Shown one piece after another: positions 1 to 64,000 of a DNA stretch of 64,000 bases (position 1 is its first letter; each line of letters begins with the position of its first letter). The stretch lies in contig NZ_JAALFG010000003.1 in NCBI RefSeq assembly GCF_011058215.1, forward strand, positions 310,001 through 374,000, written 5' to 3'. Below the pieces are notes generated by a model. The model was not told the origin of the DNA and did not search any database. It saw only the letters and a program-made list of their open reading frames with translations. The DNA is from Devosia aurantiaca (lineage in GTDB: Bacteria; Pseudomonadota; Alphaproteobacteria; Rhizobiales; Devosiaceae). Position numbers and translations under genes: made by a program.

Positions 1-2
1 TG

Positions 3-203
3 AACCTTTTGGGCATCGACAGCGTCATGCAGCCCTTCGAGTCGCGTGTGATGGCTTGGCAACGCCTGGCGGAACTCTTTGATCCGTCTGCCTATGGCAG
101 CAATGTCGAGGCGATCGGCTTGGCCGCTTTACCCGATAAGGCGGCGGCAATCCTGCGCGGCGAGGTGCGCGGACGCGTGCTGGTCAATCCGCACGCACAA
201 TAA
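3..203 (+). CDS. AcuI/YhdH-family NADPH-dependent oxidoreductase, C-terminal fragment
   Basis: The window opens inside this gene; only the last 66 residues are present, reading from NLLGIDSVMQPFESR to GRVLVNPHAQ. The NLLGIDSV motif followed by a basic, aromatic helix and a final GR(V)LV strand is typical of the C-terminus of the medium-chain dehydrogenase/reductase family containing YhdH and acryloyl-CoA reductase AcuI. Members reduce enone or acryloyl-type substrates with NADPH in the cytoplasm. The nucleotide-binding domain lies outside the window, so the exact subfamily cannot be settled. A strong intrinsic terminator follows five bases after the stop. Confidence 0.7.
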   Translation, partial: NLLGIDSVMQPFESRVMAWQRLAELFDPSAYGSNVEAIGLAALPDKAAAILRGEVRGRVLVNPHAQ

Positions 204-207
204 GAAA

Positions 208-245
208 AGCCCGGATGCCAAGGAGGGAACTGGCATCCGGGCTTT
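208..245 (+). terminator. Intrinsic terminator of the oxidoreductase gene
   Basis: A perfect 13-bp inverted repeat (AGCCCGGATGCCA at 208-220, complement at 231-243) with a 10-base loop ends in TTT. It sits directly after the stop codon at 203 and fits a rho-independent terminator. Confidence 0.85.
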
Positions 246-330
246 CATGTCGACAGGCGGGCGCTAGGCCCCGGGAGGGAGGGCCTGGGCCCTGCGCACC
301 AGCAGTCCCGAAGGACCGCGAGCGTAGCTC

Positions 331-504
331 TTAGTTCCTGCCGATGTTGCGGAAGGCGACGGGGTCGATACCCAGGCTCTCGAGGTGCTTGGCCTTGGGC
401 GCCCGGCCAGCTTCGACTGCCGCCGACACAGCAGCTGCGCTGCTGAACACAGTGGCAAAGGTGTCGAGGGTCGCAAAGAACTTGTTCTTGCGCGGGGTGC
501 TCAT
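331..504 (-). CDS. Small hypothetical protein, 57 aa
   Basis: A 57-residue basic protein starting MSTPRKNKFFATLD. It has a small hydrophobic, alanine-rich centre (TFATVFSSAAAVSAAV) and the C-terminal motif HLESLGIDPVAFRNIG. The start at 504 is preferred over an upstream in-frame ATG because GGAG lies six bases before it. I do not recognise a named family. The centre is too short and polar-flanked to call a membrane segment. The organised sequence and good ribosome binding site support a real gene. Confidence 0.6.
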   Translation of the reverse strand: MSTPRKNKFFATLDTFATVFSSAAAVSAAVEAGRAPKAKHLESLGIDPVAFRNIGRN

Positions 505-630
505 GGCTTTCTCCATCGGGCGATCCGGGCCAATTCCCGTTCGTTTCCATGACACCTAAATGGTCTCGTTAGGCCGTCCTCGGTAGGGGCGGATTGCTCA
601 AAGGAGCTATGCGCCAGGGGTAAGCCGCCC

Positions 631-837
631 TTATTTTCCCGATGCGCTGGGCCTTCGGAAGAGCTCTTCGAGCCGCAATAGGGCGACGAGGTGGATGTTT
701 TCCCGCGTCACCGGATCCTTGAGGCATCGCACATCGGTCACGACGGTAAAGAGCGCGCCGTTGCGCGTGCCGGAGGCGCAAAATTCCAGTTTTGTCCGCG
801 CCGGATGATAGCGCGCCCACTTCACCTCGAACTGCAT
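631..837 (-). CDS. Small hypothetical protein, 68 aa
   Basis: A 68-residue protein starting MQFEVKWARYHPARTKLEF. It alternates short beta-like stretches (KLEFCASG, GALFTVVTDV) with a C-terminal LLRLEELFRRP helix. A GAGGG ribosome binding site lies five bases before the start. It is divergent from the glutaminase gene at 965. I do not recognise the family, and the call rests on the ribosome binding site and a plausible fold. Confidence 0.45.
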   Translation of the reverse strand: MQFEVKWARYHPARTKLEFCASGTRNGALFTVVTDVRCLKDPVTRENIHLVALLRLEELFRRPSASGK

Positions 838-964
838 GCCAACCCTCTTTGCACCCTTGAGGTCATAGCGGCGCCGCCAGCAGGCGTCATGTCAAAAGAG
901 CAAGAGCAGGCTGGATCGTTTCGGGCGCCGCGCGGTTTGAGTTCGGCAACACAGAAGGTGAGCC

Positions 965-1939
965 TTGACCGAACTTCAGCACGACGCCCAAAAGCTGCAA
1001 ACCATGCTCGACGACATCGTGTCGGAAGTGACGGAAAAAGCGCCAAAGCTTTTCGAAGAGGCCACCCAGATCGCGGAAGACCTCGGCAAGCCCAAGCCGC
1101 GAAAGGCCGATTTTGATCGCTTCGGGATCGCCGTCTTCACCCGCGACGGGGCTTTGGTGAAGGCAGGCAATGCCGGCACCGGCTTTCCCATCCAATCCAT
1201 CTCCAAGGTCTTTGCCCTCGAAGTGGCGCTGGAAGCCTTGGGCGAAAGCCTGTGGAAGCGCGTGGGGCGGGAGCCATCGGGTGACGCCTTCAACTCGATC
1301 ATCGATCTCGAGCGCCAGAAGGGCATCCCGCGCAACCCCTTCATCAACTCGGGCGCGCTGGTCGTCGTCGATGCGCTGCTCGATGTCGACCAAGACCCCA
1401 ATGGCTGTGTCATGCGTTTTGTCGAACATCATCTGGATGGCGAAAAGGCGAGCTACGACAAGGATGTGATGGAAAGCGACCGCACCGGCGGCAATCTCAA
1501 CCGCTCCCTGATGTTCATGGCCAAGCACCATGGCAACCTCAAGCATGAGGTCGCCGAGGTCATGGAGGCCTATGTCCATCAATGCGCCATCACCCTCGAT
1601 TGCGCAGGGCTGGCCAAGGCCGGGCGCTTCCTGATGCATGAGCGACCGGACGAGCGCTCCGAGCGCCCCTATGGTGACGCGCGCCGGGGCCGCCGCGTGC
1701 TGTCGATCATGATGATGTGCGGCATGTATGATGGCTCGGGCGACTTTTCCTACCGCGTCGGCCTGCCGGCCAAGTCCGGTGTCGGCGGCGGCATTCTAGC
1801 GATTGCGCCGCATACAGCATCCATCGCCGCGTGGTCGCCGGCGTTGGACCCCATGGGGAACAGCTGGCTCGGCGTGCTCGGCCTCGAACTCCTGGCGAAA
1901 CGCACCGACTGGTCGGTGTTTGGCAGGACGCGCGGTTGA
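965..1939 (+). CDS. glsA: Glutaminase
   Basis: Beta-lactamase-fold glutaminase converting L-glutamine to glutamate and ammonia in the cytoplasm. The 324-residue length and motifs fit the family: the nucleophile motif S-I-S-K (Ser78, Lys81) inside FPIQSISKVFALE, then RNPFINSGAL, SYDKDVMESD and a C-terminal SGVGGGILAI segment. The start is TTG at 965, chosen because AGGTGAG precedes it at good spacing and a stop lies just upstream. The first ATG is at 1004 (MLDDIVSEV) and has no clear Shine-Dalgarno, but it would also keep the conserved N-terminus. The gene stands alone and converges on an AraC regulator eleven bases downstream. Confidence 0.9.
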   Translation: MTELQHDAQKLQTMLDDIVSEVTEKAPKLFEEATQIAEDLGKPKPRKADFDRFGIAVFTRDGALVKAGNAGTGFPIQSISKVFALEVALEALGESLWKRVGREPSGDAFNSIIDLERQKGIPRNPFINSGALVVVDALLDVDQDPNGCVMRFVEHHLDGEKASYDKDVMESDRTGGNLNRSLMFMAKHHGNLKHEVAEVMEAYVHQCAITLDCAGLAKAGRFLMHERPDERSERPYGDARRGRRVLSIMMMCGMYDGSGDFSYRVGLPAKSGVGGGILAIAPHTASIAAWSPALDPMGNSWLGVLGLELLAKRTDWSVFGRTRG

Positions 1940-1950
1940 AGCGGCTCTGA

Positions 1951-2865
1951 TCAGGAGACGATCGTGTCGCGGCGCATCTCGGTCGGCGTCATGCCATAGG
2001 CCCGGCGAAAGTGGTTGTAGAACTGGGTATGTGAGACAAAACCAGAGTTGAAGGCCACGTTGGCGACAGGAATGCTGCTGTCGAACAGCAAGGATCGGGC
2101 CCGGATCAGCCGCATGCGCACCACGAATTTCTGGATCGAGATGTGCATGACCTTGGTGAAGAGGTTGGCGGCATAGTTGGGATGGAGCTCAACGACCTTG
2201 GCGATTTCCTCGAGGCTGAGCGTATCGGTGAGATTTTCCACGATGTGCCGCACCATGGCGACGACGTATGCCACCGAAGACCCGGTCCGCGAGCGCGTGC
2301 CCGATTGTTCGACCCAGGCGGGCAGGACGGTCGTCCACCCGGCAACGGCGGCTCGCCGGAACATGCTGCTGATCTCCGACCGGGCGATGTCGGTGCGCAG
2401 GGCGTTGCCGCTGCGATAATCCTGATGCCAGCGCTCGAGGGTCTCCAGGCCGATGCAATCGGCATTGAGCTGGATGATGCCTCCACCCATCAGCGTTTCA
2501 GTCAATCGCCCCAGCTGCTGCGGCATTTCAAGGAACGCATCGACCGGCAGGTAGACGTTGAGCTGCCGGCTGTTTTCGACATCGGTCAGGGCCACCGTCT
2601 GGTGTGGAATGCCGGCCCAGAAGACGACGAGGCAGCCTGAGGGGATCGTTGCCCGCCCGCCATGGAAGACGTAATCCATGCTGCCTTTGGTGAGCCAGTT
2701 GAACTCGATATGGCCATGCGTGTGCGGCTCGGACATGATCTGCGGCGGGAAGGATCGAATACCAAAACGCCCGAAGGCCTTGCCGGCCGAATAAAAGCTG
2801 CGGTCCGATCGGGGCGTGGGGCGGGGCGCCTGCTCGCGAGGCTTTGGCGTTGACTCATCAATCAT
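1951..2865 (-). CDS. AraC-family regulator of the adjacent galactoside locus
   Basis: A 304-residue regulator with an N-terminal cupin-like sensor (SEPHTHGHIEFNWLTKGSMDYVFHGG) and a C-terminal double helix-turn-helix (LSLEEIAKVVELHPNYAANLF to VSHTQFYNHFRRAYGMTPTEMRR). The start MIDESTPKP at 2865 is chosen because longer in-frame versions would run across the shared promoter into the binding-protein gene. It is divergent from the transporter operon starting at 3029, with a 163-bp intergenic region, so it probably controls that operon. The inducer is likely a sugar, by analogy with AraC/MelR-type proteins; this is inference. Confidence 0.85.
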   Translation of the reverse strand: MIDESTPKPREQAPRPTPRSDRSFYSAGKAFGRFGIRSFPPQIMSEPHTHGHIEFNWLTKGSMDYVFHGGRATIPSGCLVVFWAGIPHQTVALTDVENSRQLNVYLPVDAFLEMPQQLGRLTETLMGGGIIQLNADCIGLETLERWHQDYRSGNALRTDIARSEISSMFRRAAVAGWTTVLPAWVEQSGTRSRTGSSVAYVVAMVRHIVENLTDTLSLEEIAKVVELHPNYAANLFTKVMHISIQKFVVRMRLIRARSLLFDSSIPVANVAFNSGFVSHTQFYNHFRRAYGMTPTEMRRDTIVS

Positions 2866-3028
2866 ACTAATCGCCCCACTTCTTAAGAACCCGGAACAAG
2901 TCGTTACTATTCGGGATTGCTTTGAGTTAGGCAAGGCGTAGGTTTGCCATGTGCACGACAGGCAAGACCGGAGAGGAGAAACCGGTCCGCGGCGTAGGGA
3001 ACGCATGCCGGGTGCTAGGGAGGTTTTC

Positions 3029-5119
3029 GTGATCAAACATATCTATGCCCTTGGCGGGGCAGGCCTTTTGCTGTCCACTTCGATGCTGGCCGTGCTGGCG
3101 CAAACCGCGCCATCGACGCCGCCGGCACCGCCGCAGTTCGACGCGCAGCAGATCCCCACCTTTGTCGGCGTCGACGACATCCTCGAATTCAAGGCACTTC
3201 CGGAATATCACGAGCCTGACTTCGTGAAGGCCTTTGTCGATGCCGGCAAATTGCCGCCGGTGGCCGAGCGCCTGCCGGCCGAGCCGATGGTCTACAAGAC
3301 CGCCAACATGCCCGACGGCGTCGGCGTTTACGGCGACGTCATCCGCCATGTGATCGGCGGCCGCCCCGAAGGCTGGAACTACAGCGCCGGCCAGACCCAG
3401 GGTTGGGGCGGCATCGATATCGGCCTCTCCGAATGCCTCACCCGCACCGGCCCGCTCTTCCAGGTCCGTGCCGAAGAACTCGCGCCGCTTCCCAATCTCG
3501 CCAAGAGCTGGGAATGGTCTGAAGACGGCCATGAACTCACCATGCATCTTGTCGAAGGCGCAAAGTGGTCCGACGGCGACCCCTTCGATGCCGGTGACAT
3601 CATGTTCTATTGGAACGACGTCATCCTCGATCCGCAGGTGACCCCACTAAACGGCGCTTCGCCGGAAACCTTTGGCGCCGGCACGACGCTTGAAGCGATC
3701 GATCCCTACACCATCAAGTGGACGTTCAAGGACGTCCGTCCGACCCAATATCTTTACGCCATGGCCTACGGCAATTTCTGCCCCGGCCCGAGCCACATCC
3801 TCAAGACCGAGCATCCCAAATACAAGGACGGTGCAACCTACGACCAGTTCAAGAACGCCTTCCCGCCCGAATTCCTCAACATGCCGGTCATGGGCGCCTG
3901 GGTGCCGGTGGAATATCGCGCCGACGACATCATCGCGATGCGTCGCAACCCCTATTATTGGAAGGTCGACGAGAACGGCAACCAACTGCCCTATCTCGAT
4001 GAAGCGCATTATCGCCTCTCGACCTGGGCCGATCGCGACGTCCAGGCAGTTGCCGGTTCGGGTGATCTCTCCAACCTCGAACAGCCGGAAAGCTTCGTCG
4101 AAGCGTTGCGCCGTTCGGCCGAGGACACCGCGCCCGCCCGTCTTGCCTTTGGCGCGCGCACCATCTCCTACTCGATCTATCCCAACCTCTCCGCCAATGG
4201 CTGGGGCGAGCCCGATGAGCGTGGCCAGGCCGTCCGCGAGCTGAACCGCGACCTCAATTTCCGCAAGGCGGTAAGCTTTGGTCTCAACCGTCAGGCGCTC
4301 GGCGAAGCGCTTGTCCGCGGGCCCTTCACCACGCCCTATGCCGGCGGCCTCATGCCTCCGACCAGCTATTACGACAACGACTCGACGGTCTACTATCCGT
4401 ACTCGGCCGATGACGCCAAGGCGCTGCTGGAGGAGGCAGGCCTCGTCGATACCGACGGCAATGGCTTCGTCAACTTCCCGGCCAATGTTGCAGGCGGTGC
4501 CGACGTCCAGATCACGCTCCTAGGCACCAGCGACTACCAGACCGACAAGAGTCTGGCAGAAGGCGTCGTTGCCCAGATGGAAGCCATCGGGCTGCGCATC
4601 CTGCTCCAGTCGCAGGCAGGCAACCAGCGCGACGCCAATGAAGCATCCGGCAAGTTCGACTGGAGCCTGCGTCGCGTCGATGCCGAACTGATCACCGTCG
4701 TCCAGAACACGCAAAACTTGGCGCCGACCGGTCCCCAGATCGCGCGTGGTCACCGTGCGGGCACAGATGGCAACCTGGATCTGCTGCCGTTCGAACAAGA
4801 GATGGTCGATACTGTCAACGCCTTCGTGGCGACGGCAGATGCGGACGAGCGCATCGCCCTGATGAAGACCTATCAAAAGCTCTACACCGACAATGTCTAC
4901 GCCATCGGCCTCACCCAGTATCCGGGCGCGCTGATCATCAACAAGCGCTTCGCCAACGTCCCCGAAGGCACGCCGATCCTGCAATTCAACTGGGCGGAAG
5001 ACGGTCTTATCCGTGAGCGTCTCTATGTGCCGGAAGACCAGCAATCAAGCGCTGAACTCTTCCCCGACACGCTGCCCGGCGCTCCCGGCGTCGGCAACGG
5101 ACCGGTCACCAGCAACTGA
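3029..5119 (+). CDS. Family 5 (peptide/nickel-type) ABC substrate-binding protein, probably alpha-galactoside
   Basis: A periplasmic solute-binding protein of about 696 residues, longer than the usual 500-550 for DppA/OppA, in line with the AgpA-like subgroup. It begins with a signal peptide (IKHIYALGGAGLLLSTSMLAVLA, probable cleavage near AQT). The family signature follows around LAKSWEWSEDGHELTMHL and GAKWSDGDPFDAGDIMFYWND. The start is GTG at 3029, with GGGAGG six bases upstream. It heads an operon with two permeases, a fused ATPase and a GH4 glycosidase. In Sinorhizobium, alpha-galactoside uptake uses a peptide-type system of this kind beside melA, so a raffinose- or melibiose-type ligand is more likely than a peptide. 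The ligand is inferred from context only. Confidence 0.85.
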   Translation: MIKHIYALGGAGLLLSTSMLAVLAQTAPSTPPAPPQFDAQQIPTFVGVDDILEFKALPEYHEPDFVKAFVDAGKLPPVAERLPAEPMVYKTANMPDGVGVYGDVIRHVIGGRPEGWNYSAGQTQGWGGIDIGLSECLTRTGPLFQVRAEELAPLPNLAKSWEWSEDGHELTMHLVEGAKWSDGDPFDAGDIMFYWNDVILDPQVTPLNGASPETFGAGTTLEAIDPYTIKWTFKDVRPTQYLYAMAYGNFCPGPSHILKTEHPKYKDGATYDQFKNAFPPEFLNMPVMGAWVPVEYRADDIIAMRRNPYYWKVDENGNQLPYLDEAHYRLSTWADRDVQAVAGSGDLSNLEQPESFVEALRRSAEDTAPARLAFGARTISYSIYPNLSANGWGEPDERGQAVRELNRDLNFRKAVSFGLNRQALGEALVRGPFTTPYAGGLMPPTSYYDNDSTVYYPYSADDAKALLEEAGLVDTDGNGFVNFPANVAGGADVQITLLGTSDYQTDKSLAEGVVAQMEAIGLRILLQSQAGNQRDANEASGKFDWSLRRVDAELITVVQNTQNLAPTGPQIARGHRAGTDGNLDLLPFEQEMVDTVNAFVATADADERIALMKTYQKLYTDNVYAIGLTQYPGALIINKRFANVPEGTPILQFNWAEDGLIRERLYVPEDQQSSAELFPDTLPGAPGVGNGPVTSN

Positions 5120-5136
5120 GCTGACCCGATAAGCAC

Positions 5137-5160
5137 GACGAGGGCGCCACCGCCCTCGTC
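5137..5160 (+). promoter_or_regulatory. Intercistronic hairpin after the binding-protein gene
   Basis: A perfect 10-bp stem (GACGAGGGCG, loop CCAC, CGCCCTCGTC) fills the gap between the binding-protein and permease genes. No T-run follows. Such hairpins often stabilise the upstream message or reduce read-through, so that binding protein is made in excess over membrane components. Confidence 0.65.
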
Positions 5161-5181
5161 ATCAGAATAGGGGCCGTCCAG

Positions 5182-6189
5182 ATGATCCGCTTTGTTCTTT
5201 CGCGCGTGCTGTCAGCGATCCCGATCCTGCTGCTGCTCAGCGTTGTTACCTTCATCATCATCCAAGCGCCGCCCGGCGACTATGGCGATTACATTCGCTC
5301 CATGGCGATCAACCAGGGTGGCGCCTCGGCGGCAGCGGCCCAGGCGCAGGCCGATGCTTATCGTGCGGCCAACGGCCTGAATGACCCGCTCTATGTCCAA
5401 TATTTTCGCTGGCTCCATGGCATCGTCACGCGCTTCGACTTCGGCCACTCGCTCTACTTCAACAAGCCTGTCGGCGCAGTGGTCGCCGAACGCCTGCCAG
5501 CCACCATCGCCCTAGCGCTGACCTGCCACATCCTTGCGTCGGTCATCGGTATTTCGCTCGGCATCATCGCCGCGACGCGTCAATATTCATGGGTCGATAC
5601 GCTGTTCGGCATCATCTCTTTTCTTGGCATGACCATCCCGCGCTTCCTGCTGGCGATCGTCATTCTCTATATCCTCGTCTTCCGCATGGGCGTGCAGGAT
5701 GTCGGCAACTTCTTCTCGCCGCGCTATGGCGGCGCGCCCTGGAGCTGGGACAAGTTCGTTGATCTGATCAAGCATGTCTGGCCGGTGATCGCGATCGCCA
5801 CTTTCGGCGGGCTCGCTTACAACATGCGTGTGATGCGTGCCAATCTGCTCGACGTGCTCAATGCCCAATATGTCGAGACCGCGCGCGCCAAGGGCCTGAG
5901 CCGCGGCGCCGTGGTGCTCAAGCACGCAACGCCCAACGCGCTCCATCCCCTGATCGCCTACCAGGGTGTGGTGCTGCCCTATATGCTGACCGGTGAAATC
6001 GAAGTCGCCATCGTCTTTGGTCTTGCAACCGTAGGCCCCGCCATCACCGGTTCGATGGCGGTCGGCGACGTGTGGGTCACCGCAACCTTCATGCTGGTGC
6101 TGGCGACGACGCTGATCATCGGCAATATCATTTCCGACGTGCTGCTTGCCTTGCTCGATCCGCGCATTCGCCTCGGAGGCGCCGCATGA
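5182..6189 (+). CDS. ABC transporter permease, DppB/OppB type
   Basis: Inner-membrane permease of 335 residues. It starts with the typical N-terminal hydrophobic segment (MIRFVLSRVLSAIPILLLLSV), has a periplasmic loop, then about five more membrane helices. The cytoplasmic coupling loop is visible as NAQYVETARAKGLSRGAVVLKHATPNALHPL, the EAA motif of this family. The stop overlaps the next permease start (ATGA), indicating translational coupling. It pairs with the next permease to form the channel for the sugar or peptide bound by the protein at 3029. Confidence 0.9.
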   Translation: MIRFVLSRVLSAIPILLLLSVVTFIIIQAPPGDYGDYIRSMAINQGGASAAAAQAQADAYRAANGLNDPLYVQYFRWLHGIVTRFDFGHSLYFNKPVGAVVAERLPATIALALTCHILASVIGISLGIIAATRQYSWVDTLFGIISFLGMTIPRFLLAIVILYILVFRMGVQDVGNFFSPRYGGAPWSWDKFVDLIKHVWPVIAIATFGGLAYNMRVMRANLLDVLNAQYVETARAKGLSRGAVVLKHATPNALHPLIAYQGVVLPYMLTGEIEVAIVFGLATVGPAITGSMAVGDVWVTATFMLVLATTLIIGNIISDVLLALLDPRIRLGGAA

Positions 6190-7382
6190 GCCGCGATATC
6201 GTCGACCAGTCCATCCCGCTGCCGCCCGATACCGCTGGCGGTCCGATGCCGACCCCGGCAACCGAAGCCGATGCCTCGATCGAGCAAAAGATCGATCCGC
6301 GCTACGCCAAGAGCGAAAGCTATCTGAGCCTCGTCTGGCGCCGCATGCGGCGCTCGGTAATGGGCATGATCGGCATCACGCTTGTCGCCCTGCTGCTGAT
6401 CGTTGCGGTGTTCGCCGATTTCTTTGCGCCCATTGATCCCAAAGCCTCCAATATCGGCTTCGGGCCCCCAGATACGCTAAGCTTCAGCGCACCCGACGGC
6501 AGTTTCTCGCTGATTCCGGTCGTTTATCCATTGTCGGAAGGTGGCGAGCTCGATCCGATCACCTTCCAGCCCATTATCGGGCCGGACTACGACAACCCCA
6601 CGGAGCTCGGCTTTTTCGTCCAGGGCTATTCCTACCAGCTGCTCTGGGTGATCCCGGCCAACATTCACCTCTTCGGACCCACCGACCCCACAAAGACCGT
6701 GCATTTCCTCGGCACAGACAAGTTCGGCCGAGACATCCTTTCGCGTGGTCTTGTGGGTTCGCGCATCTCGCTGACCATCGCCCTGGTGGTGACGCTGATC
6801 ACCACCGTGGTTGGCACATTGGTGGGCATCACCTCGGGCTATCTGGGCGGGCGCTTTGACAGCTGGACGCAAAAATTCGTCGAGTTCGTGCTCGCCTTTC
6901 CGCAACTGCCGCTCTACCTGGCGCTGACTTCGCTGATCCCGATCACAGCGCCGTCCAATGTCTTCATCGCCTTCGTCATCGGCGTCATGGCCGTGCTTGG
7001 CTGGGCCCAGCTCAGCCGCGAAGTGCGTTCCAAGACCCTGGCCTTGGCTCGGATCGATTATGTGCGGGCCGCCATTGCGGTAGGGTCGCCCGACAGCCGC
7101 ATCATCACGCGGCACATCCTGCCCAATGTCATGAGCCATGTGATCGTCGCCGTGACACTGGCCGTCCCCTCGGTCGTGCTGCTCGAAAGCTTCCTCGGTT
7201 TCCTGGGTTTTGCGGTCAAGCCGCCACTGATTTCCTGGGGCCTGATGCTGCAGGACACGAGCTCGTTCTCGGTGATTGGCTCTTATCCCTGGATCCTGTC
7301 GCCCGTCATCTTCGTGCTGATCACCGTCTTCGCCTTCAACGCGCTGGGCGATGGCCTGCGCGACGCGATCGATCCTTATTGA
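6186..7382 (+). CDS. ABC transporter permease, DppC/OppC type
   Basis: A 398-residue inner-membrane permease. The start MSRDIVDQS at 6186 overlaps the previous stop. It has a cytoplasmic N-terminus, the OppC-type first helix (MRRSVMGMIGITLVALLLI), an unusually long periplasmic insert of roughly 120 residues (about 80-200) and the HFLGTDKFGRDILSR motif that begins the permease domain. The EAA loop reads IDYVRAAIAVGSPDSRIITRHILPNVM. The longer periplasmic segment matches a transporter with an enlarged binding protein. It lies 10 bp before the ATPase gene. Confidence 0.9.
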   Translation: MSRDIVDQSIPLPPDTAGGPMPTPATEADASIEQKIDPRYAKSESYLSLVWRRMRRSVMGMIGITLVALLLIVAVFADFFAPIDPKASNIGFGPPDTLSFSAPDGSFSLIPVVYPLSEGGELDPITFQPIIGPDYDNPTELGFFVQGYSYQLLWVIPANIHLFGPTDPTKTVHFLGTDKFGRDILSRGLVGSRISLTIALVVTLITTVVGTLVGITSGYLGGRFDSWTQKFVEFVLAFPQLPLYLALTSLIPITAPSNVFIAFVIGVMAVLGWAQLSREVRSKTLALARIDYVRAAIAVGSPDSRIITRHILPNVMSHVIVAVTLAVPSVVLLESFLGFLGFAVKPPLISWGLMLQDTSSFSVIGSYPWILSPVIFVLITVFAFNALGDGLRDAIDPY

Positions 7383-7392
7383 GAGACCGGCC

Positions 7393-9063
7393 ATGACCCC
7401 GACCACAATCCAGCCTGTCTCCAACCAGCGCCATGATCACGGCAGCCATGGGCGCGAACTGATCCTCGACGCGCGCAACATCGGCGTCGATTTCAAGGTC
7501 GAGGGCGGCGTCGTCCATGCCGTGCAGGATGTCTCGTTCCAGCTGCACAAGGGCGAGACCATTGCCCTGGTGGGGGAAAGCGGCTCGGGCAAGTCGGTGA
7601 CGGCGCGCACGCTGATGAAGCTGCTTACAAAGCGCGCGACGATTCTGCCTAAGGCCAAGGTGACCATGTCCGGCAAGGACGTCATCGCCATGTCGGAAAA
7701 GCAGATGCAGAAGCTGCGCGGCAATGACATCGCCATGATCTTCCAGGAGCCGATGAGTTCGCTCAATCCGGTTTATACGGTCGGGCAGCAGATCTGCGAG
7801 ATCATCCACCTGCACAACAAGGTATCGCGTGCCGAGGCGCTGAAACGTGCCGAGGCCTTGCTGACCGAAGTGCAGATCCCAGAGCCCAAGGCGCGGCTCA
7901 ACAATTATCCGCATCAGTTATCCGGCGGCCAGCGGCAGCGTGTTATGATCGCCATGGCTTTGGCCAATCGGCCGGACGTGTTGATCGCCGACGAGCCGAC
8001 GACGGCGCTGGACGTCACCGTGCAGGCGCAAATCCTTAATCTCATCAAGGATTTGAAAGACAAGTACGGCATGGCCGTGATCCTGATTACCCATGATTTG
8101 ACGGTGGTTCGGCAGTTTAGCGATTATGTCTATGTGATGCAGAATGGGCTGGTGCAGGAGCACAATGCTACCCAGGCGCTGTTCAATAATCCCACCCATC
8201 CCTATACCAGACACCTGCTGGCCTCCGAGCCCAAGGGTGCTGCTTTGCCGCTAGAGGAGGGCAAGCACGGGACGGTGCTCGAGGGGCGTGGCGTCAAGGT
8301 GAGTTATACCCTTAAGCGGGGCGGATTCTTCAATCCGGATTTCTTTGAACTCAAGGCCGTCGACCAGCTCGACATCAAGTTGAGCCGGCACGAAACGCTC
8401 GGGATCGTAGGGGAGTCAGGGTCCGGCAAGACCACCTTTGGGCAGGCCCTGATCCGTCTCATCAACAATCAGGGCGGCGAGATTCTGTTCGACGGCGAGC
8501 GCATCGAGAACAAGGACCGCAAGGAGATGCGTCCCCTGCGCAGCCGCATGCAGATCGTCTTCCAGGACCCGTTTGCGAGCCTTAATCCCCGCATGTCGAT
8601 CCGCCAGATCATCGAGGAGGGTCTGGTGGTCAATGGCATCGGCGCCGACAGCCGCGAGCGGGTCGCCCTGGTGCGCCAGGCCCTCAGCGATGCCGGCATG
8701 CCCGATGGCATTCTCAACCGCTTTCCGCACGAGTTTTCCGGCGGCCAGCGCCAGCGCATCGCCATTGCCCGCGCCATCGCGCTCCAGCCCGAATTCATCC
8801 TGCTCGACGAGCCGACTTCCGCGCTCGACCTTTCGGTGCAGGCCCAAATCATTGATCTGCTGCGCAAATTGCAGAACGAAAAGGGCCTCAGCTACCTCTT
8901 CATCAGCCACGATCTCAAGGTCGTGCGCGCCCTTTGTCACCGCGTGATGGTCATGCAACACGGGAAGATCGTGGAGCAGGGGCCTGTCGCCGATGTCCTC
9001 AACAATCCCCAAACCGAATACACGGCCCGCCTAGTGCGCGCCGCATTCGACATTGCCGCCTAG
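7393..9063 (+). CDS. Fused dual ATP-binding protein, DppD-DppF type
   Basis: A 556-residue cytoplasmic protein holding two complete ABC ATPase domains in tandem. First half: Walker A GESGSGKS, signature LSGGQRQRV, Walker B LIADEPTTALD. Second half: Walker A GESGSGKTT, signature FSGGQRQRI, Walker B ILLDEPTSALD. Each half ends with the oligopeptide-transporter extension (NPTHPYTRHLL; NPQTEYTARLV). The start MTPTTIQP at 7393 follows the permease stop by ten bases. It powers the two permeases upstream. Such fusions are frequent in Rhizobiales. Confidence 0.92.
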   Translation: MTPTTIQPVSNQRHDHGSHGRELILDARNIGVDFKVEGGVVHAVQDVSFQLHKGETIALVGESGSGKSVTARTLMKLLTKRATILPKAKVTMSGKDVIAMSEKQMQKLRGNDIAMIFQEPMSSLNPVYTVGQQICEIIHLHNKVSRAEALKRAEALLTEVQIPEPKARLNNYPHQLSGGQRQRVMIAMALANRPDVLIADEPTTALDVTVQAQILNLIKDLKDKYGMAVILITHDLTVVRQFSDYVYVMQNGLVQEHNATQALFNNPTHPYTRHLLASEPKGAALPLEEGKHGTVLEGRGVKVSYTLKRGGFFNPDFFELKAVDQLDIKLSRHETLGIVGESGSGKTTFGQALIRLINNQGGEILFDGERIENKDRKEMRPLRSRMQIVFQDPFASLNPRMSIRQIIEEGLVVNGIGADSRERVALVRQALSDAGMPDGILNRFPHEFSGGQRQRIAIARAIALQPEFILLDEPTSALDLSVQAQIIDLLRKLQNEKGLSYLFISHDLKVVRALCHRVMVMQHGKIVEQGPVADVLNNPQTEYTARLVRAAFDIAA

Positions 9064-9075
9064 GAGAATAGAGCT

Positions 9076-10443
9076 ATGGCAAATCCAAAAATCACCTTCA
9101 TCGGCGCCGGCTCGTCGGTGTTCATGAAGAACATCGTTGGCGATATCTTGCAGCGAAAAGCACTTTCGGGTGCCGAAGTGCGGCTGATGGACATCAATCC
9201 GACCCGGCTCGAAGAAAGCGCGGTCATCGCCGGTAAGCTGGTCAAGACGTTGGGCGTCAAGGCCACGGTCAAGACCTATTCCAATCAGCGCGAGGCGCTG
9301 GATGGCACCAATTTCGTCGTCGTCTGCTTCCAGATCGGCGGCTACGAACCGTCCACGGTCATCGATTTCGATGTGCCCAAGAAGTATAATCTACGCCAGA
9401 CCATCGCCGATACGCTGGGCGTCGGCGGCATCATGCGCGGCCTACGCACCGTCCCGCACCTTTGGAGCATCTGCGAAGACATGCTTGAGGTGGCGCCCGA
9501 TGCGATCATGCTGCAATACGTCAACCCGATGGCCATAAACACCTGGGCCATCGCAGAAAAATACCCGAGCATCAAGCAGGTCGGCCTTTGCCATTCTGTG
9601 CAGGGCACGGCCATGGAATTGGCGATCGACCTCGGCATTCCCTACGAGGAAATCCGCTACCGCTCGGCTGGCATCAATCATATGGCCTTCTATCTCAAGT
9701 TCGAGCACCGGCAGGCCGACGGCAGCTACAAGGATCTTTATCCAGAGCTGTTCCGCGCCTATCGCGAAGGTCGTGCCCCCAAGCCAACCTGGAACCCGCG
9801 CTGCCCCAACAAGGTGCGGTACGAGATGATGACGCGTCTTGGCTATTTCGTCACCGAAAGCTCCGAGCATTTTGCCGAATACACGCCCTATTTCATCAAG
9901 GAAGGGCGTGAGGACCTGATCAAGAAGTTCGGCATTCCGCTCGACGAATATCCCAAGCGCTGCGTTGAACAGATCGCCAAGTGGAAGAAGACTTCGGAAG
10001 ACTACAAGAAGGCTGACCGCATCGAAGTCAAGCAATCGAAGGAATATGCGTCCTCGATCGTCAATTCGGTCTGGACCGGCGAGCCTTCGGTAATCTACGG
10101 CAACCTCCGCAACAATGGCGTCATCACCAATCTGCCCAACAATGCCGCCGTCGAGGTGCCATGCCTTGTGGACGATAATGGCTTGCAGCCGACCTATATC
10201 GGCGACCTGCCACCGCAGCTGACGGCGCTGATCCGCACCAATATCAACGTGCAGGAACTGACGGTTGCGGCGCTGATGACGGAAAACCGCGAGCATATCT
10301 ACCATGCCGCGATGATGGACCCGCATACCGCAGCCGAGCTCGACCTGGATCAGATCTGGAACCTCGTGGACGACCTGCTCGAGGCCCATGGCGGCATGTT
10401 GCCGGACTGGACACATGGCCCACGGAAGCAGCGCGTCGCCTAG
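9076..10443 (+). CDS. GH4 NAD-dependent alpha-galactosidase/alpha-glucosidase
   Basis: Family GH4 glycosidases use NAD+, a divalent metal and a redox-elimination mechanism to cleave glycosides in the cytoplasm. The 455-residue protein has the Rossmann motif GAGSSVF (about 10-16), Asp39 for NAD binding (LMDINP), the segment ADTLGVGGIMRGLRT, VNPMAINTWA, and the metal ligands Cys172 (GLCHSVQG) and His202 (AGINHMAFY). A ribosome binding site (TAGGAGAA) lies just upstream. It is the last gene of the transporter operon and is followed by a strong terminator, so it probably hydrolyses the imported galactoside. The choice between MelA- and AglA-type specificity cannot be made by eye. Confidence 0.88.
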   Translation: MANPKITFIGAGSSVFMKNIVGDILQRKALSGAEVRLMDINPTRLEESAVIAGKLVKTLGVKATVKTYSNQREALDGTNFVVVCFQIGGYEPSTVIDFDVPKKYNLRQTIADTLGVGGIMRGLRTVPHLWSICEDMLEVAPDAIMLQYVNPMAINTWAIAEKYPSIKQVGLCHSVQGTAMELAIDLGIPYEEIRYRSAGINHMAFYLKFEHRQADGSYKDLYPELFRAYREGRAPKPTWNPRCPNKVRYEMMTRLGYFVTESSEHFAEYTPYFIKEGREDLIKKFGIPLDEYPKRCVEQIAKWKKTSEDYKKADRIEVKQSKEYASSIVNSVWTGEPSVIYGNLRNNGVITNLPNNAAVEVPCLVDDNGLQPTYIGDLPPQLTALIRTNINVQELTVAALMTENREHIYHAAMMDPHTAAELDLDQIWNLVDDLLEAHGGMLPDWTHGPRKQRVA

Positions 10444-10476
10444 AACGCGGCGCAAATCCTCCCACTGCTTCCCAAG

Positions 10477-10506
10477 AACGGCCCCGGTGATCAGCCGGGG
10501 CCGTTT
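10477..10506. terminator. Bidirectional intrinsic terminator
   Basis: An 11-bp perfect stem (AACGGCCCCGG at 10477-10487 and its complement at 10495-10505) with a 7-base loop. T-rich sequence follows on the plus strand and a shorter one on the minus strand. It separates the convergent GH4 gene and AraC gene. Confidence 0.85.
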
Positions 10507-10518
10507 GGTTTCGGGAGC

Positions 10519-11391
10519 TCAAGAGCCGGAAACGGCGCGACCGGCACTGCGGAACGCAAGTGGCGCCTTGCCGCGCCGCTTGCGCAGCACTTTCGCCAGA
10601 TAGTTTCCGTCGGCAAACCCAGTTGCCGCGGCAATTTCGGCCACCGACATTTCTGTCGCCAGCAACAGGCGCTCGACCCTTTCTATGCGCTTTTCCAGCA
10701 CATGGTCGGATGGCGCCATGCCAATTTCGGCGCTGAAGCGACGGACGAAATGGGCCCGGCTCATCTCAGCAATGCTGGCCAAGCGGTCGACCGGCAAGGG
10801 CGCGGTGATATTGGCGTCGACATAGGCAAGGACACGCAAAAGGCTCGCGGGCAGGGGCTTTTCCGCTGGCAGCTGGTTGCCGAAGGCGGTGTCGTGAAGG
10901 CTTGCCATGGCAGAATAGGCAGCGCTTGAAACCAGCCCGGGAGAGGGCTCGTTCATCTGCAAAAGCGTGAGACAGGCAGCGGCGAGACTGTCGATCTGGC
11001 CCTCGGTCGGCTCAAGCACCGGGCCCTTGTTGTCGAGGATTTCGCGCGCCAGTCGCAGCGCCTCGCGGCCGTTGAGCAATAGCCAGAAATATTCCCATTC
11101 GCCGCCGCGATCGAGCCAGTAACGGTGGGCGTGCGGCATGGTGACCAGCATCGTGCGGCCGGGCGTCAGGCGATATTGCGTTCCCGCAAAGTCGAGCCGT
11201 CCTTCGCCCAGCGTCGTATGCTGGATGACGAGGAAAGGGGCGGTGCCGCGCTTGCTGCCGTCCCAAGAATAGATTTCGTTGCGACGCTGTTCATAGCCGG
11301 CGCTGAGCGCCATGCAATGAAGCGGCGTCGCAAAGCGCGGCAGGTTCAGCGCGCGAATGTCGTGGCCATGGTTTAAAAGGTCAGTTAGCAC
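10519..11391 (-). CDS. AraC-family transcriptional regulator
   Basis: A 290-residue regulator with an N-terminal cupin-like arm (LDFAGTQYRLTPGRTMLVTMPHAHRYWL) and a C-terminal AraC DNA-binding domain: first helix-turn-helix LASIAEMSRAHFVRRFSAEIGM, second VAEIAAATGFADGNYLAKVLRKRRG. It is divergent from the second GH4 gene (leader at 11451), sharing a roughly 60-bp promoter gap, and convergent with the first GH4 gene. This makes it the likely local regulator of the second glycosidase, with a sugar effector; that role is inferred from position. Confidence 0.87.
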   Translation of the reverse strand: MLTDLLNHGHDIRALNLPRFATPLHCMALSAGYEQRRNEIYSWDGSKRGTAPFLVIQHTTLGEGRLDFAGTQYRLTPGRTMLVTMPHAHRYWLDRGGEWEYFWLLLNGREALRLAREILDNKGPVLEPTEGQIDSLAAACLTLLQMNEPSPGLVSSAAYSAMASLHDTAFGNQLPAEKPLPASLLRVLAYVDANITAPLPVDRLASIAEMSRAHFVRRFSAEIGMAPSDHVLEKRIERVERLLLATEMSVAEIAAATGFADGNYLAKVLRKRRGKAPLAFRSAGRAVSGS

Positions 11392-11450
11392 AAAATTACC
11401 CGCAACCGCACAACTCTTCTCTACACCGTTCTAGGTCCAGGAGGTACTCA

Positions 11451-11498
11451 ATGAACGAAGATTTGCCGCTGATGAACAGGCGGGAGGAGAAAACATGA
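11451..11498 (+). CDS. 15-codon leader ORF coupled to the GH4 gene
   Basis: A short ORF encodes MNEDLPLMNRREEKT. It has a perfect AGGAGGT Shine-Dalgarno at 11438-11444, and its TGA overlaps the GH4 ATG (ATGA at 11495-11498). A second strong Shine-Dalgarno (GGGAGGAG, 11482-11489) lies inside it for the GH4 start. The arrangement fits a leader peptide giving translational coupling. The peptide has no run of a single amino acid that would suggest classical attenuation. It is also possible that only the second start is used. Confidence 0.5.
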   Translation: MNEDLPLMNRREEKT

Positions 11499-12948
11499 GC
11501 TTCAAAGTTACGGTGATCGGCGCTGGCTCGATCGGGTTCACCAAAACCCTGATTTCCGACCTGCTCAAGGTGCCCGAATTTGTCGGTTGCGAGTTCGCGT
11601 TGACCGACATCAACCCGCATAATCTCGACATGGTCCGGCAGGTCATCGAGACCATCGTCTCGGTCAACAATTTGCCGGCAAAGGTAACGGCCACCACCGA
11701 CCGCCGCGAGGCAATCAGCGGCGCGCGATACATCATGTCCTGTGTCCGCGTTGGCGGTCTCGAAGCCTTTTCGACCGATATTTCGATTCCGCTGAAATAT
11801 GGCGTCGACCAGTGCGTGGGCGACACCATCTGCGCCGGTGGCATCCTCTATGGCCAGCGCAACATCCCGGTGATCCTCGACTTCTGCAAGGACATCCGCG
11901 AAGTGGCTGAGCCCGGGCGCTGTTCCTCAACTATGCCAATCCCATGGCCATGAATACCTGGGCCGCCGAGATGTATGGCGGGGTCAATGTCGTCGGCCTC
12001 TGCCACGGCGTGCAGCATGGTGCGCATCAGATTGCCGAAGTGCTGGGTGTGTCCGATGACGAGCTCGATTATGTCTGCTCGGGCATCAATCACCAGACCT
12101 GGTACATCGATATTCGCGCCAAGGGTCGCAAGATCGAAAAGGAAGAGCTGATTGCCGGCTTCGAGCGGCACCCGCTTTATTCCAAGACCGAAAAGGTGCG
12201 TATCGATGTGCTGAAGCGCTTCGGCGTCTATTCCACCGAGAGCAATGGCCACCTTTCGGAATACCTGCCCTGGTATCGGAAGCGCCCGGACGAGATCAAT
12301 CGCTGGATCGACATGAGCCACTGGATCCACGGTGAAACCGGCGGTTACCTGCGCTACTCGACCGAGCGTCGCAACTGGTTCGAGACCGATTTCCCGGTCT
12401 TCAAGGAAGAAGCCAATAAGCCGCTTTCGGAACACAAGCGCACCAGCGAACATGCCAGCTACATTATCGAGGCGATGGAAACCGGCCGGCCTTATCGCGG
12501 TCACTTCAACCGGCGCAACAACGGCATCATCACCAACCTGCCCGATGACGCCATCATCGAAAGCCCTGGCTATGTCGATCGCTTCGGTATCAACATGATC
12601 GAGGGCATCACGCTGCCGACGGCCTGCGCCGCGACCTGTTCGGTTTCCGTTTCGGTGCAGCGCTTGTCGGTTGAAGCGGCGATGACCGGCGACATCGATA
12701 CGCTCAAGCTTGCCGTGCTGCACGACCCGCTGGTGGGCGCCATCTGCACCCCTGACGAAGTCTGGGCGATGGTCGACGAGATGGTGGTCGCCCAAGCCGA
12801 ATGGCTGCCGCAATACGCCGACGCCATTCCCGCCGCCCGGGAGCGCGTGGCCAAGTCGACCGTCAAGACGCGCGACTGGCAGGGCGCCGCGCGCAAGGAA
12901 GTGCGTTCGGTCGAGCAGCTTCGCGAAATGGCTGGCAACCACGGCTAA
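11495..12948 (+). CDS. GH4 glycosidase, second copy (one frame break)
   Basis: A second NAD-dependent GH4 glycosidase of about 484 residues. It begins MSFKVTVIGAGSIGFTK, with Asp38 in ALTDINP, then GDTICAGGILYGQRNIPV. The reading frame breaks at 11915-11917: adding one G to GGG restores EPGALFLNYANPMAMNTWA, the conserved family motif. Downstream, the metal-ligand segments GLCHGVQ and SGINHQTWYI are intact. The break is therefore probably a sequencing error, not a dead gene. It is only modestly similar to the upstream GH4 protein, so it may cleave a different glycoside. It is preceded by a coupled leader ORF and followed by a 486-bp gap. Confidence 0.82.
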
Positions 12949-13434
12949 AACTTGCCGTAAGGCATGTTTCTCTGGCGATCGGCAAAGGCTTCTGCCGATT
13001 GCCAGAGGATGATTCCGGCGGGGCGCTGCCGCCGACAAAGGCGTCGTCAATTGCGATTTGGCCAATACCGATGCTGCTAAATTTGCGGTGCATGCGCTCA
13101 GCGCGAGCGATGTGATGCACGAGCAGCCTTAATGCCGTTTGCCCCTTTAGTAACAGGGCTCTGGCGCTAGTATAGCGGCATGAAAATCAGCATTGGCTAG
13201 ACCAGAATTGCCGTTGCTGCAGTGTCAGCGCGAGGGGTGGCAATCCACATTCTGGCATTTTTGCGGTTGAAATGTCATTCCTGCTGCCATACTCTATTTT
13301 CAACACGACATGCTCTGACATGCGACTTCGCTTCATTCTTGAAGCGTTGGCGATATTATTTTTCGACGTTTTATCACCATGGATATTGCCCGTATTTTTG
13401 CTTTATTCGTGCGTTGGGTAACTTATGAGGTTTC
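12949..13434. other. Intergenic region with hairpin and AT-rich promoter stretch
   Basis: No convincing gene is seen in these 486 bp. The first part holds the hairpin at 12971-13006. The last 180 bp (about 13255-13434) is clearly more AT-rich than anything nearby, with stretches such as TATTATTTTTCGACG and GTATTTTTGCTTTATTC. It leads into the GAGG ribosome binding site of proV. It probably holds the promoter and control sites of the osmoprotectant operon. A 68-codon ORF at 13222-13428 was judged accidental. Confidence 0.5.
12971..13006 (+). terminator. Long hairpin after the second GH4 gene
   Basis: A 14-bp stem with one G-U type mismatch (TCTGGCGATCGGCA pairing with TGCCGATTGCCAGA) and an 8-base loop starts 22 bases after the GH4 stop. 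There is no T-run, so it is either a weak terminator or a 3' stabilising structure. Confidence 0.5.
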
Positions 13435-14637
13435 ATGACAGTCAAGTTAAAGGTCAAGGACGTCTTCAAAGTCTTCGGAGATCGGCCTGAGGAAGCTCTG
13501 CAGCTGCTTCGGAGCGGCGAAAGCAAGGAAGCAATTTTTCAAGCGACCGGCCAGACGATCGGCGTCCAGGGCGCCGGGTTCGAGGTCGAAGAAGGCCAGA
13601 TCTTCGTGGTCATGGGTCTTTCCGGGTCCGGTAAATCGACGCTGGTCCGCATGCTCAACGGCCTGATCCGGCCGACCAGTGGACAAATCCTGATCGATGG
13701 CGACGACGTTGCGTCCTGCTCGACTGGCAAGCTGCGCGATATCCGGCGCCAGAAGATCGCCATGGTGTTCCAGCACTTTGCGCTGTTCCCGCACCGCACG
13801 ATTTTGGAGAACGCCGCCTATGGTCTCAAGATCAAGGGCGTTCCGGCCGAAGAACGTCGCGCCAAGGCGCTGAAGGCGCTCGAACAGGTGGGGCTTTCTG
13901 CCTGGGCCGACAGCATGCCGGCCGATCTTTCCGGCGGCATGCAACAGCGTGTCGGCCTCGCTCGCGGCCTGGCTACCGATCCGCAGATCCTCTTGATGGA
14001 TGAGCCATTCGGGGCGCTCGACCCGCTGATCCGCCGGGAAATGCAGGATGAGCTTCTGGCGCTGCAGGCGACGCTGAAGAAGACGATCATCTTCATCACG
14101 CATGACCTCAACGAGGCGCTGCTGCTGGGCGACAAGATTGCCATCATGAAGGACGGCGAGATCGTCCAGGTCGGCACGGCGCAGGACATCGTGTCTCATC
14201 CGGCCAATGACTATGTCGCAGCCTTTGTCGCCGACATCGATCGCGGGCGGGTGTTTACGGCCGAGACGGTCGCGAGCGAACCGCAGGTCGTGCAGCTCAA
14301 TTCCGACACCGCGTTTGATGCGGTCAAAACCATGGAAGACCAGAACCTCAACGCCGTCTATGTCATGGATGGGGAAGAGATTGCCGGCGTCGTGACCTAT
14401 CAGACGGCCGCGACGGCGGACCGCGATAGCGGCCCGGCCGATGTGCATCTGTCCGATGTCATGCTGACCGAATTTCCGACCGCTGATGCAGACACGCAGC
14501 TGGCCGATCTTTACGGCGCGGCCAGCGGTGGGCTGCCCATCGCGATCACCGATGCCGACAACAAGCTGGTCGGCGTGATCGAGCCTGAGGCGGTCTTCGC
14601 CCAGCTATCATCCGAGACACAAGAAGCGGCTCGCTAG
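13435..14637 (+). CDS. proV: Glycine betaine/proline-type ABC transporter ATP-binding protein
   Basis: A 400-residue cytoplasmic ATPase of the ProV/OpuAA class. The N-terminal extension (DVFKVFGDRPEEALQLLRSG) is characteristic of ProV. Walker A is GLSGSGKST, the signature LSGGMQQRVGLARG and Walker B ILLMDEPFGALDPLIRRE. The C-terminal third is a tandem CBS region (VVQLNSDTAFDAVKTMED to LVGVIEPEAVF), which in this family senses ionic strength. It is the first gene of a three-gene operon with permease and binding protein for import of compatible solutes. The frame is intact. Confidence 0.92.
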   Translation: MTVKLKVKDVFKVFGDRPEEALQLLRSGESKEAIFQATGQTIGVQGAGFEVEEGQIFVVMGLSGSGKSTLVRMLNGLIRPTSGQILIDGDDVASCSTGKLRDIRRQKIAMVFQHFALFPHRTILENAAYGLKIKGVPAEERRAKALKALEQVGLSAWADSMPADLSGGMQQRVGLARGLATDPQILLMDEPFGALDPLIRREMQDELLALQATLKKTIIFITHDLNEALLLGDKIAIMKDGEIVQVGTAQDIVSHPANDYVAAFVADIDRGRVFTAETVASEPQVVQLNSDTAFDAVKTMEDQNLNAVYVMDGEEIAGVVTYQTAATADRDSGPADVHLSDVMLTEFPTADADTQLADLYGAASGGLPIAITDADNKLVGVIEPEAVFAQLSSETQEAAR

Positions 14638-14671
14638 AGCGCTTCAAAATTCAAGAATTAGGAGACGTGCG

Positions 14672-15598
14672 ATGAGCCCGTCCGATTTTCTCGTCATTCC
14701 ATTTGACGACTGGATCAATGCATTTGTGCGCGGCTGGCTGGTTCCCAGCTTCCGCCCCTTCTTTCGTGCCGTTCAGGTGCCGATCACCCAGGTGCTGAAC
14801 GGCCTCGATGCCTTTTTCGCCTTCGTGCCGATGTTGGCGACGACGCTGGTCTTTGCACTGCTGGCGCTCAAATTTGCCGGCCGCGGCATGGCGATCTTCA
14901 CTGTCGTCGGCTTCTTTTTCATCGACATGATCGGGCTTTGGCCCGAGACCATGACGACGCTGGCCATGATTGTCACCGCCGTGCTGTTCTGCGCCGTGAT
15001 CGGCATTCCGCTCGGCGGTATCCTCGCGGCGCGCAACGACCTTGCCTGGAAAGTGGTACGTCCGACGCTCGACATCATGCAGACCATTCCGAGCTTTGTG
15101 TATCTGGTGCCGATCGTGATGCTGTTTGGCGTCGGCATGGCGCCCGGGATCATCGCCACGGTGATCTTTGCCCTGCCGCCCATCGTGCGGCTGACAAATC
15201 TGGGGATCCGCAATGTGCGCGGCGACCTAATCGAGGCATCGGAGGCGTTCGGTTCGACGCCCTTGCAGATGCTGTTCGACGTGCAGCTGCCGCTGGCAAT
15301 GCGCACCATCATGGCCGGCTTGAACCAGACCCTGATGCTGGCGCTCTCCATGGTCGTCATCGCCGCGCTGATCGGGGCAGGGGGCTTGGGGCTGGTGGTC
15401 AATACCGGGCTCGGGCGCCTCGATGTCGGGCAGGCCACTGCCGGTGGCGTCGGTATCGTCATTCTCGCGATCGTACTCGACCGCATCACCCAGGGGCTCG
15501 GTGCTCCCGGGCAGACCATCTCGCTTCGTCAAACTCTGCTTTCCATGTTCCGGCCGGGCGCACTTGCGCCGGTCGCGACCGGAAAAGTGGCCTCCTAG
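14672..15598 (+). CDS. proW: Glycine betaine/choline ABC transporter permease
   Basis: A 308-residue inner-membrane permease of the ProW/OpuAB family. An N-terminal periplasmic or amphipathic part (MSPSDFLVIPFDDWINAFVRGW) is typical of ProW. About six to seven hydrophobic segments follow, with the coupling loop GDLIEASEAFGSTPLQMLFDVQLPLAM. TTAGGAG precedes the start by several bases. It lies 34 bp downstream of the ATPase gene. An RNA hairpin separates it from the binding-protein gene. Confidence 0.92.
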   Translation: MSPSDFLVIPFDDWINAFVRGWLVPSFRPFFRAVQVPITQVLNGLDAFFAFVPMLATTLVFALLALKFAGRGMAIFTVVGFFFIDMIGLWPETMTTLAMIVTAVLFCAVIGIPLGGILAARNDLAWKVVRPTLDIMQTIPSFVYLVPIVMLFGVGMAPGIIATVIFALPPIVRLTNLGIRNVRGDLIEASEAFGSTPLQMLFDVQLPLAMRTIMAGLNQTLMLALSMVVIAALIGAGGLGLVVNTGLGRLDVGQATAGGVGIVILAIVLDRITQGLGAPGQTISLRQTLLSMFRPGALAPVATGKVAS

Positions 15599-15608
15599 CG
15601 CCACTCGC

Positions 15609-15625
15609 TGGGGACAAGGTCCCCA
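15609..15625 (+). promoter_or_regulatory. Intercistronic hairpin between permease and binding-protein genes
   Basis: A 7-bp stem, TGGGGAC / GTCCCCA, with a 3-base loop, eleven bases after the permease stop. It is followed by a second weaker GC-rich inverted repeat. No T-run. Probably an mRNA-stability element. Confidence 0.45.
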
Positions 15626-15685
15626 TTCGCCTCCGCCTCTCCGGCGGATCAACGAAAAGCAACATAAAAGGAGACCAAAACAGCA

Positions 15686-16708
15686 ATGTTCCGTCTCAAG
15701 ACTCTGCCTGCCCTCGCCACGCTGATGCTCGCCACCACGGCCGTCAGCGCACCCGCTTTTGCCCAGGAACAGCCGGGCAATGGCACCCAGATCACCATGG
15801 CCCAGCCCACCTGGGACACCGGCTGGTTCTATACCGAGATCTTCAAGCAGCTCTTCACCGAGCTGGGCTACGAGGTCGGCACTGTGCTGACCCTCGACAA
15901 TCCGGCCTTTTATCAATCCGTCGGCTTTGGCGACGTGACCCTTTGGGTCGATGGCTGGTTCCCCATCCACAATCCCTATCGCACGGCCTTCGAAGGCAGC
16001 GCCGAGATCGTCGGCCCGGTTGTCACGGGCGGCGCGGTGGAGGGATATCTCGTCGACAAGAAGACCGCCGAGGCGATGGACATCACCTCGCTCGAAGATT
16101 TCAAGCGCGACGACGTCAAGGCGGCGTTCGATCGGGATGGCGATGGCAAGGCCGATATGGTCGCGTGCCCGCCAGGCTGGGGCTGCGAGCTCACCATCGA
16201 GCATCATATGGATGTTTATGGGCTCAAGGACGACATCAACCTGATCAAGGCCGGCTATGCCGCCGCTATGGCAGATGCGGTTGCCGCCCATGACACCGGT
16301 AGCCCGATCCTGTTCTACACCTGGACGCCCAACTGGACCGTCAACGAACTGGTGCCGGGCGAGGATGTGGTCTGGATTGAAGTCCCCGAAATCAACCTGC
16401 CCGAGGACATGGCCGATCTTGCCGACGCCGCCACGCGTGCTGGCGTCGAGGGCTGCGTCAGCGATCCGTGCATGCTCGGCTTCCCGGCCAATTCCATCGA
16501 TGCGGTGGTCAACTCGGCGTTTCTCGAAGACAACCCCGCCGTTCGTGCCCTCCTCGAAAGCGCCGAGATTCCAATCGCCGACGTCTATGCGCAGAACGCA
16601 GCGATGAATGCCGGCGACAGCGACATCGAAGCGCAGGCTTCGGCCTGGATCGCGGATAATCGCGACGCCGTCGATGCTTGGCTCGAGGCGGCACGCCAGG
16701 CAAGTTAA
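15686..16708 (+). CDS. proX: Glycine betaine/choline-type periplasmic binding protein
   Basis: A 340-residue substrate-binding protein of the ProX/OpuAC class. It has a signal peptide (MFRLKTLPALATLMLATTAVSAPAFA, then QEQPG). Aromatic residues expected in a quaternary-ammonium cage are present (QPTWDTGWFYTEIF; LWVDGWFPIHNPY; FYTWTPNWTVNEL). The cysteine pair (ACPPGWGCEL) is also typical. It delivers a betaine-like solute to the upstream permease. An intrinsic terminator follows ten bases after the stop. Confidence 0.9.
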   Translation: MFRLKTLPALATLMLATTAVSAPAFAQEQPGNGTQITMAQPTWDTGWFYTEIFKQLFTELGYEVGTVLTLDNPAFYQSVGFGDVTLWVDGWFPIHNPYRTAFEGSAEIVGPVVTGGAVEGYLVDKKTAEAMDITSLEDFKRDDVKAAFDRDGDGKADMVACPPGWGCELTIEHHMDVYGLKDDINLIKAGYAAAMADAVAAHDTGSPILFYTWTPNWTVNELVPGEDVVWIEVPEINLPEDMADLADAATRAGVEGCVSDPCMLGFPANSIDAVVNSAFLEDNPAVRALLESAEIPIADVYAQNAAMNAGDSDIEAQASAWIADNRDAVDAWLEAARQAS

Positions 16709-16717
16709 GGACGCAGG

Positions 16718-16743
16718 AGGCCGGGGTCATGCCCGGCCTTTTT
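16718..16743 (+). terminator. Intrinsic terminator of the betaine transporter operon
   Basis: Perfect 8-bp stem AGGCCGGG / CCCGGCCT with a 6-base loop, running into five Ts (16739-16743). Confidence 0.88.
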
Positions 16744-16800
16744 GCAGCACCAAGGTTCTCGATCCAAGCCGCTTGCCAGCCGTCCCGAAATCGCATTTCT

Positions 16801-16814
16801 TGAAACCGGTTTCA
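16801..16814. promoter_or_regulatory. LacI-family operator O1
   Basis: Perfect 14-bp palindrome TGAAACCGGTTTCA with the central CG typical of LacI/GalR operators. It lies eleven bases upstream of the NTF2-like gene at 16825, overlapping its leader. The same word occurs twice more before the binding-protein gene, and a LacI regulator is encoded at 19281. Confidence 0.85.
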
Positions 16815-16824
16815 GGAGCGCGAA

Positions 16825-17861
16825 ATGGACTTCCAGGCAGAAAAGAAACTGGTGACCTCGGCCTATGCGGCGATAGGCAACGCAACGGCTTTTTCGATCG
16901 AGAGCGTGCTGCGCGGCTATGTCAGCGATGACTGGTCATGGCGCGGCATGCACCCGTTCCACGAGCAGAGCGGGGCCACGGCGGTCGCCGAGACGTTCTG
17001 GATCCCGTTTCTCTCCGCGATGACTAAGGTGCAGCGGCGGCAGGACATTTTCTTTGCCGGGCGAAACCAGATTGATGGTTTTCGATCTGTCTGGACCGTG
17101 TCCATGGGTCACCTGATGGCGCTGTTCGACCAGCCGTTCCTTGGCATTCCGCCGACCAACAAGATCGTCATGCTGCGCTATGCGGAGTTCAACCGCGTCG
17201 AGAATGGGCGGATCCGTGAGACTGCTTTCTTCTGCGATCTGTTGCACCTGATGCACCAGGCAGGGCTGCGGCCGCTACCACCGCAAACCGGCGCACATCT
17301 GGTGCAACCGGGTCCAGCGACCCATGATGGCCTACAGTTCGGCTCGGTGCCCGAAAACGAAGGCGCAGCGACGCTGGCGCTGATCAACCGCATGATCGGC
17401 GACATTGCGGCCAATTCAATTCCCCGGAGGTTGCGGCGCCACGGGATGCAACGCCGCAAGAGGAGCTGGCGCGCTGCTGGCACGACGACATGATCTGGTG
17501 GGGGCCGGACGGCATCGGCGCCACCTATACGATCGACCGCTATATCGAGCAGCACCAGCGCCCCTTCCGCCAGAACCTGTCGAACCGCACCTTCAACGGG
17601 CACATCGCCAAACTTGCCGAGGGCAATTATGGCGGCTTTTTCGGCTGGCCCAATCTCACGCTGACGCCAACCGGCGGCTATCTCGGCCTGCCGGGCAATG
17701 GCCTTTCCACTGCCGACATGCGCGTGGTCGATATCTATCGGCGCGACGGCGACAAGCTCCGGGAGAACTGGATCTTCATCGACATCCTTCATTTCCTCAA
17801 CATGCAGGGGCTCGACATTCTCGGGCGCCAAGCCTCTATGCGGCCTTCCCGGACCTTGTAA
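16825..17861 (+). CDS. Double NTF2/SnoaL-like protein (one frame break)
   Basis: A protein of about 345 residues made of two NTF2/SnoaL-like halves. First half: MDFQAEKKLVTSAYAAIGN to GRIRETAFFCDLLHLMHQAGL. Second half: ARCWHDDMIWWGPDGIGATYTI to LRENWIFIDILHFLNMQGLDIL. The parallel endings (DLLHLMHQAGL / DILHFLNMQGL) show the internal duplication. The frame breaks at 17422-17425; one extra C in CCCC restores a continuous product. NTF2-like proteins of this size are usually small-molecule isomerases, dehydratases or binding proteins; the substrate is unknown. It starts eleven bases after operator O1, so LacI control is likely. Confidence 0.75.
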
Positions 17862-17870
17862 CCGGTTTCA
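17857..17870. promoter_or_regulatory. LacI-family operator O2
   Basis: TGTAACCGGTTTCA, one mismatch from the perfect palindrome. It overlaps the stop codon of the NTF2-like gene. It lies about 54 bp (five helical turns) before operator O3, which suits looping or cooperative binding. Confidence 0.75.
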
Positions 17871-17909
17871 CAATTTACTTGCGCGAGGCTGGATGTTTCG
17901 CCTAGCCTT

Positions 17910-17925
17910 TTGAAACCGGTTTCAA
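17910..17925. promoter_or_regulatory. LacI-family operator O3
   Basis: Perfect 16-bp palindrome TTGAAACCGGTTTCAA, 35 bp upstream of the binding-protein start at 17961. Confidence 0.88.
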
Positions 17926-17960
17926 GATGGGTTGGAGCCGTGTCATCCTTGGAGGGATAA

Positions 17961-19190
17961 ATGCGCCTGACGACGTTTGCTCTGGCCGGGTTCAGCCTTT
18001 GCCTCACCGGCCAAGCCTTTGCGGAATGCGGGATCGAAAGCGGTTCCGTTCGCATCCTCTCGAACGACTTTCCGGCGCTTCGGGCCGTGGAAACGGCGGC
18101 CGCCGAATGCGCCAGTGACAGCGTGACCGTTACCGCCAATGCCACGACCGAACACAAGAATCTTCAAGTGCCGGCGCTGACCACCAATCCGGCCGAATAT
18201 AGCGTTGCCATCGTCGCCAATGGCTCGATCGTGCCGCTGCTCAACGAAGGGCTCGTGCGCCCGCTCAACGAGCTGGTCGAGCAATATGGACAGGATCTCG
18301 ATCCGAGCCAGCTGATCACCATCGATGGAAACATCATGGCCGTGGCCTTCATGGCCAATGCCCAGCACCTTTATTATCGCGCCGACCTGCTTGAAGAAGC
18401 GGGTGTGGAACCGCCGACGTCCTATGAGGAAGTTGTCGCCGCGGCGCAGGCGATCAAGGATGCCGGCCTTTCCGAAATTCAGTGGGCCGGCACGTTTGGC
18501 GCTGGCTACGACCTGGGCCAGGAATTCATCAACATGTATCTGGGCATGGGCGGCGGCCTTTTCGACGGTGGCTCTGCAACGGCCTCGGTGAACAACGAGA
18601 CGGGTGTCGCGGCGCTCGAACAGCTCAAGGCGTTGACCCCCTTCATGATCCCCGAATACCTTTCGACCGATGCCAATACGGTGCAGGCAGACTGGGAAGC
18701 GGGCAGGACGGCGATGATGGTGCTGTGGGGCTCGCGCGCTGCGGGCATCCTCGATGACACTGGCGCAGCAGAGGGCGTGGTCGAAAACACGCGCCTTGCG
18801 GCGGCACCCACGGCAGGCGGCACGGCGCCGGCGACGACCCTGTTCTGGGACGGCTTCACCATTGCCAAGAATGTCTCGGACGAGGATGCCGAGGCATCGT
18901 TCCGCGCCATGATGCACGCACTCTCGACCGACATGGCCAACGCCAATGCAGAAGCTGCGACCTGGCTCATCCCCGGCGCGACGGAGACTGACGCCTCGAT
19001 CGGCACCAAGGCTTCGGCCAATGCCGGCGCCATCGCTTATCCCATGCTGCCGCAGATGAGCCTCCTGCACACCGCGCTCGGTGCCGAACTGCCGCAATTT
19101 TTCCAGGGCAGCAAAAGCGCGGAAGAAGCGCTGGCCGATGCGGAAGCCGCCTATACTGCCGCTGCACGACAGGCTGGTTATCTGCAATAA
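17961..19190 (+). CDS. Family 1 (sugar-type) ABC substrate-binding protein without its own permease
   Basis: A 409-residue extracellular binding protein of the carbohydrate (MalE/UgpB-like) family. Signal peptide MRLTTFALAGFSLCLTGQAFA is followed by a mature start at ECGIES. Family features include AEYSVAIVANGSIVPLLNEGLVRPL, LYYRADLLEEAGVEPPTSYEE and a C-terminal helix with FFQGSKSAEEALADAEAAY. GGAGGG lies four bases before the start. Two LacI operators precede it and the LacI gene follows. No permease or ATPase gene accompanies it, so it must use a transporter encoded elsewhere or act in sensing. The ligand is unknown. Confidence 0.87.
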   Translation: MRLTTFALAGFSLCLTGQAFAECGIESGSVRILSNDFPALRAVETAAAECASDSVTVTANATTEHKNLQVPALTTNPAEYSVAIVANGSIVPLLNEGLVRPLNELVEQYGQDLDPSQLITIDGNIMAVAFMANAQHLYYRADLLEEAGVEPPTSYEEVVAAAQAIKDAGLSEIQWAGTFGAGYDLGQEFINMYLGMGGGLFDGGSATASVNNETGVAALEQLKALTPFMIPEYLSTDANTVQADWEAGRTAMMVLWGSRAAGILDDTGAAEGVVENTRLAAAPTAGGTAPATTLFWDGFTIAKNVSDEDAEASFRAMMHALSTDMANANAEAATWLIPGATETDASIGTKASANAGAIAYPMLPQMSLLHTALGAELPQFFQGSKSAEEALADAEAAYTAAARQAGYLQ

Positions 19191-19280
19191 TTCTTCGATC
19201 ATTGGCGTTCGCCCCAGAGTCGGGGCGGACGCGACATTCATTGCGGAGCGCTGGCATTTTAGCCGGCCAGGAGCGCCATT

Positions 19281-20303
19281 ATGGCAAATTACAAGGTGAC
19301 CGCAGCTCAGGTCGCCGCGCATGCCGGCGTCAGTAAAGCGGCTGTGTCGCGGGTGTTCAATCCGGGCCGATCGGTGTCGCCCATGCTGGCCGACAAGGTC
19401 ACCCGCGCTGCCGAGGAACTGGGTTACAGCCCCAATCTTCTGGCGCGCTCCCTCAGCCTTGGCCGGACGCGCATGATCGGGCTGATCGTGCCCTATCTCT
19501 ACAACCAGTATTATGCCGAGGTGCTGGAACAGATTTCCCTGGCATTTCAGGCCGAGAATTACCGCGTCCTCGTCTTCGTCCTGCCCAAGACGGCGTCAGC
19601 CATCGAATCCGTGGTCGAGGATCTTTTGCGCTACCGGGTCGATGGCCTGATCGTCGCCTCGGTCGTGATGTCGTCGCAGCTTGCAGAGCGTTGCACAGAG
19701 GCCGGCGTGCCGATCCTGCTATTCAACCGGGTCGAGGACCACGGCACCTTTCCCTCGGTCACTTCGGACAACCTGCGCGGTGGACGGCTGGCGGCGCGGC
19801 ACCTCCTGTCCCTCGGTCACCGTCGCATCGGCTATATTGCCGGCTGGGAAGACGCCTCGACCCAGCGCGACCGCGAGAGCGGCTTTCGGGAAGAACTGGG
19901 CAAGCAGGGCATCGAGCTTGCGGCGCGCGGGGTCGGCAACTTCATGCGTGAAGATGCCGAAAAATCCGCGCTCGCCATGTTCGACACGCCCGACCGCCCC
20001 AGTGCCGTCTTCGTCGCCAATGACTTCATGGCATTTGCTGCCATGGATGTGCTGCGTCACAAGCTGGGTCTGCGCGTGCCGGGCGACGTTTCGGTCATCG
20101 GCTTTGGCGATATCGCCATGTCGGCTTGGCCTTCGTACGACCTCAGCACGGTTCGCCAGGCGACCGGCAAGATGGTGAGCCGCGCAGTCTCCATGCTGCT
20201 CGAAATGATCGAAGAGCAGACCGAGGTCACGACCAGCATCGTCGTGCCGAACACCCTTGTTGCCCGCTCGTCGACGGGCCCTTTTGAAAAGGCCGACACA
20301 TGA
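19281..20303 (+). CDS. LacI-family transcriptional repressor
   Basis: A 340-residue LacI/GalR regulator. N-terminal helix-turn-helix and hinge: VTAAQVAAHAGVSKAAVSRVFNPG, then ELGYSPNLLARSLSLGRTRMIGLIVP. The remainder is a periplasmic-binding-protein-like sensor ending in DLSTVRQATGKMVSRAVSMLLEMI. AGGAG precedes the start by eight bases. It overlaps the following NTF2-like gene (ATGA). Three palindromes of LacI type in the 1.1 kb upstream are its obvious candidate operators, although binding is not shown. The effector is probably the ligand of the neighbouring binding protein or a product of the NTF2-like enzymes. Confidence 0.92.
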   Translation: MANYKVTAAQVAAHAGVSKAAVSRVFNPGRSVSPMLADKVTRAAEELGYSPNLLARSLSLGRTRMIGLIVPYLYNQYYAEVLEQISLAFQAENYRVLVFVLPKTASAIESVVEDLLRYRVDGLIVASVVMSSQLAERCTEAGVPILLFNRVEDHGTFPSVTSDNLRGGRLAARHLLSLGHRRIGYIAGWEDASTQRDRESGFREELGKQGIELAARGVGNFMREDAEKSALAMFDTPDRPSAVFVANDFMAFAAMDVLRHKLGLRVPGDVSVIGFGDIAMSAWPSYDLSTVRQATGKMVSRAVSMLLEMIEEQTEVTTSIVVPNTLVARSSTGPFEKADT

Positions 20304-21253
20304 AGGGCTTCGAGCCGCGCTTTGCAGACTTTCCCGATTACATCCTCAAGATCACCGAGGAAATCTGGGAGCAGCGCCGCATTGGCAGCCTGCAGCAATA
20401 TTACAGCGAGGACATTGTCGTCCGCACGCCGCAGGGCATTTCCATCGGCAATGCGGGCGTGATCGCCGCGACCATGCAGACCCTTTCGGAATTCCCCGAT
20501 CGCGTCCTGCTGGGCGAGGATGTCATCTGGTCCGGCACGCCCGAAACGGGAATGCTGTCGTCGCACCGCATTCTGTCCACCGCGACCCATCTCGGCGACG
20601 GCGTCTTTGGGAAAGCCTCCGGCAAGAGCCTTACCTATCGCGCCATCGCCAATTGCCACGCCATCGACAACAAGATCGACGACGAATGGCTGATCCGCGA
20701 CACCGGCGCCATCGTGCGCCAGACGGGGCAGGCGCCGAGAGACTTTGCCCAATCGAAACTCGATCGCGGCGAAAAGCCAAAACCTTTCGTTTCGGCCATG
20801 GATCGACCTGGCCCGGCTGCGCGCGGTGGCAATAACGACGCTTTCGGCCAGCGCTATGCCGAGACCCTGACCGAGATCATGGACGCGCATTTCGACGTGA
20901 TCGGCAGCCGCTATGATCGCGCGGTGCAGGCGGATTATCCCGGCGGCAGTTCAGGCCATGGCCGGTCATTTGCCGAGCAGTTCTGGCTGGCTTTGCGCTC
21001 GAGCTTTCCTTCGGCGTCCTTTGCGATCCACCAATGTATCGGCCGCGCCGACCCGGGCCAGGCACCACGCGCGGCGCTATTCTTCGCATTGGAGGGAGTG
21101 CATGAGGGCCACGGCTATTTCGGCCCGCCGACGGGCAAGCCGGTCTATGTCATGGGGGCGGCGCATGCGGAATTCGGACCCTATGGCGTAAGGCGCGAAT
21201 GGGTCTTGTTCGACGAAGTCGCCATTTGGCTGCAAATCTTGTCGCAAGACTGA
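20300..21253 (+). CDS. Double NTF2/SnoaL-like protein, second copy
   Basis: A 317-residue protein, again two NTF2/SnoaL-like domains. First domain about 10-150 (ITEEIWEQRRIGSLQQYYSEDIVVRTPQGI to NKIDDEWLIRDTGAIVRQTG). Second domain about 185-310 (YAETLTEIMDAHFDVIGSRYDRAVQADYP to RREWVLFDEVAIWLQIL). The start overlaps the LacI stop, so it is co-translated with the repressor. Together with the protein at 16825 it forms a pair of related but diverged double-domain proteins in one regulon. No catalytic residues can be assigned by eye; enzymatic function is unknown. Confidence 0.8.
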   Translation: MKGFEPRFADFPDYILKITEEIWEQRRIGSLQQYYSEDIVVRTPQGISIGNAGVIAATMQTLSEFPDRVLLGEDVIWSGTPETGMLSSHRILSTATHLGDGVFGKASGKSLTYRAIANCHAIDNKIDDEWLIRDTGAIVRQTGQAPRDFAQSKLDRGEKPKPFVSAMDRPGPAARGGNNDAFGQRYAETLTEIMDAHFDVIGSRYDRAVQADYPGGSSGHGRSFAEQFWLALRSSFPSASFAIHQCIGRADPGQAPRAALFFALEGVHEGHGYFGPPTGKPVYVMGAAHAEFGPYGVRREWVLFDEVAIWLQILSQD

Positions 21254-21300
21254 GCTGCAAGGAATAGCGTCGGATCAAACGAAGGCCGGGTCGCTCAGCC

Positions 21301-22700
21301 ATGTTCTTGTCTATCTTCGACATCTTCAAGATCGGCGTCGGGCCATCGAGCTCGCACACGATGGGTCCGATGAGCGCGGCAGCGCGGTTTCTCGATGAAC
21401 TCTTGCGCCTTGATCGGCCCCGGGCCGCGGGTGCCAAGCCGGTGGCGCTGAGAGCTTCGCTTCATGGCTCGCTGGCCTTTACCGGCGTCGGGCACGGCAC
21501 GGGCAGGGCGGTCATTCTCGGTCTGAGTGGCTATCGTCCCGATACGATCGACCCCGACATCATGGACAAAACGATCGCCCAGGTGGAAAGCGAGGGTATG
21601 GTGCGCCCCGAGGGTCACCCCGCCTACCGGTTCCGGCCATCGATCGACCTGGTCTTCGATCGCAAGACGCCGCTCAGCCAGCATCCCAACGGCATGCGGT
21701 TTGCCGCCTTCGACCATGCTGGGCAGGCCGTCTACCGGCAGACCTACTTTTCGATCGGCGGCGGCTTTGTCTTGAGCGAGGACGAGATGCGCGCCATGGG
21801 AGCCGCGCCGAGGGCCGATCCAGCCAATGTGCCGTTCCCCTTCCACCACGGCAAGAGCATGCTCGACATGGCGGACGCCTCCGGCCTCTCGGTCGCCGAG
21901 ATGAAGCGCGCGAATGAAGAAGTGTTTCGGAGCCGGGACGACCTCAACCGCCGCATGGATGCCATCTGGTCGGCCATGTCCGATTGCATGGCACGCGGTC
22001 TCCACGAAGATTTCCCATCATGCCGGGCGGGCTTGGCGTCAAGCGACGTGCGCCGGGGCTCTTTCGGCAATTGAGCAAGTCATCGCGGCAGAACCTGGCG
22101 GGGCCACTAAGCGGCAATGACTGGCTTTGCGCCTTCGCCATGGCGGTGAACGAGGAGAATGCCGCCGGCGGAAGGGTCGTGACCGCACCCACCAATGGTG
22201 CTGCGGGTGTGGTACCGGCGGTGCTGAAATATGTGCTCGAATTTGTATCCGGAGCGGGGCGCAAGGAGGTGCACGATTTTCTCCTTACGGCCGCGGCGAT
22301 CGGCGGCATCATCAAGCACAATGCCTCCATCTCCGGCGCCGAAGTGGGCTGCCAGGGCGAGGTCGGGTCCGCCTCCGCCATGGCTGCGGCCGGGCTATGC
22401 GCCGTGATGGGCGGCACGCCTGCGCAGGTGGAGAATGCTGCCGAAATTGCCCTGGAGCATCATCTGGGCATGACCTGCGATCCGGTGGCGGGGCTGGTGC
22501 AAATCCCCTGCATCGAGCGCAACGGCTTTGGCGCCGTCAAAGCGGTGACGGCCGCGTCGCTGGCGTTGAACAGCGATGGTGCCCACATCGTCTCGCTCGA
22601 TGCCTGCGTCGAAACCATGCGCCAGACCGGCCGGGACATGAGCGAGCGCTACAAGGAAACCAGCCTTGCCGGCTTGGCCGCCAATGTGACCGTCTGCTGA
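21301..22700 (+). CDS. sdaA: L-serine dehydratase, single-chain iron-sulfur type (one frame break)
   Basis: About 466 residues. It converts L-serine to pyruvate and ammonia using a 4Fe-4S cluster. The N-terminal beta domain begins [21 protein letters not shown]. The C-terminal alpha domain contains [32 protein letters not shown] and [21 protein letters not shown], with the cysteines expected to bind the cluster. The frame breaks at 22011-22016 (TTTCCC). One added T or C restores the conserved [17 protein letters not shown] segment, so the gene is probably intact in the cell. It stands alone between the LacI locus and the ybbP gene. Confidence 0.88.
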
Positions 22701-22711
22701 GCGAGCGGCCG

Positions 22712-25253
22712 TTACACGGCTTCTTGCCGCAGCTGCTTGGCTGGGCGCACCGACATGGCCGACCAGGTGGTGAGAACGCCTGTGGCGATGGTGGCGACGA
22801 CGGCGCCCAGAATGACCAAGACGATCGTCAAGGCATTGGGTGCGAAGGCGATATCCATGACGAAGGTCAGGATCGACCAGGCGGCCGCAATGCCTAACCC
22901 CGCGCCCATTGCCGCGGCGAGGAGGCCAAGCAGCCCGTATTCCACCAAAAAGCCGAAGATGACGTCGCGGCTGGTGGCGCCCAGGACCTTCATCACCACC
23001 GCATCGGCTTCGCGCTGCTTGCGGCCGACGGTCATGGCGCCGGCCAGGACCAGCACGCCTGAAATGACCGCAAGGCTGCCGACCAGCGCCACGGCATTGG
23101 CGAGGTTGGAAAGGATGTCTTCAATTTGCTTGAGCGCATCGCCGACCGGCAGGAAGCTGAGCGTCGGAAAGGCACGGCCGAGCCGGGTCTCGACTGAGGG
23201 TTCGGTGCCATCGGCGACGGCGATGCTGCCCATAAGCGTTTGCGGCGCCGCTTCGATGATGCCGGGCGAAAACAGCAGGCGGAAGCTCAGAGTGCCCTCG
23301 CGCCAGTCGATATCGCGGAAATTGGCGATGGTGACTTCGATGGGGCGGCCGGCAATGGCGATGCGCATGGTGTCGCCAACGGCCAGCCCGAGCGCATCGC
23401 GCAGTTCGGTGCTGAGCGAAACCAGGGGCGGGCCGTCATAGTCGGCAGGCCACCATTCGCCCTCCGTGACGGTCGAGCCCTGAGGTACATCATTGGCCCA
23501 GCTCAAGGCGGTGTCGCCCTCGAACATATCGGCAATGTCGTCGGGCAGGGGCCCGAGATCGCCCGAGGCGGTGTCATTGACGCTTTCGATACTGCCACGC
23601 AGCATGGCGATGGTCTCGAGCTCTTCGATGTCCGGATCCGCAGCGGCGAAGGCTTGGACGGCGGGCAGCATGTCCTTGGGCATGTCGAGCAGTACGAAAG
23701 CCGGTGCGTCTTCAGCCACGGCGCTGTCGATCTGTGCGCGTAGGCTCTGGTCGAGCAGCGTGATCATGAGCAAAAGAGCCAGGCCCAGTCCCAGCGACAG
23801 CACCACGACCGGTGCTGCGGAGCCGGGGCGGTGAATGGCCCGGATAGCCTGTCGCAGCTTGGCATCGGGCAGGGGCGGCAGGCGTCGCAAGGCGGCTTGC
23901 AGCAGCCACGCGGCAACCCGCAGCAGGGCAAAGGCGACAAGCGCGCCGACGGCGTACCAGAAGACCAGCCATGGCGCGCCAGTGCTCAGAACCGCCAATC
24001 CGGCAAGTGCGGCGAGCATCAGCACCAGCGGGACCGAGGTTTGCCAGACAAGGAGATCGCGCCAGCCGAGGCGCACCTCATCGCTTCTCGAAGATCGGAA
24101 AAGGCTCGCCGGCTTCAGTCTCTGCGCCCCGCGTAACGGCAAGAGCGCGAATGCTACTGCGATCAGGAAGCCGAACGCGGCGGCGGTCAGGAGCGACAGG
24201 GGATCGACGCTCGGCGGCAGGTCGAGCGACAGCATGCCCGACAAGACGGGCAAGGCCAGAAGGCTCGTGGCGGCGCCAAGAAGGAGGCCGAGCAGCACGC
24301 CGCCGGCCGCGAGCAGCATGACCTGGGTCAAAAAATGCACCATGATCCGCGCGCTGGTCGCACCCAGGCTGCGGAGGGTGGCGATGGAACTGCGGCGCTC
24401 GCTGATATAGGCGGCAACGGCATTGGAGACACCGGCCCCGCCGACCAGCAGCGACGACAATCCGACCAGGGTCAGGAAGCGGGCGAAGAGATCGAAGAAC
24501 CGCCGCAGGTTGGCGGCTGCGTGCGTCTTCCGGCTCACGAAGATCCCAATTGCTGTCGGGAAAGGCCTGGTCGAGTTCGGCCATGGCCGTTGCGGCGGGC
24601 GTGTCGCCGAGCAAAACCTTATAGCCGAAGCGGCTCAAGACACCCTGTTGCTGGAGGCCGGCATCAGCCAGAGTGGCATCGGAAATAATCGCCGGCAGGC
24701 CGAGCTGAAAGCCCTGCGCGGCCTGGTCCGGCACGCTGACCAGGACGCCGCGAATGGCGAAGTCGGCATTGCCGATGCGCATGTTCTGCCCGACGGCGAG
24801 GCCCAGCCGGTCGAGCACCCCCTGGTCGACTACCGTGCCCGGCAAACCGTCGACTGGCGGAAGCAGGTCGCTTAAGGGGGCTGGAGGGTCGACGACCGCC
24901 GTGCCGACCAGCGGATAGTTGTCGCTGACCGCGCGCAGGTCCAGCAAGAGGCTCTGGTCATTGGCGCTGGCGCGGGCGCTGAGATCGATCGAGCGGGCGG
25001 TTTCGCCCAGGGCCTCGATCGCCGCACGCTGGGCGTCGGAGACGTCGCTGCCGCGCTGGCGCACTTCGATGTCGCCACCCAGGATGATGCGGGCGTCGCG
25101 CGCGACTGCGGCCTGTAGTGCAGAACCGACGGACGAGACTGCTGCGATGGTTCCGACGCCCAGCGCGAGGCACGCAAAAAGGATGACGAAACGGCGCAGA
25201 TCGCCGCGCAGGTCGATTACCGCGATGCGCATCCAACCAAGCAGCCGGCTCAT
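22712..25253 (-). CDS. ybbP: FtsX-like ABC permease, YbbP type (one frame break)
   Basis: A large permease of about 846 residues, the length expected for YbbP. It has an N-terminal helix (DLRGDLRRFVILFACLALGVGTIAAV), a long periplasmic domain, two sets of FtsX helices and a second periplasmic domain. It ends in the helix NALTIVLVILGAVVATIATGVLTTW. The frame breaks near 24518-24524. Dropping one base (or adding two) joins WDLREPEDA to AAANLRRFFDLFARFLTLVGLSSLLVGG. The start overlaps the stop of the ATPase gene (ATGA). With YbbA it forms a MacB-like envelope complex of unclear substrate. The divergent tesA neighbour is the conserved arrangement. Confidence 0.87.
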
Positions 25254-25954
25254 GCGGGCACGCTTTCGGTCATCGGCGTCAGGCGGCCATGGTTCATGGA
25301 GAGAATGCGGTCGGCGCGCCGCGCCAGCGCCGGATCGTGGGTGATCAGGAACACCGCCGTGCCGTTGTCTCGGGCCAGCGCGAACATCATTTCGATGACA
25401 CGCGCGCCGGTGTCCTGGTCGAGATTGCCGGTGGGCTCGTCGGCGAGCAGCAATTTGGGCTTGCCGACGATGGCGCGCGCGAGACCCACGCGCTGCTGTT
25501 CGCCCCCGGAAAGGGCGCTGGGACGATGGTCGAGCCGGTCACCCAGCCCCACCGCCGTCAACGCTGCTTTGGCAGAGGCAGCGATGTTGTCGAAAGATTG
25601 CCCGGTTTCGGCAATCTCGAGCGACAAAGCCACGTTTTCGAGCGCAGTCATCGAGGGGATGAGGTGAAAGTTTTGGAACAGAATGCCCAGGTTCTGCCGG
25701 CGAAAAATCGCCAGCTCATCCTCGCTTTTGCCGGTGATCGCCGTGCCGGCAACGGTCACGCTTCCGTTGCTTGCCTGTTCGAGCCCACCCAGTACCATCA
25801 ATAGCGAAGTCTTGCCGCTGCCCGACGGCCCCACAACGGCGATCACTTCGCCGGCTTCGATCGACAGATCGATGTCCTTGAGAATGTGGAGCGGCGTCTT
25901 GCCCGACCGGAGGTGCAGGTTCATTGCGGCAGTCGAAACGACGGGGCTGCTCAT
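25250..25954 (-). CDS. ybbA: ABC transporter ATP-binding protein, YbbA/LolD type
   Basis: A 234-residue ATPase with Walker A GPSGSGKTS, Q-loop NLGILFQNFHLIPSMTALENV, signature LSGGEQQRVGLARA, Walker B LLLADEPTGNLD and H-loop LITHDPALARRADRIL. The sequence type is that of the LolD/MacB/YbbA group, which drives FtsX-like permeases mechanically without transporting across the membrane. It is translationally coupled to the YbbP permease. It shares a 64-bp divergent promoter region with the tesA gene. Confidence 0.9.
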   Translation of the reverse strand: MSSPVVSTAAMNLHLRSGKTPLHILKDIDLSIEAGEVIAVVGPSGSGKTSLLMVLGGLEQASNGSVTVAGTAITGKSEDELAIFRRQNLGILFQNFHLIPSMTALENVALSLEIAETGQSFDNIAASAKAALTAVGLGDRLDHRPSALSGGEQQRVGLARAIVGKPKLLLADEPTGNLDQDTGARVIEMMFALARDNGTAVFLITHDPALARRADRILSMNHGRLTPMTESVPA

Positions 25955-26018
25955 GTGTCGGCACCTTTGGTCCTAACGGGTGTTTGAGAAGTATGCGGTT
26001 GGGGAAGAAAGACCAGCG

Positions 26019-26636
26019 ATGACAGCAAAAATTATTCGTGACGCAGCGATGGCACTAGCTGTGCTGGCGTTGGGCGTCGCTCCGGCCATGGCCGCTGAAA
26101 AGACCTTGATGCTTTACGGCGATAGCCTGATGGCAGGCCTGGGTCTCTCCGAGACCGACGGATTTGCTGGCCAGCTCGGCCGGGAGCTCGGAGACGATGT
26201 CACCATCGTTAACGCAAGCGTTTCAGGCGACACTTCGGCAGACGGGCTGGCGCGCCTCGACTGGTCGCTGGGCGAGCGGCCCGATGCGGTGATCCTCGAA
26301 CTGGGCGCCAACGACATGTTGCAAGGCCTGCCGGTCGATGCCATGCGCGACAATCTCAGCGCCATTCTCGATCGGTTCGGGGAGGAGAATATCCCCGTGC
26401 TTCTGGCCGGCATGCGGGCAAGTCCCGGCCTCGGCAGCGACTATGTGACCGCTTATGAAGCCGTGTTTCCCGAGCTGGCGCAGCAATACGGCACGGCGTT
26501 ATATCCGTTCTTTCTCGATGGCGTTGCGGCTGACGCTGCGCTCAACCAGTCCGACGGCATGCATCCCAATGCCGAGGGCGTACGCCGGATCGTGAGCGCA
26601 ATCGCGCCATCGGTCGAGGCCTTGCTGGCTGATTAA
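26019..26636 (+). CDS. tesA: Periplasmic SGNH esterase (TesA/arylesterase)
   Basis: A 205-residue GDSL hydrolase: acyl-CoA thioesterase I / lysophospholipase L1 / arylesterase. A signal peptide (DAAMALAVLALGVAPAMA) precedes the mature start. Block I is YGDSLMAG with nucleophile Ser36, block III LGANDML with Asn, and block V SDGMHPN with Asp and His. The start MTAKIIRD at 26019 keeps a normal signal peptide length. Divergent from ybbA-ybbP, as in many proteobacteria. The stop abuts the convergent kinase gene. Confidence 0.9.
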   Translation: MTAKIIRDAAMALAVLALGVAPAMAAEKTLMLYGDSLMAGLGLSETDGFAGQLGRELGDDVTIVNASVSGDTSADGLARLDWSLGERPDAVILELGANDMLQGLPVDAMRDNLSAILDRFGEENIPVLLAGMRASPGLGSDYVTAYEAVFPELAQQYGTALYPFFLDGVAADAALNQSDGMHPNAEGVRRIVSAIAPSVEALLAD

Positions 26637-26637
26637 G

Positions 26638-28100
26638 TTACAGGGTCTGGCCGAAGCTTTGGTTGAAGGCGCGCAGCGCCTGATAGAGGTCGCGATACTG
26701 TCCGTGTCGCTCGGCATAGAAGTCGCGCCGGCTTTCGTCGGGTTCGAAGGTCCGCTCGAAGCGCACGAGGTCGCGAACGGCGTCGGTAAGCGACGGGAAG
26801 GCGCCGCTGCCAACACCGGCGATGATTGCAGCACCGAGCGCTGCCGCCGCAGGGATGCTGGTGCGTGTCAGGGGCTTGCCAAGCACATCGGCGCGAATCT
26901 GACACCAGGCGTCCGACCGGGCGCCGCCACCGCTGATGTTGATCCGTTGCGGACTCAGCCCCGCGGACTGTTCCAGAGCCTCGAAGGCCCAGCGGACCGA
27001 ATGGGCGACGCCTTCCATTACCGACAGCGTGAGTTGCTCCGGACCGGTATCGGCGGTGAGCCGGGCGAAGACGCCGCGCGATGCCGAATCCCAGATCGGC
27101 GCGCGTTCGCCAGCCAGATGCGGCAGAAACATGGGCGTCGTCGCCTCTACCCCCGAATCGGATGCTTGCTGGATCAAGTCTGCCGGCGATCTGCCAAGAA
27201 GATTGCCGAGCCAAAGCATCGAAGCACCGCCCGATTGGGTTGGCGCCGCATGCATGCGAATGCCCTGATAGGGCGGAAAAAGGATCACGCCCGGGGTAGG
27301 CACGACGGTTCTGGAGACGATGCCGGGGATTTCGCTCGTGCCCGACTGGTACATGGCATCGCCATCGGCCACGACGCCGCAACCGAACATCCCCGCCCAG
27401 GCGTCCATCGCCCCCACCATGACCGGGACACCGGCAAAAGGCAGGCCTTGTGCAATCCGCCCGACGCTATGATGGAACGGATAAAGCGGCGGCAGCCTAC
27501 GCTCGGCGCCGGGCAAAAGGTCGAGCAGGGCGGAAACATATCGGCCCAAGCCGTCGACCAGCCCTACGGCCGCGACCGCGTCGCTCGCGACTTCGCCCGT
27601 GAGCTTGAGCGCCACATAGTCCTTGGGCAAGAGAACATGACGCGTTGCCCCCAGCTTTTTGGCTCAGTCCGGGCAACAAAGGCCATGCGGGATAGCGCGT
27701 GACTGGCATCGATGGGGACCGGCCCGCCGAACCACGCCGTCTTCTGCTCTGCCGTTACCTGCTGGTCGAGCGCAGCTGCATCGTCTGCGGCGCGCGTGTC
27801 CTGCCAGGTGATGGCAGGCCGCAAGGCGTTGCCGCTCGCATCGACGAAAACATGCGAGTTGACCTGTGAAGTGAGACCAATGCCGACGACGCGCGATGGC
27901 TCAATAAATCCGGCAAAATGCCCCAGCGCGCCGAGGACGCCCTCGAGCCAATCCTGGGGGCGCTGTTCGGCCATTCCAGGCGATGTGCGCAGGGTCGGAT
28001 GGGGGCGCTCGAAGCTCGCCAGTTGCTGGCCTTTGCCGTCGATAAGCGTCGCCTTGGTCGCCGTCGTCCCGACGTCGATCCCGATCAGGCAAAAATCCAT
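26638..28100 (-). CDS. FGGY-family carbohydrate kinase (one frame break)
   Basis: About 487 residues, an ATP-dependent sugar kinase of the xylulokinase/FGGY family. The N-terminal phosphate-1 motif is CLIGIDVGTTATKATLID. The substrate-side segment is ITWQDTRAADD, and the C-terminal ATP-binding motif is INISGGGARSDAWCQIRADVLGKPL. The frame breaks at 27648-27652 (CCCCC on the plus strand). One more base joins SWG to ATRHVLLPKDYVALKLTG, a conserved stretch. It is divergent from a ribose-type ABC transporter, so it likely phosphorylates the imported pentose or polyol. Exact sugar unknown. Confidence 0.86.
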
Positions 28101-28216
28101 GCCCGTTCACTCCCAATCCCGCTTGCCGTCCGGCAGGCGCCCCTTATAGTGCCTTGAAGCACAAGGAAAACAACCGCCAGCCAACTCGCCGGCGGAGATA
28201 GCAGGAGGGCTGTTTC

Positions 28217-29149
28217 ATGTCGCTCAATAAATCCACCCTGGCCATGGCCGGCATTCTTCTCGCCACCACCGCTTTCGGAACTGGCGCAGCCTTTGCGCAG
28301 AGCAAGGTCGCGATCGTGACGCCCTATATGGCGCAGCCCGGCACGCAGTTCTATGTCGAAGCTTTCCAGGCCGTTGCCGCCGACCAGGATTGGGACGTCA
28401 ACGTCATCGACACGGCAGGCGACGTCGCGGCCGTCATCAGCCGCATGGAAGACCTGGTCAACCAGAACGTCGACGCCATCGTCATCAATGTCGATCCGAC
28501 CCAGGTTACTGCCGGTCTCCAGGCCGCGCAGGACGCCGGCATTCCGGTCTTCGGCATGGATGCGGGCGCCGATCCTCTGCTCGTCACCAATGTGACCTCA
28601 AACGGCTATGCCATGGCGGCCGAGACGTCGACCTATGTTGCCGACCGCATCAAGGGCGAAGGCAATGTGGTAATGTTCGTTTTCGAAGCCTTCCCGCCAG
28701 TTCAGGTCCGCGGCGTCGTCGCCGACGCCGTTTTCGGCAACTATCCCGACATCAATGTTCTCGACCGTGTCACCCCTGATGTCGCGGATGGCGGAATTGC
28801 CGATAGCCGCGCCAAGATGGAAGCCATTTTGGCCGCCAATCCCGAGCCGGGCAGCATCAAGGCTGTCTGGGCTGCGTGGGATCAGCCGGCGCTCGGTGCG
28901 CTCCAGGCCATCGAAGATGCCGGTCGCTCTGGCGAGGGCATCGTCATCACCGGCATCGACGCCAATCCGCAGGCGCGTGAAGCCATCGCTGCCGGTGGAA
29001 ATTTCGAAGCCTCCGTTGCCCAGGATTTCTCCGGCATCGGCGCGGCAACGGCTGATGCGGTCGCCCGCATACTGGCTGGCGAAGAAATCCTGCAGTCGGT
29101 GACCTATGTGCCAACCAGGCTGATCACTGCTGCAAACGCAGCCGAATAG
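28217..29149 (+). CDS. Ribose-type (family 2) ABC substrate-binding protein
   Basis: A 310-residue periplasmic sugar-binding protein of the RbsB class. Signal peptide STLAMAGILLATTAFGTGAAFA, mature start QSKVAIVTPYMAQPGTQFYVEAFQ. Hinge and ligand segments visible: ISRMEDLVNQNVDAIVINVDP, GIPVFGMDAGAD and VITGIDANPQAREAI. AGGAGGG lies seven bases before the start. First gene of the transporter operon, opposite the FGGY kinase. The 116-bp divergent gap must hold both promoters, but I could not identify an operator. Confidence 0.9.
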   Translation: MSLNKSTLAMAGILLATTAFGTGAAFAQSKVAIVTPYMAQPGTQFYVEAFQAVAADQDWDVNVIDTAGDVAAVISRMEDLVNQNVDAIVINVDPTQVTAGLQAAQDAGIPVFGMDAGADPLLVTNVTSNGYAMAAETSTYVADRIKGEGNVVMFVFEAFPPVQVRGVVADAVFGNYPDINVLDRVTPDVADGGIADSRAKMEAILAANPEPGSIKAVWAAWDQPALGALQAIEDAGRSGEGIVITGIDANPQAREAIAAGGNFEASVAQDFSGIGAATADAVARILAGEEILQSVTYVPTRLITAANAAE

Positions 29150-29190
29150 CTTTCGTCTTGACCCAAACCGCGCTAGGGCAGGGGCCAATC

Positions 29191-30710
29191 ATGGCCCCTC
29201 CCGCTCCCCTGTTATCCGCTATCGCTGTCACCAAGGCTTATGCTGGCGTTCCGGCATTGTCCGGGGCTGATCTGGTCGTTGCACCGGGCGAGATCCACGC
29301 CCTGATGGGCGAAAATGGGGCCGGCAAATCGACGCTGATCAAGATCCTGGCCGGTGTCGTCGCGCCGGACGCTGCCGTGATCGCTATGGACGGTACGCCC
29401 GTCACCATCGATTCAACCAAATCTGCCTATCGCCTGGGGCTTCGGTTCATCCACCAGGAATTCAATGTCGTTCCGACGCTGTCGGTAGCCGAAAACATCT
29501 TCATGGGCCGTCGCTATCCCCGCCGCGCCGGCATCTTCGTCGATTGGGCAGGGCTTAATCGCGAGGCGCAGCGGGCGCTCGATCGCCTCGGCATCGACCA
29601 TATCGATCCCAAACAAAATCTAGGCAGCCTCGGGCTCGGTGATCAGATGCTGGTGCGCATTTCGGCGGCTCTGCTCGACGACGCCAGGCTCTATGTCATG
29701 GACGAGCCGACGGCTGCGCTTACCGCCGACGAAAGTCAGCGCCTGTTCCGCGTCCTGCGCGAGATCCGCGCTTCCGGCAGCTCCGTCCTCTACGTCTCGC
29801 ATCGCCTCGATGAGGTCATGACGCTCTGCGACAAGGCGACGGTGCTCCGCGATGGCCGCTCGATCGACAGCGGTGCGCTCAGCAACATCACGCACGACGA
29901 TCTCGTGTCGCTGATGATCGGCCGTAAAGTCGAAGAAGCCTATCCCAAGCCCGTTGCTGCGCCAGGGCACAAGACGGCTTTCGTCGCAGACAGGTTCGAG
30001 ACGCCTGGTCTCGCCCCTGTCTCCTTTTCGCTCCGCGAGGGCGAAGTTCTGGGCGTAGCCGGCCTTTCCGGATCGGGGCAAAGCGAACTTGTCCGCGCCA
30101 TCTTCGGCGGTGCCCGCATCACTGGCGGCAGCATGACGCTGGGCGATGCAGCTTACGCGCCAGCATCTCCCGCCGCGGCGTGGCGGAGCGGCGTTGCCTA
30201 TGTGCCGCGCGAACGTCGCGCCGAAGGCCTCGTCGTGCGGCGCCCGATCTACGAGAATATCACGCTGGCCCATCTTAAGCGTCAGAGCCGCGCTGGCACC
30301 TGGCTCACACCTAAAAGCGAGAAGCGCTTTGCAGCCGAGTTGGGCGCCACCGTGCGCCTCAAGGCGACTGGCCCCGCACAGGACGTCATTGAACTTAGCG
30401 GCGGCAATCAGCAGAAGGTGGTTCTCGCGCGGGCCATTGCCGGTGATCCTCGCCTGTTGCTGCTCGAAGAGCCGACCCGCGGCGTCGATGTGGGAGCCAA
30501 GTTCGACATCTATTCGATCATCCGCGAACGCACCGCCAAGGGCGCCGCGGTAATCCTCGTCTCCTCCGATCTCCCCGAACTCATCGGCATCTGCGATCGC
30601 ATCGCCATCATGCGCGAGGGGCGATTACCACCATTGTCGACGCCGCAGGTCTGCGCGAAGACGATCTCGTCAATCTTTGTTATGGCCGGACCACCGGCAT
30701 GGTTGCCTAG
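29191..30710 (+). CDS. Ribose-type ABC transporter ATP-binding protein, two domains (one frame break)
   Basis: About 506 residues with two ABC domains, as in RbsA/XylG. First domain: Walker A GENGAGKST, signature LGLGDQMLVRISAAL (degenerate), Walker B LYVMDEPTAAL. Second domain: degenerate Walker A GLSGSGQSE, signature LSGGNQQKVVLARAI, EEPTRGVDVG. ATG at 29191 with GGCAGGGG upstream is preferred to a TTG at 29158. The frame breaks at 30618-30621 (GGGG). One added G restores the C-terminus AITTIVDAAGLREDDLVNLCYG and the stop at 30708-30710, which sits directly before the permease gene. Confidence 0.86.
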
Positions 30711-30713
30711 AAC

Positions 30714-31674
30714 ATGCAGGTCTTCATTCGCCGCTACGGCACCCTGATCGGGTTCGTTGCCATCCTCGTCTTCTTTTCCGTCATGCTGCCCGGGACGTTT
30801 CCGACGGCGCGCAACTGGCTCAACATCACCCAGCAAACCTCCATGCTCATGGTGGTCGCGGCCGGCATGACCGTGGTAATGGTCATGGGCGATTTCGACC
30901 TTTCGGTCGGCTCGGCGGCAAGCCTTGCCGGCATCGTCGCGGCGCTGATGATGGCGGCCGGTCAGCCGATCTGGGCCGCTGTCGCCGTAGCGCTCGTCGT
31001 CGGTCTTCTCGGCGGTGCCTCAATGGCGCCATGGTCAGCTTGGTCGGCATCCTGCCGTTTATCGCGACGCTTGCGACCATGACCATGTTTTCGGGACTCG
31101 CCTTTGTGGTCAGCGGCGGCAAGACCATTTCCGGCCGCGCCATCCCCGAAGAGTTCGGCAATTTCGCCCGCGGCGGCATCCCGCTGGGCGAGTGGGGGGC
31201 GTGGCCATCAGCCTGCCCAACCTGTCCATCATCGCCCTGGTCGTGATCCTGGCCGTCTGGGTGCTCCTCGAACAGACAACCTTCGGCCGCCGCCTCTACG
31301 CCATCGGCGGCAATATGGAGGCGGCGCACCTGAGCGGCATCGCCGTCAAGCGCCTGCGCCTTATCGCCTTTTCATTGACGGGTCTCGCCGCCGCCGCGGG
31401 AGGCCTTATGTATGCGAGCCGTGTTGCCTCGGCCAATCCGGTGCAGGGGAGCGGCCTCATGCTCAATGCCATCGCCGCCGTGTTCCTGGGCACCACGATG
31501 AGCCGCCATGGTGAGCCGCGCATTCTGGCTACCGTTGTCGGCGTCATCGTCCTCGGCGTGCTTGACAACGGCCTCACCCAGATGAGCGTCGACAGCTATA
31601 TCCGCCAGGTCCTCGTCGGCGTGCTAATCCTCGTCGCCGTTGGCGCAGGATCGATCGGCCAGAAGCGGCGATAG
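30714..31674 (+). CDS. Ribose-type ABC transporter permease (two frame breaks)
   Basis: About 320 residues, RbsC-like, with about ten hydrophobic segments. The family motif MVVAAGMTVVMVMGDFDLSVGSAASLAG lies near the N-terminus, and GRRLYAIGGNMEAAHLSGIAVKRLRL in the cytoplasmic loop. Two frame breaks are needed: one within 31011-31017 (restores GGCLNGAMVSLVG) and one in the six-G run 31194-31199 (restores EWGGVAISLPNLS). Both are single missing bases. Starts three bases after the ATPase stop. Completes the importer whose likely substrate is phosphorylated by the divergent kinase. Confidence 0.85.
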
Positions 31675-31708
31675 TCTGGCACTTTTGCCATGCCGATGTC
31701 GGGCGGCT

Positions 31709-32173
31709 CTAGTGCGCGATCTCTATCACGGCTTCGATCTCGACCGGAATGTTGTTCGGCAGCGATGATGTGCCCATCGACGTCCGCGCATGGGGCCCTA
31801 GATCGGGAAAGACGTCGGCAAAGAGCGCCGAGCAGCCGTCGATAACAAAGGGATGCCGCGTGAAGTCGGGCGTGGCGTTGACGAGACCCAAAAGCTTGAC
31901 GATGCGCGAGACCCGGTCGAGGTCGCCGAGCGCGGCATCCATTGCGGCAAGGAGGTTGAGCCCGACCATACGCGCATGGTCGCGGGCCTCCTCGGCGGTG
32001 AAATCCGCGCCCACCTTGCCGGTAATCGGCGGACTGCCTGCGGGCGCTGGCGCGAGACCCGAGAGAAACATCAGGTTTCCCGTAAGCAGGGTCGGCGTGA
32101 AAAGACCGATCGGCTGCGGCGGCGGTGGCAGGACGATGCCGAGGGCGGCAAGGCGGGCAGCGGTTTTGGACAT
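31709..32173 (-). CDS. RidA/YjgF-family protein (YjgH-like subgroup)
   Basis: A 154-residue member of the Rid family, longer than RidA itself and like the subgroup that starts LGIVLPPPPQPIGLF and continues TGNLMFLSGLAP. The active-site arginine of Rid proteins is kept (HARTSMGTSSLP), as is the C-terminal VEIEAVIEI strand. RidA-type enzymes hydrolyse reactive imines/enamines formed in amino-compound breakdown. It starts two bases after the NIPSNAP gene stop and is co-transcribed with it from the promoter containing the shared 21-bp element at 32832. In this cluster an imine or enamine intermediate is a fair inference. Confidence 0.88.
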   Translation of the reverse strand: MSKTAARLAALGIVLPPPPQPIGLFTPTLLTGNLMFLSGLAPAPAGSPPITGKVGADFTAEEARDHARMVGLNLLAAMDAALGDLDRVSRIVKLLGLVNATPDFTRHPFVIDGCSALFADVFPDLGPHARTSMGTSSLPNNIPVEIEAVIEIAH

Positions 32174-32175
32174 GG

Positions 32176-32789
32176 CTATTTGAGGTCGGAGAAGCTGGTG
32201 GCGACAAAAGCTCGGACTGAAGATTGGTCAGGTGCCCCGAGCCACCCGGCGGGGGCCAGATGCCTTCCTTGCTGGCTTGGCCACGGGCCACGACGCGGTC
32301 CTCGATGGTCTTGTAGGGCCAGATATGGACCATCTTCTGCGGGCCTTCCTCGATCGAGGCCATATTGGTCAGAAGCGGAGACATGGCGTTGCGGCGGTCG
32401 ATGATCTTGGCCCAAGCCGCTTCGGTTTCCGCCAGGCCATTGGGCGCCAGCGTATAGGTGCGAAATTCGTAGAAGGGGCCATAGCTGCCCGGCACGATCG
32501 GCTTGGCGAAGGAGAGTGGCTTGAATGCGGTGCTGTTGACGCCCCCGAGATACTGCCCGATGCCGTACGGGTTTTCCGTCTCCATAAGGCGGGCGCGCTC
32601 TTCGGTCAGCGCCGCGACGTTTTCATAGGCGGTTAGGAAGGCGAAGCGATTGAGCGTGCCGAATTCACAGGCGAAGGCGCCTAGCGTCGTACCCGTTTTG
32701 GAGAAGCTTTTGTAGGTTTCCGGCAGCAGCGGCATCACCGCGCCAAGCGTGTTGGGCAGGAGGGAGAGGATCGTCAGGTCGTAGAGCAT
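32176..32789 (-). CDS. NIPSNAP-family protein, tandem domain (one frame break)
   Basis: About 204 residues, two ferredoxin-like NIPSNAP repeats: first MLYDLTILSLLPNTLGAVMP, second GPFYEFRTYTLAPNGLAETE, the latter being the typical NIPSNAP opening. The frame breaks at 32206-32209 (AAAA on the plus strand). One extra base gives the ending SELFVATSFSDLK and a stop just before RidA. Biochemical function of bacterial NIPSNAPs is poorly known; many sit in catabolic clusters. Divergent from the cyclic amidohydrolase, sharing the control element at 32832. Confidence 0.8.
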
Positions 32790-32831
32790 GAGGTTGTCAA
32801 TTCCGGTGGCTTTTCAAACTCGCATTCCGTT

Positions 32832-32852
32832 GGTACACCAAGTGAATGCCAA
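32832..32852 (+). promoter_or_regulatory. Shared 21-bp regulon element, site 1
   Basis: GGTACACCA AGTG AATGCCAA. Lies between the divergent NIPSNAP-RidA genes and the cyclic amidohydrolase, 28 bp before the latter's ATG. Matches the consensus GGYATACCA nTGG nnTRCC at most positions. Seven other sites of the same length occur up to 51065. Confidence 0.75.
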
Positions 32853-32880
32853 TTGCACGCCGAAATCAGTGGAGGCTGGA

Positions 32881-34225
32881 ATGGACGGTCTGGTAGTTCG
32901 CGGTCACGTCGTCACCAGCGACGGAATTCTGGAAAACGGATGGATCGCCGTCCGCGACGGGACGATCAGCGCCGTGGGTCAGGGTTCGGCACCGGACGCC
33001 AACACGGTCGAGGATTTCGTGATAGCTGGATCATGCCCGGCGCCATCGACGGCCAGACCCATGCGGGAAGCCAGATCGGTTTTCCCGGCATCGGCATGAC
33101 CACCCATGCAGCGGTCATGGGTGGCGTCACCACCATTGTCGATATGCCCTACGATCATCCGACGCCGGTAACGACCGGGGCTGTGCTGGCCGAGAAGATC
33201 GCGGCGATCGACAAGCATGCTCTCTGTGACGTGGCGCTCTATGGCACGGTGCCGACCCAGCCGAACGAGGACCATATCGACGAGCTGATTGCCGGGGGCG
33301 TGTGCGCTTTTAAGATTTCCTCCTTCGAAGCGCACCCGGATCGCTTTCCGCGCATCAACAATGCGGCGACGCTGCTTTTGCTTCGGGCGCTGGAGAATAC
33401 CGGCCTGCCGCTGGGCCTGCACAACGAAGATCAGGAAATCGTCCGCCAGACGACGGCTGACTTCATTGCCGCCGGCCGCACCGCCCCCACCGACCATAGC
33501 GACAGCCGGCCGCCGGTGGCTGAGCTCACGGCAACCGCAAACTTCCTGGAACTGGCTGCCGCGACGCAGGCGCATGCCCATATCGTCCACATCTCGGTGG
33601 CCGAGGGCTTTCGGCTTGTCGATGCCTATCGCGCACGCGGCGTTAAGGCGACCGCCGAAATGTGTGCGCATTACCTGATCTTCGATGCCGACATCGACAT
33701 GCCGCGGCTCGGCGGCCTGCTCAAGGTCAACCCGCCCATCCGTGCCGGGGAGCGCGAAGCGCTGTGGCAGATCATGGACGAGGGCCAAGTGAGCTTCGTG
33801 TCATCCGATCACAGCGCCTGGGAGCTTGACCGCAAGATCAGCGCTTCGATTTTCGAGGTGGCTGCTGGCATGCCGGGGCTCGAGGTTCTGCTTCCGGCCT
33901 TTTTCACGGCGGCTGCAAAGCGAAAGGGGACGGAAGCTGCAGTCCGGCTGACAGCGAAGTATCTTGCACGCCGACCTGCGGAGTTCTTTGGACTGGCGAA
34001 AAAGGGCTTTTAGCCCCGGGCTACGACGCCGATATCGCGGTGCTTCGTCGCGAGCCACTAGCTTATGACAGCAAGCGCAACGCTCGTGGTCCCGGCTGGA
34101 GCGCCTATGACGGCATGGTGTTCGACGTTACCCCCGCTGCGACCTTTGTGCGCGGCAATAAGATGTGGGACGGCGCCGCTGTCACCGGCACGGAAGGGCA
34201 GGGGCGCTTCGTGCCCCGCGGCTAG
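32881..34225 (+). CDS. Cyclic amidohydrolase (dihydropyrimidinase/allantoinase superfamily), two frame breaks
   Basis: About 448 residues. Members open cyclic amides or ureides (hydantoins, dihydropyrimidines, allantoin) in the cytoplasm. After restoring one base at 33015-33017 (TTT) and one at 34008-34011 (TTTT), the protein runs MDGLVVRGHVVTSDG to EGQGRFVPRG. Metal-site elements: MPGAIDGQTHAG, where the usual HxH reads Q-T-H; the probable carboxylated lysine in CAFKISSF; histidines in GLHNEDQE and AHIVHIS; Asp in SSDHSAW. The first-histidine change sets it apart from classical hydantoinases. Its 3' end overlaps the convergent GntR gene by four bases. Confidence 0.83.
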
Positions 34226-34909
34226 CGCCGTGCCCCCGACAGCCTGTCGATGATCGCCAGGCGAACGCTTTCGATATGCTCGCGCATGGCGTTTTCGGCG
34301 CGGTCCTGATCGCCGCTGGCAATCGCTTCGAGCAGGAACAGGTTTTCCTCGGCAGTGAATTTGGGCGTGATCGGATTGCGATAGGCGTTGAACACGTGGG
34401 TCCGGCGCCGCAGGTCGCGGATCATGCCGGCAAGGAGCTTGTTGCCCGAAGCATCGGCAACGGCGCCATGCAGGATGTCGTCGACTTCCCAGATCTCGTC
34501 GAGGCCGAGATCGGATTTTTTCACCCAGCACCGTCAGCCGCTCGCGAATATCCTCGAGCTGGCGTTGCGGAATGTGACCGGCAGCCAGGCGAGCGGCCTC
34601 CGCTTCGAGCAGTTGGCGGACGTTGAGAAGTTCAACGAATGCCTCGGTTGAAAACGGACTGACCGTGACACCGCGCCCGACCTGCTTGTAGACGAGACCC
34701 TCAGCCTCGAGCCGGCCCAAGGCTTCACGCACCGGCGTGCGCGAAGCATTGAGGCGTTCGGCCATCCGGCGCTCGACGATCACATCTCCGGGCTGCAATT
34801 CGCCGCGAATGAGAATGTCGATCAGTTGCTCGTAGACCTGTTCTGTCAGATTGGGCCGATCAGCCTGGAGGGTTGCGCCGCCCAAGATCGACTCAGCAAG
34901 TTCGCCCAT
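34222..34909 (-). CDS. GntR/FCD-family regulator 1 (one frame break)
   Basis: About 229 residues. N-terminal winged helix: LTEQVYEQLIDILIRGELQPG, ERRMAERLNASRTPVREALGRLEAEGLV. C-terminal FCD sensor with likely metal-binding Asp/His residues (EVDDILHGAVADASGN; AMREHIESVR). The frame breaks at the six-T run 34516-34521; one more base joins LTVLGEK to KSDLGLDEIWEV. The start is MGELAESIL at 34909. Its FCD domain closely resembles that of the second regulator at 43749 (both have IRDLRRRTH followed by V or I and FN). Divergent from nitrilase 1, with element sites in the gap; a prime candidate to bind the 21-bp element. Confidence 0.85.
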
Positions 34910-34965
34910 TGTTTTCCCCTTCGCTGATCCTCCATAGCTCGCAAAGCCAAGGCTTGGAAGACTTT

Positions 34966-34985
34966 TGGAATAGTGCCGGTATTCC
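34966..34985 (-). promoter_or_regulatory. Degenerate copy of the regulon element (site 9)
   Basis: On the minus strand: GGAATACC GGCACTA TTCCA, 57 bp upstream of the GntR-1 start. It keeps GG-ATACC and the distal T-CCA but not the central CCAnTGG. Possible autoregulatory site; weaker than the other eight. Confidence 0.35.
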
Positions 34986-35110
34986 ACGTTTTGAAAACGA
35001 GGAGCATGCGTCAGGGATGCCCTCTGCGAGCATGATCGGTACTCTGCACAAATAATCGTCGGCGCTACACCGGAGGTCTTGGCAACCGCCATCAACCACG
35101 TTATGCCTAT

Positions 35111-35131
35111 GGTATACCATTGGCGTGCAAT
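35111..35131 (+). promoter_or_regulatory. Shared 21-bp regulon element, site 2
   Basis: GGTATACCA TTGG CGTGCAAT, 26 bp before the ATG of nitrilase 1 and the oxygenase operon. The first half TGGTATACCA is itself a perfect palindrome. Confidence 0.75.
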
Positions 35132-35156
35132 TAGTCCGCCAGCTTCTGGAGGCAGG

Positions 35157-36229
35157 ATGACCATCAAGCCATGGCGTGCAACCGCAATCCAAGTTCGCAG
35201 CGAACGCGCCTCTCAGGCGGCCGATAACGCGGCTGCAGCCGACATCATTAAGCGCAATCAGGATCGCCTAATCGCCCTGATCGAAAGAGCCTGCGCTTCG
35301 GACCAGAAGCCTGATCTCGTCGTATTTCCTGAATTTGCCATGCAGGGTCCACCCTTGCACATGAAGGTGGAGGAGTGGATCGAGCGCGCTTGCTCTTCCA
35401 TTCCCGGCCCGCTCACCGAACCGCTTCAGGCTTTGGCCAAGCGGGAAGGCATTTTCATCGCCGGAAACATGTTCGAAGCGCCGCCTGAATGGCCAGGGCG
35501 CTACTTCAATTCGTCCTTCCTGATCGACGATCAGGGCGAGGTCATTCTCAATTACCGCCGCGTCAACACGGCTGCCTTCCCATCCGTCCATGATTTCATG
35601 AGCGATTATCTCGCGGTCACCGACCAGGACCAAGTGTTCCCCGTCGTCGACACACGCCTCGGTCGATTGGCGTTGATCCCCTGCGGCGAGATCGTCATCC
35701 CCGAAGTCGCGCGGATGATGATGATGCAGGGCGCCGAAGTGATCCTTCATCCCACCAATTCCAAGCGCACGGACGCGCAGGAAGCGGCCAAGCTCAGCCG
35801 GACCACGGAAAACATGACCTATCTGGTCAGTGCCAATGTCGCGGGTCCGATCGGCTTTTCGCCGGACAACACCATTCCCGGCGGCCGCTCGCATATCCTC
35901 GATCATCACGGCAACACCCTGGCCTATGAGGACGGTGCCGAGGAGACCATCGCCGTTTCCGCGATGATCGATGTCGAGCAGCTGCGCACCGATCGGCGCA
36001 CCGATACCGGTCTGTCAATCCACTGCTGCGGGCGCGCTACGAAATGTACGTGCCTTTTTATAGCGCCGCCAAGTTCTATCCGCCCGACACTTTCCGCGAC
36101 ACGCCGATGGTCGATGTGGCCCAGACCAAGGGCAATATCGCCACCACTCGCACCAATCTTGAGCGCGCCCGCGTCCTCAATCCCCTACCGCCGGGCGCAG
36201 CCGAGCCCGTGGCCCCCTCTGCTCACTAG
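35157..36229 (+). CDS. Nitrilase-superfamily C-N hydrolase 1 (one frame break)
   Basis: About 357 residues. Nitrilase-fold enzymes hydrolyse nitriles, amides or carbamoyl groups with a Glu-Lys-Cys triad. Glu59 (VVFPEFAMQG) and Cys176 (IPCGEIVIPE) are visible, but the second motif, normally YRKxH, reads NYRRVNT, so Arg135 replaces the catalytic Lys. The paralogue at 42563 has the same change at the same residue numbers. The frame breaks at 36017-36018; one added base restores LLRARYEMYVPFYSAAKFYPP to the stop at 36229. First gene of an operon with the Rieske oxygenase and reductase, under element site 2. Confidence 0.83.
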
Positions 36230-36238
36230 GAGAGTTCA

Positions 36239-37569
36239 ATGATCACCGCAGAAGAAAATCAACAGCTCAGCCGCGTTGGCAAGGGTACGCTGATGGGCAA
36301 CTTCTTCCGTCAGTTCTGGCTGCCGGTCTGCCTCAGCTCCGAGCTCAAGGCCGATGGCGACCCCGTCCGCCTGATGATCCTGGGCGAAAAGCTGGTGGCG
36401 TTCCGCGACAGCGAAGGGAGCGTCGGCGTTTTCGATCACCGCTGCCCGCACCGCTGTGCGTCGCTATTCTTTGGCCGTAACGAACTGGGCGGCATCCGTT
36501 GCGCCTATCACGGCTGGAAGTTCGACGTCACCGGCAAGTGCCTAGACCAGCCCAACCTCGAAGATAAGTCCAAGTACCCGGCCGGTACGCCCGCCATTGC
36601 TTATCGCGTCAAGGAATCGGGCGGCATGGTTTTCGCCTATATGGGCGAGCGGCAGGAAAATCCCCGGAATTGCCGGAGATCGAAGCCATCATGGGCGAGG
36701 GCGATGACCGCAATATCGCGCTCACGCACCGCGACTGCAACTACATGCAGGCGCTTGAAGGCGACATCGACACCTCCCATCTCGGCTTCCTTCATGTCGG
36801 CGGCATCGACGGCGAAAAGCTCGACCTCTCCGATCCGGAAGTGTTCACCGTCACCGAGAAAGCGCCCAAGATCAACGTGACCGTCACCAATTACGGCACC
36901 ATGTACTCCGCCCAGCGCAACGCGTTCGAAGGCACCGAGCATCATCGTTTCGCCAGCTACCTTTTCCCGTTCTGGGTGACCTATCCAGGTGGCGAGCTCG
37001 AAAACGCCGTTACGGCCAATGCCTGGGTGCCGATCGACGACGACAGCACCATGATCTTCAACATCGACCTGCGCCGCGCTTCTGGCGGCGGCAAGAAGGG
37101 CTTCAAGTACAAGGACGGCACTCCGGTAGAAGGCCTTGCACGGCCACTCGAATATCTGCCCAACACCACCGACTGGAAGGGTCGCTGGCGCCCGGTCAAG
37201 GACCGGTCGAACGACTATGGCATCGACCGCGAATGGCAGCGCAATGGCGACAGCTATACCGGCGTCGTTGGCGTTCCGATGCAGGACCAGATGATCCAGG
37301 AATCGATGGGCCATATCGTCGACCGCGAAATGGAGCACCTCGCTGCCTCCGACCGCATGGTCATCCTCACCCGCCGCGTCATGCTCGACGCTGCCAAGGA
37401 ATACGCCGCCACCGGCAAGCTGCCCGATTTCGTCGACCATCCTGAATATGCCCGCGATGCCCGCGGCGGTGATATCGTCGTGCCCTACGGCACCGATTGG
37501 CTCGATGGCTATGAGGAAAAGATGGCCGAGGTGAAAGGCTATAAGCCGAAGATGGCCGCCGCCGAATGA
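36239..37569 (+). CDS. Rieske non-heme iron oxygenase, phthalate 4,5-dioxygenase-type alpha subunit (one frame break)
   Basis: About 443 residues, terminal oxygenase component of a two-component Rieske system. N-terminal Rieske centre: CPH at about 69-71 and CAYH about 17 residues later within RCAYHGWKFD. Mononuclear iron site: GDIDTSHLGFLHVG, with His-x4-His. N-terminal LSRVGKGTLMGNFFRQFWLPV is typical of the phthalate-dioxygenase family, whose members hydroxylate, O- or N-dealkylate many substrates. The frame breaks at 36662-36665 (CCCC); one C joins QENP to PELPEIEAIMGEG. AGGAG lies upstream of the start; ten bases after nitrilase 1. The substrate is unknown. Confidence 0.88.
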
Positions 37570-37587
37570 GCGAGGGGCTGACCCCGG

Positions 37588-37611
37588 GATCCGGCGCTAT
37601 GGCGCCGGATC
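37588..37611 (+). promoter_or_regulatory. Intercistronic hairpin between oxygenase and reductase genes
   Basis: A perfect 10-bp stem GATCCGGCGC, loop TATG, GCGCCGGATC, within the 68-bp gap between the oxygenase stop and the preferred reductase start. No T-run. It could set lower expression of the reductase relative to the oxygenase. Confidence 0.6.
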
Positions 37612-37637
37612 TACTTCCACAAGACTATGAGGTGGCC

Positions 37638-38620
37638 ATGTCCGACCTGCACCACCACACACCTGCCGATGCACGCCCCCTCGAGGTCCGAGTTGCGACG
37701 ATCACCATGGTGGCCGAAACCATCCGAGCCGTGGACTTTGTCTCCGTCGACGGCCAACCGCTGCCTGGCTTTACCGCTGGCGCGCATATCAATCTGAAAC
37801 TGCCTGGCGATCTCAGCCGCTCCTATTCTCTCACTAATGGCCCCGAAACGCGCGACCGCTATTCGATAGCGGTCAATCGCGATGTGGCCAGTCGCGGTGG
37901 GTCTGCCTATGTGGTCGACCGGCTCAAGGTCGGCGATGTGCTCACCATCGATCCGCCACACAATACCTTCGGCCTCGTTGAGGATGCCGAACAGAGCGCG
38001 TTCTTTGCGGGCGGCATCGGCATCACGCCGATCCTGTCGATGATCCGTCATCTCGAAGCTCTGAAAAGGCCCTGGAAGCTGTTCTATGCCGCGCGCAACC
38101 GCGCCAGCGCCGCCTTTTAAGTGAGCTTGAAGCACTCGACGCGCTGGAGCCGGGCCGGGTGCATTTCCATTTCGACGACGAAGCGGGCAAGGTCATGCCT
38201 TTGCTCAAGCTTGCCGTCGGCATTCCCAAGGCAGCGCACGTTTATTGCTGCGGCCCCTCGAAGATGATCGAGACGTTCAAAGCATCGGCCGGCTGGCGTC
38301 CGGAAGACAATGTCCATGTCGAGCACTTTGCCGGCACCAATGCCAAGCCCACGACCGACTTTACCGTCGTGCTCAAGCGGCAGGACAAGCAGTTCTTCGT
38401 CAAGGCCGGCGAAAGCATCATGGACGTGCTTGAAGCCAATGGCGTGCCGGTGGCTCATTCCTGCCGTGAAGGCGTCTGCGGTACCTGCGAGACGGTGGTG
38501 CTCGAAGGCGAATGCGACCACAAGGACAACGTCCTCTCGAGCCGCGAGAAGGATAGCAACAAGCTCATCATGATCTGCTGCTCCGGCGCCAAATCCGACC
38601 GGTTGGTCCTGGACCTTTAG
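37638..38620 (+). CDS. Phthalate dioxygenase reductase-type electron-transfer protein (one frame break)
   Basis: About 327 residues, the NADH-dependent partner of the oxygenase. Domain order: FMN-binding domain (SRSYSLTNGPETRDRYSIAV), NAD-binding domain (SAFFAGGIGITPILSMIRHLE; HVYCCGPSKMIETF), C-terminal plant-type 2Fe-2S ferredoxin (SCREGVCGTCETVV with a final Cys in MICCSG). The frame breaks at 38115-38118; one added T joins RASAAF to LSELEALDALEPGRVHF. MSDLHHH at 37638 with GAGGTGG before it is preferred; an earlier ATG at 37566 overlaps the oxygenase stop. It ends at a good terminator. Confidence 0.88.
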
Positions 38621-38647
38621 AACTCGCGGCTGACGAGACACTTGAAG

Positions 38648-38673
38648 AGGCCGGCTGATGCCGGGCCTTTTTC
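38648..38673 (+). terminator. Intrinsic terminator of the nitrilase-oxygenase-reductase operon
   Basis: Stem AGGCCGGC / GCCGGGCCT with one bulged base and a 4-base loop, running into five Ts, 27 bases after the reductase stop. Confidence 0.8.
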
Positions 38674-38684
38674 CATGCACAAAG

Positions 38685-38714
38685 AAAAATGGCGCCCCGC
38701 AAGGAGCGCCATTT
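38685..38714 (-). terminator. Intrinsic terminator of the minus-strand transporter operon
   Basis: 9-bp stem AAATGGCGC / GCGCCATTT with a 10-base loop; on the minus strand it is followed by a run of Ts. Lies just after the permease stop at 38732. Confidence 0.8.
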
Positions 38715-38731
38715 GACGATGGCTTCGCTGA

Positions 38732-39538
38732 TCAGCGGGCGATGCGGCGCCAGGGCATGGCGATCCGCTCGATCTGCTCGAGAGCGGCAAAGAAGGCGAT
38801 GCCGATCACCACGATCAGGATGATCGCCGCAAATTGGCGCGTGATGTTGAAGCTCGCGCCAGCCACAAGGATCACATAGCCGAGGCCCGCATTTGCGCCC
38901 ACGAATTCGGCGACGATGGCGCCGATCACCGACATGGCGGTAGCCAGCTTCAGCCCCGCAAAGATCGAGGGCAGGGCCTGCGGCAGGCGAAATTTCCAGA
39001 AGACCTGCCAGTTGCTCGCCCCCATCGACTTCGCCAGGTAGATCATTTCTCGGCTGGCCGAATTGAGCCCCATCACCGTGTTGACGACGATCGGGAAGAA
39101 GGTCTGGAGGATGACGATGACGATCTTTGGCGCCATGCCATAGCCGAACCAAGTCAGAAGAAGTGGCGCCACGGCAACCATGGGGACCGTTTGGCTCGAA
39201 ACGATCAGGGGATAAATCGTCCGCTCAATGACCTTGGAATAAACGATCAGCACCGCAAGCGGGATGCTGATCAGGACCGAGAGCGTAAAGCCCAGCAGCA
39301 CTTCGAACAGCGTGACGCCGGCATTGGGCAGCAGCCGGTGTCCGTAATCGATGAACTCCTGACCGATGACGCTGGGCGCAGGCAGCATATAGGCCGGCAC
39401 ATTGCCGATCCGCACCGACAATTCCCAAAGCACCAGGATAATGAGAAGGCTCCATGCGGAGGGGGAGACCCAGCCCAAGGCTTTCCTCACCGGCCTGGGC
39501 CTTGCGATGGTGGTTGGTTGATCTACAGCAATTGCCAT
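38732..39538 (-). CDS. NitT/TauT-type ABC transporter permease A
   Basis: A 268-residue inner-membrane permease of the SsuC/TauC family. It has six or so hydrophobic segments (first WSLLIILVLWELSVRI), the PAYMLPAPSVIGQEF motif after the first helix and the coupling loop SREMIYLAKSMGASNWQVFWKFRLPQALP. The start at 39538 lies one base after the ATPase stop, with GGAGG upstream. Last gene of the operon binding protein - SDR - ATPase - permease. Substrates of this class include sulfonates, nitrate, pyrimidines and other small polar compounds; here unknown. Confidence 0.9.
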   Translation of the reverse strand: MAIAVDQPTTIARPRPVRKALGWVSPSAWSLLIILVLWELSVRIGNVPAYMLPAPSVIGQEFIDYGHRLLPNAGVTLFEVLLGFTLSVLISIPLAVLIVYSKVIERTIYPLIVSSQTVPMVAVAPLLLTWFGYGMAPKIVIVILQTFFPIVVNTVMGLNSASREMIYLAKSMGASNWQVFWKFRLPQALPSIFAGLKLATAMSVIGAIVAEFVGANAGLGYVILVAGASFNITRQFAAIILIVVIGIAFFAALEQIERIAMPWRRIAR

Positions 39539-39539
39539 C

Positions 39540-40358
39540 TCAGTATTCCTCCCGGAAGACGCCAAGCCCCTTAAAGATATCGGTCAGCTCGCGGGTATAT
39601 TCGTTGAACCGCTTATCCTCGCGCATGGCGAGACGACGCGGCCTGGGCAGGTCGATATCGATAATGCGCTCGATACGGCCGGGCCGCGGCGACATCACCA
39701 CCACGCGGTCACTGAGGAAGATGGCCTCGGCGATCGAATGGGTGATGAAGAAAACCGTCATGTCCGTTTCGGCGCAGAGCCTGAGCAGATCGATCTGCAA
39801 CTGGTCGCGCGTCATGGCGTCGAGTGCGCCGAATGGCTCATCCATCAAGAGGAGCGGAGGCCTGTGGAGGAGGGCGCGGCAGATCGAAACGCGCTGCCGC
39901 ATGCCGCCCGAGAGTTCCTTGGGATAGGCGTTCTCGAAATCCTGCAGCGACACCATCTTGAGCAGTTCGCGGGCGCGCAGCGTGGCTTCGCCCATGTCGG
40001 CTTTGCGGATTTCGGCCTGCATCAAAATGTTCTGGAGCGCACTGCGCCATTCGAGCAGCACGTCCTGCTGGAAGACGATGCCCGAGTCCGGGTTGGGGCC
40101 GAAGATATCCTTTTTGCCGACGGTAATGCGTCCTGCGGTCACGTCTTCAAGGCCCGAGAGCAGCATCATCAGCGTGCTCTTGCCACAGCCCGAAGGTCCG
40201 AGAACGGAAACGAACTCACCCTTTCGCACGGTGAGATCGATGTCCTGCAGCGCCTGGACCTTGCCATTGCGGGTGCTGAATGTTTTGCTGACGCCGGAGA
40301 TGGAAATATGGGTCTCGGCGTCCGTTGGCATGCTTTGTGAGGCCTGCATGACGTTCAT
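39540..40358 (-). CDS. NitT/TauT-type ABC transporter ATP-binding protein A
   Basis: A 272-residue ATPase of the SsuB/TauB class: Walker A GPSGCGKST, Q-loop GIVFQQDVLLEWRSALQNI, signature LSGGMRQRVSICRAL, Walker B LLLMDEPFGALDAMTRDQLQ, H-loop FFITHSIAEAIFLSDRV. The C-terminal tail FNEYTRELTDIFKG is also typical. Sits 35 bp after the SDR gene and is followed by the permease. Frame intact. Confidence 0.92.
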   Translation of the reverse strand: MNVMQASQSMPTDAETHISISGVSKTFSTRNGKVQALQDIDLTVRKGEFVSVLGPSGCGKSTLMMLLSGLEDVTAGRITVGKKDIFGPNPDSGIVFQQDVLLEWRSALQNILMQAEIRKADMGEATLRARELLKMVSLQDFENAYPKELSGGMRQRVSICRALLHRPPLLLMDEPFGALDAMTRDQLQIDLLRLCAETDMTVFFITHSIAEAIFLSDRVVVMSPRPGRIERIIDIDLPRPRRLAMREDKRFNEYTRELTDIFKGLGVFREEY

Positions 40359-40393
40359 GAACTGCTGATCGCCTTTCGGCCGATCTCTCCGGG

Positions 40394-41181
40394 TCAGATG
40401 GATCTGATGGCCCCGCCATCCACGCGCACCAGTCTGCCGGTGACATAGCTGGCAGGCATGCTGGCGAGGAAAGCGATGACGGCGGCGAACTCTTCCGGCG
40501 TGCCGTAGCGGCCGGCAGGGATGGTGGCGGCCGAAGCTTTTGCGACCTCGGCAAGGTCTTTGCCGGATTTGGTGGCCTGCGCCGCATCGATCGAGTGCGT
40601 GCGGCCCGTCGCAATACGGCCCGGCAGCACGACATTGACGGTGACGCCGTCCGCGGCAACTTCTCCGGCAAGGCTCTTCATAAAGCCTACAAGGGTCGAG
40701 CGCAGCGCATTGGAAATTGGCAGATGCGGGATGGGCTGGACGACCCCACTTGACGCGATCGTCAGGATCCGTCCCCAGCCCCGGGCGCGCATGGACTGCA
40801 CGAGATCAAGGCTGAGCGCCACGACGGGCTGCACCATGGAGGCGAAATGGCTGGCCATGGCATCGGTGGTGATCGTGCTCGGCGCGCCTGGCGGGGACCG
40901 CCTGTATTGTTGACAAGGATGTCGACCGCCCCGCCTTCGGCTTGTACCCGCGCAGAAATCGTCGCGGCAGCGGCCGGGTCGGCTAGGTCGGCAACCGCAA
41001 TAAAGCAGCGGTCTTGCTGGTCGGCTGGGAGGGCGGCACGCGCCGCCTCAAGACGGTCGAGGGAGCGTCCGCTCAACGTGACGCTTGCGCCTTCGGCCAG
41101 AAGAGCCTGCGCACTGGCAAGTCCCAGGCCCTGGCTGGCGCCAAGAACAAGCGCGTGCTTGTCGTCTAGTCCAAGATTCAT
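40394..41181 (-). CDS. SDR-family oxidoreductase with altered active site (one frame break)
   Basis: About 262 residues. Rossmann motif LVLGASQGLGLASAQALLAEG and NNTGG are present, and Ser in LTIASSGVV. The catalytic Tyr-x3-Lys is replaced by Ser-x3-Arg in HLPISNALRSTLVG. This places it in the atypical BKR-like group of short-chain dehydrogenases. The frame breaks at 40893-40896 (GGGG on the plus strand). One base joins NNTGGP to PPGAPSTITTDAMASHF. It lies inside a transporter operon, between the binding-protein and ATPase genes, which suggests it acts on the imported compound or an early product. Confidence 0.82.
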
Positions 41182-41219
41182 TGTTGGTCCTGTGGTCCGC
41201 GCGAGAAGCTGCGGATAAG

Positions 41220-41253
41220 AAAAAGGGCGACGGCGGAGGGTTCGCCGTCGCCC
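41220..41253 (-). terminator. Attenuator-type terminator after binding-protein gene A
   Basis: An 11-bp perfect stem (GGGCGACGGCG at 41225-41235 and its complement at 41243-41253). On the minus strand it is followed by TTTTT (41220-41224). It lies directly after the binding-protein stop but before the SDR, ATPase and permease genes. Partial termination here would give excess binding protein. Confidence 0.78.
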
Positions 41254-41264
41254 GCACGCGGAGC

Positions 41265-42268
41265 TTACTTGGCCGGCAGGTAAGAGCCGTCGTAGATGTC
41301 GGCTGGCGTCAGGCCGGCAGGCATGCTGCTATATTCTTCGAGCAGCGAAATGGTCTGCAGGATGTCGGCTTCCGCCACCCAGCCATAGGGTTCATTTTCG
41401 GTTGCCGCGGTATGCGCATAGGGCGGCATGACGCGCAGTTCGAGCGCGATCTGGTCGGCGTCGGAGTCCGGGCGGGCTTCCATGATCACGGCAAGCGCTT
41501 CTTCCGGATTGGCCTGGCTTCAGCCTCGCCCTTCTGCAGTGCGGCAAGGAAGCCACGGACCACGTCTGCGTTCTCGGCCAGGTAGTCCTTGCGGACGATA
41601 ACGCTCGACCCAAGGATGTTGACGCCATAGTCCGCAAACAACAGGGGCGGCTCGATCGGGCTAATTGCGGCGACCTTATCGCCATCCGGGTTTGCCCAGC
41701 CGTTGATGAAGTCGACATCGCCATTGAGCAGCGCGACGCGGTCAGCGCCGCCATTGATGACGACGATTTCGATGCTGTCGAAATCGACATCGTTCGCCGC
41801 CGCAAAAGCGCGGATCATACCGTCTTCGAGGTTACCGGCATCGGTGCCGAGGCGCTTGCCTTCAAGATCCTTGGGAGACGTGATGCCAGAACCTTCGAGG
41901 CTGATGATCGAGGTCGGGTCTTTCTGCACAAGGCCGGCAACGGCGATCATGGTGTCGGCGCCGGTCTGCTGGCGCGCCTGCGCCAAGACGCCGAGGCCGG
42001 CAATGCCGATGTCGAAGTCGCCATTGCCCACCGCCTGGATGGTGCCGGTCGATCCATTGCCATCCACGATCTCGACGTCGAGGCCGGCTTCCTCGAAATA
42101 GCCCTTGGCATCAGCGACGAAAATCGGCGCGTCGACGCCACCGGCAATCCAGGCCAGGCGCAGGGTGACCGGTGTCAGGTCCTGTGCGAAGGCAGGCATC
42201 AGCGTGACCGACCCCAGAAGGGTGGCGCCCAAAATTGGCAGAAAGCTGCGTGTGAAAATCTGTGTCAT
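41265..42268 (-). CDS. NitT/TauT-type (SsuA/NMT1-like) substrate-binding protein A (one frame break)
   Basis: About 334 residues. Signal peptide SFLPILGATLLGSVTLMPAFA, mature start QDLTPVTLRLAWIAGG. NMT1/SsuA-like features: VDAPIFVADAKGYFEEAGLDVEI, GNGDFDIGIAGLGVLAQA, LEGKRLGTDAGN. The frame breaks within 41511-41516. One base joins KGEAEA to ANPEEALAVIMEARPD and the stop at 41265. AAGGGGA lies before the start. First gene of operon A, 41 bp downstream of element site 3. NMT1-like proteins often bind pyrimidine-like or small aromatic nitrogen compounds; that is suggestive only. Confidence 0.86.
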
Positions 42269-42308
42269 CTCGTTCCCCTTGAGCCACCTCACCTCGTGGC
42301 ATTCGGAC

Positions 42309-42329
42309 GGTATGCCAACGGAATATCAC
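42309..42329 (+). promoter_or_regulatory. Shared 21-bp regulon element, site 3
   Basis: GGTATGCCA ACGG AATATCAC, 41 bp upstream of the binding-protein A start (gene on the minus strand). Confidence 0.72.
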
Positions 42330-42510
42330 GTGTCAACCGCGTTGCGACGGGTTTGAGCAGGCCGTGGATGGCGCTCAAAATTTGGGCACAAAGCACGCAA
42401 ATTATGTATGTCGTAGTGACTGGGGCGCTTGGATAACATGTTGTAAAGGCTGCGGTTTTCGGTCTTGCAACGCAATAGATGGCGCCAAATGGTGCAAGCC
42501 GTGCCCTAAC

Positions 42511-42539
42511 AAATAAAGCGGAGCACCGGAGTGCCCCGC
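42511..42539 (-). terminator. Intrinsic terminator of nitrilase 2
   Basis: On the minus strand a 9-bp stem (one G-T pair) with loop TCCG is followed by TTTATTTG; it lies 24 bases after the nitrilase 2 stop. The remaining 42269-42510 holds the promoter of binding protein A and element site 3. Confidence 0.75.
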
Positions 42540-42562
42540 TCGAAATGGCGATCTTGGGAGGC

Positions 42563-43585
42563 TTAAGCGCGCAGCACGCCTGCCTTTGTCATGTTGGCCA
42601 ATGCCTTTTCCTGGACAGGCGTGAGTTCGCCATAGGTCTCGAAAGCTTTTTCGGCAAGCTGGTTGGCGGGGTAGAGGTCGGCTGTCGCATAATACTGGCG
42701 GTACATTTCAAAGCGCGTCCGCATCAGCCCGTTGCCCATATTGGTGTCGCGGCGCGCCTTCTGCAGCGCGTCGATGTCGATCATCGCCGAGCAATTCACC
42801 GTTTCCTCGTCGCTCTCCTCGAAGGCAAGGTAATTGCCATTGAAGTCGACGATCTGCGAATGGCCACCGCGTTCGGTATCGGAGAACCCAATAGCGCCAG
42901 AAATGTTGGCGCTGATCAGATAAACCATGTTCTCGGCAGCGCGGCAGACCTTGGCTGCATTGGCGCGGGCATTGGCTGGTTCGTTGGAAGGGTGAATAAT
43001 GACCTCGGCGCCGCGCAGCATGAGGACGCGGCTAAGCTCCGGCACCAGCACTTCGCCGCACGGATAGATGGCGAGGCGTCCCAGTTCTGTATCGACCACT
43101 GGGAAAATGCCGTCTTCGCCATAAACCTCTCGATATTCCTCGATGATGTCGTGCGGAGACGTCCAGCTCGCCGTGTTGATGCGGCGATAGCGCATGATCA
43201 CCTCGCCCTTGGGGTCGAGAAGAAAGCTGGAATTGAAGTAGCGGTCCGGCCAGCGCGGATCGACCTCGAAATGGTTGCCAGCGATATAGATGGCGAATTT
43301 GCGCGCCACTTCTGCGAGCCGGTCGGTGATCGGGCCGGGGATCGGGGCGCAGGCTCGCTCGATCCACTCGCTCACCGGCGTTGCCCGCGGCGGGCCTTGA
43401 AAGGCAAATTCAGGCAAGACGACCAGTTTGGGCGGCGTGTCGCTGGTGCAGGCAGCCTCGATCTTGCTGATGGCATTGGCAAGATTGTCGTCGATGATCG
43501 CCCAGGCTTCCTCCTTGGTCGCAGCATTGCTTGCGACCTTGCTGTCCATCTGAATGCACGTCGCGCGCCAAGGGGTGAAAGCCAT
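42563..43585 (-). CDS. Nitrilase-superfamily C-N hydrolase 2
   Basis: A 340-residue intact paralogue of the protein at 35157, clearly similar throughout (EWIERACAPIPGPITDRL versus EWIERACSSIPGPLTEPL). Glu59 (LPEFAFQG) and Cys176 (YPCGEVLVPE) are kept. The lysine motif reads RYRRINT, so Arg135 again stands where the catalytic Lys is expected. MAFTPWRATCIQ at 43585 is chosen as start because GGAG lies seven bases upstream and it aligns with MTIKPWRATAIQ of nitrilase 1. Single-gene unit with its own terminator; element site 4 lies 24 bp upstream. Likely acts on a substrate related to that of nitrilase 1. Confidence 0.87.
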   Translation of the reverse strand: MAFTPWRATCIQMDSKVASNAATKEEAWAIIDDNLANAISKIEAACTSDTPPKLVVLPEFAFQGPPRATPVSEWIERACAPIPGPITDRLAEVARKFAIYIAGNHFEVDPRWPDRYFNSSFLLDPKGEVIMRYRRINTASWTSPHDIIEEYREVYGEDGIFPVVDTELGRLAIYPCGEVLVPELSRVLMLRGAEVIIHPSNEPANARANAAKVCRAAENMVYLISANISGAIGFSDTERGGHSQIVDFNGNYLAFEESDEETVNCSAMIDIDALQKARRDTNMGNGLMRTRFEMYRQYYATADLYPANQLAEKAFETYGELTPVQEKALANMTKAGVLRA

Positions 43586-43608
43586 GTAAGTCTCCGGTAT
43601 GACAATTA

Positions 43609-43629
43609 GGTGTGCCAATGGAATACCAA
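43609..43629 (+). promoter_or_regulatory. Shared 21-bp regulon element, site 4
   Basis: GGTGTGCCA ATGG AATACCAA, among the closest to consensus. 24 bp before the nitrilase 2 start, in the gap shared with GntR-2. Confidence 0.8.
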
Positions 43630-43708
43630 TGGCGCACGGACATCGTCAAGCGGAGGTGATGTTCAGCCAAGAGGTCTATTGCCGTCAGCGCGCACCGCGT
43701 TGACATCA

Positions 43709-43729
43709 GGTATATCACTGGTCTACCAG
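43709..43729 (+). promoter_or_regulatory. Shared 21-bp regulon element, site 5
   Basis: GGTATATCA CTGG TCTACCAG, 19 bp before the GntR-2 start; suggests autoregulation. Confidence 0.75.
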
Positions 43730-43748
43730 AGCGTAGGGGAGCGCTTTT

Positions 43749-44444
43749 ATGACCTTCATCGATCCCGCTGCCATCGCGGAGAGCCGCTCAGCGCTGATAG
43801 CAGCGCCGCCAAGCCTTAGCGAAACTGCCTACAACGAAATCTTGGACCTGATGTTGTCGGGTCACCTGCCGGCCGGGACCGTTCTGCAGGAGCGTCGCCT
43901 GGCCGAGATGATGTCGATATCCCGCACGCCGGTGCGGGAAGCACTGTCGCGGCTTGAGGTTGAGTCCCTGGTGACGCGGCGCAATGGCCGCATGCTTTTC
44001 GTCGCCGACGTCAGCGTCGAGAACTACATCAGCCTTCTCGACATGCGTCGCATCCTGGAAATGGAGACCGCCGCTCGCGCGACGGGCCGCTTCGATCCAG
44101 CCATTGCCGAGACTATTGCCCAAGCCATCGCTGAACTCGTCGATCTCCCGAGCATCACCCCCGCCCAGCATTGGTCCGTGGATGATCTGGTCCATTCCAG
44201 CATTGCCGAAGCGGCCGGCAATCCAATGGTCGCCACGACGATCCGTGATCTTCGGCGCCGCACCCATATCTTCAACACCGCCCGCATTCCTCACCGCCTC
44301 GTGGTGGGTGCAGGCGAGCATCTGACCCTCATCGAAGCGGTCATGGGCGGCGATCCGGAACGGTCGCGGCGTCTCATGGCGGACCACATCGACAATGTCC
44401 GGGATGCCATTATCGGCTTCATTCTCGGCCACCGCACCAGCTGA
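43749..44444 (+). CDS. GntR/FCD-family regulator 2
   Basis: A 231-residue intact regulator. Winged helix: LSETAYNEILDLMLSGHLPAGT, ERRLAEMMSISRTPVREALSRLEVESLV. FCD domain with Asp/His ligands (SVDDLVHSSIAEAAGN; MADHIDNVR). Paralogue of GntR-1, with nearly identical IRDLRRRTH segments in the sensor. Divergent from nitrilase 2, with two element copies in the 163-bp gap; upstream of, and probably co-transcribed with, the MFS gene. Which of the two regulators binds the element, or whether both do, cannot be told from sequence. Confidence 0.9.
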   Translation: MTFIDPAAIAESRSALIAAPPSLSETAYNEILDLMLSGHLPAGTVLQERRLAEMMSISRTPVREALSRLEVESLVTRRNGRMLFVADVSVENYISLLDMRRILEMETAARATGRFDPAIAETIAQAIAELVDLPSITPAQHWSVDDLVHSSIAEAAGNPMVATTIRDLRRRTHIFNTARIPHRLVVGAGEHLTLIEAVMGGDPERSRRLMADHIDNVRDAIIGFILGHRTS

Positions 44445-44464
44445 CACAGAGGTCTTTGACCATC

Positions 44465-45901
44465 ATGACGACGTCCCCTCCCGCCGATGTGGCGACCACC
44501 GCCACGCGCAAGGAGCGGCTCGTCATCGTCGCGGTCATGCTCGCGCTGTTCATGGCCGCCCTTGAGCAGACCATTGTCGGTCCCGCCATGGGCGACATCG
44601 CCCGCGATCTGGGCGGCGGCAGCCTCCTGTCCTGGGTCGCGACGGCCTACCTTCTGGCAGCAACGGCCTCGTCGCCCATCCTTGGCGCCATTGCAGATCT
44701 GCGCGGCCGTCGCCTTGCGCTTTTTGCCTGCGTGTCGTTGTTTCTCTTGGGCAGCGTTCTTGCAGCAATGGCGACCAGCCTTGAAATGCTGGTCGCGGCC
44801 CGCATTGTTCAGGGTGCCGGTGCTGGCGGCCTTACCTCGCTGCCCTTTGTCGTCATTGCCGACAAGGTGCCGATGTATCGCCGCGCTGCCTACAGCGCCT
44901 ATATCTCCACGATCTATGCCGTCGCCAGCATTTTTGGCCCCGTTGCCGGAGGGTTTTTGGCCGACTACGTCCATTGGACCGCGATCTTCTGGATCAATGT
45001 CCCCATTGCCCTGCTGGTCATCGTCGCCGTCGCCGTCCTCTTTGAGGCCGACCATGATCGGCTCAGCCGGCGCACCATCGATTATCTCGGAGCGTTGCTG
45101 CTGATCGCGGCCACAACCTCGAGCGTTCTGTGGCTGAATGCCGTCACGGGAACAGAAGCTTCGCTGCTGCCGTCCTGGATGCTCGCTCCTCTGGCGCTAG
45201 CGGCTTGGGGCGGTTTCGCTTGGCGAATGCTGCGCGCTGCGACGCCCCTCGTTCCACTCAGCGTTTTGACCGAGCGGACCATCCTACTTTCTGCCCTCGG
45301 GCTTCTCTGCTGCCAGGGCAGCAATATCGGCATGGCCGTATACCTGCCGCTCTACTACCAGAACATCTTCGGTTTCTCGGCCAGCGAGGCTGGTTTTGCC
45401 ATCCTCGGCCTGCTGGGCGGCATCATGTCGGGGGCCTATATTCCGCCGCAGCTTTTGCGGCTCAACCCGCACTACAAGCCGCTCGTGGTCGGTGCCGCCG
45501 CCTTCGCGCTTTTTGGAGCCCTGAGCCTCACCGCCGTTCTCGCATTCATGCCGACCCTTGTTGGCGTCGAGATCGCGACCATTGCCCTGGGTCTTGGCAT
45601 CGGGTCGGCCTATCCGATCTTCACCCTGGCCACGCAAAACGCTGCCGGTCCGACGCGCATGGGCGCAGCGATCGGCGTGCTCGGCTTCATGCGGGCCATG
45701 GGAGGCACGATCGGCGTCGCGGTGGTGGGCGCAGTAGCGGTGGCGTCCGGACTGACGGAAGCAGTTCCGCAGGGACAGGCCGGCATTCCGATGTGGACGA
45801 TTTCGCTCGTAGCGTCAGGGCTCCTCGCAGTGTGCCTGCTGGCCCTCAGCATGCTGCCCCCGCGTGCCCTCGAAGGCTACGCGAAGGCTGGGTCGCGTTA
45901 G
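44465..45901 (+). CDS. MFS transporter, DHA2/EmrB type
   Basis: A 478-residue major facilitator of the 14-helix drug:H+ antiporter class. Motif A/C-like elements: ALEQTIVGPAMGDIARDLGG in helix 1, GAIADLRGRRLALF in the 2-3 loop, and AVASIFGPVAGGFLADYVHW in helix 5. The last helices read TISLVASGLLAVCLLALSML. ATG at 44465 is used; a TTG at 44456 closer to AGAGG is possible. It follows GntR-2 by 20 bp. Could export a toxic intermediate or the substrate itself, or import it; direction is inferred from family. Confidence 0.86.
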   Translation: MTTSPPADVATTATRKERLVIVAVMLALFMAALEQTIVGPAMGDIARDLGGGSLLSWVATAYLLAATASSPILGAIADLRGRRLALFACVSLFLLGSVLAAMATSLEMLVAARIVQGAGAGGLTSLPFVVIADKVPMYRRAAYSAYISTIYAVASIFGPVAGGFLADYVHWTAIFWINVPIALLVIVAVAVLFEADHDRLSRRTIDYLGALLLIAATTSSVLWLNAVTGTEASLLPSWMLAPLALAAWGGFAWRMLRAATPLVPLSVLTERTILLSALGLLCCQGSNIGMAVYLPLYYQNIFGFSASEAGFAILGLLGGIMSGAYIPPQLLRLNPHYKPLVVGAAAFALFGALSLTAVLAFMPTLVGVEIATIALGLGIGSAYPIFTLATQNAAGPTRMGAAIGVLGFMRAMGGTIGVAVVGAVAVASGLTEAVPQGQAGIPMWTISLVASGLLAVCLLALSMLPPRALEGYAKAGSR

Positions 45902-45903
45902 CC

Positions 45904-46830
45904 TCAGCCCAACTCTGCGAGGCGCTTTTCGAGACGGGTAATCAGCGTCTCGATCTCTTGTATTGCATCGCCGGCAAGCGGCGCGCCGGGGCGTCGTTGC
46001 GTGGCCGTGCGGATCGCCCCGCGCTTGGCCAGCACATGCTTGCGGGCGCCAAGACCGACGCCTGGCTGCTGCTCATAGCGCACGAGGGGCAGGTAGGCAT
46101 CGAAGAGGTCCCGCGCCCGGTCGATGTCGCCGCTCGCGGTCAGCCGGCAGATATCGACCATCATTTCGGGATAGCCGAACCCGGTCATGGCGCCATCGGC
46201 ACCGCGGAGCATTTCTTCGGGCAGGAAGATGCCGCCATTGCCGCAAAGGATCGAGACGCGTCGGCGGCCCTGGGCTTCTGCTTGGCGCAGGGCCGAAATC
46301 TTGGCGAGGCCCGGCCAATCCTCGTGCTTCACCATTACGATGCTGGGGCAGGCCTCGATGATCTGGCCCAGGGCAGGGATGCTGATCTGCACCGTCGTCG
46401 AGAGGGGAAAGTCCTGCAGCACGACCGGCACATCCGGGCCCAGCGCTTCGACGACCTGGCTATAATAGGCGACGATCTGCTCGTTGGTGTGCAGGTTCGA
46501 GGGCGGTGCCACCATGACGCCGGCGGCGCCCATGTCCATCACTGCCTTGGTGAGCTCCTCGATGGCCGCCAGGCCTGGCGCCGAGACGCCGACCACGACG
46601 ACTTTCCCCGATGCCCGCGCCAGCGTCTGGCGGGTTACCGCCAGGGCCTCGGCCTGCGTCAGCTTGGGCGCTTCGCCCATCATCCCGAGAATGGTCAGCC
46701 CATCGGCGCCTTTTTCGAAATAAAAATCGGTGACGCTGTCGATGCTATGGCTATCGATGCTGCCATCCTCGTTGAAGGGCGTAACGGCAATGACGTAGAC
46801 GCCCTTGCTCTCGGATGTGATCAAGGTCAT
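45904..46830 (-). CDS. DapA-like (class I aldolase/lyase superfamily) protein lacking the catalytic triad
   Basis: A 308-residue TIM-barrel protein of the dihydrodipicolinate synthase/N-acetylneuraminate lyase superfamily. The Schiff-base lysine is kept (Lys168 in SIVMVKHED). The usual GTTGE loop reads GMMGE, the Tyr of PYYN is lost (APPSN) and the YNxP tyrosine is replaced by Gln139 (VVLQDFP). So the Thr-Tyr-Tyr relay of DapA is absent, and lysine biosynthesis is unlikely. A pyruvate-dependent aldolase, hydratase or dehydratase step on a catabolic intermediate is the better guess. Second gene after binding protein B on the minus strand, separated by a hairpin. The ribosome binding site is weak. 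Confidence 0.85.
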   Translation of the reverse strand: MTLITSESKGVYVIAVTPFNEDGSIDSHSIDSVTDFYFEKGADGLTILGMMGEAPKLTQAEALAVTRQTLARASGKVVVVGVSAPGLAAIEELTKAVMDMGAAGVMVAPPSNLHTNEQIVAYYSQVVEALGPDVPVVLQDFPLSTTVQISIPALGQIIEACPSIVMVKHEDWPGLAKISALRQAEAQGRRRVSILCGNGGIFLPEEMLRGADGAMTGFGYPEMMVDICRLTASGDIDRARDLFDAYLPLVRYEQQPGVGLGARKHVLAKRGAIRTATQRRPGAPLAGDAIQEIETLITRLEKRLAELG

Positions 46831-46850
46831 GAAAAACTCGCTGGCAAGAA

Positions 46851-46877
46851 GGCCCGGCAGCGGGACGCCACCGGGCC
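46851..46877 (-). promoter_or_regulatory. Intercistronic hairpin after binding-protein gene B
   Basis: GGCCCGG / CCGGGCC, a 7-bp GC stem in the 54-bp gap between binding protein B and the DapA-like gene. No T-run on the minus strand; probably stabilises the binding-protein message. Confidence 0.5.
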
Positions 46878-46884
46878 GGGCTGA

Positions 46885-47874
46885 TTATTCGGCAGGGCTG
46901 TAAACGATGTCGTCAGCAGTGAGGTCGTAGGTCTTGTCATGCACCTTGCCGACCACGTCGATATTGTGCGTGACGCGGTCCATGTCCCAGTTGAAGCCAT
47001 TGGCGGCGAAAACCGGATTGTCGGGGCCGAACGAGAAGTTCATGGCGAAGGGGACCGAAGTGACCTGCGTGTCGCGGATCATGCCTTCGACACCAGCGGT
47101 GATCGCGTCGACAGCCGCTTCCGGATCGGCCGAAGCAGCCTCATAGGAGCATTCGACGGCCTTCTTAAAGCGGCTGACGAGGTCGGGATTGTTGGCGATC
47201 ATCTCATCTGAGGTGAAGACCGAGGCATTGTAGATGTCGAGTTGGTCGCCATAGAAGACGGTGCGGATGGTCATGCCATTCTGTGCAGCAAGCGCTTCGA
47301 TCTGAACGGCCGAGGTGATGTAGCTGGCCAGCGCATCGATTTGGCCGCTCAGCAGCAGGCCGTTGAGCGCCGAGCCATCGGTCAGCACTTCTTTGACCTT
47401 GGAGTAATCGGCGCCGGCGAGTTGCATGCCGTAAGGCACATATTCAAGCGCGGCATTACCGACTGATGAACCGAGCTTGCGGCCCTCGAGGTCGTTCATG
47501 GTCTGGATCGGGCTGTCGCCACGAATGGCAATCGCCAGCGGCGACTGGGATACGATCGGCATGATGGCCTTGACCGGCGCCTGTGTTTCGCCGATCGCGC
47601 CGATGATGACGCCGAGGTCGGTCACCGAAAAGTCAGCGACGCCGGTCGCGACCTTCGTCACCGCATCGGCGGCGCCGTAGCCGCGCGAGATCGTGACGTT
47701 GATGTCCTGATCCGTAAAGCACCCCTTTTCGACACCCAGGTAATAGGCCGAAGAAATGCCGCCCGGCGTCCAGTCGAGCTGGAAGCTTACATCGTCAGCC
47801 GCCATGGCCGTTCCGGCCTGCAACACCAAGGCGAGGGTCCCCACAACCCCAGCCGATCTACCCTTGAAATTCAT
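46885..47874 (-). CDS. NMT1/SsuA-like substrate-binding protein B
   Basis: A 329-residue periplasmic binding protein. Signal peptide SAGVVGTLALVLQAGTAMA, mature start ADDVSFQLDWTPGGISSAYYLG. NMT1-like features: GVEKGCFTDQDINVTISRGYGAAD, GVADFSVTDLGVIIGA, LEGRKLGSSVGNAAL. Start MNFKGRS at 47874 with AGGGA upstream. Element site 6 lies 35 bp before the start. No permease is adjacent on this strand, but a matching permease/ATPase pair lies beyond the M20 gene at 49269-50881, so it likely serves transporter B. Frame intact. Confidence 0.88.
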   Translation of the reverse strand: MNFKGRSAGVVGTLALVLQAGTAMAADDVSFQLDWTPGGISSAYYLGVEKGCFTDQDINVTISRGYGAADAVTKVATGVADFSVTDLGVIIGAIGETQAPVKAIMPIVSQSPLAIAIRGDSPIQTMNDLEGRKLGSSVGNAALEYVPYGMQLAGADYSKVKEVLTDGSALNGLLLSGQIDALASYITSAVQIEALAAQNGMTIRTVFYGDQLDIYNASVFTSDEMIANNPDLVSRFKKAVECSYEAASADPEAAVDAITAGVEGMIRDTQVTSVPFAMNFSFGPDNPVFAANGFNWDMDRVTHNIDVVGKVHDKTYDLTADDIVYSPAE

Positions 47875-47908
47875 CGTCGTTCCCTTCCAGTCGCTTCCGA
47901 TTGCAACT

Positions 47909-47929
47909 GGCATACCAATAGAATACCGT
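47909..47929 (+). promoter_or_regulatory. Shared 21-bp regulon element, site 6
   Basis: GGCATACCA ATAG AATACCGT, 35 bp before binding protein B; in the gap shared with the M20 gene at 48023. Confidence 0.78.
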
Positions 47930-48022
47930 TGGTGTAACGTCCAGTGCTCATTGCGTGGGCGGCTAGCTAAATCGCTCTACAAATGTGCATAGTGGCGATA
48001 CCACAAATGGAGACGTGCAGCG

Positions 48023-49206
48023 ATGCAAATGGACCAGGTCATATCCGCGCTTCGCGAACATCAGGATGAAATGGTGGCCATCCGCCACGACATTCATATG
48101 CATCCCGAGACCTGCTACGAGGAACACCGTACCTCGCAGCTGGTGGTCGATAAGCTGACCGAATGGGGCATCGAGTACGAGCGTGGCATTGCCGGCACCG
48201 GCGTCGTCGCGGTGCTGCGCGGCAATAAGCCGGGCAATCGCGCCATCGGCCTTCGTGCCGACATGGACGCACTCAACATGATTGAAACCAATCAATTTGC
48301 CCACAAGTCGACCATACCCAACAAGATGCATGGATGCGGCCACGACGGGCACACGACCATGCTGCTGGGGGCCGCGCGCTATCTCAAGAACAATCCCGAT
48401 TTTGCCGGCACGGTGCACTGCATCTTCCAGCCGGCGGAAGAGGGCGGGGCCGGTGGGCTCAAGATGATCGAGGAAGGTCTTTTCAGCCGCTTCCCCTGCG
48501 ACGCGGTCTATTCCTCCACAACAAGCCCGGCATTCCCGTCGGCCAGTTCGTGACCCGCAACGGCCCGCAGCTCGCCTGCGCGGACCATTGGACCGTGACC
48601 TTCAAGGGCACCGGCGGCCACGGTGGCGCACCTGAAAAATCCACCGACACGACAATGCCGGTAGCCCAGTTCATCCTGGGTATCCAGTCGATCGTTTCGC
48701 GCAACATGTCCGCCCAGGATTCGGCCGTCGTCAGCATCGGCACGGTCAATGGCGGCATGAGCTTCAACGTCATGCCGAGCGAAATCATCGTCACCGGCAC
48801 CACGCGCTGCCATCGCCCGGAAATCCGCGATCTCATCGAAAAACGCCTGACCGAAATCGCCGAGGGTGCCGCAGCGATGAGCCATTGCAGCGCCGTTGTC
48901 GACTATGTCCGGGGCTATCCGCCGCTGATCAACACCCGCATCGAGACCGATAAGGCCATCGCCGCTGCCTCGGCACTGGTGGGCGCCAGCAATGTCGATG
49001 GCGACAATCCGCCGATCAACGCTGCCGACGACTTCGCGTACATGCTGCGCGAACGCCCAGGTTGTAATGTCATGATGGGCAATGGCGACGGGCCGCAGTG
49101 GAAGAACAACCACATGCCCGACTACGACTTCAACGACGAAGCCATTCCCTATGGCTCGGCCTATTGGGTGTCGATCGTCAACCAGGAACTCAACGAAGCC
49201 GCCTGA
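48023..49206 (+). CDS. M20-family amidohydrolase (one frame break)
   Basis: About 394 residues, M20D metallohydrolase of the N-acyl/N-carbamoyl amino acid and hippurate hydrolase group. Two-metal site: RADMDAL, MHGCGHDGHTTMLLG, FQPAEEGGAGG, and a final His region near MPDYDFNDEAIPYG. The dimerisation domain includes GTGGHGGAPEKSTDT. The frame breaks within 48511-48516; one base restores YSLHNKPGIPVGQF. In the cluster it could remove an acyl or carbamoyl group from a linear amide produced by the cyclic amidohydrolase. Divergent from binding protein B; ends at the bidirectional terminator at 49223. Confidence 0.87.
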
Positions 49207-49222
49207 CGGCAGCTCTCCATAC

Positions 49223-49250
49223 AAAAAAGGGGCGGCCCGCGAGCCGCCCC
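49223..49250 (-). terminator. Intrinsic terminator between convergent M20 and permease B genes
   Basis: GGGGCGGC / GCCGCCCC, an 8-bp stem with a 6-base loop; on the minus strand it is followed by six Ts. The plus-strand side is T-rich too (GTTTCTTT). Its position argues that the permease gene ends at 49269, not further down. Confidence 0.8.
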
Positions 49251-49268
49251 GTGTTTCTTTGCGGTGGC

Positions 49269-50038
49269 TTAGTGGCCCCCGCTTCCTGGCGCAGCGACCA
49301 CCCAAAGAAGGTGCGGTGCACAAAATTGACGCCCTCGTATAGCACCACGCTAATCAGCGCCAGCATGACGACGCAGGCCATGGCCGTTGGAATGGCGAAC
49401 TGAGCGGTCGATGAGGTGACTAGAAATCCGAGGCCCTTATTCGCGTTGACGAACTCGGCCACGACAGCACCCACCACGGCCACCGTCACGCCAATGCGCA
49501 GCCCGCCGAAAATAAGGGCAATGGCGTGGGGCAGGCGGACGGTGAGGATTTCCGTCAGCGGCGATGCACCCGCCACGCGCGCGAGATCCAGCATCTCATC
49601 GGGCGTATCGAGAATACCGCTTGCCGTCGCCACCATGATCGGGAAAAAGGCGATGAGCGTGACGATGATCAGGCGTGCCACCATGTCGGTGCCGAAAATC
49701 ACGACGAGGATCGGCGCGATGGCGACGATCGGAATGGCGTTGAGGAAAACGATCAGGGGGTAGATCGCTTCCGACGTGATGCGATTGACCGAGACCAGTA
49801 CGCCGAGCGGAATGCCGATGGCGCAGGATAGGGCAAAGCCGATCAAAATCGTTATCAGCGTTTCGCCGGTATTGGTGAAGAGGGCAGGGCCCAACCGCAT
49901 GCCGCCATTGAAGATGTCGATGGGCGACGGCATCAGATAGACGGGAACACGCAAACCCCAGCTCAGGATTTGCCAAAGCGCCACGAATAGCACGAAGGTG
50001 ATCAGCGGCAGGAAAATACGGCGTTGCGTGGTGGTCAT
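49269..50038 (-). CDS. NitT/TauT-type ABC transporter permease B (frame break near its end)
   Basis: About 256 residues, SsuC/TauC-type permease. First helix IFLPLITFVLFVALWQILSWGL, PVYLMPSPIDIFNGG, coupling loop PDEMLDLARVAGASPLTEILTVRLPHAI, final helix AMACVVMLALISVVLYEGVNF. As read, the frame runs on through the terminator. Adding one base to the five-C run at 49276-49280 gives the ending RQEAGGH and TAA at 49269-49271, just before the terminator. The start overlaps the ATPase stop (ATGA). Partner of the ATPase upstream and probably of binding protein B. Confidence 0.87.
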
Positions 50039-50881
50039 GATGCTGAAATCCGGTGGGCGCGAGGCCCGAAAATGTCGTCGCGGATGCGCTTGGAGTAATC
50101 GATGAAGGCCGGCAGTGCTGCGCTTTCGTGACTGCGCGGCTTGGGGATGTCGATCTCGATCAGGTCCTGCATGCGGCCTGGGCGCGCCGACATCACGGCG
50201 ACCCGGTCTGACAACAGCACGGCCTCGTTGATCGAGTGGGTCACCAGCAAAATGGTCTTCCGCGTGCGGGCATGAATGTCGAGGAGGTCGAGCTGCAGGT
50301 CTTCCCGGGTCAGTGCGTCCAGGGCGCCAAACGGCTCGTCCATCAGAAGGATTTTGGGATCTAGGATCAGGCTGCGCGCGATCGCGGCGCGCTGCTGCAT
50401 GCCGCCCGACAATTCATGCGGCATGCGCTCTGCCATGTCGGCAAGGCCCACCATTTCGAGCAGCTCAAGAGCGCGTGCCTTGTCCTGCGCGTCGGCGCGT
50501 CCGTTAAGCACGCGAACCGGATAGAGCACGTTCTTGAGGATGGTGAGCCAGGGCAGGAGGGTCGCGCGCTGGAAGACGATCGCCACTTCCGAAAAGCCGC
50601 GCCGGTTTTTGTCGCCCCCGATCCAGACGTCCCCGGTGGTCGGTTTTTGTAACCCCGCCAGCATGCGCAGCACCGTTGACTTGCCGCAACCGGACGGCCC
50701 GACCAGGAGACGATTTCTTCGCGATCGATTTTGAGGCTGAAATCCTCCACGGCAACGACGGGCTGGCCACTGCGCGTGGGAAACGTGACACCCACATGAT
50801 TGAGTTCAATCAGCGTGGATGGCCGGATCTCCTGAGCCGGGGAGAGGGAGAAGCTAGTGCTGGTTCGGATACAGCGAGCAT
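50035..50881 (-). CDS. NitT/TauT-type ABC transporter ATP-binding protein B (frame breaks)
   Basis: About 282 residues, SsuB/TauB-type ATPase. Signature LSGGMQQRAAIARSL, Walker B ILLMDEPFGALDALTRE and H-loop LLVTHSINEAVLLSDRV are intact. Walker A GPSGCGKST is recovered by adding one base within 50703-50708 (IVSLVGPSG). Upstream, LIELNHVGVTFPTRSGQPVVAVEDF is in frame but has no good start. One more base in the GGGG run at 50839-50842 would connect it to ATG at 50881. The N-terminus is therefore provisional; GTG at 50795 is an alternative. Element site 7 lies 57 bp upstream. Confidence 0.8.
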
Positions 50882-50937
50882 AGTCGGTGTGCTGCCTTTC
50901 TCAGTCTAGTTGCGGCAATCAAAATACCTATAAAGGC

Positions 50938-50958
50938 GGTATACCAAGTGTACGCCAA
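50938..50958 (+). promoter_or_regulatory. Shared 21-bp regulon element, site 7
   Basis: GGTATACCA AGTG TACGCCAA. In the divergent gap between ATPase B and the SDR pair. Confidence 0.76.
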
Positions 50959-51044
50959 CTATGCCAAGGCAAAAGTGCTTTTCATTCGTGCAAGTTTTGC
51001 GCCAAGCTAAAATTGTGCAGCCCACTTGAAGCGTCGCTCACGCC

Positions 51045-51065
51045 GGCATACCAGTGATGTACCGA
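51045..51065 (+). promoter_or_regulatory. Shared 21-bp regulon element, site 8
   Basis: GGCATACCA GTGA TGTACCGA, 17 bp before the first SDR start and 107 bp from site 7. Confidence 0.75.
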
Positions 51066-51081
51066 AATTTGGCGGGGACAA

Positions 51082-51759
51082 ATGCCCACTCTTTTAATTT
51101 CAGGGTCCAATCGCGGCATCGGCTTGGAACTTGCGCGCCAGTTCTCCCATGATGGCTGGACCGTCATCGGCACCGCGCGAAACCCAGAAGCTGCGGCAGA
51201 GCTTCAAGGCTTTCCCAACACAAGTGTTTTGCCGCTCGAAGCCACGTCTGCTGCATCGATCGCGGATCTGGTGAAGACGCTTAAAGGTCAGCCCATCGAT
51301 GTCCTGATCGCCAATGCCGGCATCGCCATAAACCTCGAAGCCGAGCCGGCCGAGGTGACGCGTGCGGATTTCTTGACCGTTTTGCGCACCAACACCATCG
51401 GCCCCTTCGCTCTGGCGACAGCGCTAAAGCCCAACATCCTTGCCGGTGAGCGCAAGATTGCCCTCGCCATGTCGAGCCTTATGAGCTCGATCACCGCCAA
51501 TGACTGGGCAACCCAATATACCTATCGCGCGTCGAAAACGGCGCTAAACGCCTCCTGGCGCGCTTTAGCCCAGGAATGGCGGCCGGAGGGAATTACCTGC
51601 GGCCTGATCCGCCCCGGCATGGTGGCAACGGAAATGACCCAATATCGAGGCATCGCCGTCGAAACCAGCGTGGCTGGCCTCAAGTCCGTCGTCGAGCGCA
51701 TGACCCTGGCCGATGCCGGCCGGATCATCGGCTATGACGGCACCGACGTGCCTTGGTGA
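51082..51759 (+). CDS. Short-chain dehydrogenase/reductase, tandem copy 1
   Basis: A 225-residue SDR with the full active site: cofactor motif SGSNRGIGLELARQF, IANAG, Ser in AMSSLMSS, and Tyr-x3-Lys in YRASKTALN. The short length and the ending GRIIGYDGTDVPW resemble the CsgA/SDR-c1-like group of NAD(P)-dependent carbonyl reductases. It directly follows element site 8. Lies 14 bp before a paralogue with the same C-terminal signature. Probably reduces or oxidises a carbonyl intermediate of the cluster's pathway. Frame intact. Confidence 0.88.
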   Translation: MPTLLISGSNRGIGLELARQFSHDGWTVIGTARNPEAAAELQGFPNTSVLPLEATSAASIADLVKTLKGQPIDVLIANAGIAINLEAEPAEVTRADFLTVLRTNTIGPFALATALKPNILAGERKIALAMSSLMSSITANDWATQYTYRASKTALNASWRALAQEWRPEGITCGLIRPGMVATEMTQYRGIAVETSVAGLKSVVERMTLADAGRIIGYDGTDVPW

Positions 51760-51773
51760 CCCGGAGTTCGATC

Positions 51774-52454
51774 ATGCCTTCAGTTTTCATCACCGGCGCC
51801 AACCGCGGCATAGGCCTGGAATTTGCCCGCCAATATTCCAATGCCGGCTGGCAGGTCGTGCTCGCCAACCGCACGCCCATGGCGCCCAAGGATTTCGCGT
51901 CTCTGGGCATGGACGTTACCGAATTTCATTACGATGCCATGGACGATGCCACGGCCGCCGACATTGCCAAGCGCTTGAAAGGGCGGCCCATCGATGTCGC
52001 GATCCTTAACGCTGGTATTGACGATCAGCCAGACCTGCCGCCTGAACTGGTGACCGCGGAGATTTGGGAGAGGGCAATGCTGACCAATACATTTGCGCCG
52101 TTGCATCTGGCAGCGCTGCTCGAGCCCAATCTGCGCATCGGACAGCACAAGGTTCTGGCAGCCGTTTCGAGCCTTGCTGCGTCGAGCACCTATACCGTGC
52201 CCAGACAGTTCGCCTACCGCGCTTCCAAGGCTTCGCTCAATCAGATGTGGCGCAACCTTTCGGTCGACTGGAAGGACTGGGGCGCCATTTGCCTGACGCT
52301 CCGCCCGGGCAGGGTCAAAACCCGCATGACCGGCTTTGAGGGTGATCTCACGCCATCAGAGTCCGTCTCCGGCCTGCGTCGCGTCATCGAAACCGCAACG
52401 CCTGCAGAGAGCGGCAAGCTCTGGGGCTATGACGGCCAAGTTGTGCCCTGGTAA
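51774..52454 (+). CDS. Short-chain dehydrogenase/reductase, tandem copy 2
   Basis: A 226-residue paralogue of the previous gene: ITGANRGIGLEFARQYS, LNAGI, Ser in AVSSLAASS, YRASKASLN, ending GKLWGYDGQVVPW. Start MPSVFIT at 51774, with GGAG eight bases upstream. Similar but clearly diverged, so the pair may act on successive or stereochemically different carbonyls. Last gene in the regulon block on the plus strand; a GC-rich hairpin follows. Confidence 0.87.
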   Translation: MPSVFITGANRGIGLEFARQYSNAGWQVVLANRTPMAPKDFASLGMDVTEFHYDAMDDATAADIAKRLKGRPIDVAILNAGIDDQPDLPPELVTAEIWERAMLTNTFAPLHLAALLEPNLRIGQHKVLAAVSSLAASSTYTVPRQFAYRASKASLNQMWRNLSVDWKDWGAICLTLRPGRVKTRMTGFEGDLTPSESVSGLRRVIETATPAESGKLWGYDGQVVPW

Positions 52455-52466
52455 ACCCAGGCGTCA

Positions 52467-52492
52467 GCGCCCCGGCCCAGCGGTGGGGGCGC
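52467..52492 (+). terminator. GC-rich hairpin after the SDR pair
   Basis: GCGCCCC / GGGGCGC, 7-bp stem with a 12-base GC-rich loop, between convergent genes. No T-run, so termination is uncertain. Confidence 0.35.
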
Positions 52493-52518
52493 CAGCACCT
52501 ACTTCGATCGGATTGCTC

Positions 52519-53109
52519 CTAGTCAGGGCGTTCAGCCAAGGCCTCGACCACGGTCGGTTCTGCCTTGAAGTCTGGCGGAATCTCGAAGTCCTGACGCGCA
52601 AGCCCGCGGGACGCCTCGGGTCCGCGGGGAAGGCCGCTGCGGTCCGAATAGTCGCGGTCGCTGCCCGGTTTTCGGCGATGCGCCGCCTGGACATCGGCCA
52701 GGGCGACAAAGTCGAGCAGGGTCACGCCCACGACCAGGGCCGTGGCAATTGCGGCATTGGCGCGCTTGGGGTTGCCGCGGTGGAGGGCGGTGGCAAGGGT
52801 AGCAAGGTCGAGCGCATCGCCAGCCAGTCGGGATGCAAGACCCACGGATTTATCCACCGAAAGCGTCGGAACCGCGCTGGCCAATTCCCGCGCCCCATAG
52901 GCACGCAATAGCCCCTCCTTGCCGTTCAACCCGAGCGTGCGGGCCAAGGCTCCGGGCGCAACCAGTTCGGTTATGCCCAAGCCGATGGAAAACCAGCCGA
53001 GCGCTCGGGCAAGCTTGTCCGGTCCGGTCAGTGAGCTGGGCCCGGAATGCTGGATCTTTGGATCCCCTTTCGACCGGGCAAACTGTGTTGCATTGGCGAT
53101 TGGCATCAT
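52519..53109 (-). CDS. Hypothetical membrane-associated protein, 196 aa
   Basis: A 196-residue protein with two hydrophobic regions: about 33-58 (KLARALGWFSIGLGITELVAP) and about 117-140 (ANAAIATALVVGVTLLDFVAL). A charged, Pro/Arg-rich C-terminal tail (about 145-196) follows. It resembles the N-terminal membrane part of proteins often annotated cyclase/dehydrase and found beside this type of zinc alcohol dehydrogenase; I cannot name a function. It lies 22 bp downstream of the dehydrogenase gene on the same strand, so they are probably one operon. AGGTG precedes the ATG ATG start. Confidence 0.7.
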   Translation of the reverse strand: MMPIANATQFARSKGDPKIQHSGPSSLTGPDKLARALGWFSIGLGITELVAPGALARTLGLNGKEGLLRAYGARELASAVPTLSVDKSVGLASRLAGDALDLATLATALHRGNPKRANAAIATALVVGVTLLDFVALADVQAAHRRKPGSDRDYSDRSGLPRGPEASRGLARQDFEIPPDFKAEPTVVEALAERPD

Positions 53110-53130
53110 GACACCTGATTTGCTGAGGGG

Positions 53131-54307
53131 TTAGGGTTGAAGCATGACCTTGATGCAGCCATCCGCCTTGTCGCGGAACGTGCGGTACATTTCGGGGCCT
53201 TGCGACAAGTCCACCTTGTGGGTGATGACAAAGGACGGGTCGATCTGGCCGTCTTCGATCCGCCGCAGCAGGTCCTCCGTCCAGCGCGGCACATGGGCCT
53301 GCGCCATGCGGAAAGTCAGTCCCTTGTTCATGGCCTGGCCCATCGGAATCTTGTCCGCGAGGCCGAGATAAACGCCGATGATCGAGATCACACCCGCTGG
53401 CCGGCAGGCATAGATCATTTCGCGCAGTACATGCGGACGGTCGTTTTCGGCCTTGAGCATCTGCTTGGCGCGATCAAGCACGGTGTCGGGCTGTTCCATG
53501 GCCACATGGCTTTCCGTGCCCACCGCATCAATGCATTTGTGCGGACCTTGCCCGTCGGTCAACTCGTTGAGCCGGTCGATGACGCTTTCCTGTTCGAAAT
53601 TGATGGTAATTGCGCCCGCCGCCGCTGCCATGGACAGACGCTCCGGCAGGCAGTCGATGGCAATCACCTGTTCGGCGCCTAGCAGAATTGCGGAGCGTAT
53701 GGTCATCTGGCCGACCGGGCCGCATCCCCAGACCGCCACTGTGTCTCCCGGCTGGATATCGGCCTGAACCGCGGCCTGCCACCCGGTGGGCAAGATGTCG
53801 GAGAGGAAAAGCAGTTTTTCGTCGTCTATGCCTTCTGGCACCTTGACGTGGGTGGTGTCGGCAAAAAGGGACGCGCAAATACTCGGCCTGACCGCCTGGA
53901 TAGCCGCCGGTGAGATGGGTATAGCCGAACAAGCCTGCCGTTCGATGGCCGAAGACCTTATCGCCCAGGTCTCCTTTTCGGTTGCTGCGCTGGCAGACGG
54001 AGTAATTGCCCTTGCGGCACTGCTCGCATTCGCCACAGACGATGGTGAAGGGAATGACGACGCGGTCGCCTTTCTTGAGCGTGCTTTTGGCGTCACTCCC
54101 CACCTCGACCACCTCGCCCATGGCTTCGTGGCCCAAGACGTCTCCGGGCAACATGGCCGGGATCAGGTTGTGGAAGAGATGCAAGTCGGAACCACAGATG
54201 GCGCAGCTTGTGACCTTGATGATGGCGTCGCGTGGATGCTCGATCTCCGGATCAGAAACCGTGTCGTAGCGGACGTCCTCTTTCGCGTGCCAGACTAGTG
54301 CTTTCAT
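53131..54307 (-). CDS. Zinc-dependent alcohol dehydrogenase, glutathione-independent formaldehyde dehydrogenase-like (one frame break)
   Basis: About 391 residues, medium-chain dehydrogenase. Catalytic zinc region [12 protein letters not shown] and GHEAMGEV. Structural-zinc cysteines [18 protein letters not shown]-binding [17 protein letters not shown]. The long insert after it ([18 protein letters not shown]) is typical of the FDH-like branch. The frame breaks in the five-A run 53864-53868. Here one base is extra, not missing: four would give the conserved [15 protein letters not shown]. Start [11 protein letters not shown] at 54307, with AGGAG upstream. Oxidises an alcohol or aldehyde; substrate not assignable. 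Confidence 0.87.
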
Positions 54308-54437
54308 GTTGCTCTCCTGCGTTCGCACGAGAGCTAATATTCAGCGCCGCCAGGTCGAACTAAACACGTGTGATGCCTTAGGAACCATACGCATATCGCG
54401 TCATTGCAGCCGTGCCTGAAACCAGGCTGGAAGCGGC

Positions 54438-56252
54438 ATGATGCGGATCGACCTGCCTTTGGTCCCTCAAGAGATCAGCCAGCCAATTGGCCGGTCCCTG
54501 TCGCTGGAAGCGGCCTTTTCCTCGATACCGGACTTCGTCTACGCATTCGACAGGGAGGGTCGCTTCGCCTACGCCAATAGTAGCATGTTAGCCCTCTTTG
54601 GTCTTACGGCCGAAGCCATGCTGGGCAAGACTTTCGCCGGGCTCGGATATCCATCGGACCTTGCCGATCGGCTTAACGGCCACATTCGGCATGTGCTTGC
54701 CACGGGAGAGGCGATAGACGACGAGGTCTTCTACCGCAGCCCGACCGGCTACGCCGCCCAGTTCGCGTTTCGTTGGGGTCCTGCTCGCAATGCCGACGGG
54801 TCGATCGAGCTCGTCGTGGGAGTTTCACGCGACACCAGCGAACGACACCGGGTCGAAGCCGAGCTCAAGCGCAGCGAGCGCGGCGCGGCTGCGTGCCGCG
54901 ACCGAACTGGTCGGGGTGGGCATCTATTCCTGGAATCCGCAAACCGGCGAGCTCTCCTGGGATGATCGCCTGCGCGCCAAGTGGGGTCTGCATGGAGCAG
55001 CGGATGTGGACATGGATGTCTTTCAGTCCGCGATCCACCCTGATGATCGTCCACGCGTCAACCAAGCCATCACAGATTGTACCGATCCTGACGGGACTGG
55101 GCTTTACAGCGTCGAATACCGCGTGATCGGTCGCGATGATGGGGTCATTCGGCACATCGCGACCAAGGGCCAGACCACCTTTGCCGATGGCCGAGCCATC
55201 GGTTTCATCGGGGCGGCGATCGACGTTAGCCGCCAGCGGCAAAACGAGCAGGCGGTACGCTCGAGCGAAGCACTGTTTCGCAGTTTCGCCGACCATAGCA
55301 GCAATCTGATCTGGATCGGCGATCCGTCTGAGGACAGCATTGTTTATCGCAGTGCGGCATACGAGGCCATCTGCGGCCAGTCCTGTGACGATGGCGCAGA
55401 CTCGCTGGCCGACTGGATAAAGGATGTCCATGAGGACGACCGCGATCAGGTAAAGCGCGCGCTTGATGCGGTGGCGCAAGGCGAGGTCACCAAGTTCGAT
55501 TATCGCCTCGTGCATCCAAGGATGGCGCGGTGCGGCAATTGCACGACACGAGCTTTCCGATCCTTGACGAGAACGGCGCCGTTTATCGCATTGCCGGCAT
55601 CACCGAGGATCTGACACCTGACATTTCAACGCAGGTCTACCTTATCTGCGGCCGTAGCGCCGACGCCCGACGGCTCGCCAACGCTTTAAGGTCTGAGGGC
55701 TTCACGGTTCGCGTCTTTCAGACTGCCGAGGCCTTTCTAAATCTCGCGCCCGTTCTTGTTTCAGGCTGTGTTCTGGTCGATCTGCAAACACGAAAGAGCG
55801 ACGGCCTCCAGATCCCTCGCGAACTCAAATCACGGGCGATCGATCTGCCGACGATCTTGCTTGATCGGGCAGGGGTGGGCGTCGAGGCGGCGGTGACGGC
55901 GATGAAAGCAGGGGCATCCGATTATCTTGTCGATGTCGGCGACCCGGGCTTCGAGACCACTATTGCCTCCGCTATCCGACAATGCTCCGTCGTCGCGCGT
56001 CCCGCGACAGCCAAGGAAAGCGCCTTGGGACGAGTAGGCAGGTTGACCGCGCGGGAGCATGATGTCCCGGTCGGCCTGGTCGAGGGCGGCACCAACAAGT
56101 CCATTGCCCAAAAGCTTGGCATCAGCCCTCGCACTGTCGAACTGCACCGCGCCCAGCTGATGCATCGCCTCGACGCAAGCACTCTGACCGAACTTTTGCA
56201 GATCGCTCTGGCCTCAGGACTTGCGCCTTCGCAGTCCTCGCAAAGGTTATAA
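54438..56252 (+). CDS. PAS-PAS-PAS-receiver-LuxR hybrid regulator (two frame breaks)
   Basis: About 604 residues. Three PAS/PAC units: first about 25-150 (AFSSIPDFVYAFDREGRFAYANSS), second about 155-275 (WDDRLRAKWGL; YRVIGRDDGVIRHIATKG), third about 280-400 (LFRSFADHSSNLIWIGD). Next a FixJ-like receiver with an Asp in CVLVDLQTRKSDG but without the usual acidic pair or the conserved Lys. Last a LuxR helix-turn-helix (NKSIAQKLGISPRTVELHRAQLM). Breaks lie near 54878-54888 (one extra or two missing bases) and 55515-55519 (one missing). No histidine kinase domain is present, so signal sensing may act directly on DNA binding. Effector unknown. Confidence 0.8.
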
Positions 56253-56281
56253 TCCGTCTGAGTCCTATGATGCGCCGTGCC

Positions 56282-56311
56282 GCCCTCCACTTTCTGGAAC
56301 AGATGGAGGGC
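56282..56311. terminator. Hairpin between convergent genes
   Basis: GCCCTCCA / TGGAGGGC, 8-bp stem with a 14-base loop in the 93-bp gap between the PAS regulator and the binding-protein gene. No T-run; may act as a weak bidirectional terminator. Confidence 0.4.
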
Positions 56312-56345
56312 GACCAGAAGGTTCACGTCAGATCATGAAGCCCGA

Positions 56346-57908
56346 TTATTGGGACGCCAGTGTCGCGCCCCATAGGTAGACGCGCTCGTCACGACGCGCT
56401 TCCCAGTTGATGCGGTTGGAGACGCCATAGAAGTCGGGCTGGAAGTAGAGCATCAGCCAAGGCGGGTCGTTGTAGAAGACCTCGAGCATGCGGTCGATGA
56501 TCGGCCTTTGCTCCTCGGGCGTCGTCGTTTCGGCGATTTCGGCCCAACCATCGAACCATTCAGGGTTGGCCCAGCTGGTGTAGTTGGTGCCAGCTTCAAC
56601 CGTCGACAGGTCGGTCATGTCATTGAGCGGACTGGAAAGATTGCCGCCAGTTCCCAGAAAGAAAAGCGGCCCGGCATTCTTTTCCCGGATCAGCGGCACA
56701 TAGACCGAGGCAAACTCCATCAGCTCCACAGTGGTGCTGACGCCGATATCGTTAAGATACTGCCCGATGGCTTGGATCACGGCCGCATCGTTGAGATAGC
56801 GGCCGCGCGGCCCCTGAAGGTTGATTTCGAAGCGGACCCCATCTTCGCCTCGTGGGTAGCCTGCGGCATCCAAAAGCTCTTCAGCCATATCGGGATCGAA
56901 AGGGTAGGGCTCAAGGCTCTGATTGTCGTTGGGCGGATTGACCAGTCCATCGGCCCGCACGCAGTCGAAGTTGAGGAGCTGCGAACAAATGGCCGGTACG
57001 TCGATGGCATATTGCAGCGCCTTGCGCACATCCGTCTTCTGGATGGCTGCGCCACCCTCACTTGCCTCGGCGAAATCTTCTCGCAGGTTGAAGCCAACAT
57101 AGATGCGGCGCGTGCCCTCCACCTTTTGCACGACGGCGTTGCCGGAGCTGTCGACGGCGTCGATCTGGTCGGGCCCGACATTGGTGATGATATCGACATT
57201 GCCGGCAATCAATTCGGCCGTTCGCGTCGACGCTTCCGGAATGATGCGGAAGACCAGGTTGTCGAATGCTGCGTCGCCGCGAAACTTTTCCAACACGATC
57301 TGCGAGCCGCGATCCCAGGTGACGAGCCGATAGTCGCCGGATGCGACAGGCGCAACCACGGCCTCCTCGATGCTCAGCGCCTCATAGCTGTCTTTGCAGT
57401 GGATCAAGACGTCGGCAAGAAGGCTGAAGGCGATGGGATTCTTGCGGCCAATCGAAATCTTGGCTTCGAGCTCGCTCACCGCTTCGGCAGACTGAAAGTC
57501 CACGGAGGAGAAGATGTAGCCCGGAGTGCTGCCGGTGAACTTGTTCGCAGGATCGGCCGCCCGATTGAAGGAATAGGCGACATCTTCCGCCGTCAGCGGC
57601 TCTCCGTCTTCGCAGGTCAGGCCTTCAGCCAGCGTGTATGTGTAATCGAGCCCGTCGTCGGAGACGACATAGGACACGGCAAGGTCGGGAACAGTGTCAC
57701 CGTCCGGCAGCCCTTCATACAGGGTGCGAAACATGTGGCGTGCGATATTGGAATTGTCGCGCGAGGAAATCTGGGCCGGATCGAAGGTGCTGGCGTCGGC
57801 CGAAAAACCCACCACCAGAGTATCGTCGGGCGGGGCGGCGTAAACACCGGCCGAGGGCAGCAGCGCCACCACCAGGCTTGAGAGGAGCAGCGTCTTTATC
57901 GTCGTCAT
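56346..57908 (-). CDS. Family 5 (peptide/nickel-type) ABC substrate-binding protein
   Basis: A 520-residue periplasmic binding protein of normal DppA/OppA size. Signal peptide KTLLLSSLVVALLPSAGVYA, mature start APPDDTLVVGFSADASTFDP. Family signature near LAVSYVVSDDGLDYTYTLAEGLTCEDGEPLTAEDVAYSF. Start at 57908 with AAGGA upstream. Transcribed last in the operon GMC oxidoreductase - two amidohydrolases - binding protein; the permease and ATPase genes are not in this window. Ligand probably a peptide-like or amide compound, given the hydrolases beside it. Frame intact. Confidence 0.88.
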   Translation of the reverse strand: MTTIKTLLLSSLVVALLPSAGVYAAPPDDTLVVGFSADASTFDPAQISSRDNSNIARHMFRTLYEGLPDGDTVPDLAVSYVVSDDGLDYTYTLAEGLTCEDGEPLTAEDVAYSFNRAADPANKFTGSTPGYIFSSVDFQSAEAVSELEAKISIGRKNPIAFSLLADVLIHCKDSYEALSIEEAVVAPVASGDYRLVTWDRGSQIVLEKFRGDAAFDNLVFRIIPEASTRTAELIAGNVDIITNVGPDQIDAVDSSGNAVVQKVEGTRRIYVGFNLREDFAEASEGGAAIQKTDVRKALQYAIDVPAICSQLLNFDCVRADGLVNPPNDNQSLEPYPFDPDMAEELLDAAGYPRGEDGVRFEINLQGPRGRYLNDAAVIQAIGQYLNDIGVSTTVELMEFASVYVPLIREKNAGPLFFLGTGGNLSSPLNDMTDLSTVEAGTNYTSWANPEWFDGWAEIAETTTPEEQRPIIDRMLEVFYNDPPWLMLYFQPDFYGVSNRINWEARRDERVYLWGATLASQ

Positions 57909-58016
57909 CGGAGTTCCTTTGCTGAAAACTATTCGATTGCCGATTGAGACCTCACGCTTTGCATCTGCTGCGAGATCGTCATGTTTGCTCAACCACGATG
58001 CGGAAGTCGCATCTTG

Positions 58017-59264
58017 TCAGGCGGCCACTGCGAGACGTCGGGAGATAGGCTTGCCGCCGAGATAGACGTCGAGATTTTCGCGCTTGCGCAGAATGGAAAT
58101 GTGCCGGAGGGGATCGCCCTTCACCAAGAGCAGATCGGCAAGTTTGCCGGGCAACAGGCGCCCGCTCTCGATCTGCATCAGGTCGGCGCCGACGGCCGTC
58201 GCGCAGTGAATGGCTTCGAGCGGCGAGTAGCCGCCTTGCACCAGCAATTCCAGTTCGCGGCCATTGCCGGCTCCATGCGGCATGAAGAAGCCGGCATCCG
58301 ACCCAGCCGCGACTTTGACGCCCATGCGCTTGGCGCGCGTCAGGCGCTCCCACTTTGCCTCCTCGGAGGCTTGCGCCCAGCGCAGCGTTTTTGCGGGGGC
58401 ATCGGGCTGCTCGAAGATGTAGGTCGATGAAGCCTCGTTGACGGCGAGGGTCGGTACCAGAAAGGTGCCGCGTTCGACCATTAGTTCAAGCGTTGCATCA
58501 TCGATCCAGTGGGCGTGTTCAACCGTGTCGCAGCCGGCTGCGATGGCGGCGGAGAGCGGTGGCCCGCCCGAAGTGTGCGCGCCAACCATCAAGCCTTGCT
58601 CATGCGCCTCATCGCAGGCGGCTGTGATTTCATCCACGGTCATCTCGAAGCGGTAGAAGCGCTCGTCCCGGCGTGAGCCGACGCAAGGATTGATCTTGAT
58701 GAAGTCGGCGCCACGTTTCGCCTGCGCGCGCACGCCTTTGCGAAATCCGTCCGGGCCGTCACATGCCGCGCTCATGTCTCGAAACGTGGCAAAGTCGGCA
58801 AAGCCGGGCTGATCCATGTGACCGCCGGTGACGGTCAGCCCCAGTCCCGGCGCCTTAATGCGAGGGCCTTCCAGGTAGCCGCGATTGATCGCATCGCGCA
58901 GATCAATGATCACGCCGCCTGGCGCATGCATGTCGCGGAGCGCGGTATAGCCATATTCCAGCGACTCGCGGGCATAGCGTGCTGCGCGCAAGGCCATGGC
59001 CGGGTAGTGGATCGTGGCGCTCTCGGCCCGGAACGCATCAGGGTCGACATCGCCGCTATAGGCCAAGTGGACATGCACATCGATCAGGCCCGGCATGATC
59101 GTTGAGCCGGGCGGCGCGTCGATGATTTCGGCACCGTCCGGCGTGCCGATATCCGCCGCTCGTCCAACTGCCACGATGCGATCGTTCTCGATAAGAATGG
59201 CGGCACCATGCAATGGCGCCGCGCCGGTGCCATCGATCAACTGGTCTGCGCGAATGAGTTTCAT
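58017..59264 (-). CDS. Metal-dependent amidohydrolase (COG1228 type), copy 2
   Basis: A 415-residue amidohydrolase of the imidazolonepropionase-like/Xaa-Pro dipeptidase group. N-terminal MKLIRADQLIDGTGAAPLHG. Metal site: IDVHVHLAYSG (HxH), probable carboxylated Lys in ADFIKINPCVG, His in GAHTSGGPP, His in VEHAHWIDD, Asp in AAGSDAGFFMPHG. Homologues cleave dipeptides with a C-terminal Pro/Arg/Lys or other amide bonds. Its start overlaps the stop of its paralogue upstream by four bases, so the two are translated together. Frame intact. Confidence 0.9.
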   Translation of the reverse strand: MKLIRADQLIDGTGAAPLHGAAILIENDRIVAVGRAADIGTPDGAEIIDAPPGSTIMPGLIDVHVHLAYSGDVDPDAFRAESATIHYPAMALRAARYARESLEYGYTALRDMHAPGGVIIDLRDAINRGYLEGPRIKAPGLGLTVTGGHMDQPGFADFATFRDMSAACDGPDGFRKGVRAQAKRGADFIKINPCVGSRRDERFYRFEMTVDEITAACDEAHEQGLMVGAHTSGGPPLSAAIAAGCDTVEHAHWIDDATLELMVERGTFLVPTLAVNEASSTYIFEQPDAPAKTLRWAQASEEAKWERLTRAKRMGVKVAAGSDAGFFMPHGAGNGRELELLVQGGYSPLEAIHCATAVGADLMQIESGRLLPGKLADLLLVKGDPLRHISILRKRENLDVYLGGKPISRRLAVAA

Positions 59265-60529
59265 GCGGCAAGCTCCGCCGGGATGGATGAAAGAAGGGCG
59301 CCACCTTCGGCGACCCTGACGCCGTCCTTGAAGACGGTGAGCTTTTGCACATCGCCCAGGGTACCGATGTCCGCGAGCGGATCACCGGCGACCACCAGCA
59401 TGTCCGCATGTCTGCCGGGCGCCAGCAGGCCCGCATTGATGCCCATGATCTCGGCGTTGACGGCAGTCGCCGCGACAATCGCCTCCATGGGTGAAAAGCC
59501 GCCTTGAACGAGCAGGGCCAGCTCGCGCCAATGCATTGTGCCATGCGGGACCATGAAGCCGGCATCGGTACCCGCGCCGATTTTGATACCTGCCTTACGG
59601 GCCTTCTCGAGCGACACCCATTTAGCCTTGCGGGAAGCATAGGCCCACTCGGACAGAACCTGTCCGGGCGCCAGCGCCACTTCGAAGTTACGTTCGTTGA
59701 CGAGGAGGGTGGGGACGAGGAAGGTGCCCCGCTCGACCATGAGGTCAATGCAGTCATCATCGATCCAATGCGCGTGCTCGACGCAATCGACGCCATTGGC
59801 CACGGTGGCGGTCAGTGGCGGGCCGCCTGATGTGTGGGCAGCAACAAGCAGTCCTTGGGCATGTGCCTCATCGCAGGCGGCGCGGATTTCCTCGGGATTC
59901 ATTTCGGGGCGCCAGTAGATACCGGGCTTCTTGCGCGAGCCCACGCAGGTGTTGAGCTTAATGAAATCGGCGCCGCGCTTTGCTTCTAGCCTGACACCGC
60001 GTCGAAAAGCGTCCGGGCCGTCGCAAGCATGGGCCGAATTGTCCAGAGTCACGTGCTCGGCATAGACGGGAAGGTCCATGTGACCGCCGCTGACCGTTAG
60101 GCCACGCCCAGGTGCTGTAAGGCGCGGGCCAACCACGTCGCCCCGGGCAATGGCATTGCGCAGATCGATGATGGCGCCGCCCGGCGAATGCATGTCGCGC
60201 AAGGCGGTGAAACCGTGGACGAGCGCATCTTGCGCGTGGGAGACCGCCCGCAACGCCATCGCGGGATATGAGATGTCCATGCGGTCGGCCCGCAGGCATT
60301 TTGGGTCGGCGCTTCCCGAATAGGCGAGGTGAACATGGGAGTCGATCAGCCCGGGCATCAGCGTTGATCCCGGTGGCATGGCGATGCGGGTCGCACCTTC
60401 GGGCAGGCCGAAATCGGCTTGACGGCCCACGGCCACGACCTTGCCGTCTTCCACAAGAACTGCGCTCCTTTGCAAGGCTGGTGATCCCGTGCCGTCGATC
60501 ACCACATCGGCTTCAAAGATCAATCTCAC
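59261..60529 (-). CDS. Metal-dependent amidohydrolase (COG1228 type), copy 1
   Basis: A 422-residue paralogue of the next gene, strongly similar throughout (IDSHVHLAYSG, ADFIKLNTCVGSR, AAHTSGGPP, VEHAHWIDD, GAGTDAGFMVPHG). The start is taken as GTG at 60529 (RLIFEADVVIDGTG), because it aligns with MKLIRADQLIDGTG of the paralogue and AAGGA lies upstream. An ATG at 60553 would overlap the oxidoreductase gene. A tandem duplication in one operon suggests two related amide substrates or a heteromeric enzyme. Confidence 0.88.
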   Translation of the reverse strand: MRLIFEADVVIDGTGSPALQRSAVLVEDGKVVAVGRQADFGLPEGATRIAMPPGSTLMPGLIDSHVHLAYSGSADPKCLRADRMDISYPAMALRAVSHAQDALVHGFTALRDMHSPGGAIIDLRNAIARGDVVGPRLTAPGRGLTVSGGHMDLPVYAEHVTLDNSAHACDGPDAFRRGVRLEAKRGADFIKLNTCVGSRKKPGIYWRPEMNPEEIRAACDEAHAQGLLVAAHTSGGPPLTATVANGVDCVEHAHWIDDDCIDLMVERGTFLVPTLLVNERNFEVALAPGQVLSEWAYASRKAKWVSLEKARKAGIKIGAGTDAGFMVPHGTMHWRELALLVQGGFSPMEAIVAATAVNAEIMGINAGLLAPGRHADMLVVAGDPLADIGTLGDVQKLTVFKDGVRVAEGGALLSSIPAELAA

Positions 60530-60545
60530 GGCGAACTTCCTTGTT

Positions 60546-62142
60546 TCAGGCACCCCGGCCCGCAGCGATGCGATCGGCTGTACGCAATGCGAGGGCTTGG
60601 GCGGTGGCGGTCGGGTTGATGGCGGCAGACGTCACAAACGTGCTGGCATCGGCGATAAAAGGTTGGGCACGTCGTGGCACTGCCCATAGGCATCGACGAC
60701 GGAGCGTTCCGGATCGTCGCCCATGCGCGCAGTCCCCATGAGGTGGAAGCCTGCTTCGCTGCGCAACGGCGTGTGGACGGTGCGAACCGCGCCGGCCGCG
60801 CGCAACACGTCGTCGGCGCGTGCCATTCCGAAGTCGAGAATGTTCCGGCTGTTTTGGGAGAGCTTGTAGATCATCTTCGGCGCCGGCAGGCCGTCGCTGT
60901 CCGAGAGCTCGGTCGAGAGCGCGATGCGGTTGTCGGGCTCGGCCAGATCCTCGGCACAAACGGTAAAGCCACAACTATGGTCGAAGCGCTGCTCGAAAGC
61001 GGCCTGATGTCCGTCGCCCCATGGCAGCCGCGACCCGTAAACGGCGCCCTTGGCCAAAGCCAGGGGACCGGGCCCGCCGGTCAGTTGCAACTTTAGGCCT
61101 CGCTTGAAGGGATGTTCTGGGCGGGTGGCGGTAAACTCGAAGGACACAAGTCCCGCTTTTTCCCCGCTGACCCAAGCGCCCAGGGGCTCCTCGAAAATCC
61201 CGTCCACGCGCGCATAGGGGTGCAGCATCAAGTTGCGGCCGACGAGACCGGAGCTGTTGGCCAGGCCCTGAGGAAAACGGGCGGATTGCGACAGCAACAA
61301 GAGACGCGGCGTGCCCATGCCATTGGCGGCGATCATGAAGCGCTCGGCTACAACCCGGTAGGTGCCGGTTGCGCCTCGGCAGACCGCCGCCGTAATCAGC
61401 CCGGCTGCGTTGTGTTCAAGATATTGCACGCGCGCACCCGTGACCAAACGGGCGCCTGCAGCCACGGCGTCCTTGACGAAGGCGCGGTCGGCACCGGACC
61501 GGACTCGACTGGGACAGCCCACGTCGCACGGTCCAATATGGGTGCAATGCCCGTTTCGAGGCTCATCCCCGTCTCGCCCGACGACCAGATCGACCGGCCA
61601 CCAATGCCAGCCGAAACGATCAAAAACCTCGGCGATGCGGCGGCCATGTGCGTCGATGGTCGGCAATGTCAGTGGTCGGGCTCTCGCAGGAACTGCGGAG
61701 GGATCACCGGGAACACGGGCGACCCCCAACGCTCGTCGAGCAGTTCATAATGGCGTTCCAGATCGGCATAGCTGATTGGCCAATCATCGCCGACGCCGTC
61801 GAGCGTTCTGGTTCGAAAATCCTCGGGCCGGAAACGCGGCACATGCGCAGACCAGAAAATGGAACTGCCACCTACGCCATTGCCGATCATCGGCTTGATT
61901 GGCGTCTCGCTATCATCGACCGGATAGTCATCCGGTGCGCGCCGGATATTGGGATTGGCGTGAAGGGCCGCGCTGCGGCGAAATTCCCAATCGGAACTGT
62001 CGCGGTCGGCGGCTTGGTAGTCGAACCAGTGACCGCGATCGAGTATGATCACGGAAATGCCTTGGCTGGCCAGGCGCCAGGCAGCAGCAGCGCCGGTAGG
62101 GCCGGCGCCGATGATGACCACATCTGCTGCCAGCTCAGCCAT
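60546..62142 (-). CDS. GMC-family FAD-dependent oxidoreductase (two frame breaks)
   Basis: About 532 residues, glucose-methanol-choline family. N-terminal FAD motif DVVIIGAGPTGAAAAWRLASQG. GMC signature region MIGNGVGGSSIFWSAH. Second signature ANGMGTPRLLLLS. C-terminal FHLMGTARMGDDPERSVVD and the active-site end SAAINPTATAQALALRTAD. Breaks lie at 61723-61727 (five Cs; one more base joins DERWG to VARVPGDPS) and 60657-60660 (four As; one more gives NLFIADASTFV). First gene of the operon. Oxidises an alcohol or sugar group; electron acceptor unknown. Confidence 0.85.
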
Positions 62143-62174
62143 GACCTACAGTCCCGCCCTTTGGAGCTCAAACC

Positions 62175-62549
62175 ATGACGTCGATGCCTGCACAAGACGA
62201 TGAATCCTTGCGGTTCCTGGTTTCCCTGTTGATCCCCACCAGCCGGATTGATCGGCTTGAGGACTTGATGATTGCTGCCGAAAATCCGGAAGTGGCCGCG
62301 CTGCTGACGTCGCTAAAGGGTCTTGATCGGGACGCCGCCACAAAGCTCGTCGCCGATTTTGAACGAGAGCAGAGTGCTGCTTTCGCTGCGTTCTATGATG
62401 CAGTGCTCGTTGCGCATTATTCGTCCCAAGCCGCCCAAACCAATATTCGTGCCTTGGCTGATCGTGGCCCGCGTGAAGTGTCGGGGAAGTTCGACCCGGC
62501 GCTTTTGCGGCAAGTCGTTGCGACACAAGCCGGTAAGCGAAGACTGTAG
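62175..62549 (+). CDS. Hypothetical protein, 124 aa
   Basis: A 124-residue soluble, helix-rich protein starting MTSMPAQDDESLRFLVSLLIPTSRIDRL, with FEREQSAAFAAFYDAVLVAHYSSQ in the middle. The general shape (small, helical, beside a GMC oxidoreductase) recalls subunit 3 of gluconate 2-dehydrogenase-type complexes, but the match is weak and no twin-arginine signal is visible. Divergent from the GMC gene, with starts only 32 bp apart, so the promoters overlap. Alternative GMC-partner and unrelated-protein readings are both open. Confidence 0.6.
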   Translation: MTSMPAQDDESLRFLVSLLIPTSRIDRLEDLMIAAENPEVAALLTSLKGLDRDAATKLVADFEREQSAAFAAFYDAVLVAHYSSQAAQTNIRALADRGPREVSGKFDPALLRQVVATQAGKRRL

Positions 62550-62690
62550 AGTATCGTTTCCGAGCAAGTGAGCGTTGATCAGCTGGCGACATTTCACTTC
62601 CTCCCATGGCTTCTAAACGCTGAATTTTGATCCGCCATCGGCACTTACAGTTTGGACCACAGCGGCTTAGATCGCCAAAACCTTGTCATA

Positions 62691-62702
62691 CAATATACAT
62701 TG
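62691..62702. promoter_or_regulatory. AT-rich interrupted palindrome before gamma-glutamyltransferase
   Basis: CAAT ATAC ATTG, inside the AT-rich stretch TTGTCATACAATATACATTG, 65 bp before the gene at 62768. It looks like a promoter or operator region, but no regulator can be assigned. Confidence 0.3.
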
Positions 62703-62767
62703 ATGCAACCTTGTGCTGTTTTCGAAGCTGCTGAAATCTTCAGCAGGCGCGGATTGGTGAAGAGGAC

Positions 62768-64000
62768 ATGGCTCTCATGACGGAATTTTCTTTCGCCACA
62801 CCCTATTTCGCGCCGCGCCGCCCAGTGCTGGCGCGAAACATGGTTGCGACGTCACAGCCCCTGGCTGCTCAGGCGGGGTTGGCAATTTTAGCTCGTGAGG
62901 GCAATGCGGTAGACGCTGCCATCGCCGCGGCTGCGGCACTCACCGTGGTGGAGCCGACGGGCAATGGATTGGGAAGCGACGCCTTCGCAATTGTCTGGGA
63001 CGGCGATGCACTTCATGGTCTGAATGCTTCAGGACGATCGCCCGCCGCCTGGACGCCGCAACGCTTTGCCGGATTGTCGCAAATGCCGGGGATGGGCTGG
63101 GAAAGCGTCACTGTACCGGGCGCTGTTTCGGCCTGGGTCGATCTGTCCGATCGCTTCGGCTCTCTGCCTTTCGCAGATCTTTTGCAGGCGGCGATCGGCT
63201 ACGCCGATAAAGGCTTTCCCGTCAGCCCAACCGTTGCGCGCGGTTGGCGCACCGGCGCGGCGCTTCTCGCCGAACAGCCAGGTTTCGCCGAGACGTTCAT
63301 GCGCGATGGACGCACTCCAAATGTGGGCGAGATGTTTCAAAATCCTGCACTTGCAGCCTCGCTCCGGGCCATTGCCTCTTCCAAAGGAGAAGCCTTCTAC
63401 CGAGGCGACTTGGCGGACCGTATCGTTGCCTTTGCACAGGCACATGGCGCGGCATTAAATGCCACGGACCTCGCCAGCCACACCAATGATTGGTGCGGAA
63501 CCATTTCGATGGATTTTGGCGACGTCACCCTCCACGAAATTCCGCCAAACGGTCAAGGCATCGTCGCCTTGATGGCTCTGGGCATGCTCAAATACTTGCC
63601 GGTCGCCGATCATGAGGCCGATAGCGCCCACGCGTTTCACTTTCAGATCGAGGCCGTAAAATTGGCCATGACTGACGCGGAACGCTACGTTTCGGACGTA
63701 TCGTCCATGACGGTACCGGTGCACGCCCTCTTGGATGAGACTTATCTCAAGCGACGCGCAGCGCTGATCGACCCCGGACGGGCGCAGGATTTCGGCGCCG
63801 GAGCGCCGACCACGGGGGCACGGTTTATCTCACGACCGCCGATGCTCAGGGGATGATGGTGTCCTTTATCCAATCGAACTACGGTGGCTTTGGATCAGGC
63901 ATTGTCGTGCCCGGTACCGGCATCCACCTCCAAAACCGAGGTTCGGGCTTCACCCTTGAACCTGGACACCCCAACGAAGTCGGTCCCGGAAAACGCCCGT
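62768..64000 (+). CDS. Gamma-glutamyltransferase-family protein, partial (one frame break)
   Basis: About 411 residues visible; the 3' end lies outside. N-terminal nucleophile hydrolase of the GGT family, which transfers or hydrolyses gamma-glutamyl groups. Features: [70 protein letters not shown]. The frame breaks at 63814-63818 (five Gs). One more G gives [32 protein letters not shown], the start of the small subunit with the likely catalytic Thr. No signal peptide is seen, so it is of the YwrD-like cytoplasmic type. ATG at 62777 is an alternative start. Confidence 0.85.

Follow-up and report, generated by a model that had tools for sequence, protein, structure and literature searches.

The window analysed here, a stretch of 64,000 nucleotides from Devosia aurantiaca, contains a catabolic block in which arrays of short palindromes precede most of the operons. 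The block encodes RidA, NIPSNAP, a cyclic amidohydrolase, two nitrilase-family enzymes (Nit1 and Nit2), a Rieske oxygenase with its reductase, two NMT1-type ABC systems, SDRs and an M20 amidohydrolase, together with the regulators GntR-1 and GntR-2. The features are listed below by position in the window; block and arrays have no strand.

31596..52454: catabolic block, with an array in front of most operons
32820..32863 (core 32831-32852): putative operator array 1, four 11-bp units, between NIPSNAP/RidA (minus strand) and the cyclic amidohydrolase (plus strand)
34058..34909, minus strand: GntR-1 gene, GntR winged helix-turn-helix and FCD domain, its reading frame interrupted within the FCD part in this assembly
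34966..34986: ninth array, weaker than the others with 13.8 bits, located 56 bp ahead of the GntR-1 start
35099..35142 (core 35110-35131): putative operator array 2, upstream of the Nit1-Rieske oxygenase operon at a distance of about 25 bp
42297..42340 (core 42308-42329): putative operator array 3, before ABC system 1 (SBP1, SDR, ATPase, permease), overlaps TTGACA-N18-TACCGT
43608..43640: putative operator array 4, before Nit2 (minus strand), overlaps TTGACG-N18-TATTCC
43708..43729: putative operator array 5, before GntR-2 (plus strand), overlaps TTGACA-N18-TACCAG
43749..44444, plus strand: GntR-2 gene, 231 amino acids, GntR winged helix-turn-helix and FCD domain (six-helix, VanR-type by model)
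47908..47940: putative operator array 6, consisting of three units and flanked by SBP2 (minus strand) and the M20 amidohydrolase (plus strand)
50937..50958: putative operator array 7, before ABC system 2 (minus strand)
51044..51065: putative operator array 8, upstream of the SDR pair (plus strand) at a distance of about 17 bp

A first-pass annotation had aligned eight 21-bp sites by eye, and all of them were found at their positions (32832, 35111, 42309, 43609, 43709, 47909, 50938 and 51045). Columns 1, 2, 8 and 9 are indeed invariant; the agreement in six or seven sites attributed to most other columns applies to ten of them, and columns 10, 11, 12, 14, 15, 17 and 21 are weaker. Reading by hand also bore out that the nearest start codon lies approximately 17-57 bp from each site and that five of the six gaps are flanked by divergent genes, whose farther members can be more distant (about 94 bp for M20, and about 200 bp between site 35111 and GntR-1). 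A weight matrix, the check proposed with the alignment, was run over both strands of the window and returned the eight sites as its eight best matches with 23-29 bits. Since the matrix had been trained on these very sites, each was also left out in turn, whereupon it ranked 4th to 16th among all positions. Matches after rank 8, down to 11 bits, fell on the same places, either shifted in register by about 11 bp or on the opposite strand, and the best unrelated match in the window reached 9.8 bits. The first-pass annotation had noticed the element nowhere else in the window and had overlooked the ninth, weaker array at 34966-34986.

In the entire genome of 3.69 Mb the strict two-unit pattern GGYATACCANTGGNATACCA with at most three mismatches gave 12 matches, all of them within the block, compared to two for the reversed pattern. 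The 12 matches come down to six of the eight arrays, read in different ways; having four mismatches each, sites 32832 and 50938 escape the pattern. A looser pattern was unspecific in the same genome (365 matches vs 256 in the control) and was therefore replaced by the strict one.

What had been taken for one 21-bp element is a shared element indeed, but its 21 bp correspond to two units of a phased array. The unit is the 10-bp palindrome TGGTATACCA, which is repeated at 11 bp and present in two to four copies per array: two units are strong, and several promoters add weaker outer ones. At the window sites the mean match to the palindrome was 8.5 out of 10 at the site itself, 7.1 at +11, 4.1 at -11 and 4.0 at +22 (background 2.4), and 29 sites outside the window gave 8.8, 6.8, 3.7 and 4.0, respectively, both profiles being biased toward the +11 unit by the two-unit matrix. 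Loci of homologous regulators outside the cassette were selected by one palindrome only and are thus free of this bias; here the offset of 11 bp in either direction alone stood out (5.5, next value 3.2). With operators of the FCD (FadR) subfamily the unit shares the conserved GT and AC boxes 2-3 nt apart: TGGT-AT-ACCA with at most two mismatches is contained in the better unit of all eight window sites, and the boxes are likewise seen in the logo of the 29 other sites.

Six other cassettes contain 29 arrays above 14 bits (KD 6, BR 6, G334 2, G306 7, G250 2, G242 6). The arrays are kept in orthologous promoters of these related genomes, where a check had also been proposed. NIPSNAP is preceded by an array in all six, the amidohydrolase of G242 being located elsewhere, and another array separates GntR-1 from Nit1 in all six, with Rieske in the place of Nit1 in G242. 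Arrays precede SBP1 in KD, BR, G306 and G242, and SDR1 in G306; upstream of the G250 SBP1 none above 14 bits was found. The Nit2 and GntR-2 promoters of KD, BR and G306 bear arrays in the same place. Weak counterparts beside GntR-1 scored 10.5-12.2 bits in KD, BR, G250 and G306 and 8.5 bits in G242, and none was seen there in G334. In G242 the arrays persist although the genes are rearranged. Two genomes whose Rieske relative has no more than 49-50% identity showed no arrays. Footprints of five promoter classes gave pairwise identities of 0.83 and 0.76 in the core bins and of 0.27-0.36 beyond the outer units; judged by these alignments, the arrays are kept promoter by promoter, whereas the flanking DNA has diverged. 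Across four classes, identities for units 1, 2 and 3 were 0.87, 0.79 and 0.48 within the same promoter and 0.74, 0.53 and 0.31 between different promoters. Because sites of the same promoter agree better, the conservation exceeds what selection by the matrix would yield.

The two regulators are paralogs and consist of an N-terminal GntR winged helix and a C-terminal FCD domain, as is characteristic of the FCD (FadR) subfamily of GntR. GntR-2 scored above both cut-offs (PF00392, 62.3 bits; PF07729, 72.3 bits). GntR-1 exceeded that of PF00392 (63.4 bits), its FCD domain, in which the frame is broken, giving 23.3 bits at a cut-off of 24.3. The AlphaFold2 model of GntR-2 (mean pLDDT 83.1) shows six helices between residues 90 and 227, which assigns the modelled FCD domain to the VanR type. 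FCD domains of six or seven helices are described in PMC4494728. Among the PDB matches listed for the model, the VanR-type protein Atu1419 was the top one by E-value and TM0439 had the best TM-score. The N-terminal arm comprises about 20 residues according to the alignment (the GntR-2 model has low confidence there). Residues D145, H149, H191 and H213, invariant in six of six aligned homologs, are candidate ligands corresponding to Asp/His/His/His, presumably the metal ligand set of FCD domains. A plasmid search with GntR-2 yielded 46 records, every one below 60% identity. In a tree that omits the broken GntR-1 copy of the window and L045 (the same gene as row KD_11688), and takes in 22 of 30 FCD controls, the aligned stretch of the other eight being too short, the GntR-1 orthologs of KD, BR, G334, G306, G250 and G242 form one clade (support 100/100). 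Both GntR clades group with operator-bearing homologs.

To relate arrays and regulators, a slice that begins 400 bp upstream of the gene and ends 60 bp into it was scanned for each regulator. An array of at least 14 bits was present near the start of 16 out of 32 GntR-2 homologs, counts which are raised by near-identical genomes, vs none of 30 other FCD GntRs. The homologs comprise 29 of the 44 non-own places listed and three of six further loci (L067, with 24% identity, as well as L062 and L063, the same places as L017 and L018, are not counted); the controls are the best FCD matches, one per genome, with a slice of only 111 bp for L090. Eleven of the 16 array-bearing homologs sit outside the cassette. 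Selection by one palindrome gave a similar picture, a 9/10 unit anywhere in the slice being found at 14 of 27 non-cassette homolog loci vs 0 of 30 controls. The remaining 16 homologs have no array near their own start; for four of them (L022-L025) a longer stretch was scanned and disclosed one array 3.4-4.1 kb upstream. Random 460-bp segments were discarded as a null (5% at 13 bits or more), since they were contaminated by true sites, and the 30 FCD controls were relied on instead. The difference between homologs and FCD controls ties the array to this clade of GntR/FCD (VanR-type) regulators. Together with the confinement to the block and the promoter conservation, it lends comparative backing to the earlier prediction that the regulators encoded in the block are the binders.

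Promoter sequences were also inspected. The canonical TTGACN..TATAAT does not occur in the window, and TTGAC adjoins only 13 of 37 sites (random rate 3.6%). In 10 of the 11 TTGAC-bearing promoters of the SBP1, Nit2 and GntR-2 classes, TTGAC is followed by N18 and a TA that lies inside the array. TACCNN is a poor -10 region. As the array covers the promoter in three classes, repression by blocking of the RNA polymerase, with release by a metabolite of the pathway, appears most likely from the arrangement of these sequences. Very probably, then, the phased array is the operator of GntR-1 and GntR-2, on which aligned dimers would exert a repression relieved by a metabolite. One GntR dimer would occupy each palindrome without inducer, and two or more would be aligned on one face of the helix, one turn apart, perhaps cooperatively, in a row that covers the promoter and prevents the polymerase from starting. 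Once a compound of the pathway occupies the FCD domain, the dimers would come off, and the genes for uptake, oxygenation, ring opening and amide hydrolysis would be switched on jointly, as would the regulators' own genes.

Other explanations have to be weighed. That the alignment is an artefact of chance or of selection by eye is practically inconceivable: hundreds of genomic positions do fit a loose consensus, but the confinement of all strict matches to the block and the conservation of the element in other genera refute this notion. More serious, if still unlikely, is a single dimer on the best palindrome of each array, the other units being relics or aids to local affinity as in FadR-type operators. 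According to PMC4494728 the common site of the FadR subfamily is one TKGT/ACMA palindrome; additional weaker boxes, placed 7-12 nt away from its centre, are widespread there, with their role unexplained. Consistent with this, some sites have one clearly stronger unit (e.g., 35111, 10 vs 6), and in comparisons between promoters the second unit is less alike than the first. Within one promoter, however, the second unit is nearly as conserved as the first, and the 11-bp offset recurs in loci that were picked by one unit only.

It is about as doubtful that GntR-1 alone regulates all arrays while GntR-2, as a diverged paralog, serves other targets, or that these roles are swapped. G242, G250 and G334 carry arrays, and the stretches examined there gave only a protein of the GntR-1 clade; a whole-genome search, which did not include G334, yielded a single homolog for G242 and a pair for G250, with at most 41% identity to GntR-2. 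Against a single regulator speak the arrays at the GntR-2 and Nit2 promoters in all four cassettes with GntR-2 (window, KD, BR and G306) and the fact that both clades fall together with operator-bearing homologs. Activation by regulators bound upstream of the promoter is improbable. Some GntR regulators are activators, and 24 of the 37 arrays are without an adjoining TTGAC; but the eight arrays of the window lie close to start codons by hand reading, and in the three promoter classes spacer and -10 region are covered in 10 of 11 cases, where a bound protein should block.

A NanR-type operator, whose repeat period is shorter than 11 bp, was ruled out by the different symmetry (palindromes with an 11-bp period) and the N-terminal arm of about 20 residues. 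According to PMC8012715, three dimers of the E. coli NanR bind cooperatively to closely spaced GGTATA direct repeats and require a 32-residue N-terminal extension, unlike the palindromes and the shorter arm of the block. Another related system is Atu1419, an FCD repressor of the VanR group from Agrobacterium fabrum (PDB 6za7, 6z74). According to PMC7797058, each dimer binds the 10-bp palindrome ATGTATACAT, and two operators in a divergent promoter mediate repression. The block shares the 10-bp palindrome, and among the matches listed this fold is one of the closest solved to the GntR-2 model. However, the palindromes of Atu1419 are separated by 109-190 bp, a distance that a tetramer can span by looping the DNA (PMC7797058), whereas the units of the block are 11 bp apart. 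Units so close together should not be bridged by a tetramer whose sites are separated by about 10 nm.

With the FadR-type sites of PMC4494728 (palindromic TKGT..ACMA core in which GT and AC are separated by 2 nt; one or two sites per divergon) the block has in common the core, the siting in divergons and extra boxes near the centre. It differs in that the extra box amounts to most of a second palindrome, always at an offset of 11 bp, that third and fourth units are added in some promoters, and that the arrangement recurs at eight or nine places of one block. Core motif and autoregulation are already known, and the phased array offers a clear-cut example of the 'additional boxes' left unexplained in PMC4494728. 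It provides a natural test case for the role of weaker boxes beside GntR palindromes, the question raised there (PMC4494728). A literature text search with TGGTATACCA gave no match on bacterial regulation by title, and GGTATACC with GntR gave no match at all. The array assigns a putative operator to a GntR/FCD clade in several families of the order, without an earlier description among the literature matches listed, and makes the regulons of these regulators predictable. Rather unlikely, but worth stating, is that the array acts as a phase-locked scaffold: VanR-type GntR dimers would stand next to each other on successive turns, the palindromes would contain the -10 box, and mixed rows of GntR-1 and GntR-2 could form if both recognise the same unit. 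If true, such mixed rows could let one operator integrate two ligands, and the additional boxes of GntR sites would have a function.

The array delimits a catabolic regulon, whose substrate was also considered. Ergothioneine utilisation (ErtD) was rejected with 371.8 bits for the amidohydrolase at an NCBIfam cut-off of 600, a score that is an underestimate because the gene's frame is broken near the N-terminus in this assembly. No title among the matches listed in literature searches for HpxS and for a cluster with these enzymes names this regulon. The HpxS purine regulon came into consideration because of the Rieske oxygenase, an enzyme with a link to hpx genes, and because xdhAB of Kaistia lies behind the same operator.

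All eight 21-mers that the first-pass annotation had proposed as control element in the promoter regions of the catabolic block (window 31596-52454) were found at their positions (32832, 35111, 42309, 43609, 43709, 47909, 50938 and 51045; arrays 1-8 in this order). When both strands of the window were scanned with a weight matrix built from the same eight sites, these occupied ranks 1-8 with 23-29 bits. The next matches down to 11 bits were the same places in a shifted register or on the reverse strand, and the best unrelated match reached 9.8 bits. A genome scan, which the annotation had also suggested, was carried out with the strict pattern GGYATACCANTGGNATACCA (≤3 mismatches). All 12 matches in the 3.69-Mb genome lay inside the block, versus two matches of the reversed-pattern control under the same limit. 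Six arrays, read in different ways, account for these 12 matches; sites 32832 and 50938 differ from the strict pattern by four mismatches each.

The unit of the sites is not the 21-bp element but a palindrome, TGGTATACCA, present twice per 21 bp with a period of 11 bp. This was concluded from the offset profile of the eight sites: the match to the palindrome averaged 8.5/10 at the site and 7.1 at +11 bp, was also raised at -11 (4.1) and +22 (4.0), and ranged from 0.9 to 3.4 at the remaining tested offsets against a background of 2.4. Weaker third or fourth units are present in arrays 1, 2, 3, 4 and 6.

GntR-2, one of the two GntR/FCD regulators of the block, has homologs (E ≤ 1e-30) in 29 of the 297 genomes searched in the order; the own genome is counted among them, and no homolog was found in the six other same-genus genomes. 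The closest was that of Kaistia dalseonensis B6-8 (KD, 67%), followed by that of a strain with the deposited name Mesorhizobium sp. BR1-1-16 (BR, 65%), placed by the search in the genus of KD. The cassette Rieske oxygenase (E ≤ 1e-130) was detected in 9 of 397 genomes, own included, and in none of the 11 other same-genus genomes searched, which suggests that the block was probably acquired by horizontal gain. The cassettes of KD, BR, G334, G306, G250 and G242 contained 29 arrays above 14 bits, all of which were used; where neighbouring frames were read, they precede operon starts. In G242 the gene order is rearranged, and arrays still stand before NIPSNAP, the ABC genes, GntR-1/Rieske and the SBP gene. 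G352 and G376, in which the Rieske protein reaches only 49-50% identity, had no arrays. Scanning related genomes, a further proposal of the annotation, located the strict pattern mostly in the cassette region (KD 8/9, BR 10/11, G242 2/2 and G250 1/1 of the genome-wide matches). Three own-genus genomes without the Rieske gene gave eight strict matches versus six for the control.

When all 37 sites were used to train the matrix, a scan of a 28-kb stretch disclosed a ninth array in the window, the next background match being 9.7 bits:

34058-34909, minus strand: GntR-1 gene
34966-34986: ninth array, 56 bp before the GntR-1 start, 13.8 bits
43749-44444, plus strand: GntR-2 gene

The ninth array lies 144 bp from the main array. 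Weak arrays of 10.5-12.2 bits were detected 145-154 bp from the main array in KD, BR and G250, and in G306 two weak arrays (11.5 and 11.2 bits) lie 81 and 110 bp away from it. The counterpart in G242 scored only 8.5 bits, and the 37-site matrix found none in G334.

In five promoter classes with 4-7 genomes each, the two core bins reached a mean pairwise identity of 0.83 and 0.76, compared with 0.51 and 0.50 for the outer-unit bins next to them and 0.27-0.36 for other flanking bins, with the SBP1 class (ABC binding-protein gene) registered by its best match, which favours that class. As the sites were picked by matrix, pairs from the same and from different promoters (54 and 150 pairs) were also compared in the four classes needing no re-registration. 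Identity was 0.87 versus 0.74 in the first unit, 0.79 versus 0.53 in the second, 0.48 versus 0.31 in the third and 0.35-0.39 versus 0.26-0.28 in the flanks.

To relate the arrays to a regulator, slices covering 400 bp upstream and the first 60 bp of the regulator gene were scanned. An array of at least 14 bits adjoined 16 of 32 GntR-2 homologs (29 places out of the 44 non-own ones that the homolog search listed, plus L064-L066), five of the 16 being cassette members. Among 30 other FCD-type GntRs from the order, none had such an array (best score 11.2). When loci were chosen by a single palindrome only, a 9/10 unit was present in the slice at 14 of 27 non-cassette homolog loci and at none of the 30 controls; ±11 was the one offset that stood out (5.5; next highest 3.2). 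As several loci are near-copies, the independent cases are fewer. At four homologs without a near array (L058-L061), one array lies 3.4-4.1 kb upstream and is only a candidate as to its target. The homologs of Pantoea and Tatumella (L064, L065; 41-42% identity) are without a two-unit array near the start; the L064 slice harbors one single TGGCATACCA unit.

A maximum-likelihood tree of 63 rows included 22 of the 30 controls and omitted the window's own GntR-1, whose frame is broken. The cassette GntR-1 and GntR-2 proteins formed two clades (100/100 each). Both clades and the 15 operator-bearing rows belong to a set of 41 rows separated with 100/100 support, a joint grouping of the homologs that follows from how the rows were chosen. 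GntR-2 has GntR and FCD domains; its structure model (pLDDT 83) contains six FCD helices, and the folds that it matches are those of Atu1419, TM0439 and relatives.

At 13 of the 37 sites a TTGAC is directed into the array; among 5000 random positions the rate was 3.6% (182). Eleven of 13 sites of the SBP1, Nit2 (nitrilase-family gene) and GntR2 classes have it, ten of the 11 as TTGACN-N18-TA with TA within the array; in G306 Nit2 the spacer is shorter, and one more KD motif, truncated at the stretch edge, was left out of this count. By hand reading, the start codon nearest to each array of the window is approximately 17-57 bp away, in agreement with the annotation. This distance and the promoter overlap favour repression through covering of the promoter as the probable mode of action. 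Since each Atu1419 dimer binds one 10-bp palindrome, as described in PMC7797058, the simplest reading would be two or more GntR dimers on each array, spaced by one helical turn. NanR provides a precedent for several GntR dimers on closely spaced repeats (PMC8012715). According to PMC4494728, the GT-N2-AC core and the divergon placing are already known for FadR-subfamily regulators; it also describes extra boxes at 7-12 nt from the centre and leaves their function open. None of the open-access paper titles listed by the literature searches named this regulon, or GntR regulators with palindrome arrays of 11-bp period.

The enzymes of the block include RidA, NIPSNAP, a cyclic amidohydrolase (best model ErtD, score below cut-off), two nitrilase-family hydrolases, SDRs, an M20 amidohydrolase and a phthalate-dioxygenase-like Rieske oxygenase with reductase, accompanied by two NMT1-type ABC importers; the substrate may be an N-heterocycle. 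In KD (L047:8590-9939) and BR (L048 near 10573), a further array precedes xdhAB-type, xanthine dehydrogenase-like genes. Both KD subunits exceed the NCBIfam xanthine dehydrogenase cut-offs, and the BR genes were assigned only from similar N-termini. These arrays extend the predicted regulon past the window's block.

The DHDPS-family gene between MFS and SBP2 (window 45904-46830, minus strand) is without an array directly in front. A DHDPS-family gene of G306 (L109:8537-9460) comes after an array at 8411. No matrix match was found in front of the sugar-type ABC system adjoining the block (window 28217-31514), whose permease is apparently split over frames. Thirteen cassette genes were compared with their Kaistia counterparts, and seven of them, in window 31718-44441 (amidohydrolase, GntR-1, Nit1, Rieske, reductase, SDR and SBP1), are split over two frames, both parts still giving a match. 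Given a genome completeness of 90.6% versus 97-100% in most relatives among those listed, the split frames look like assembly indels rather than decay.
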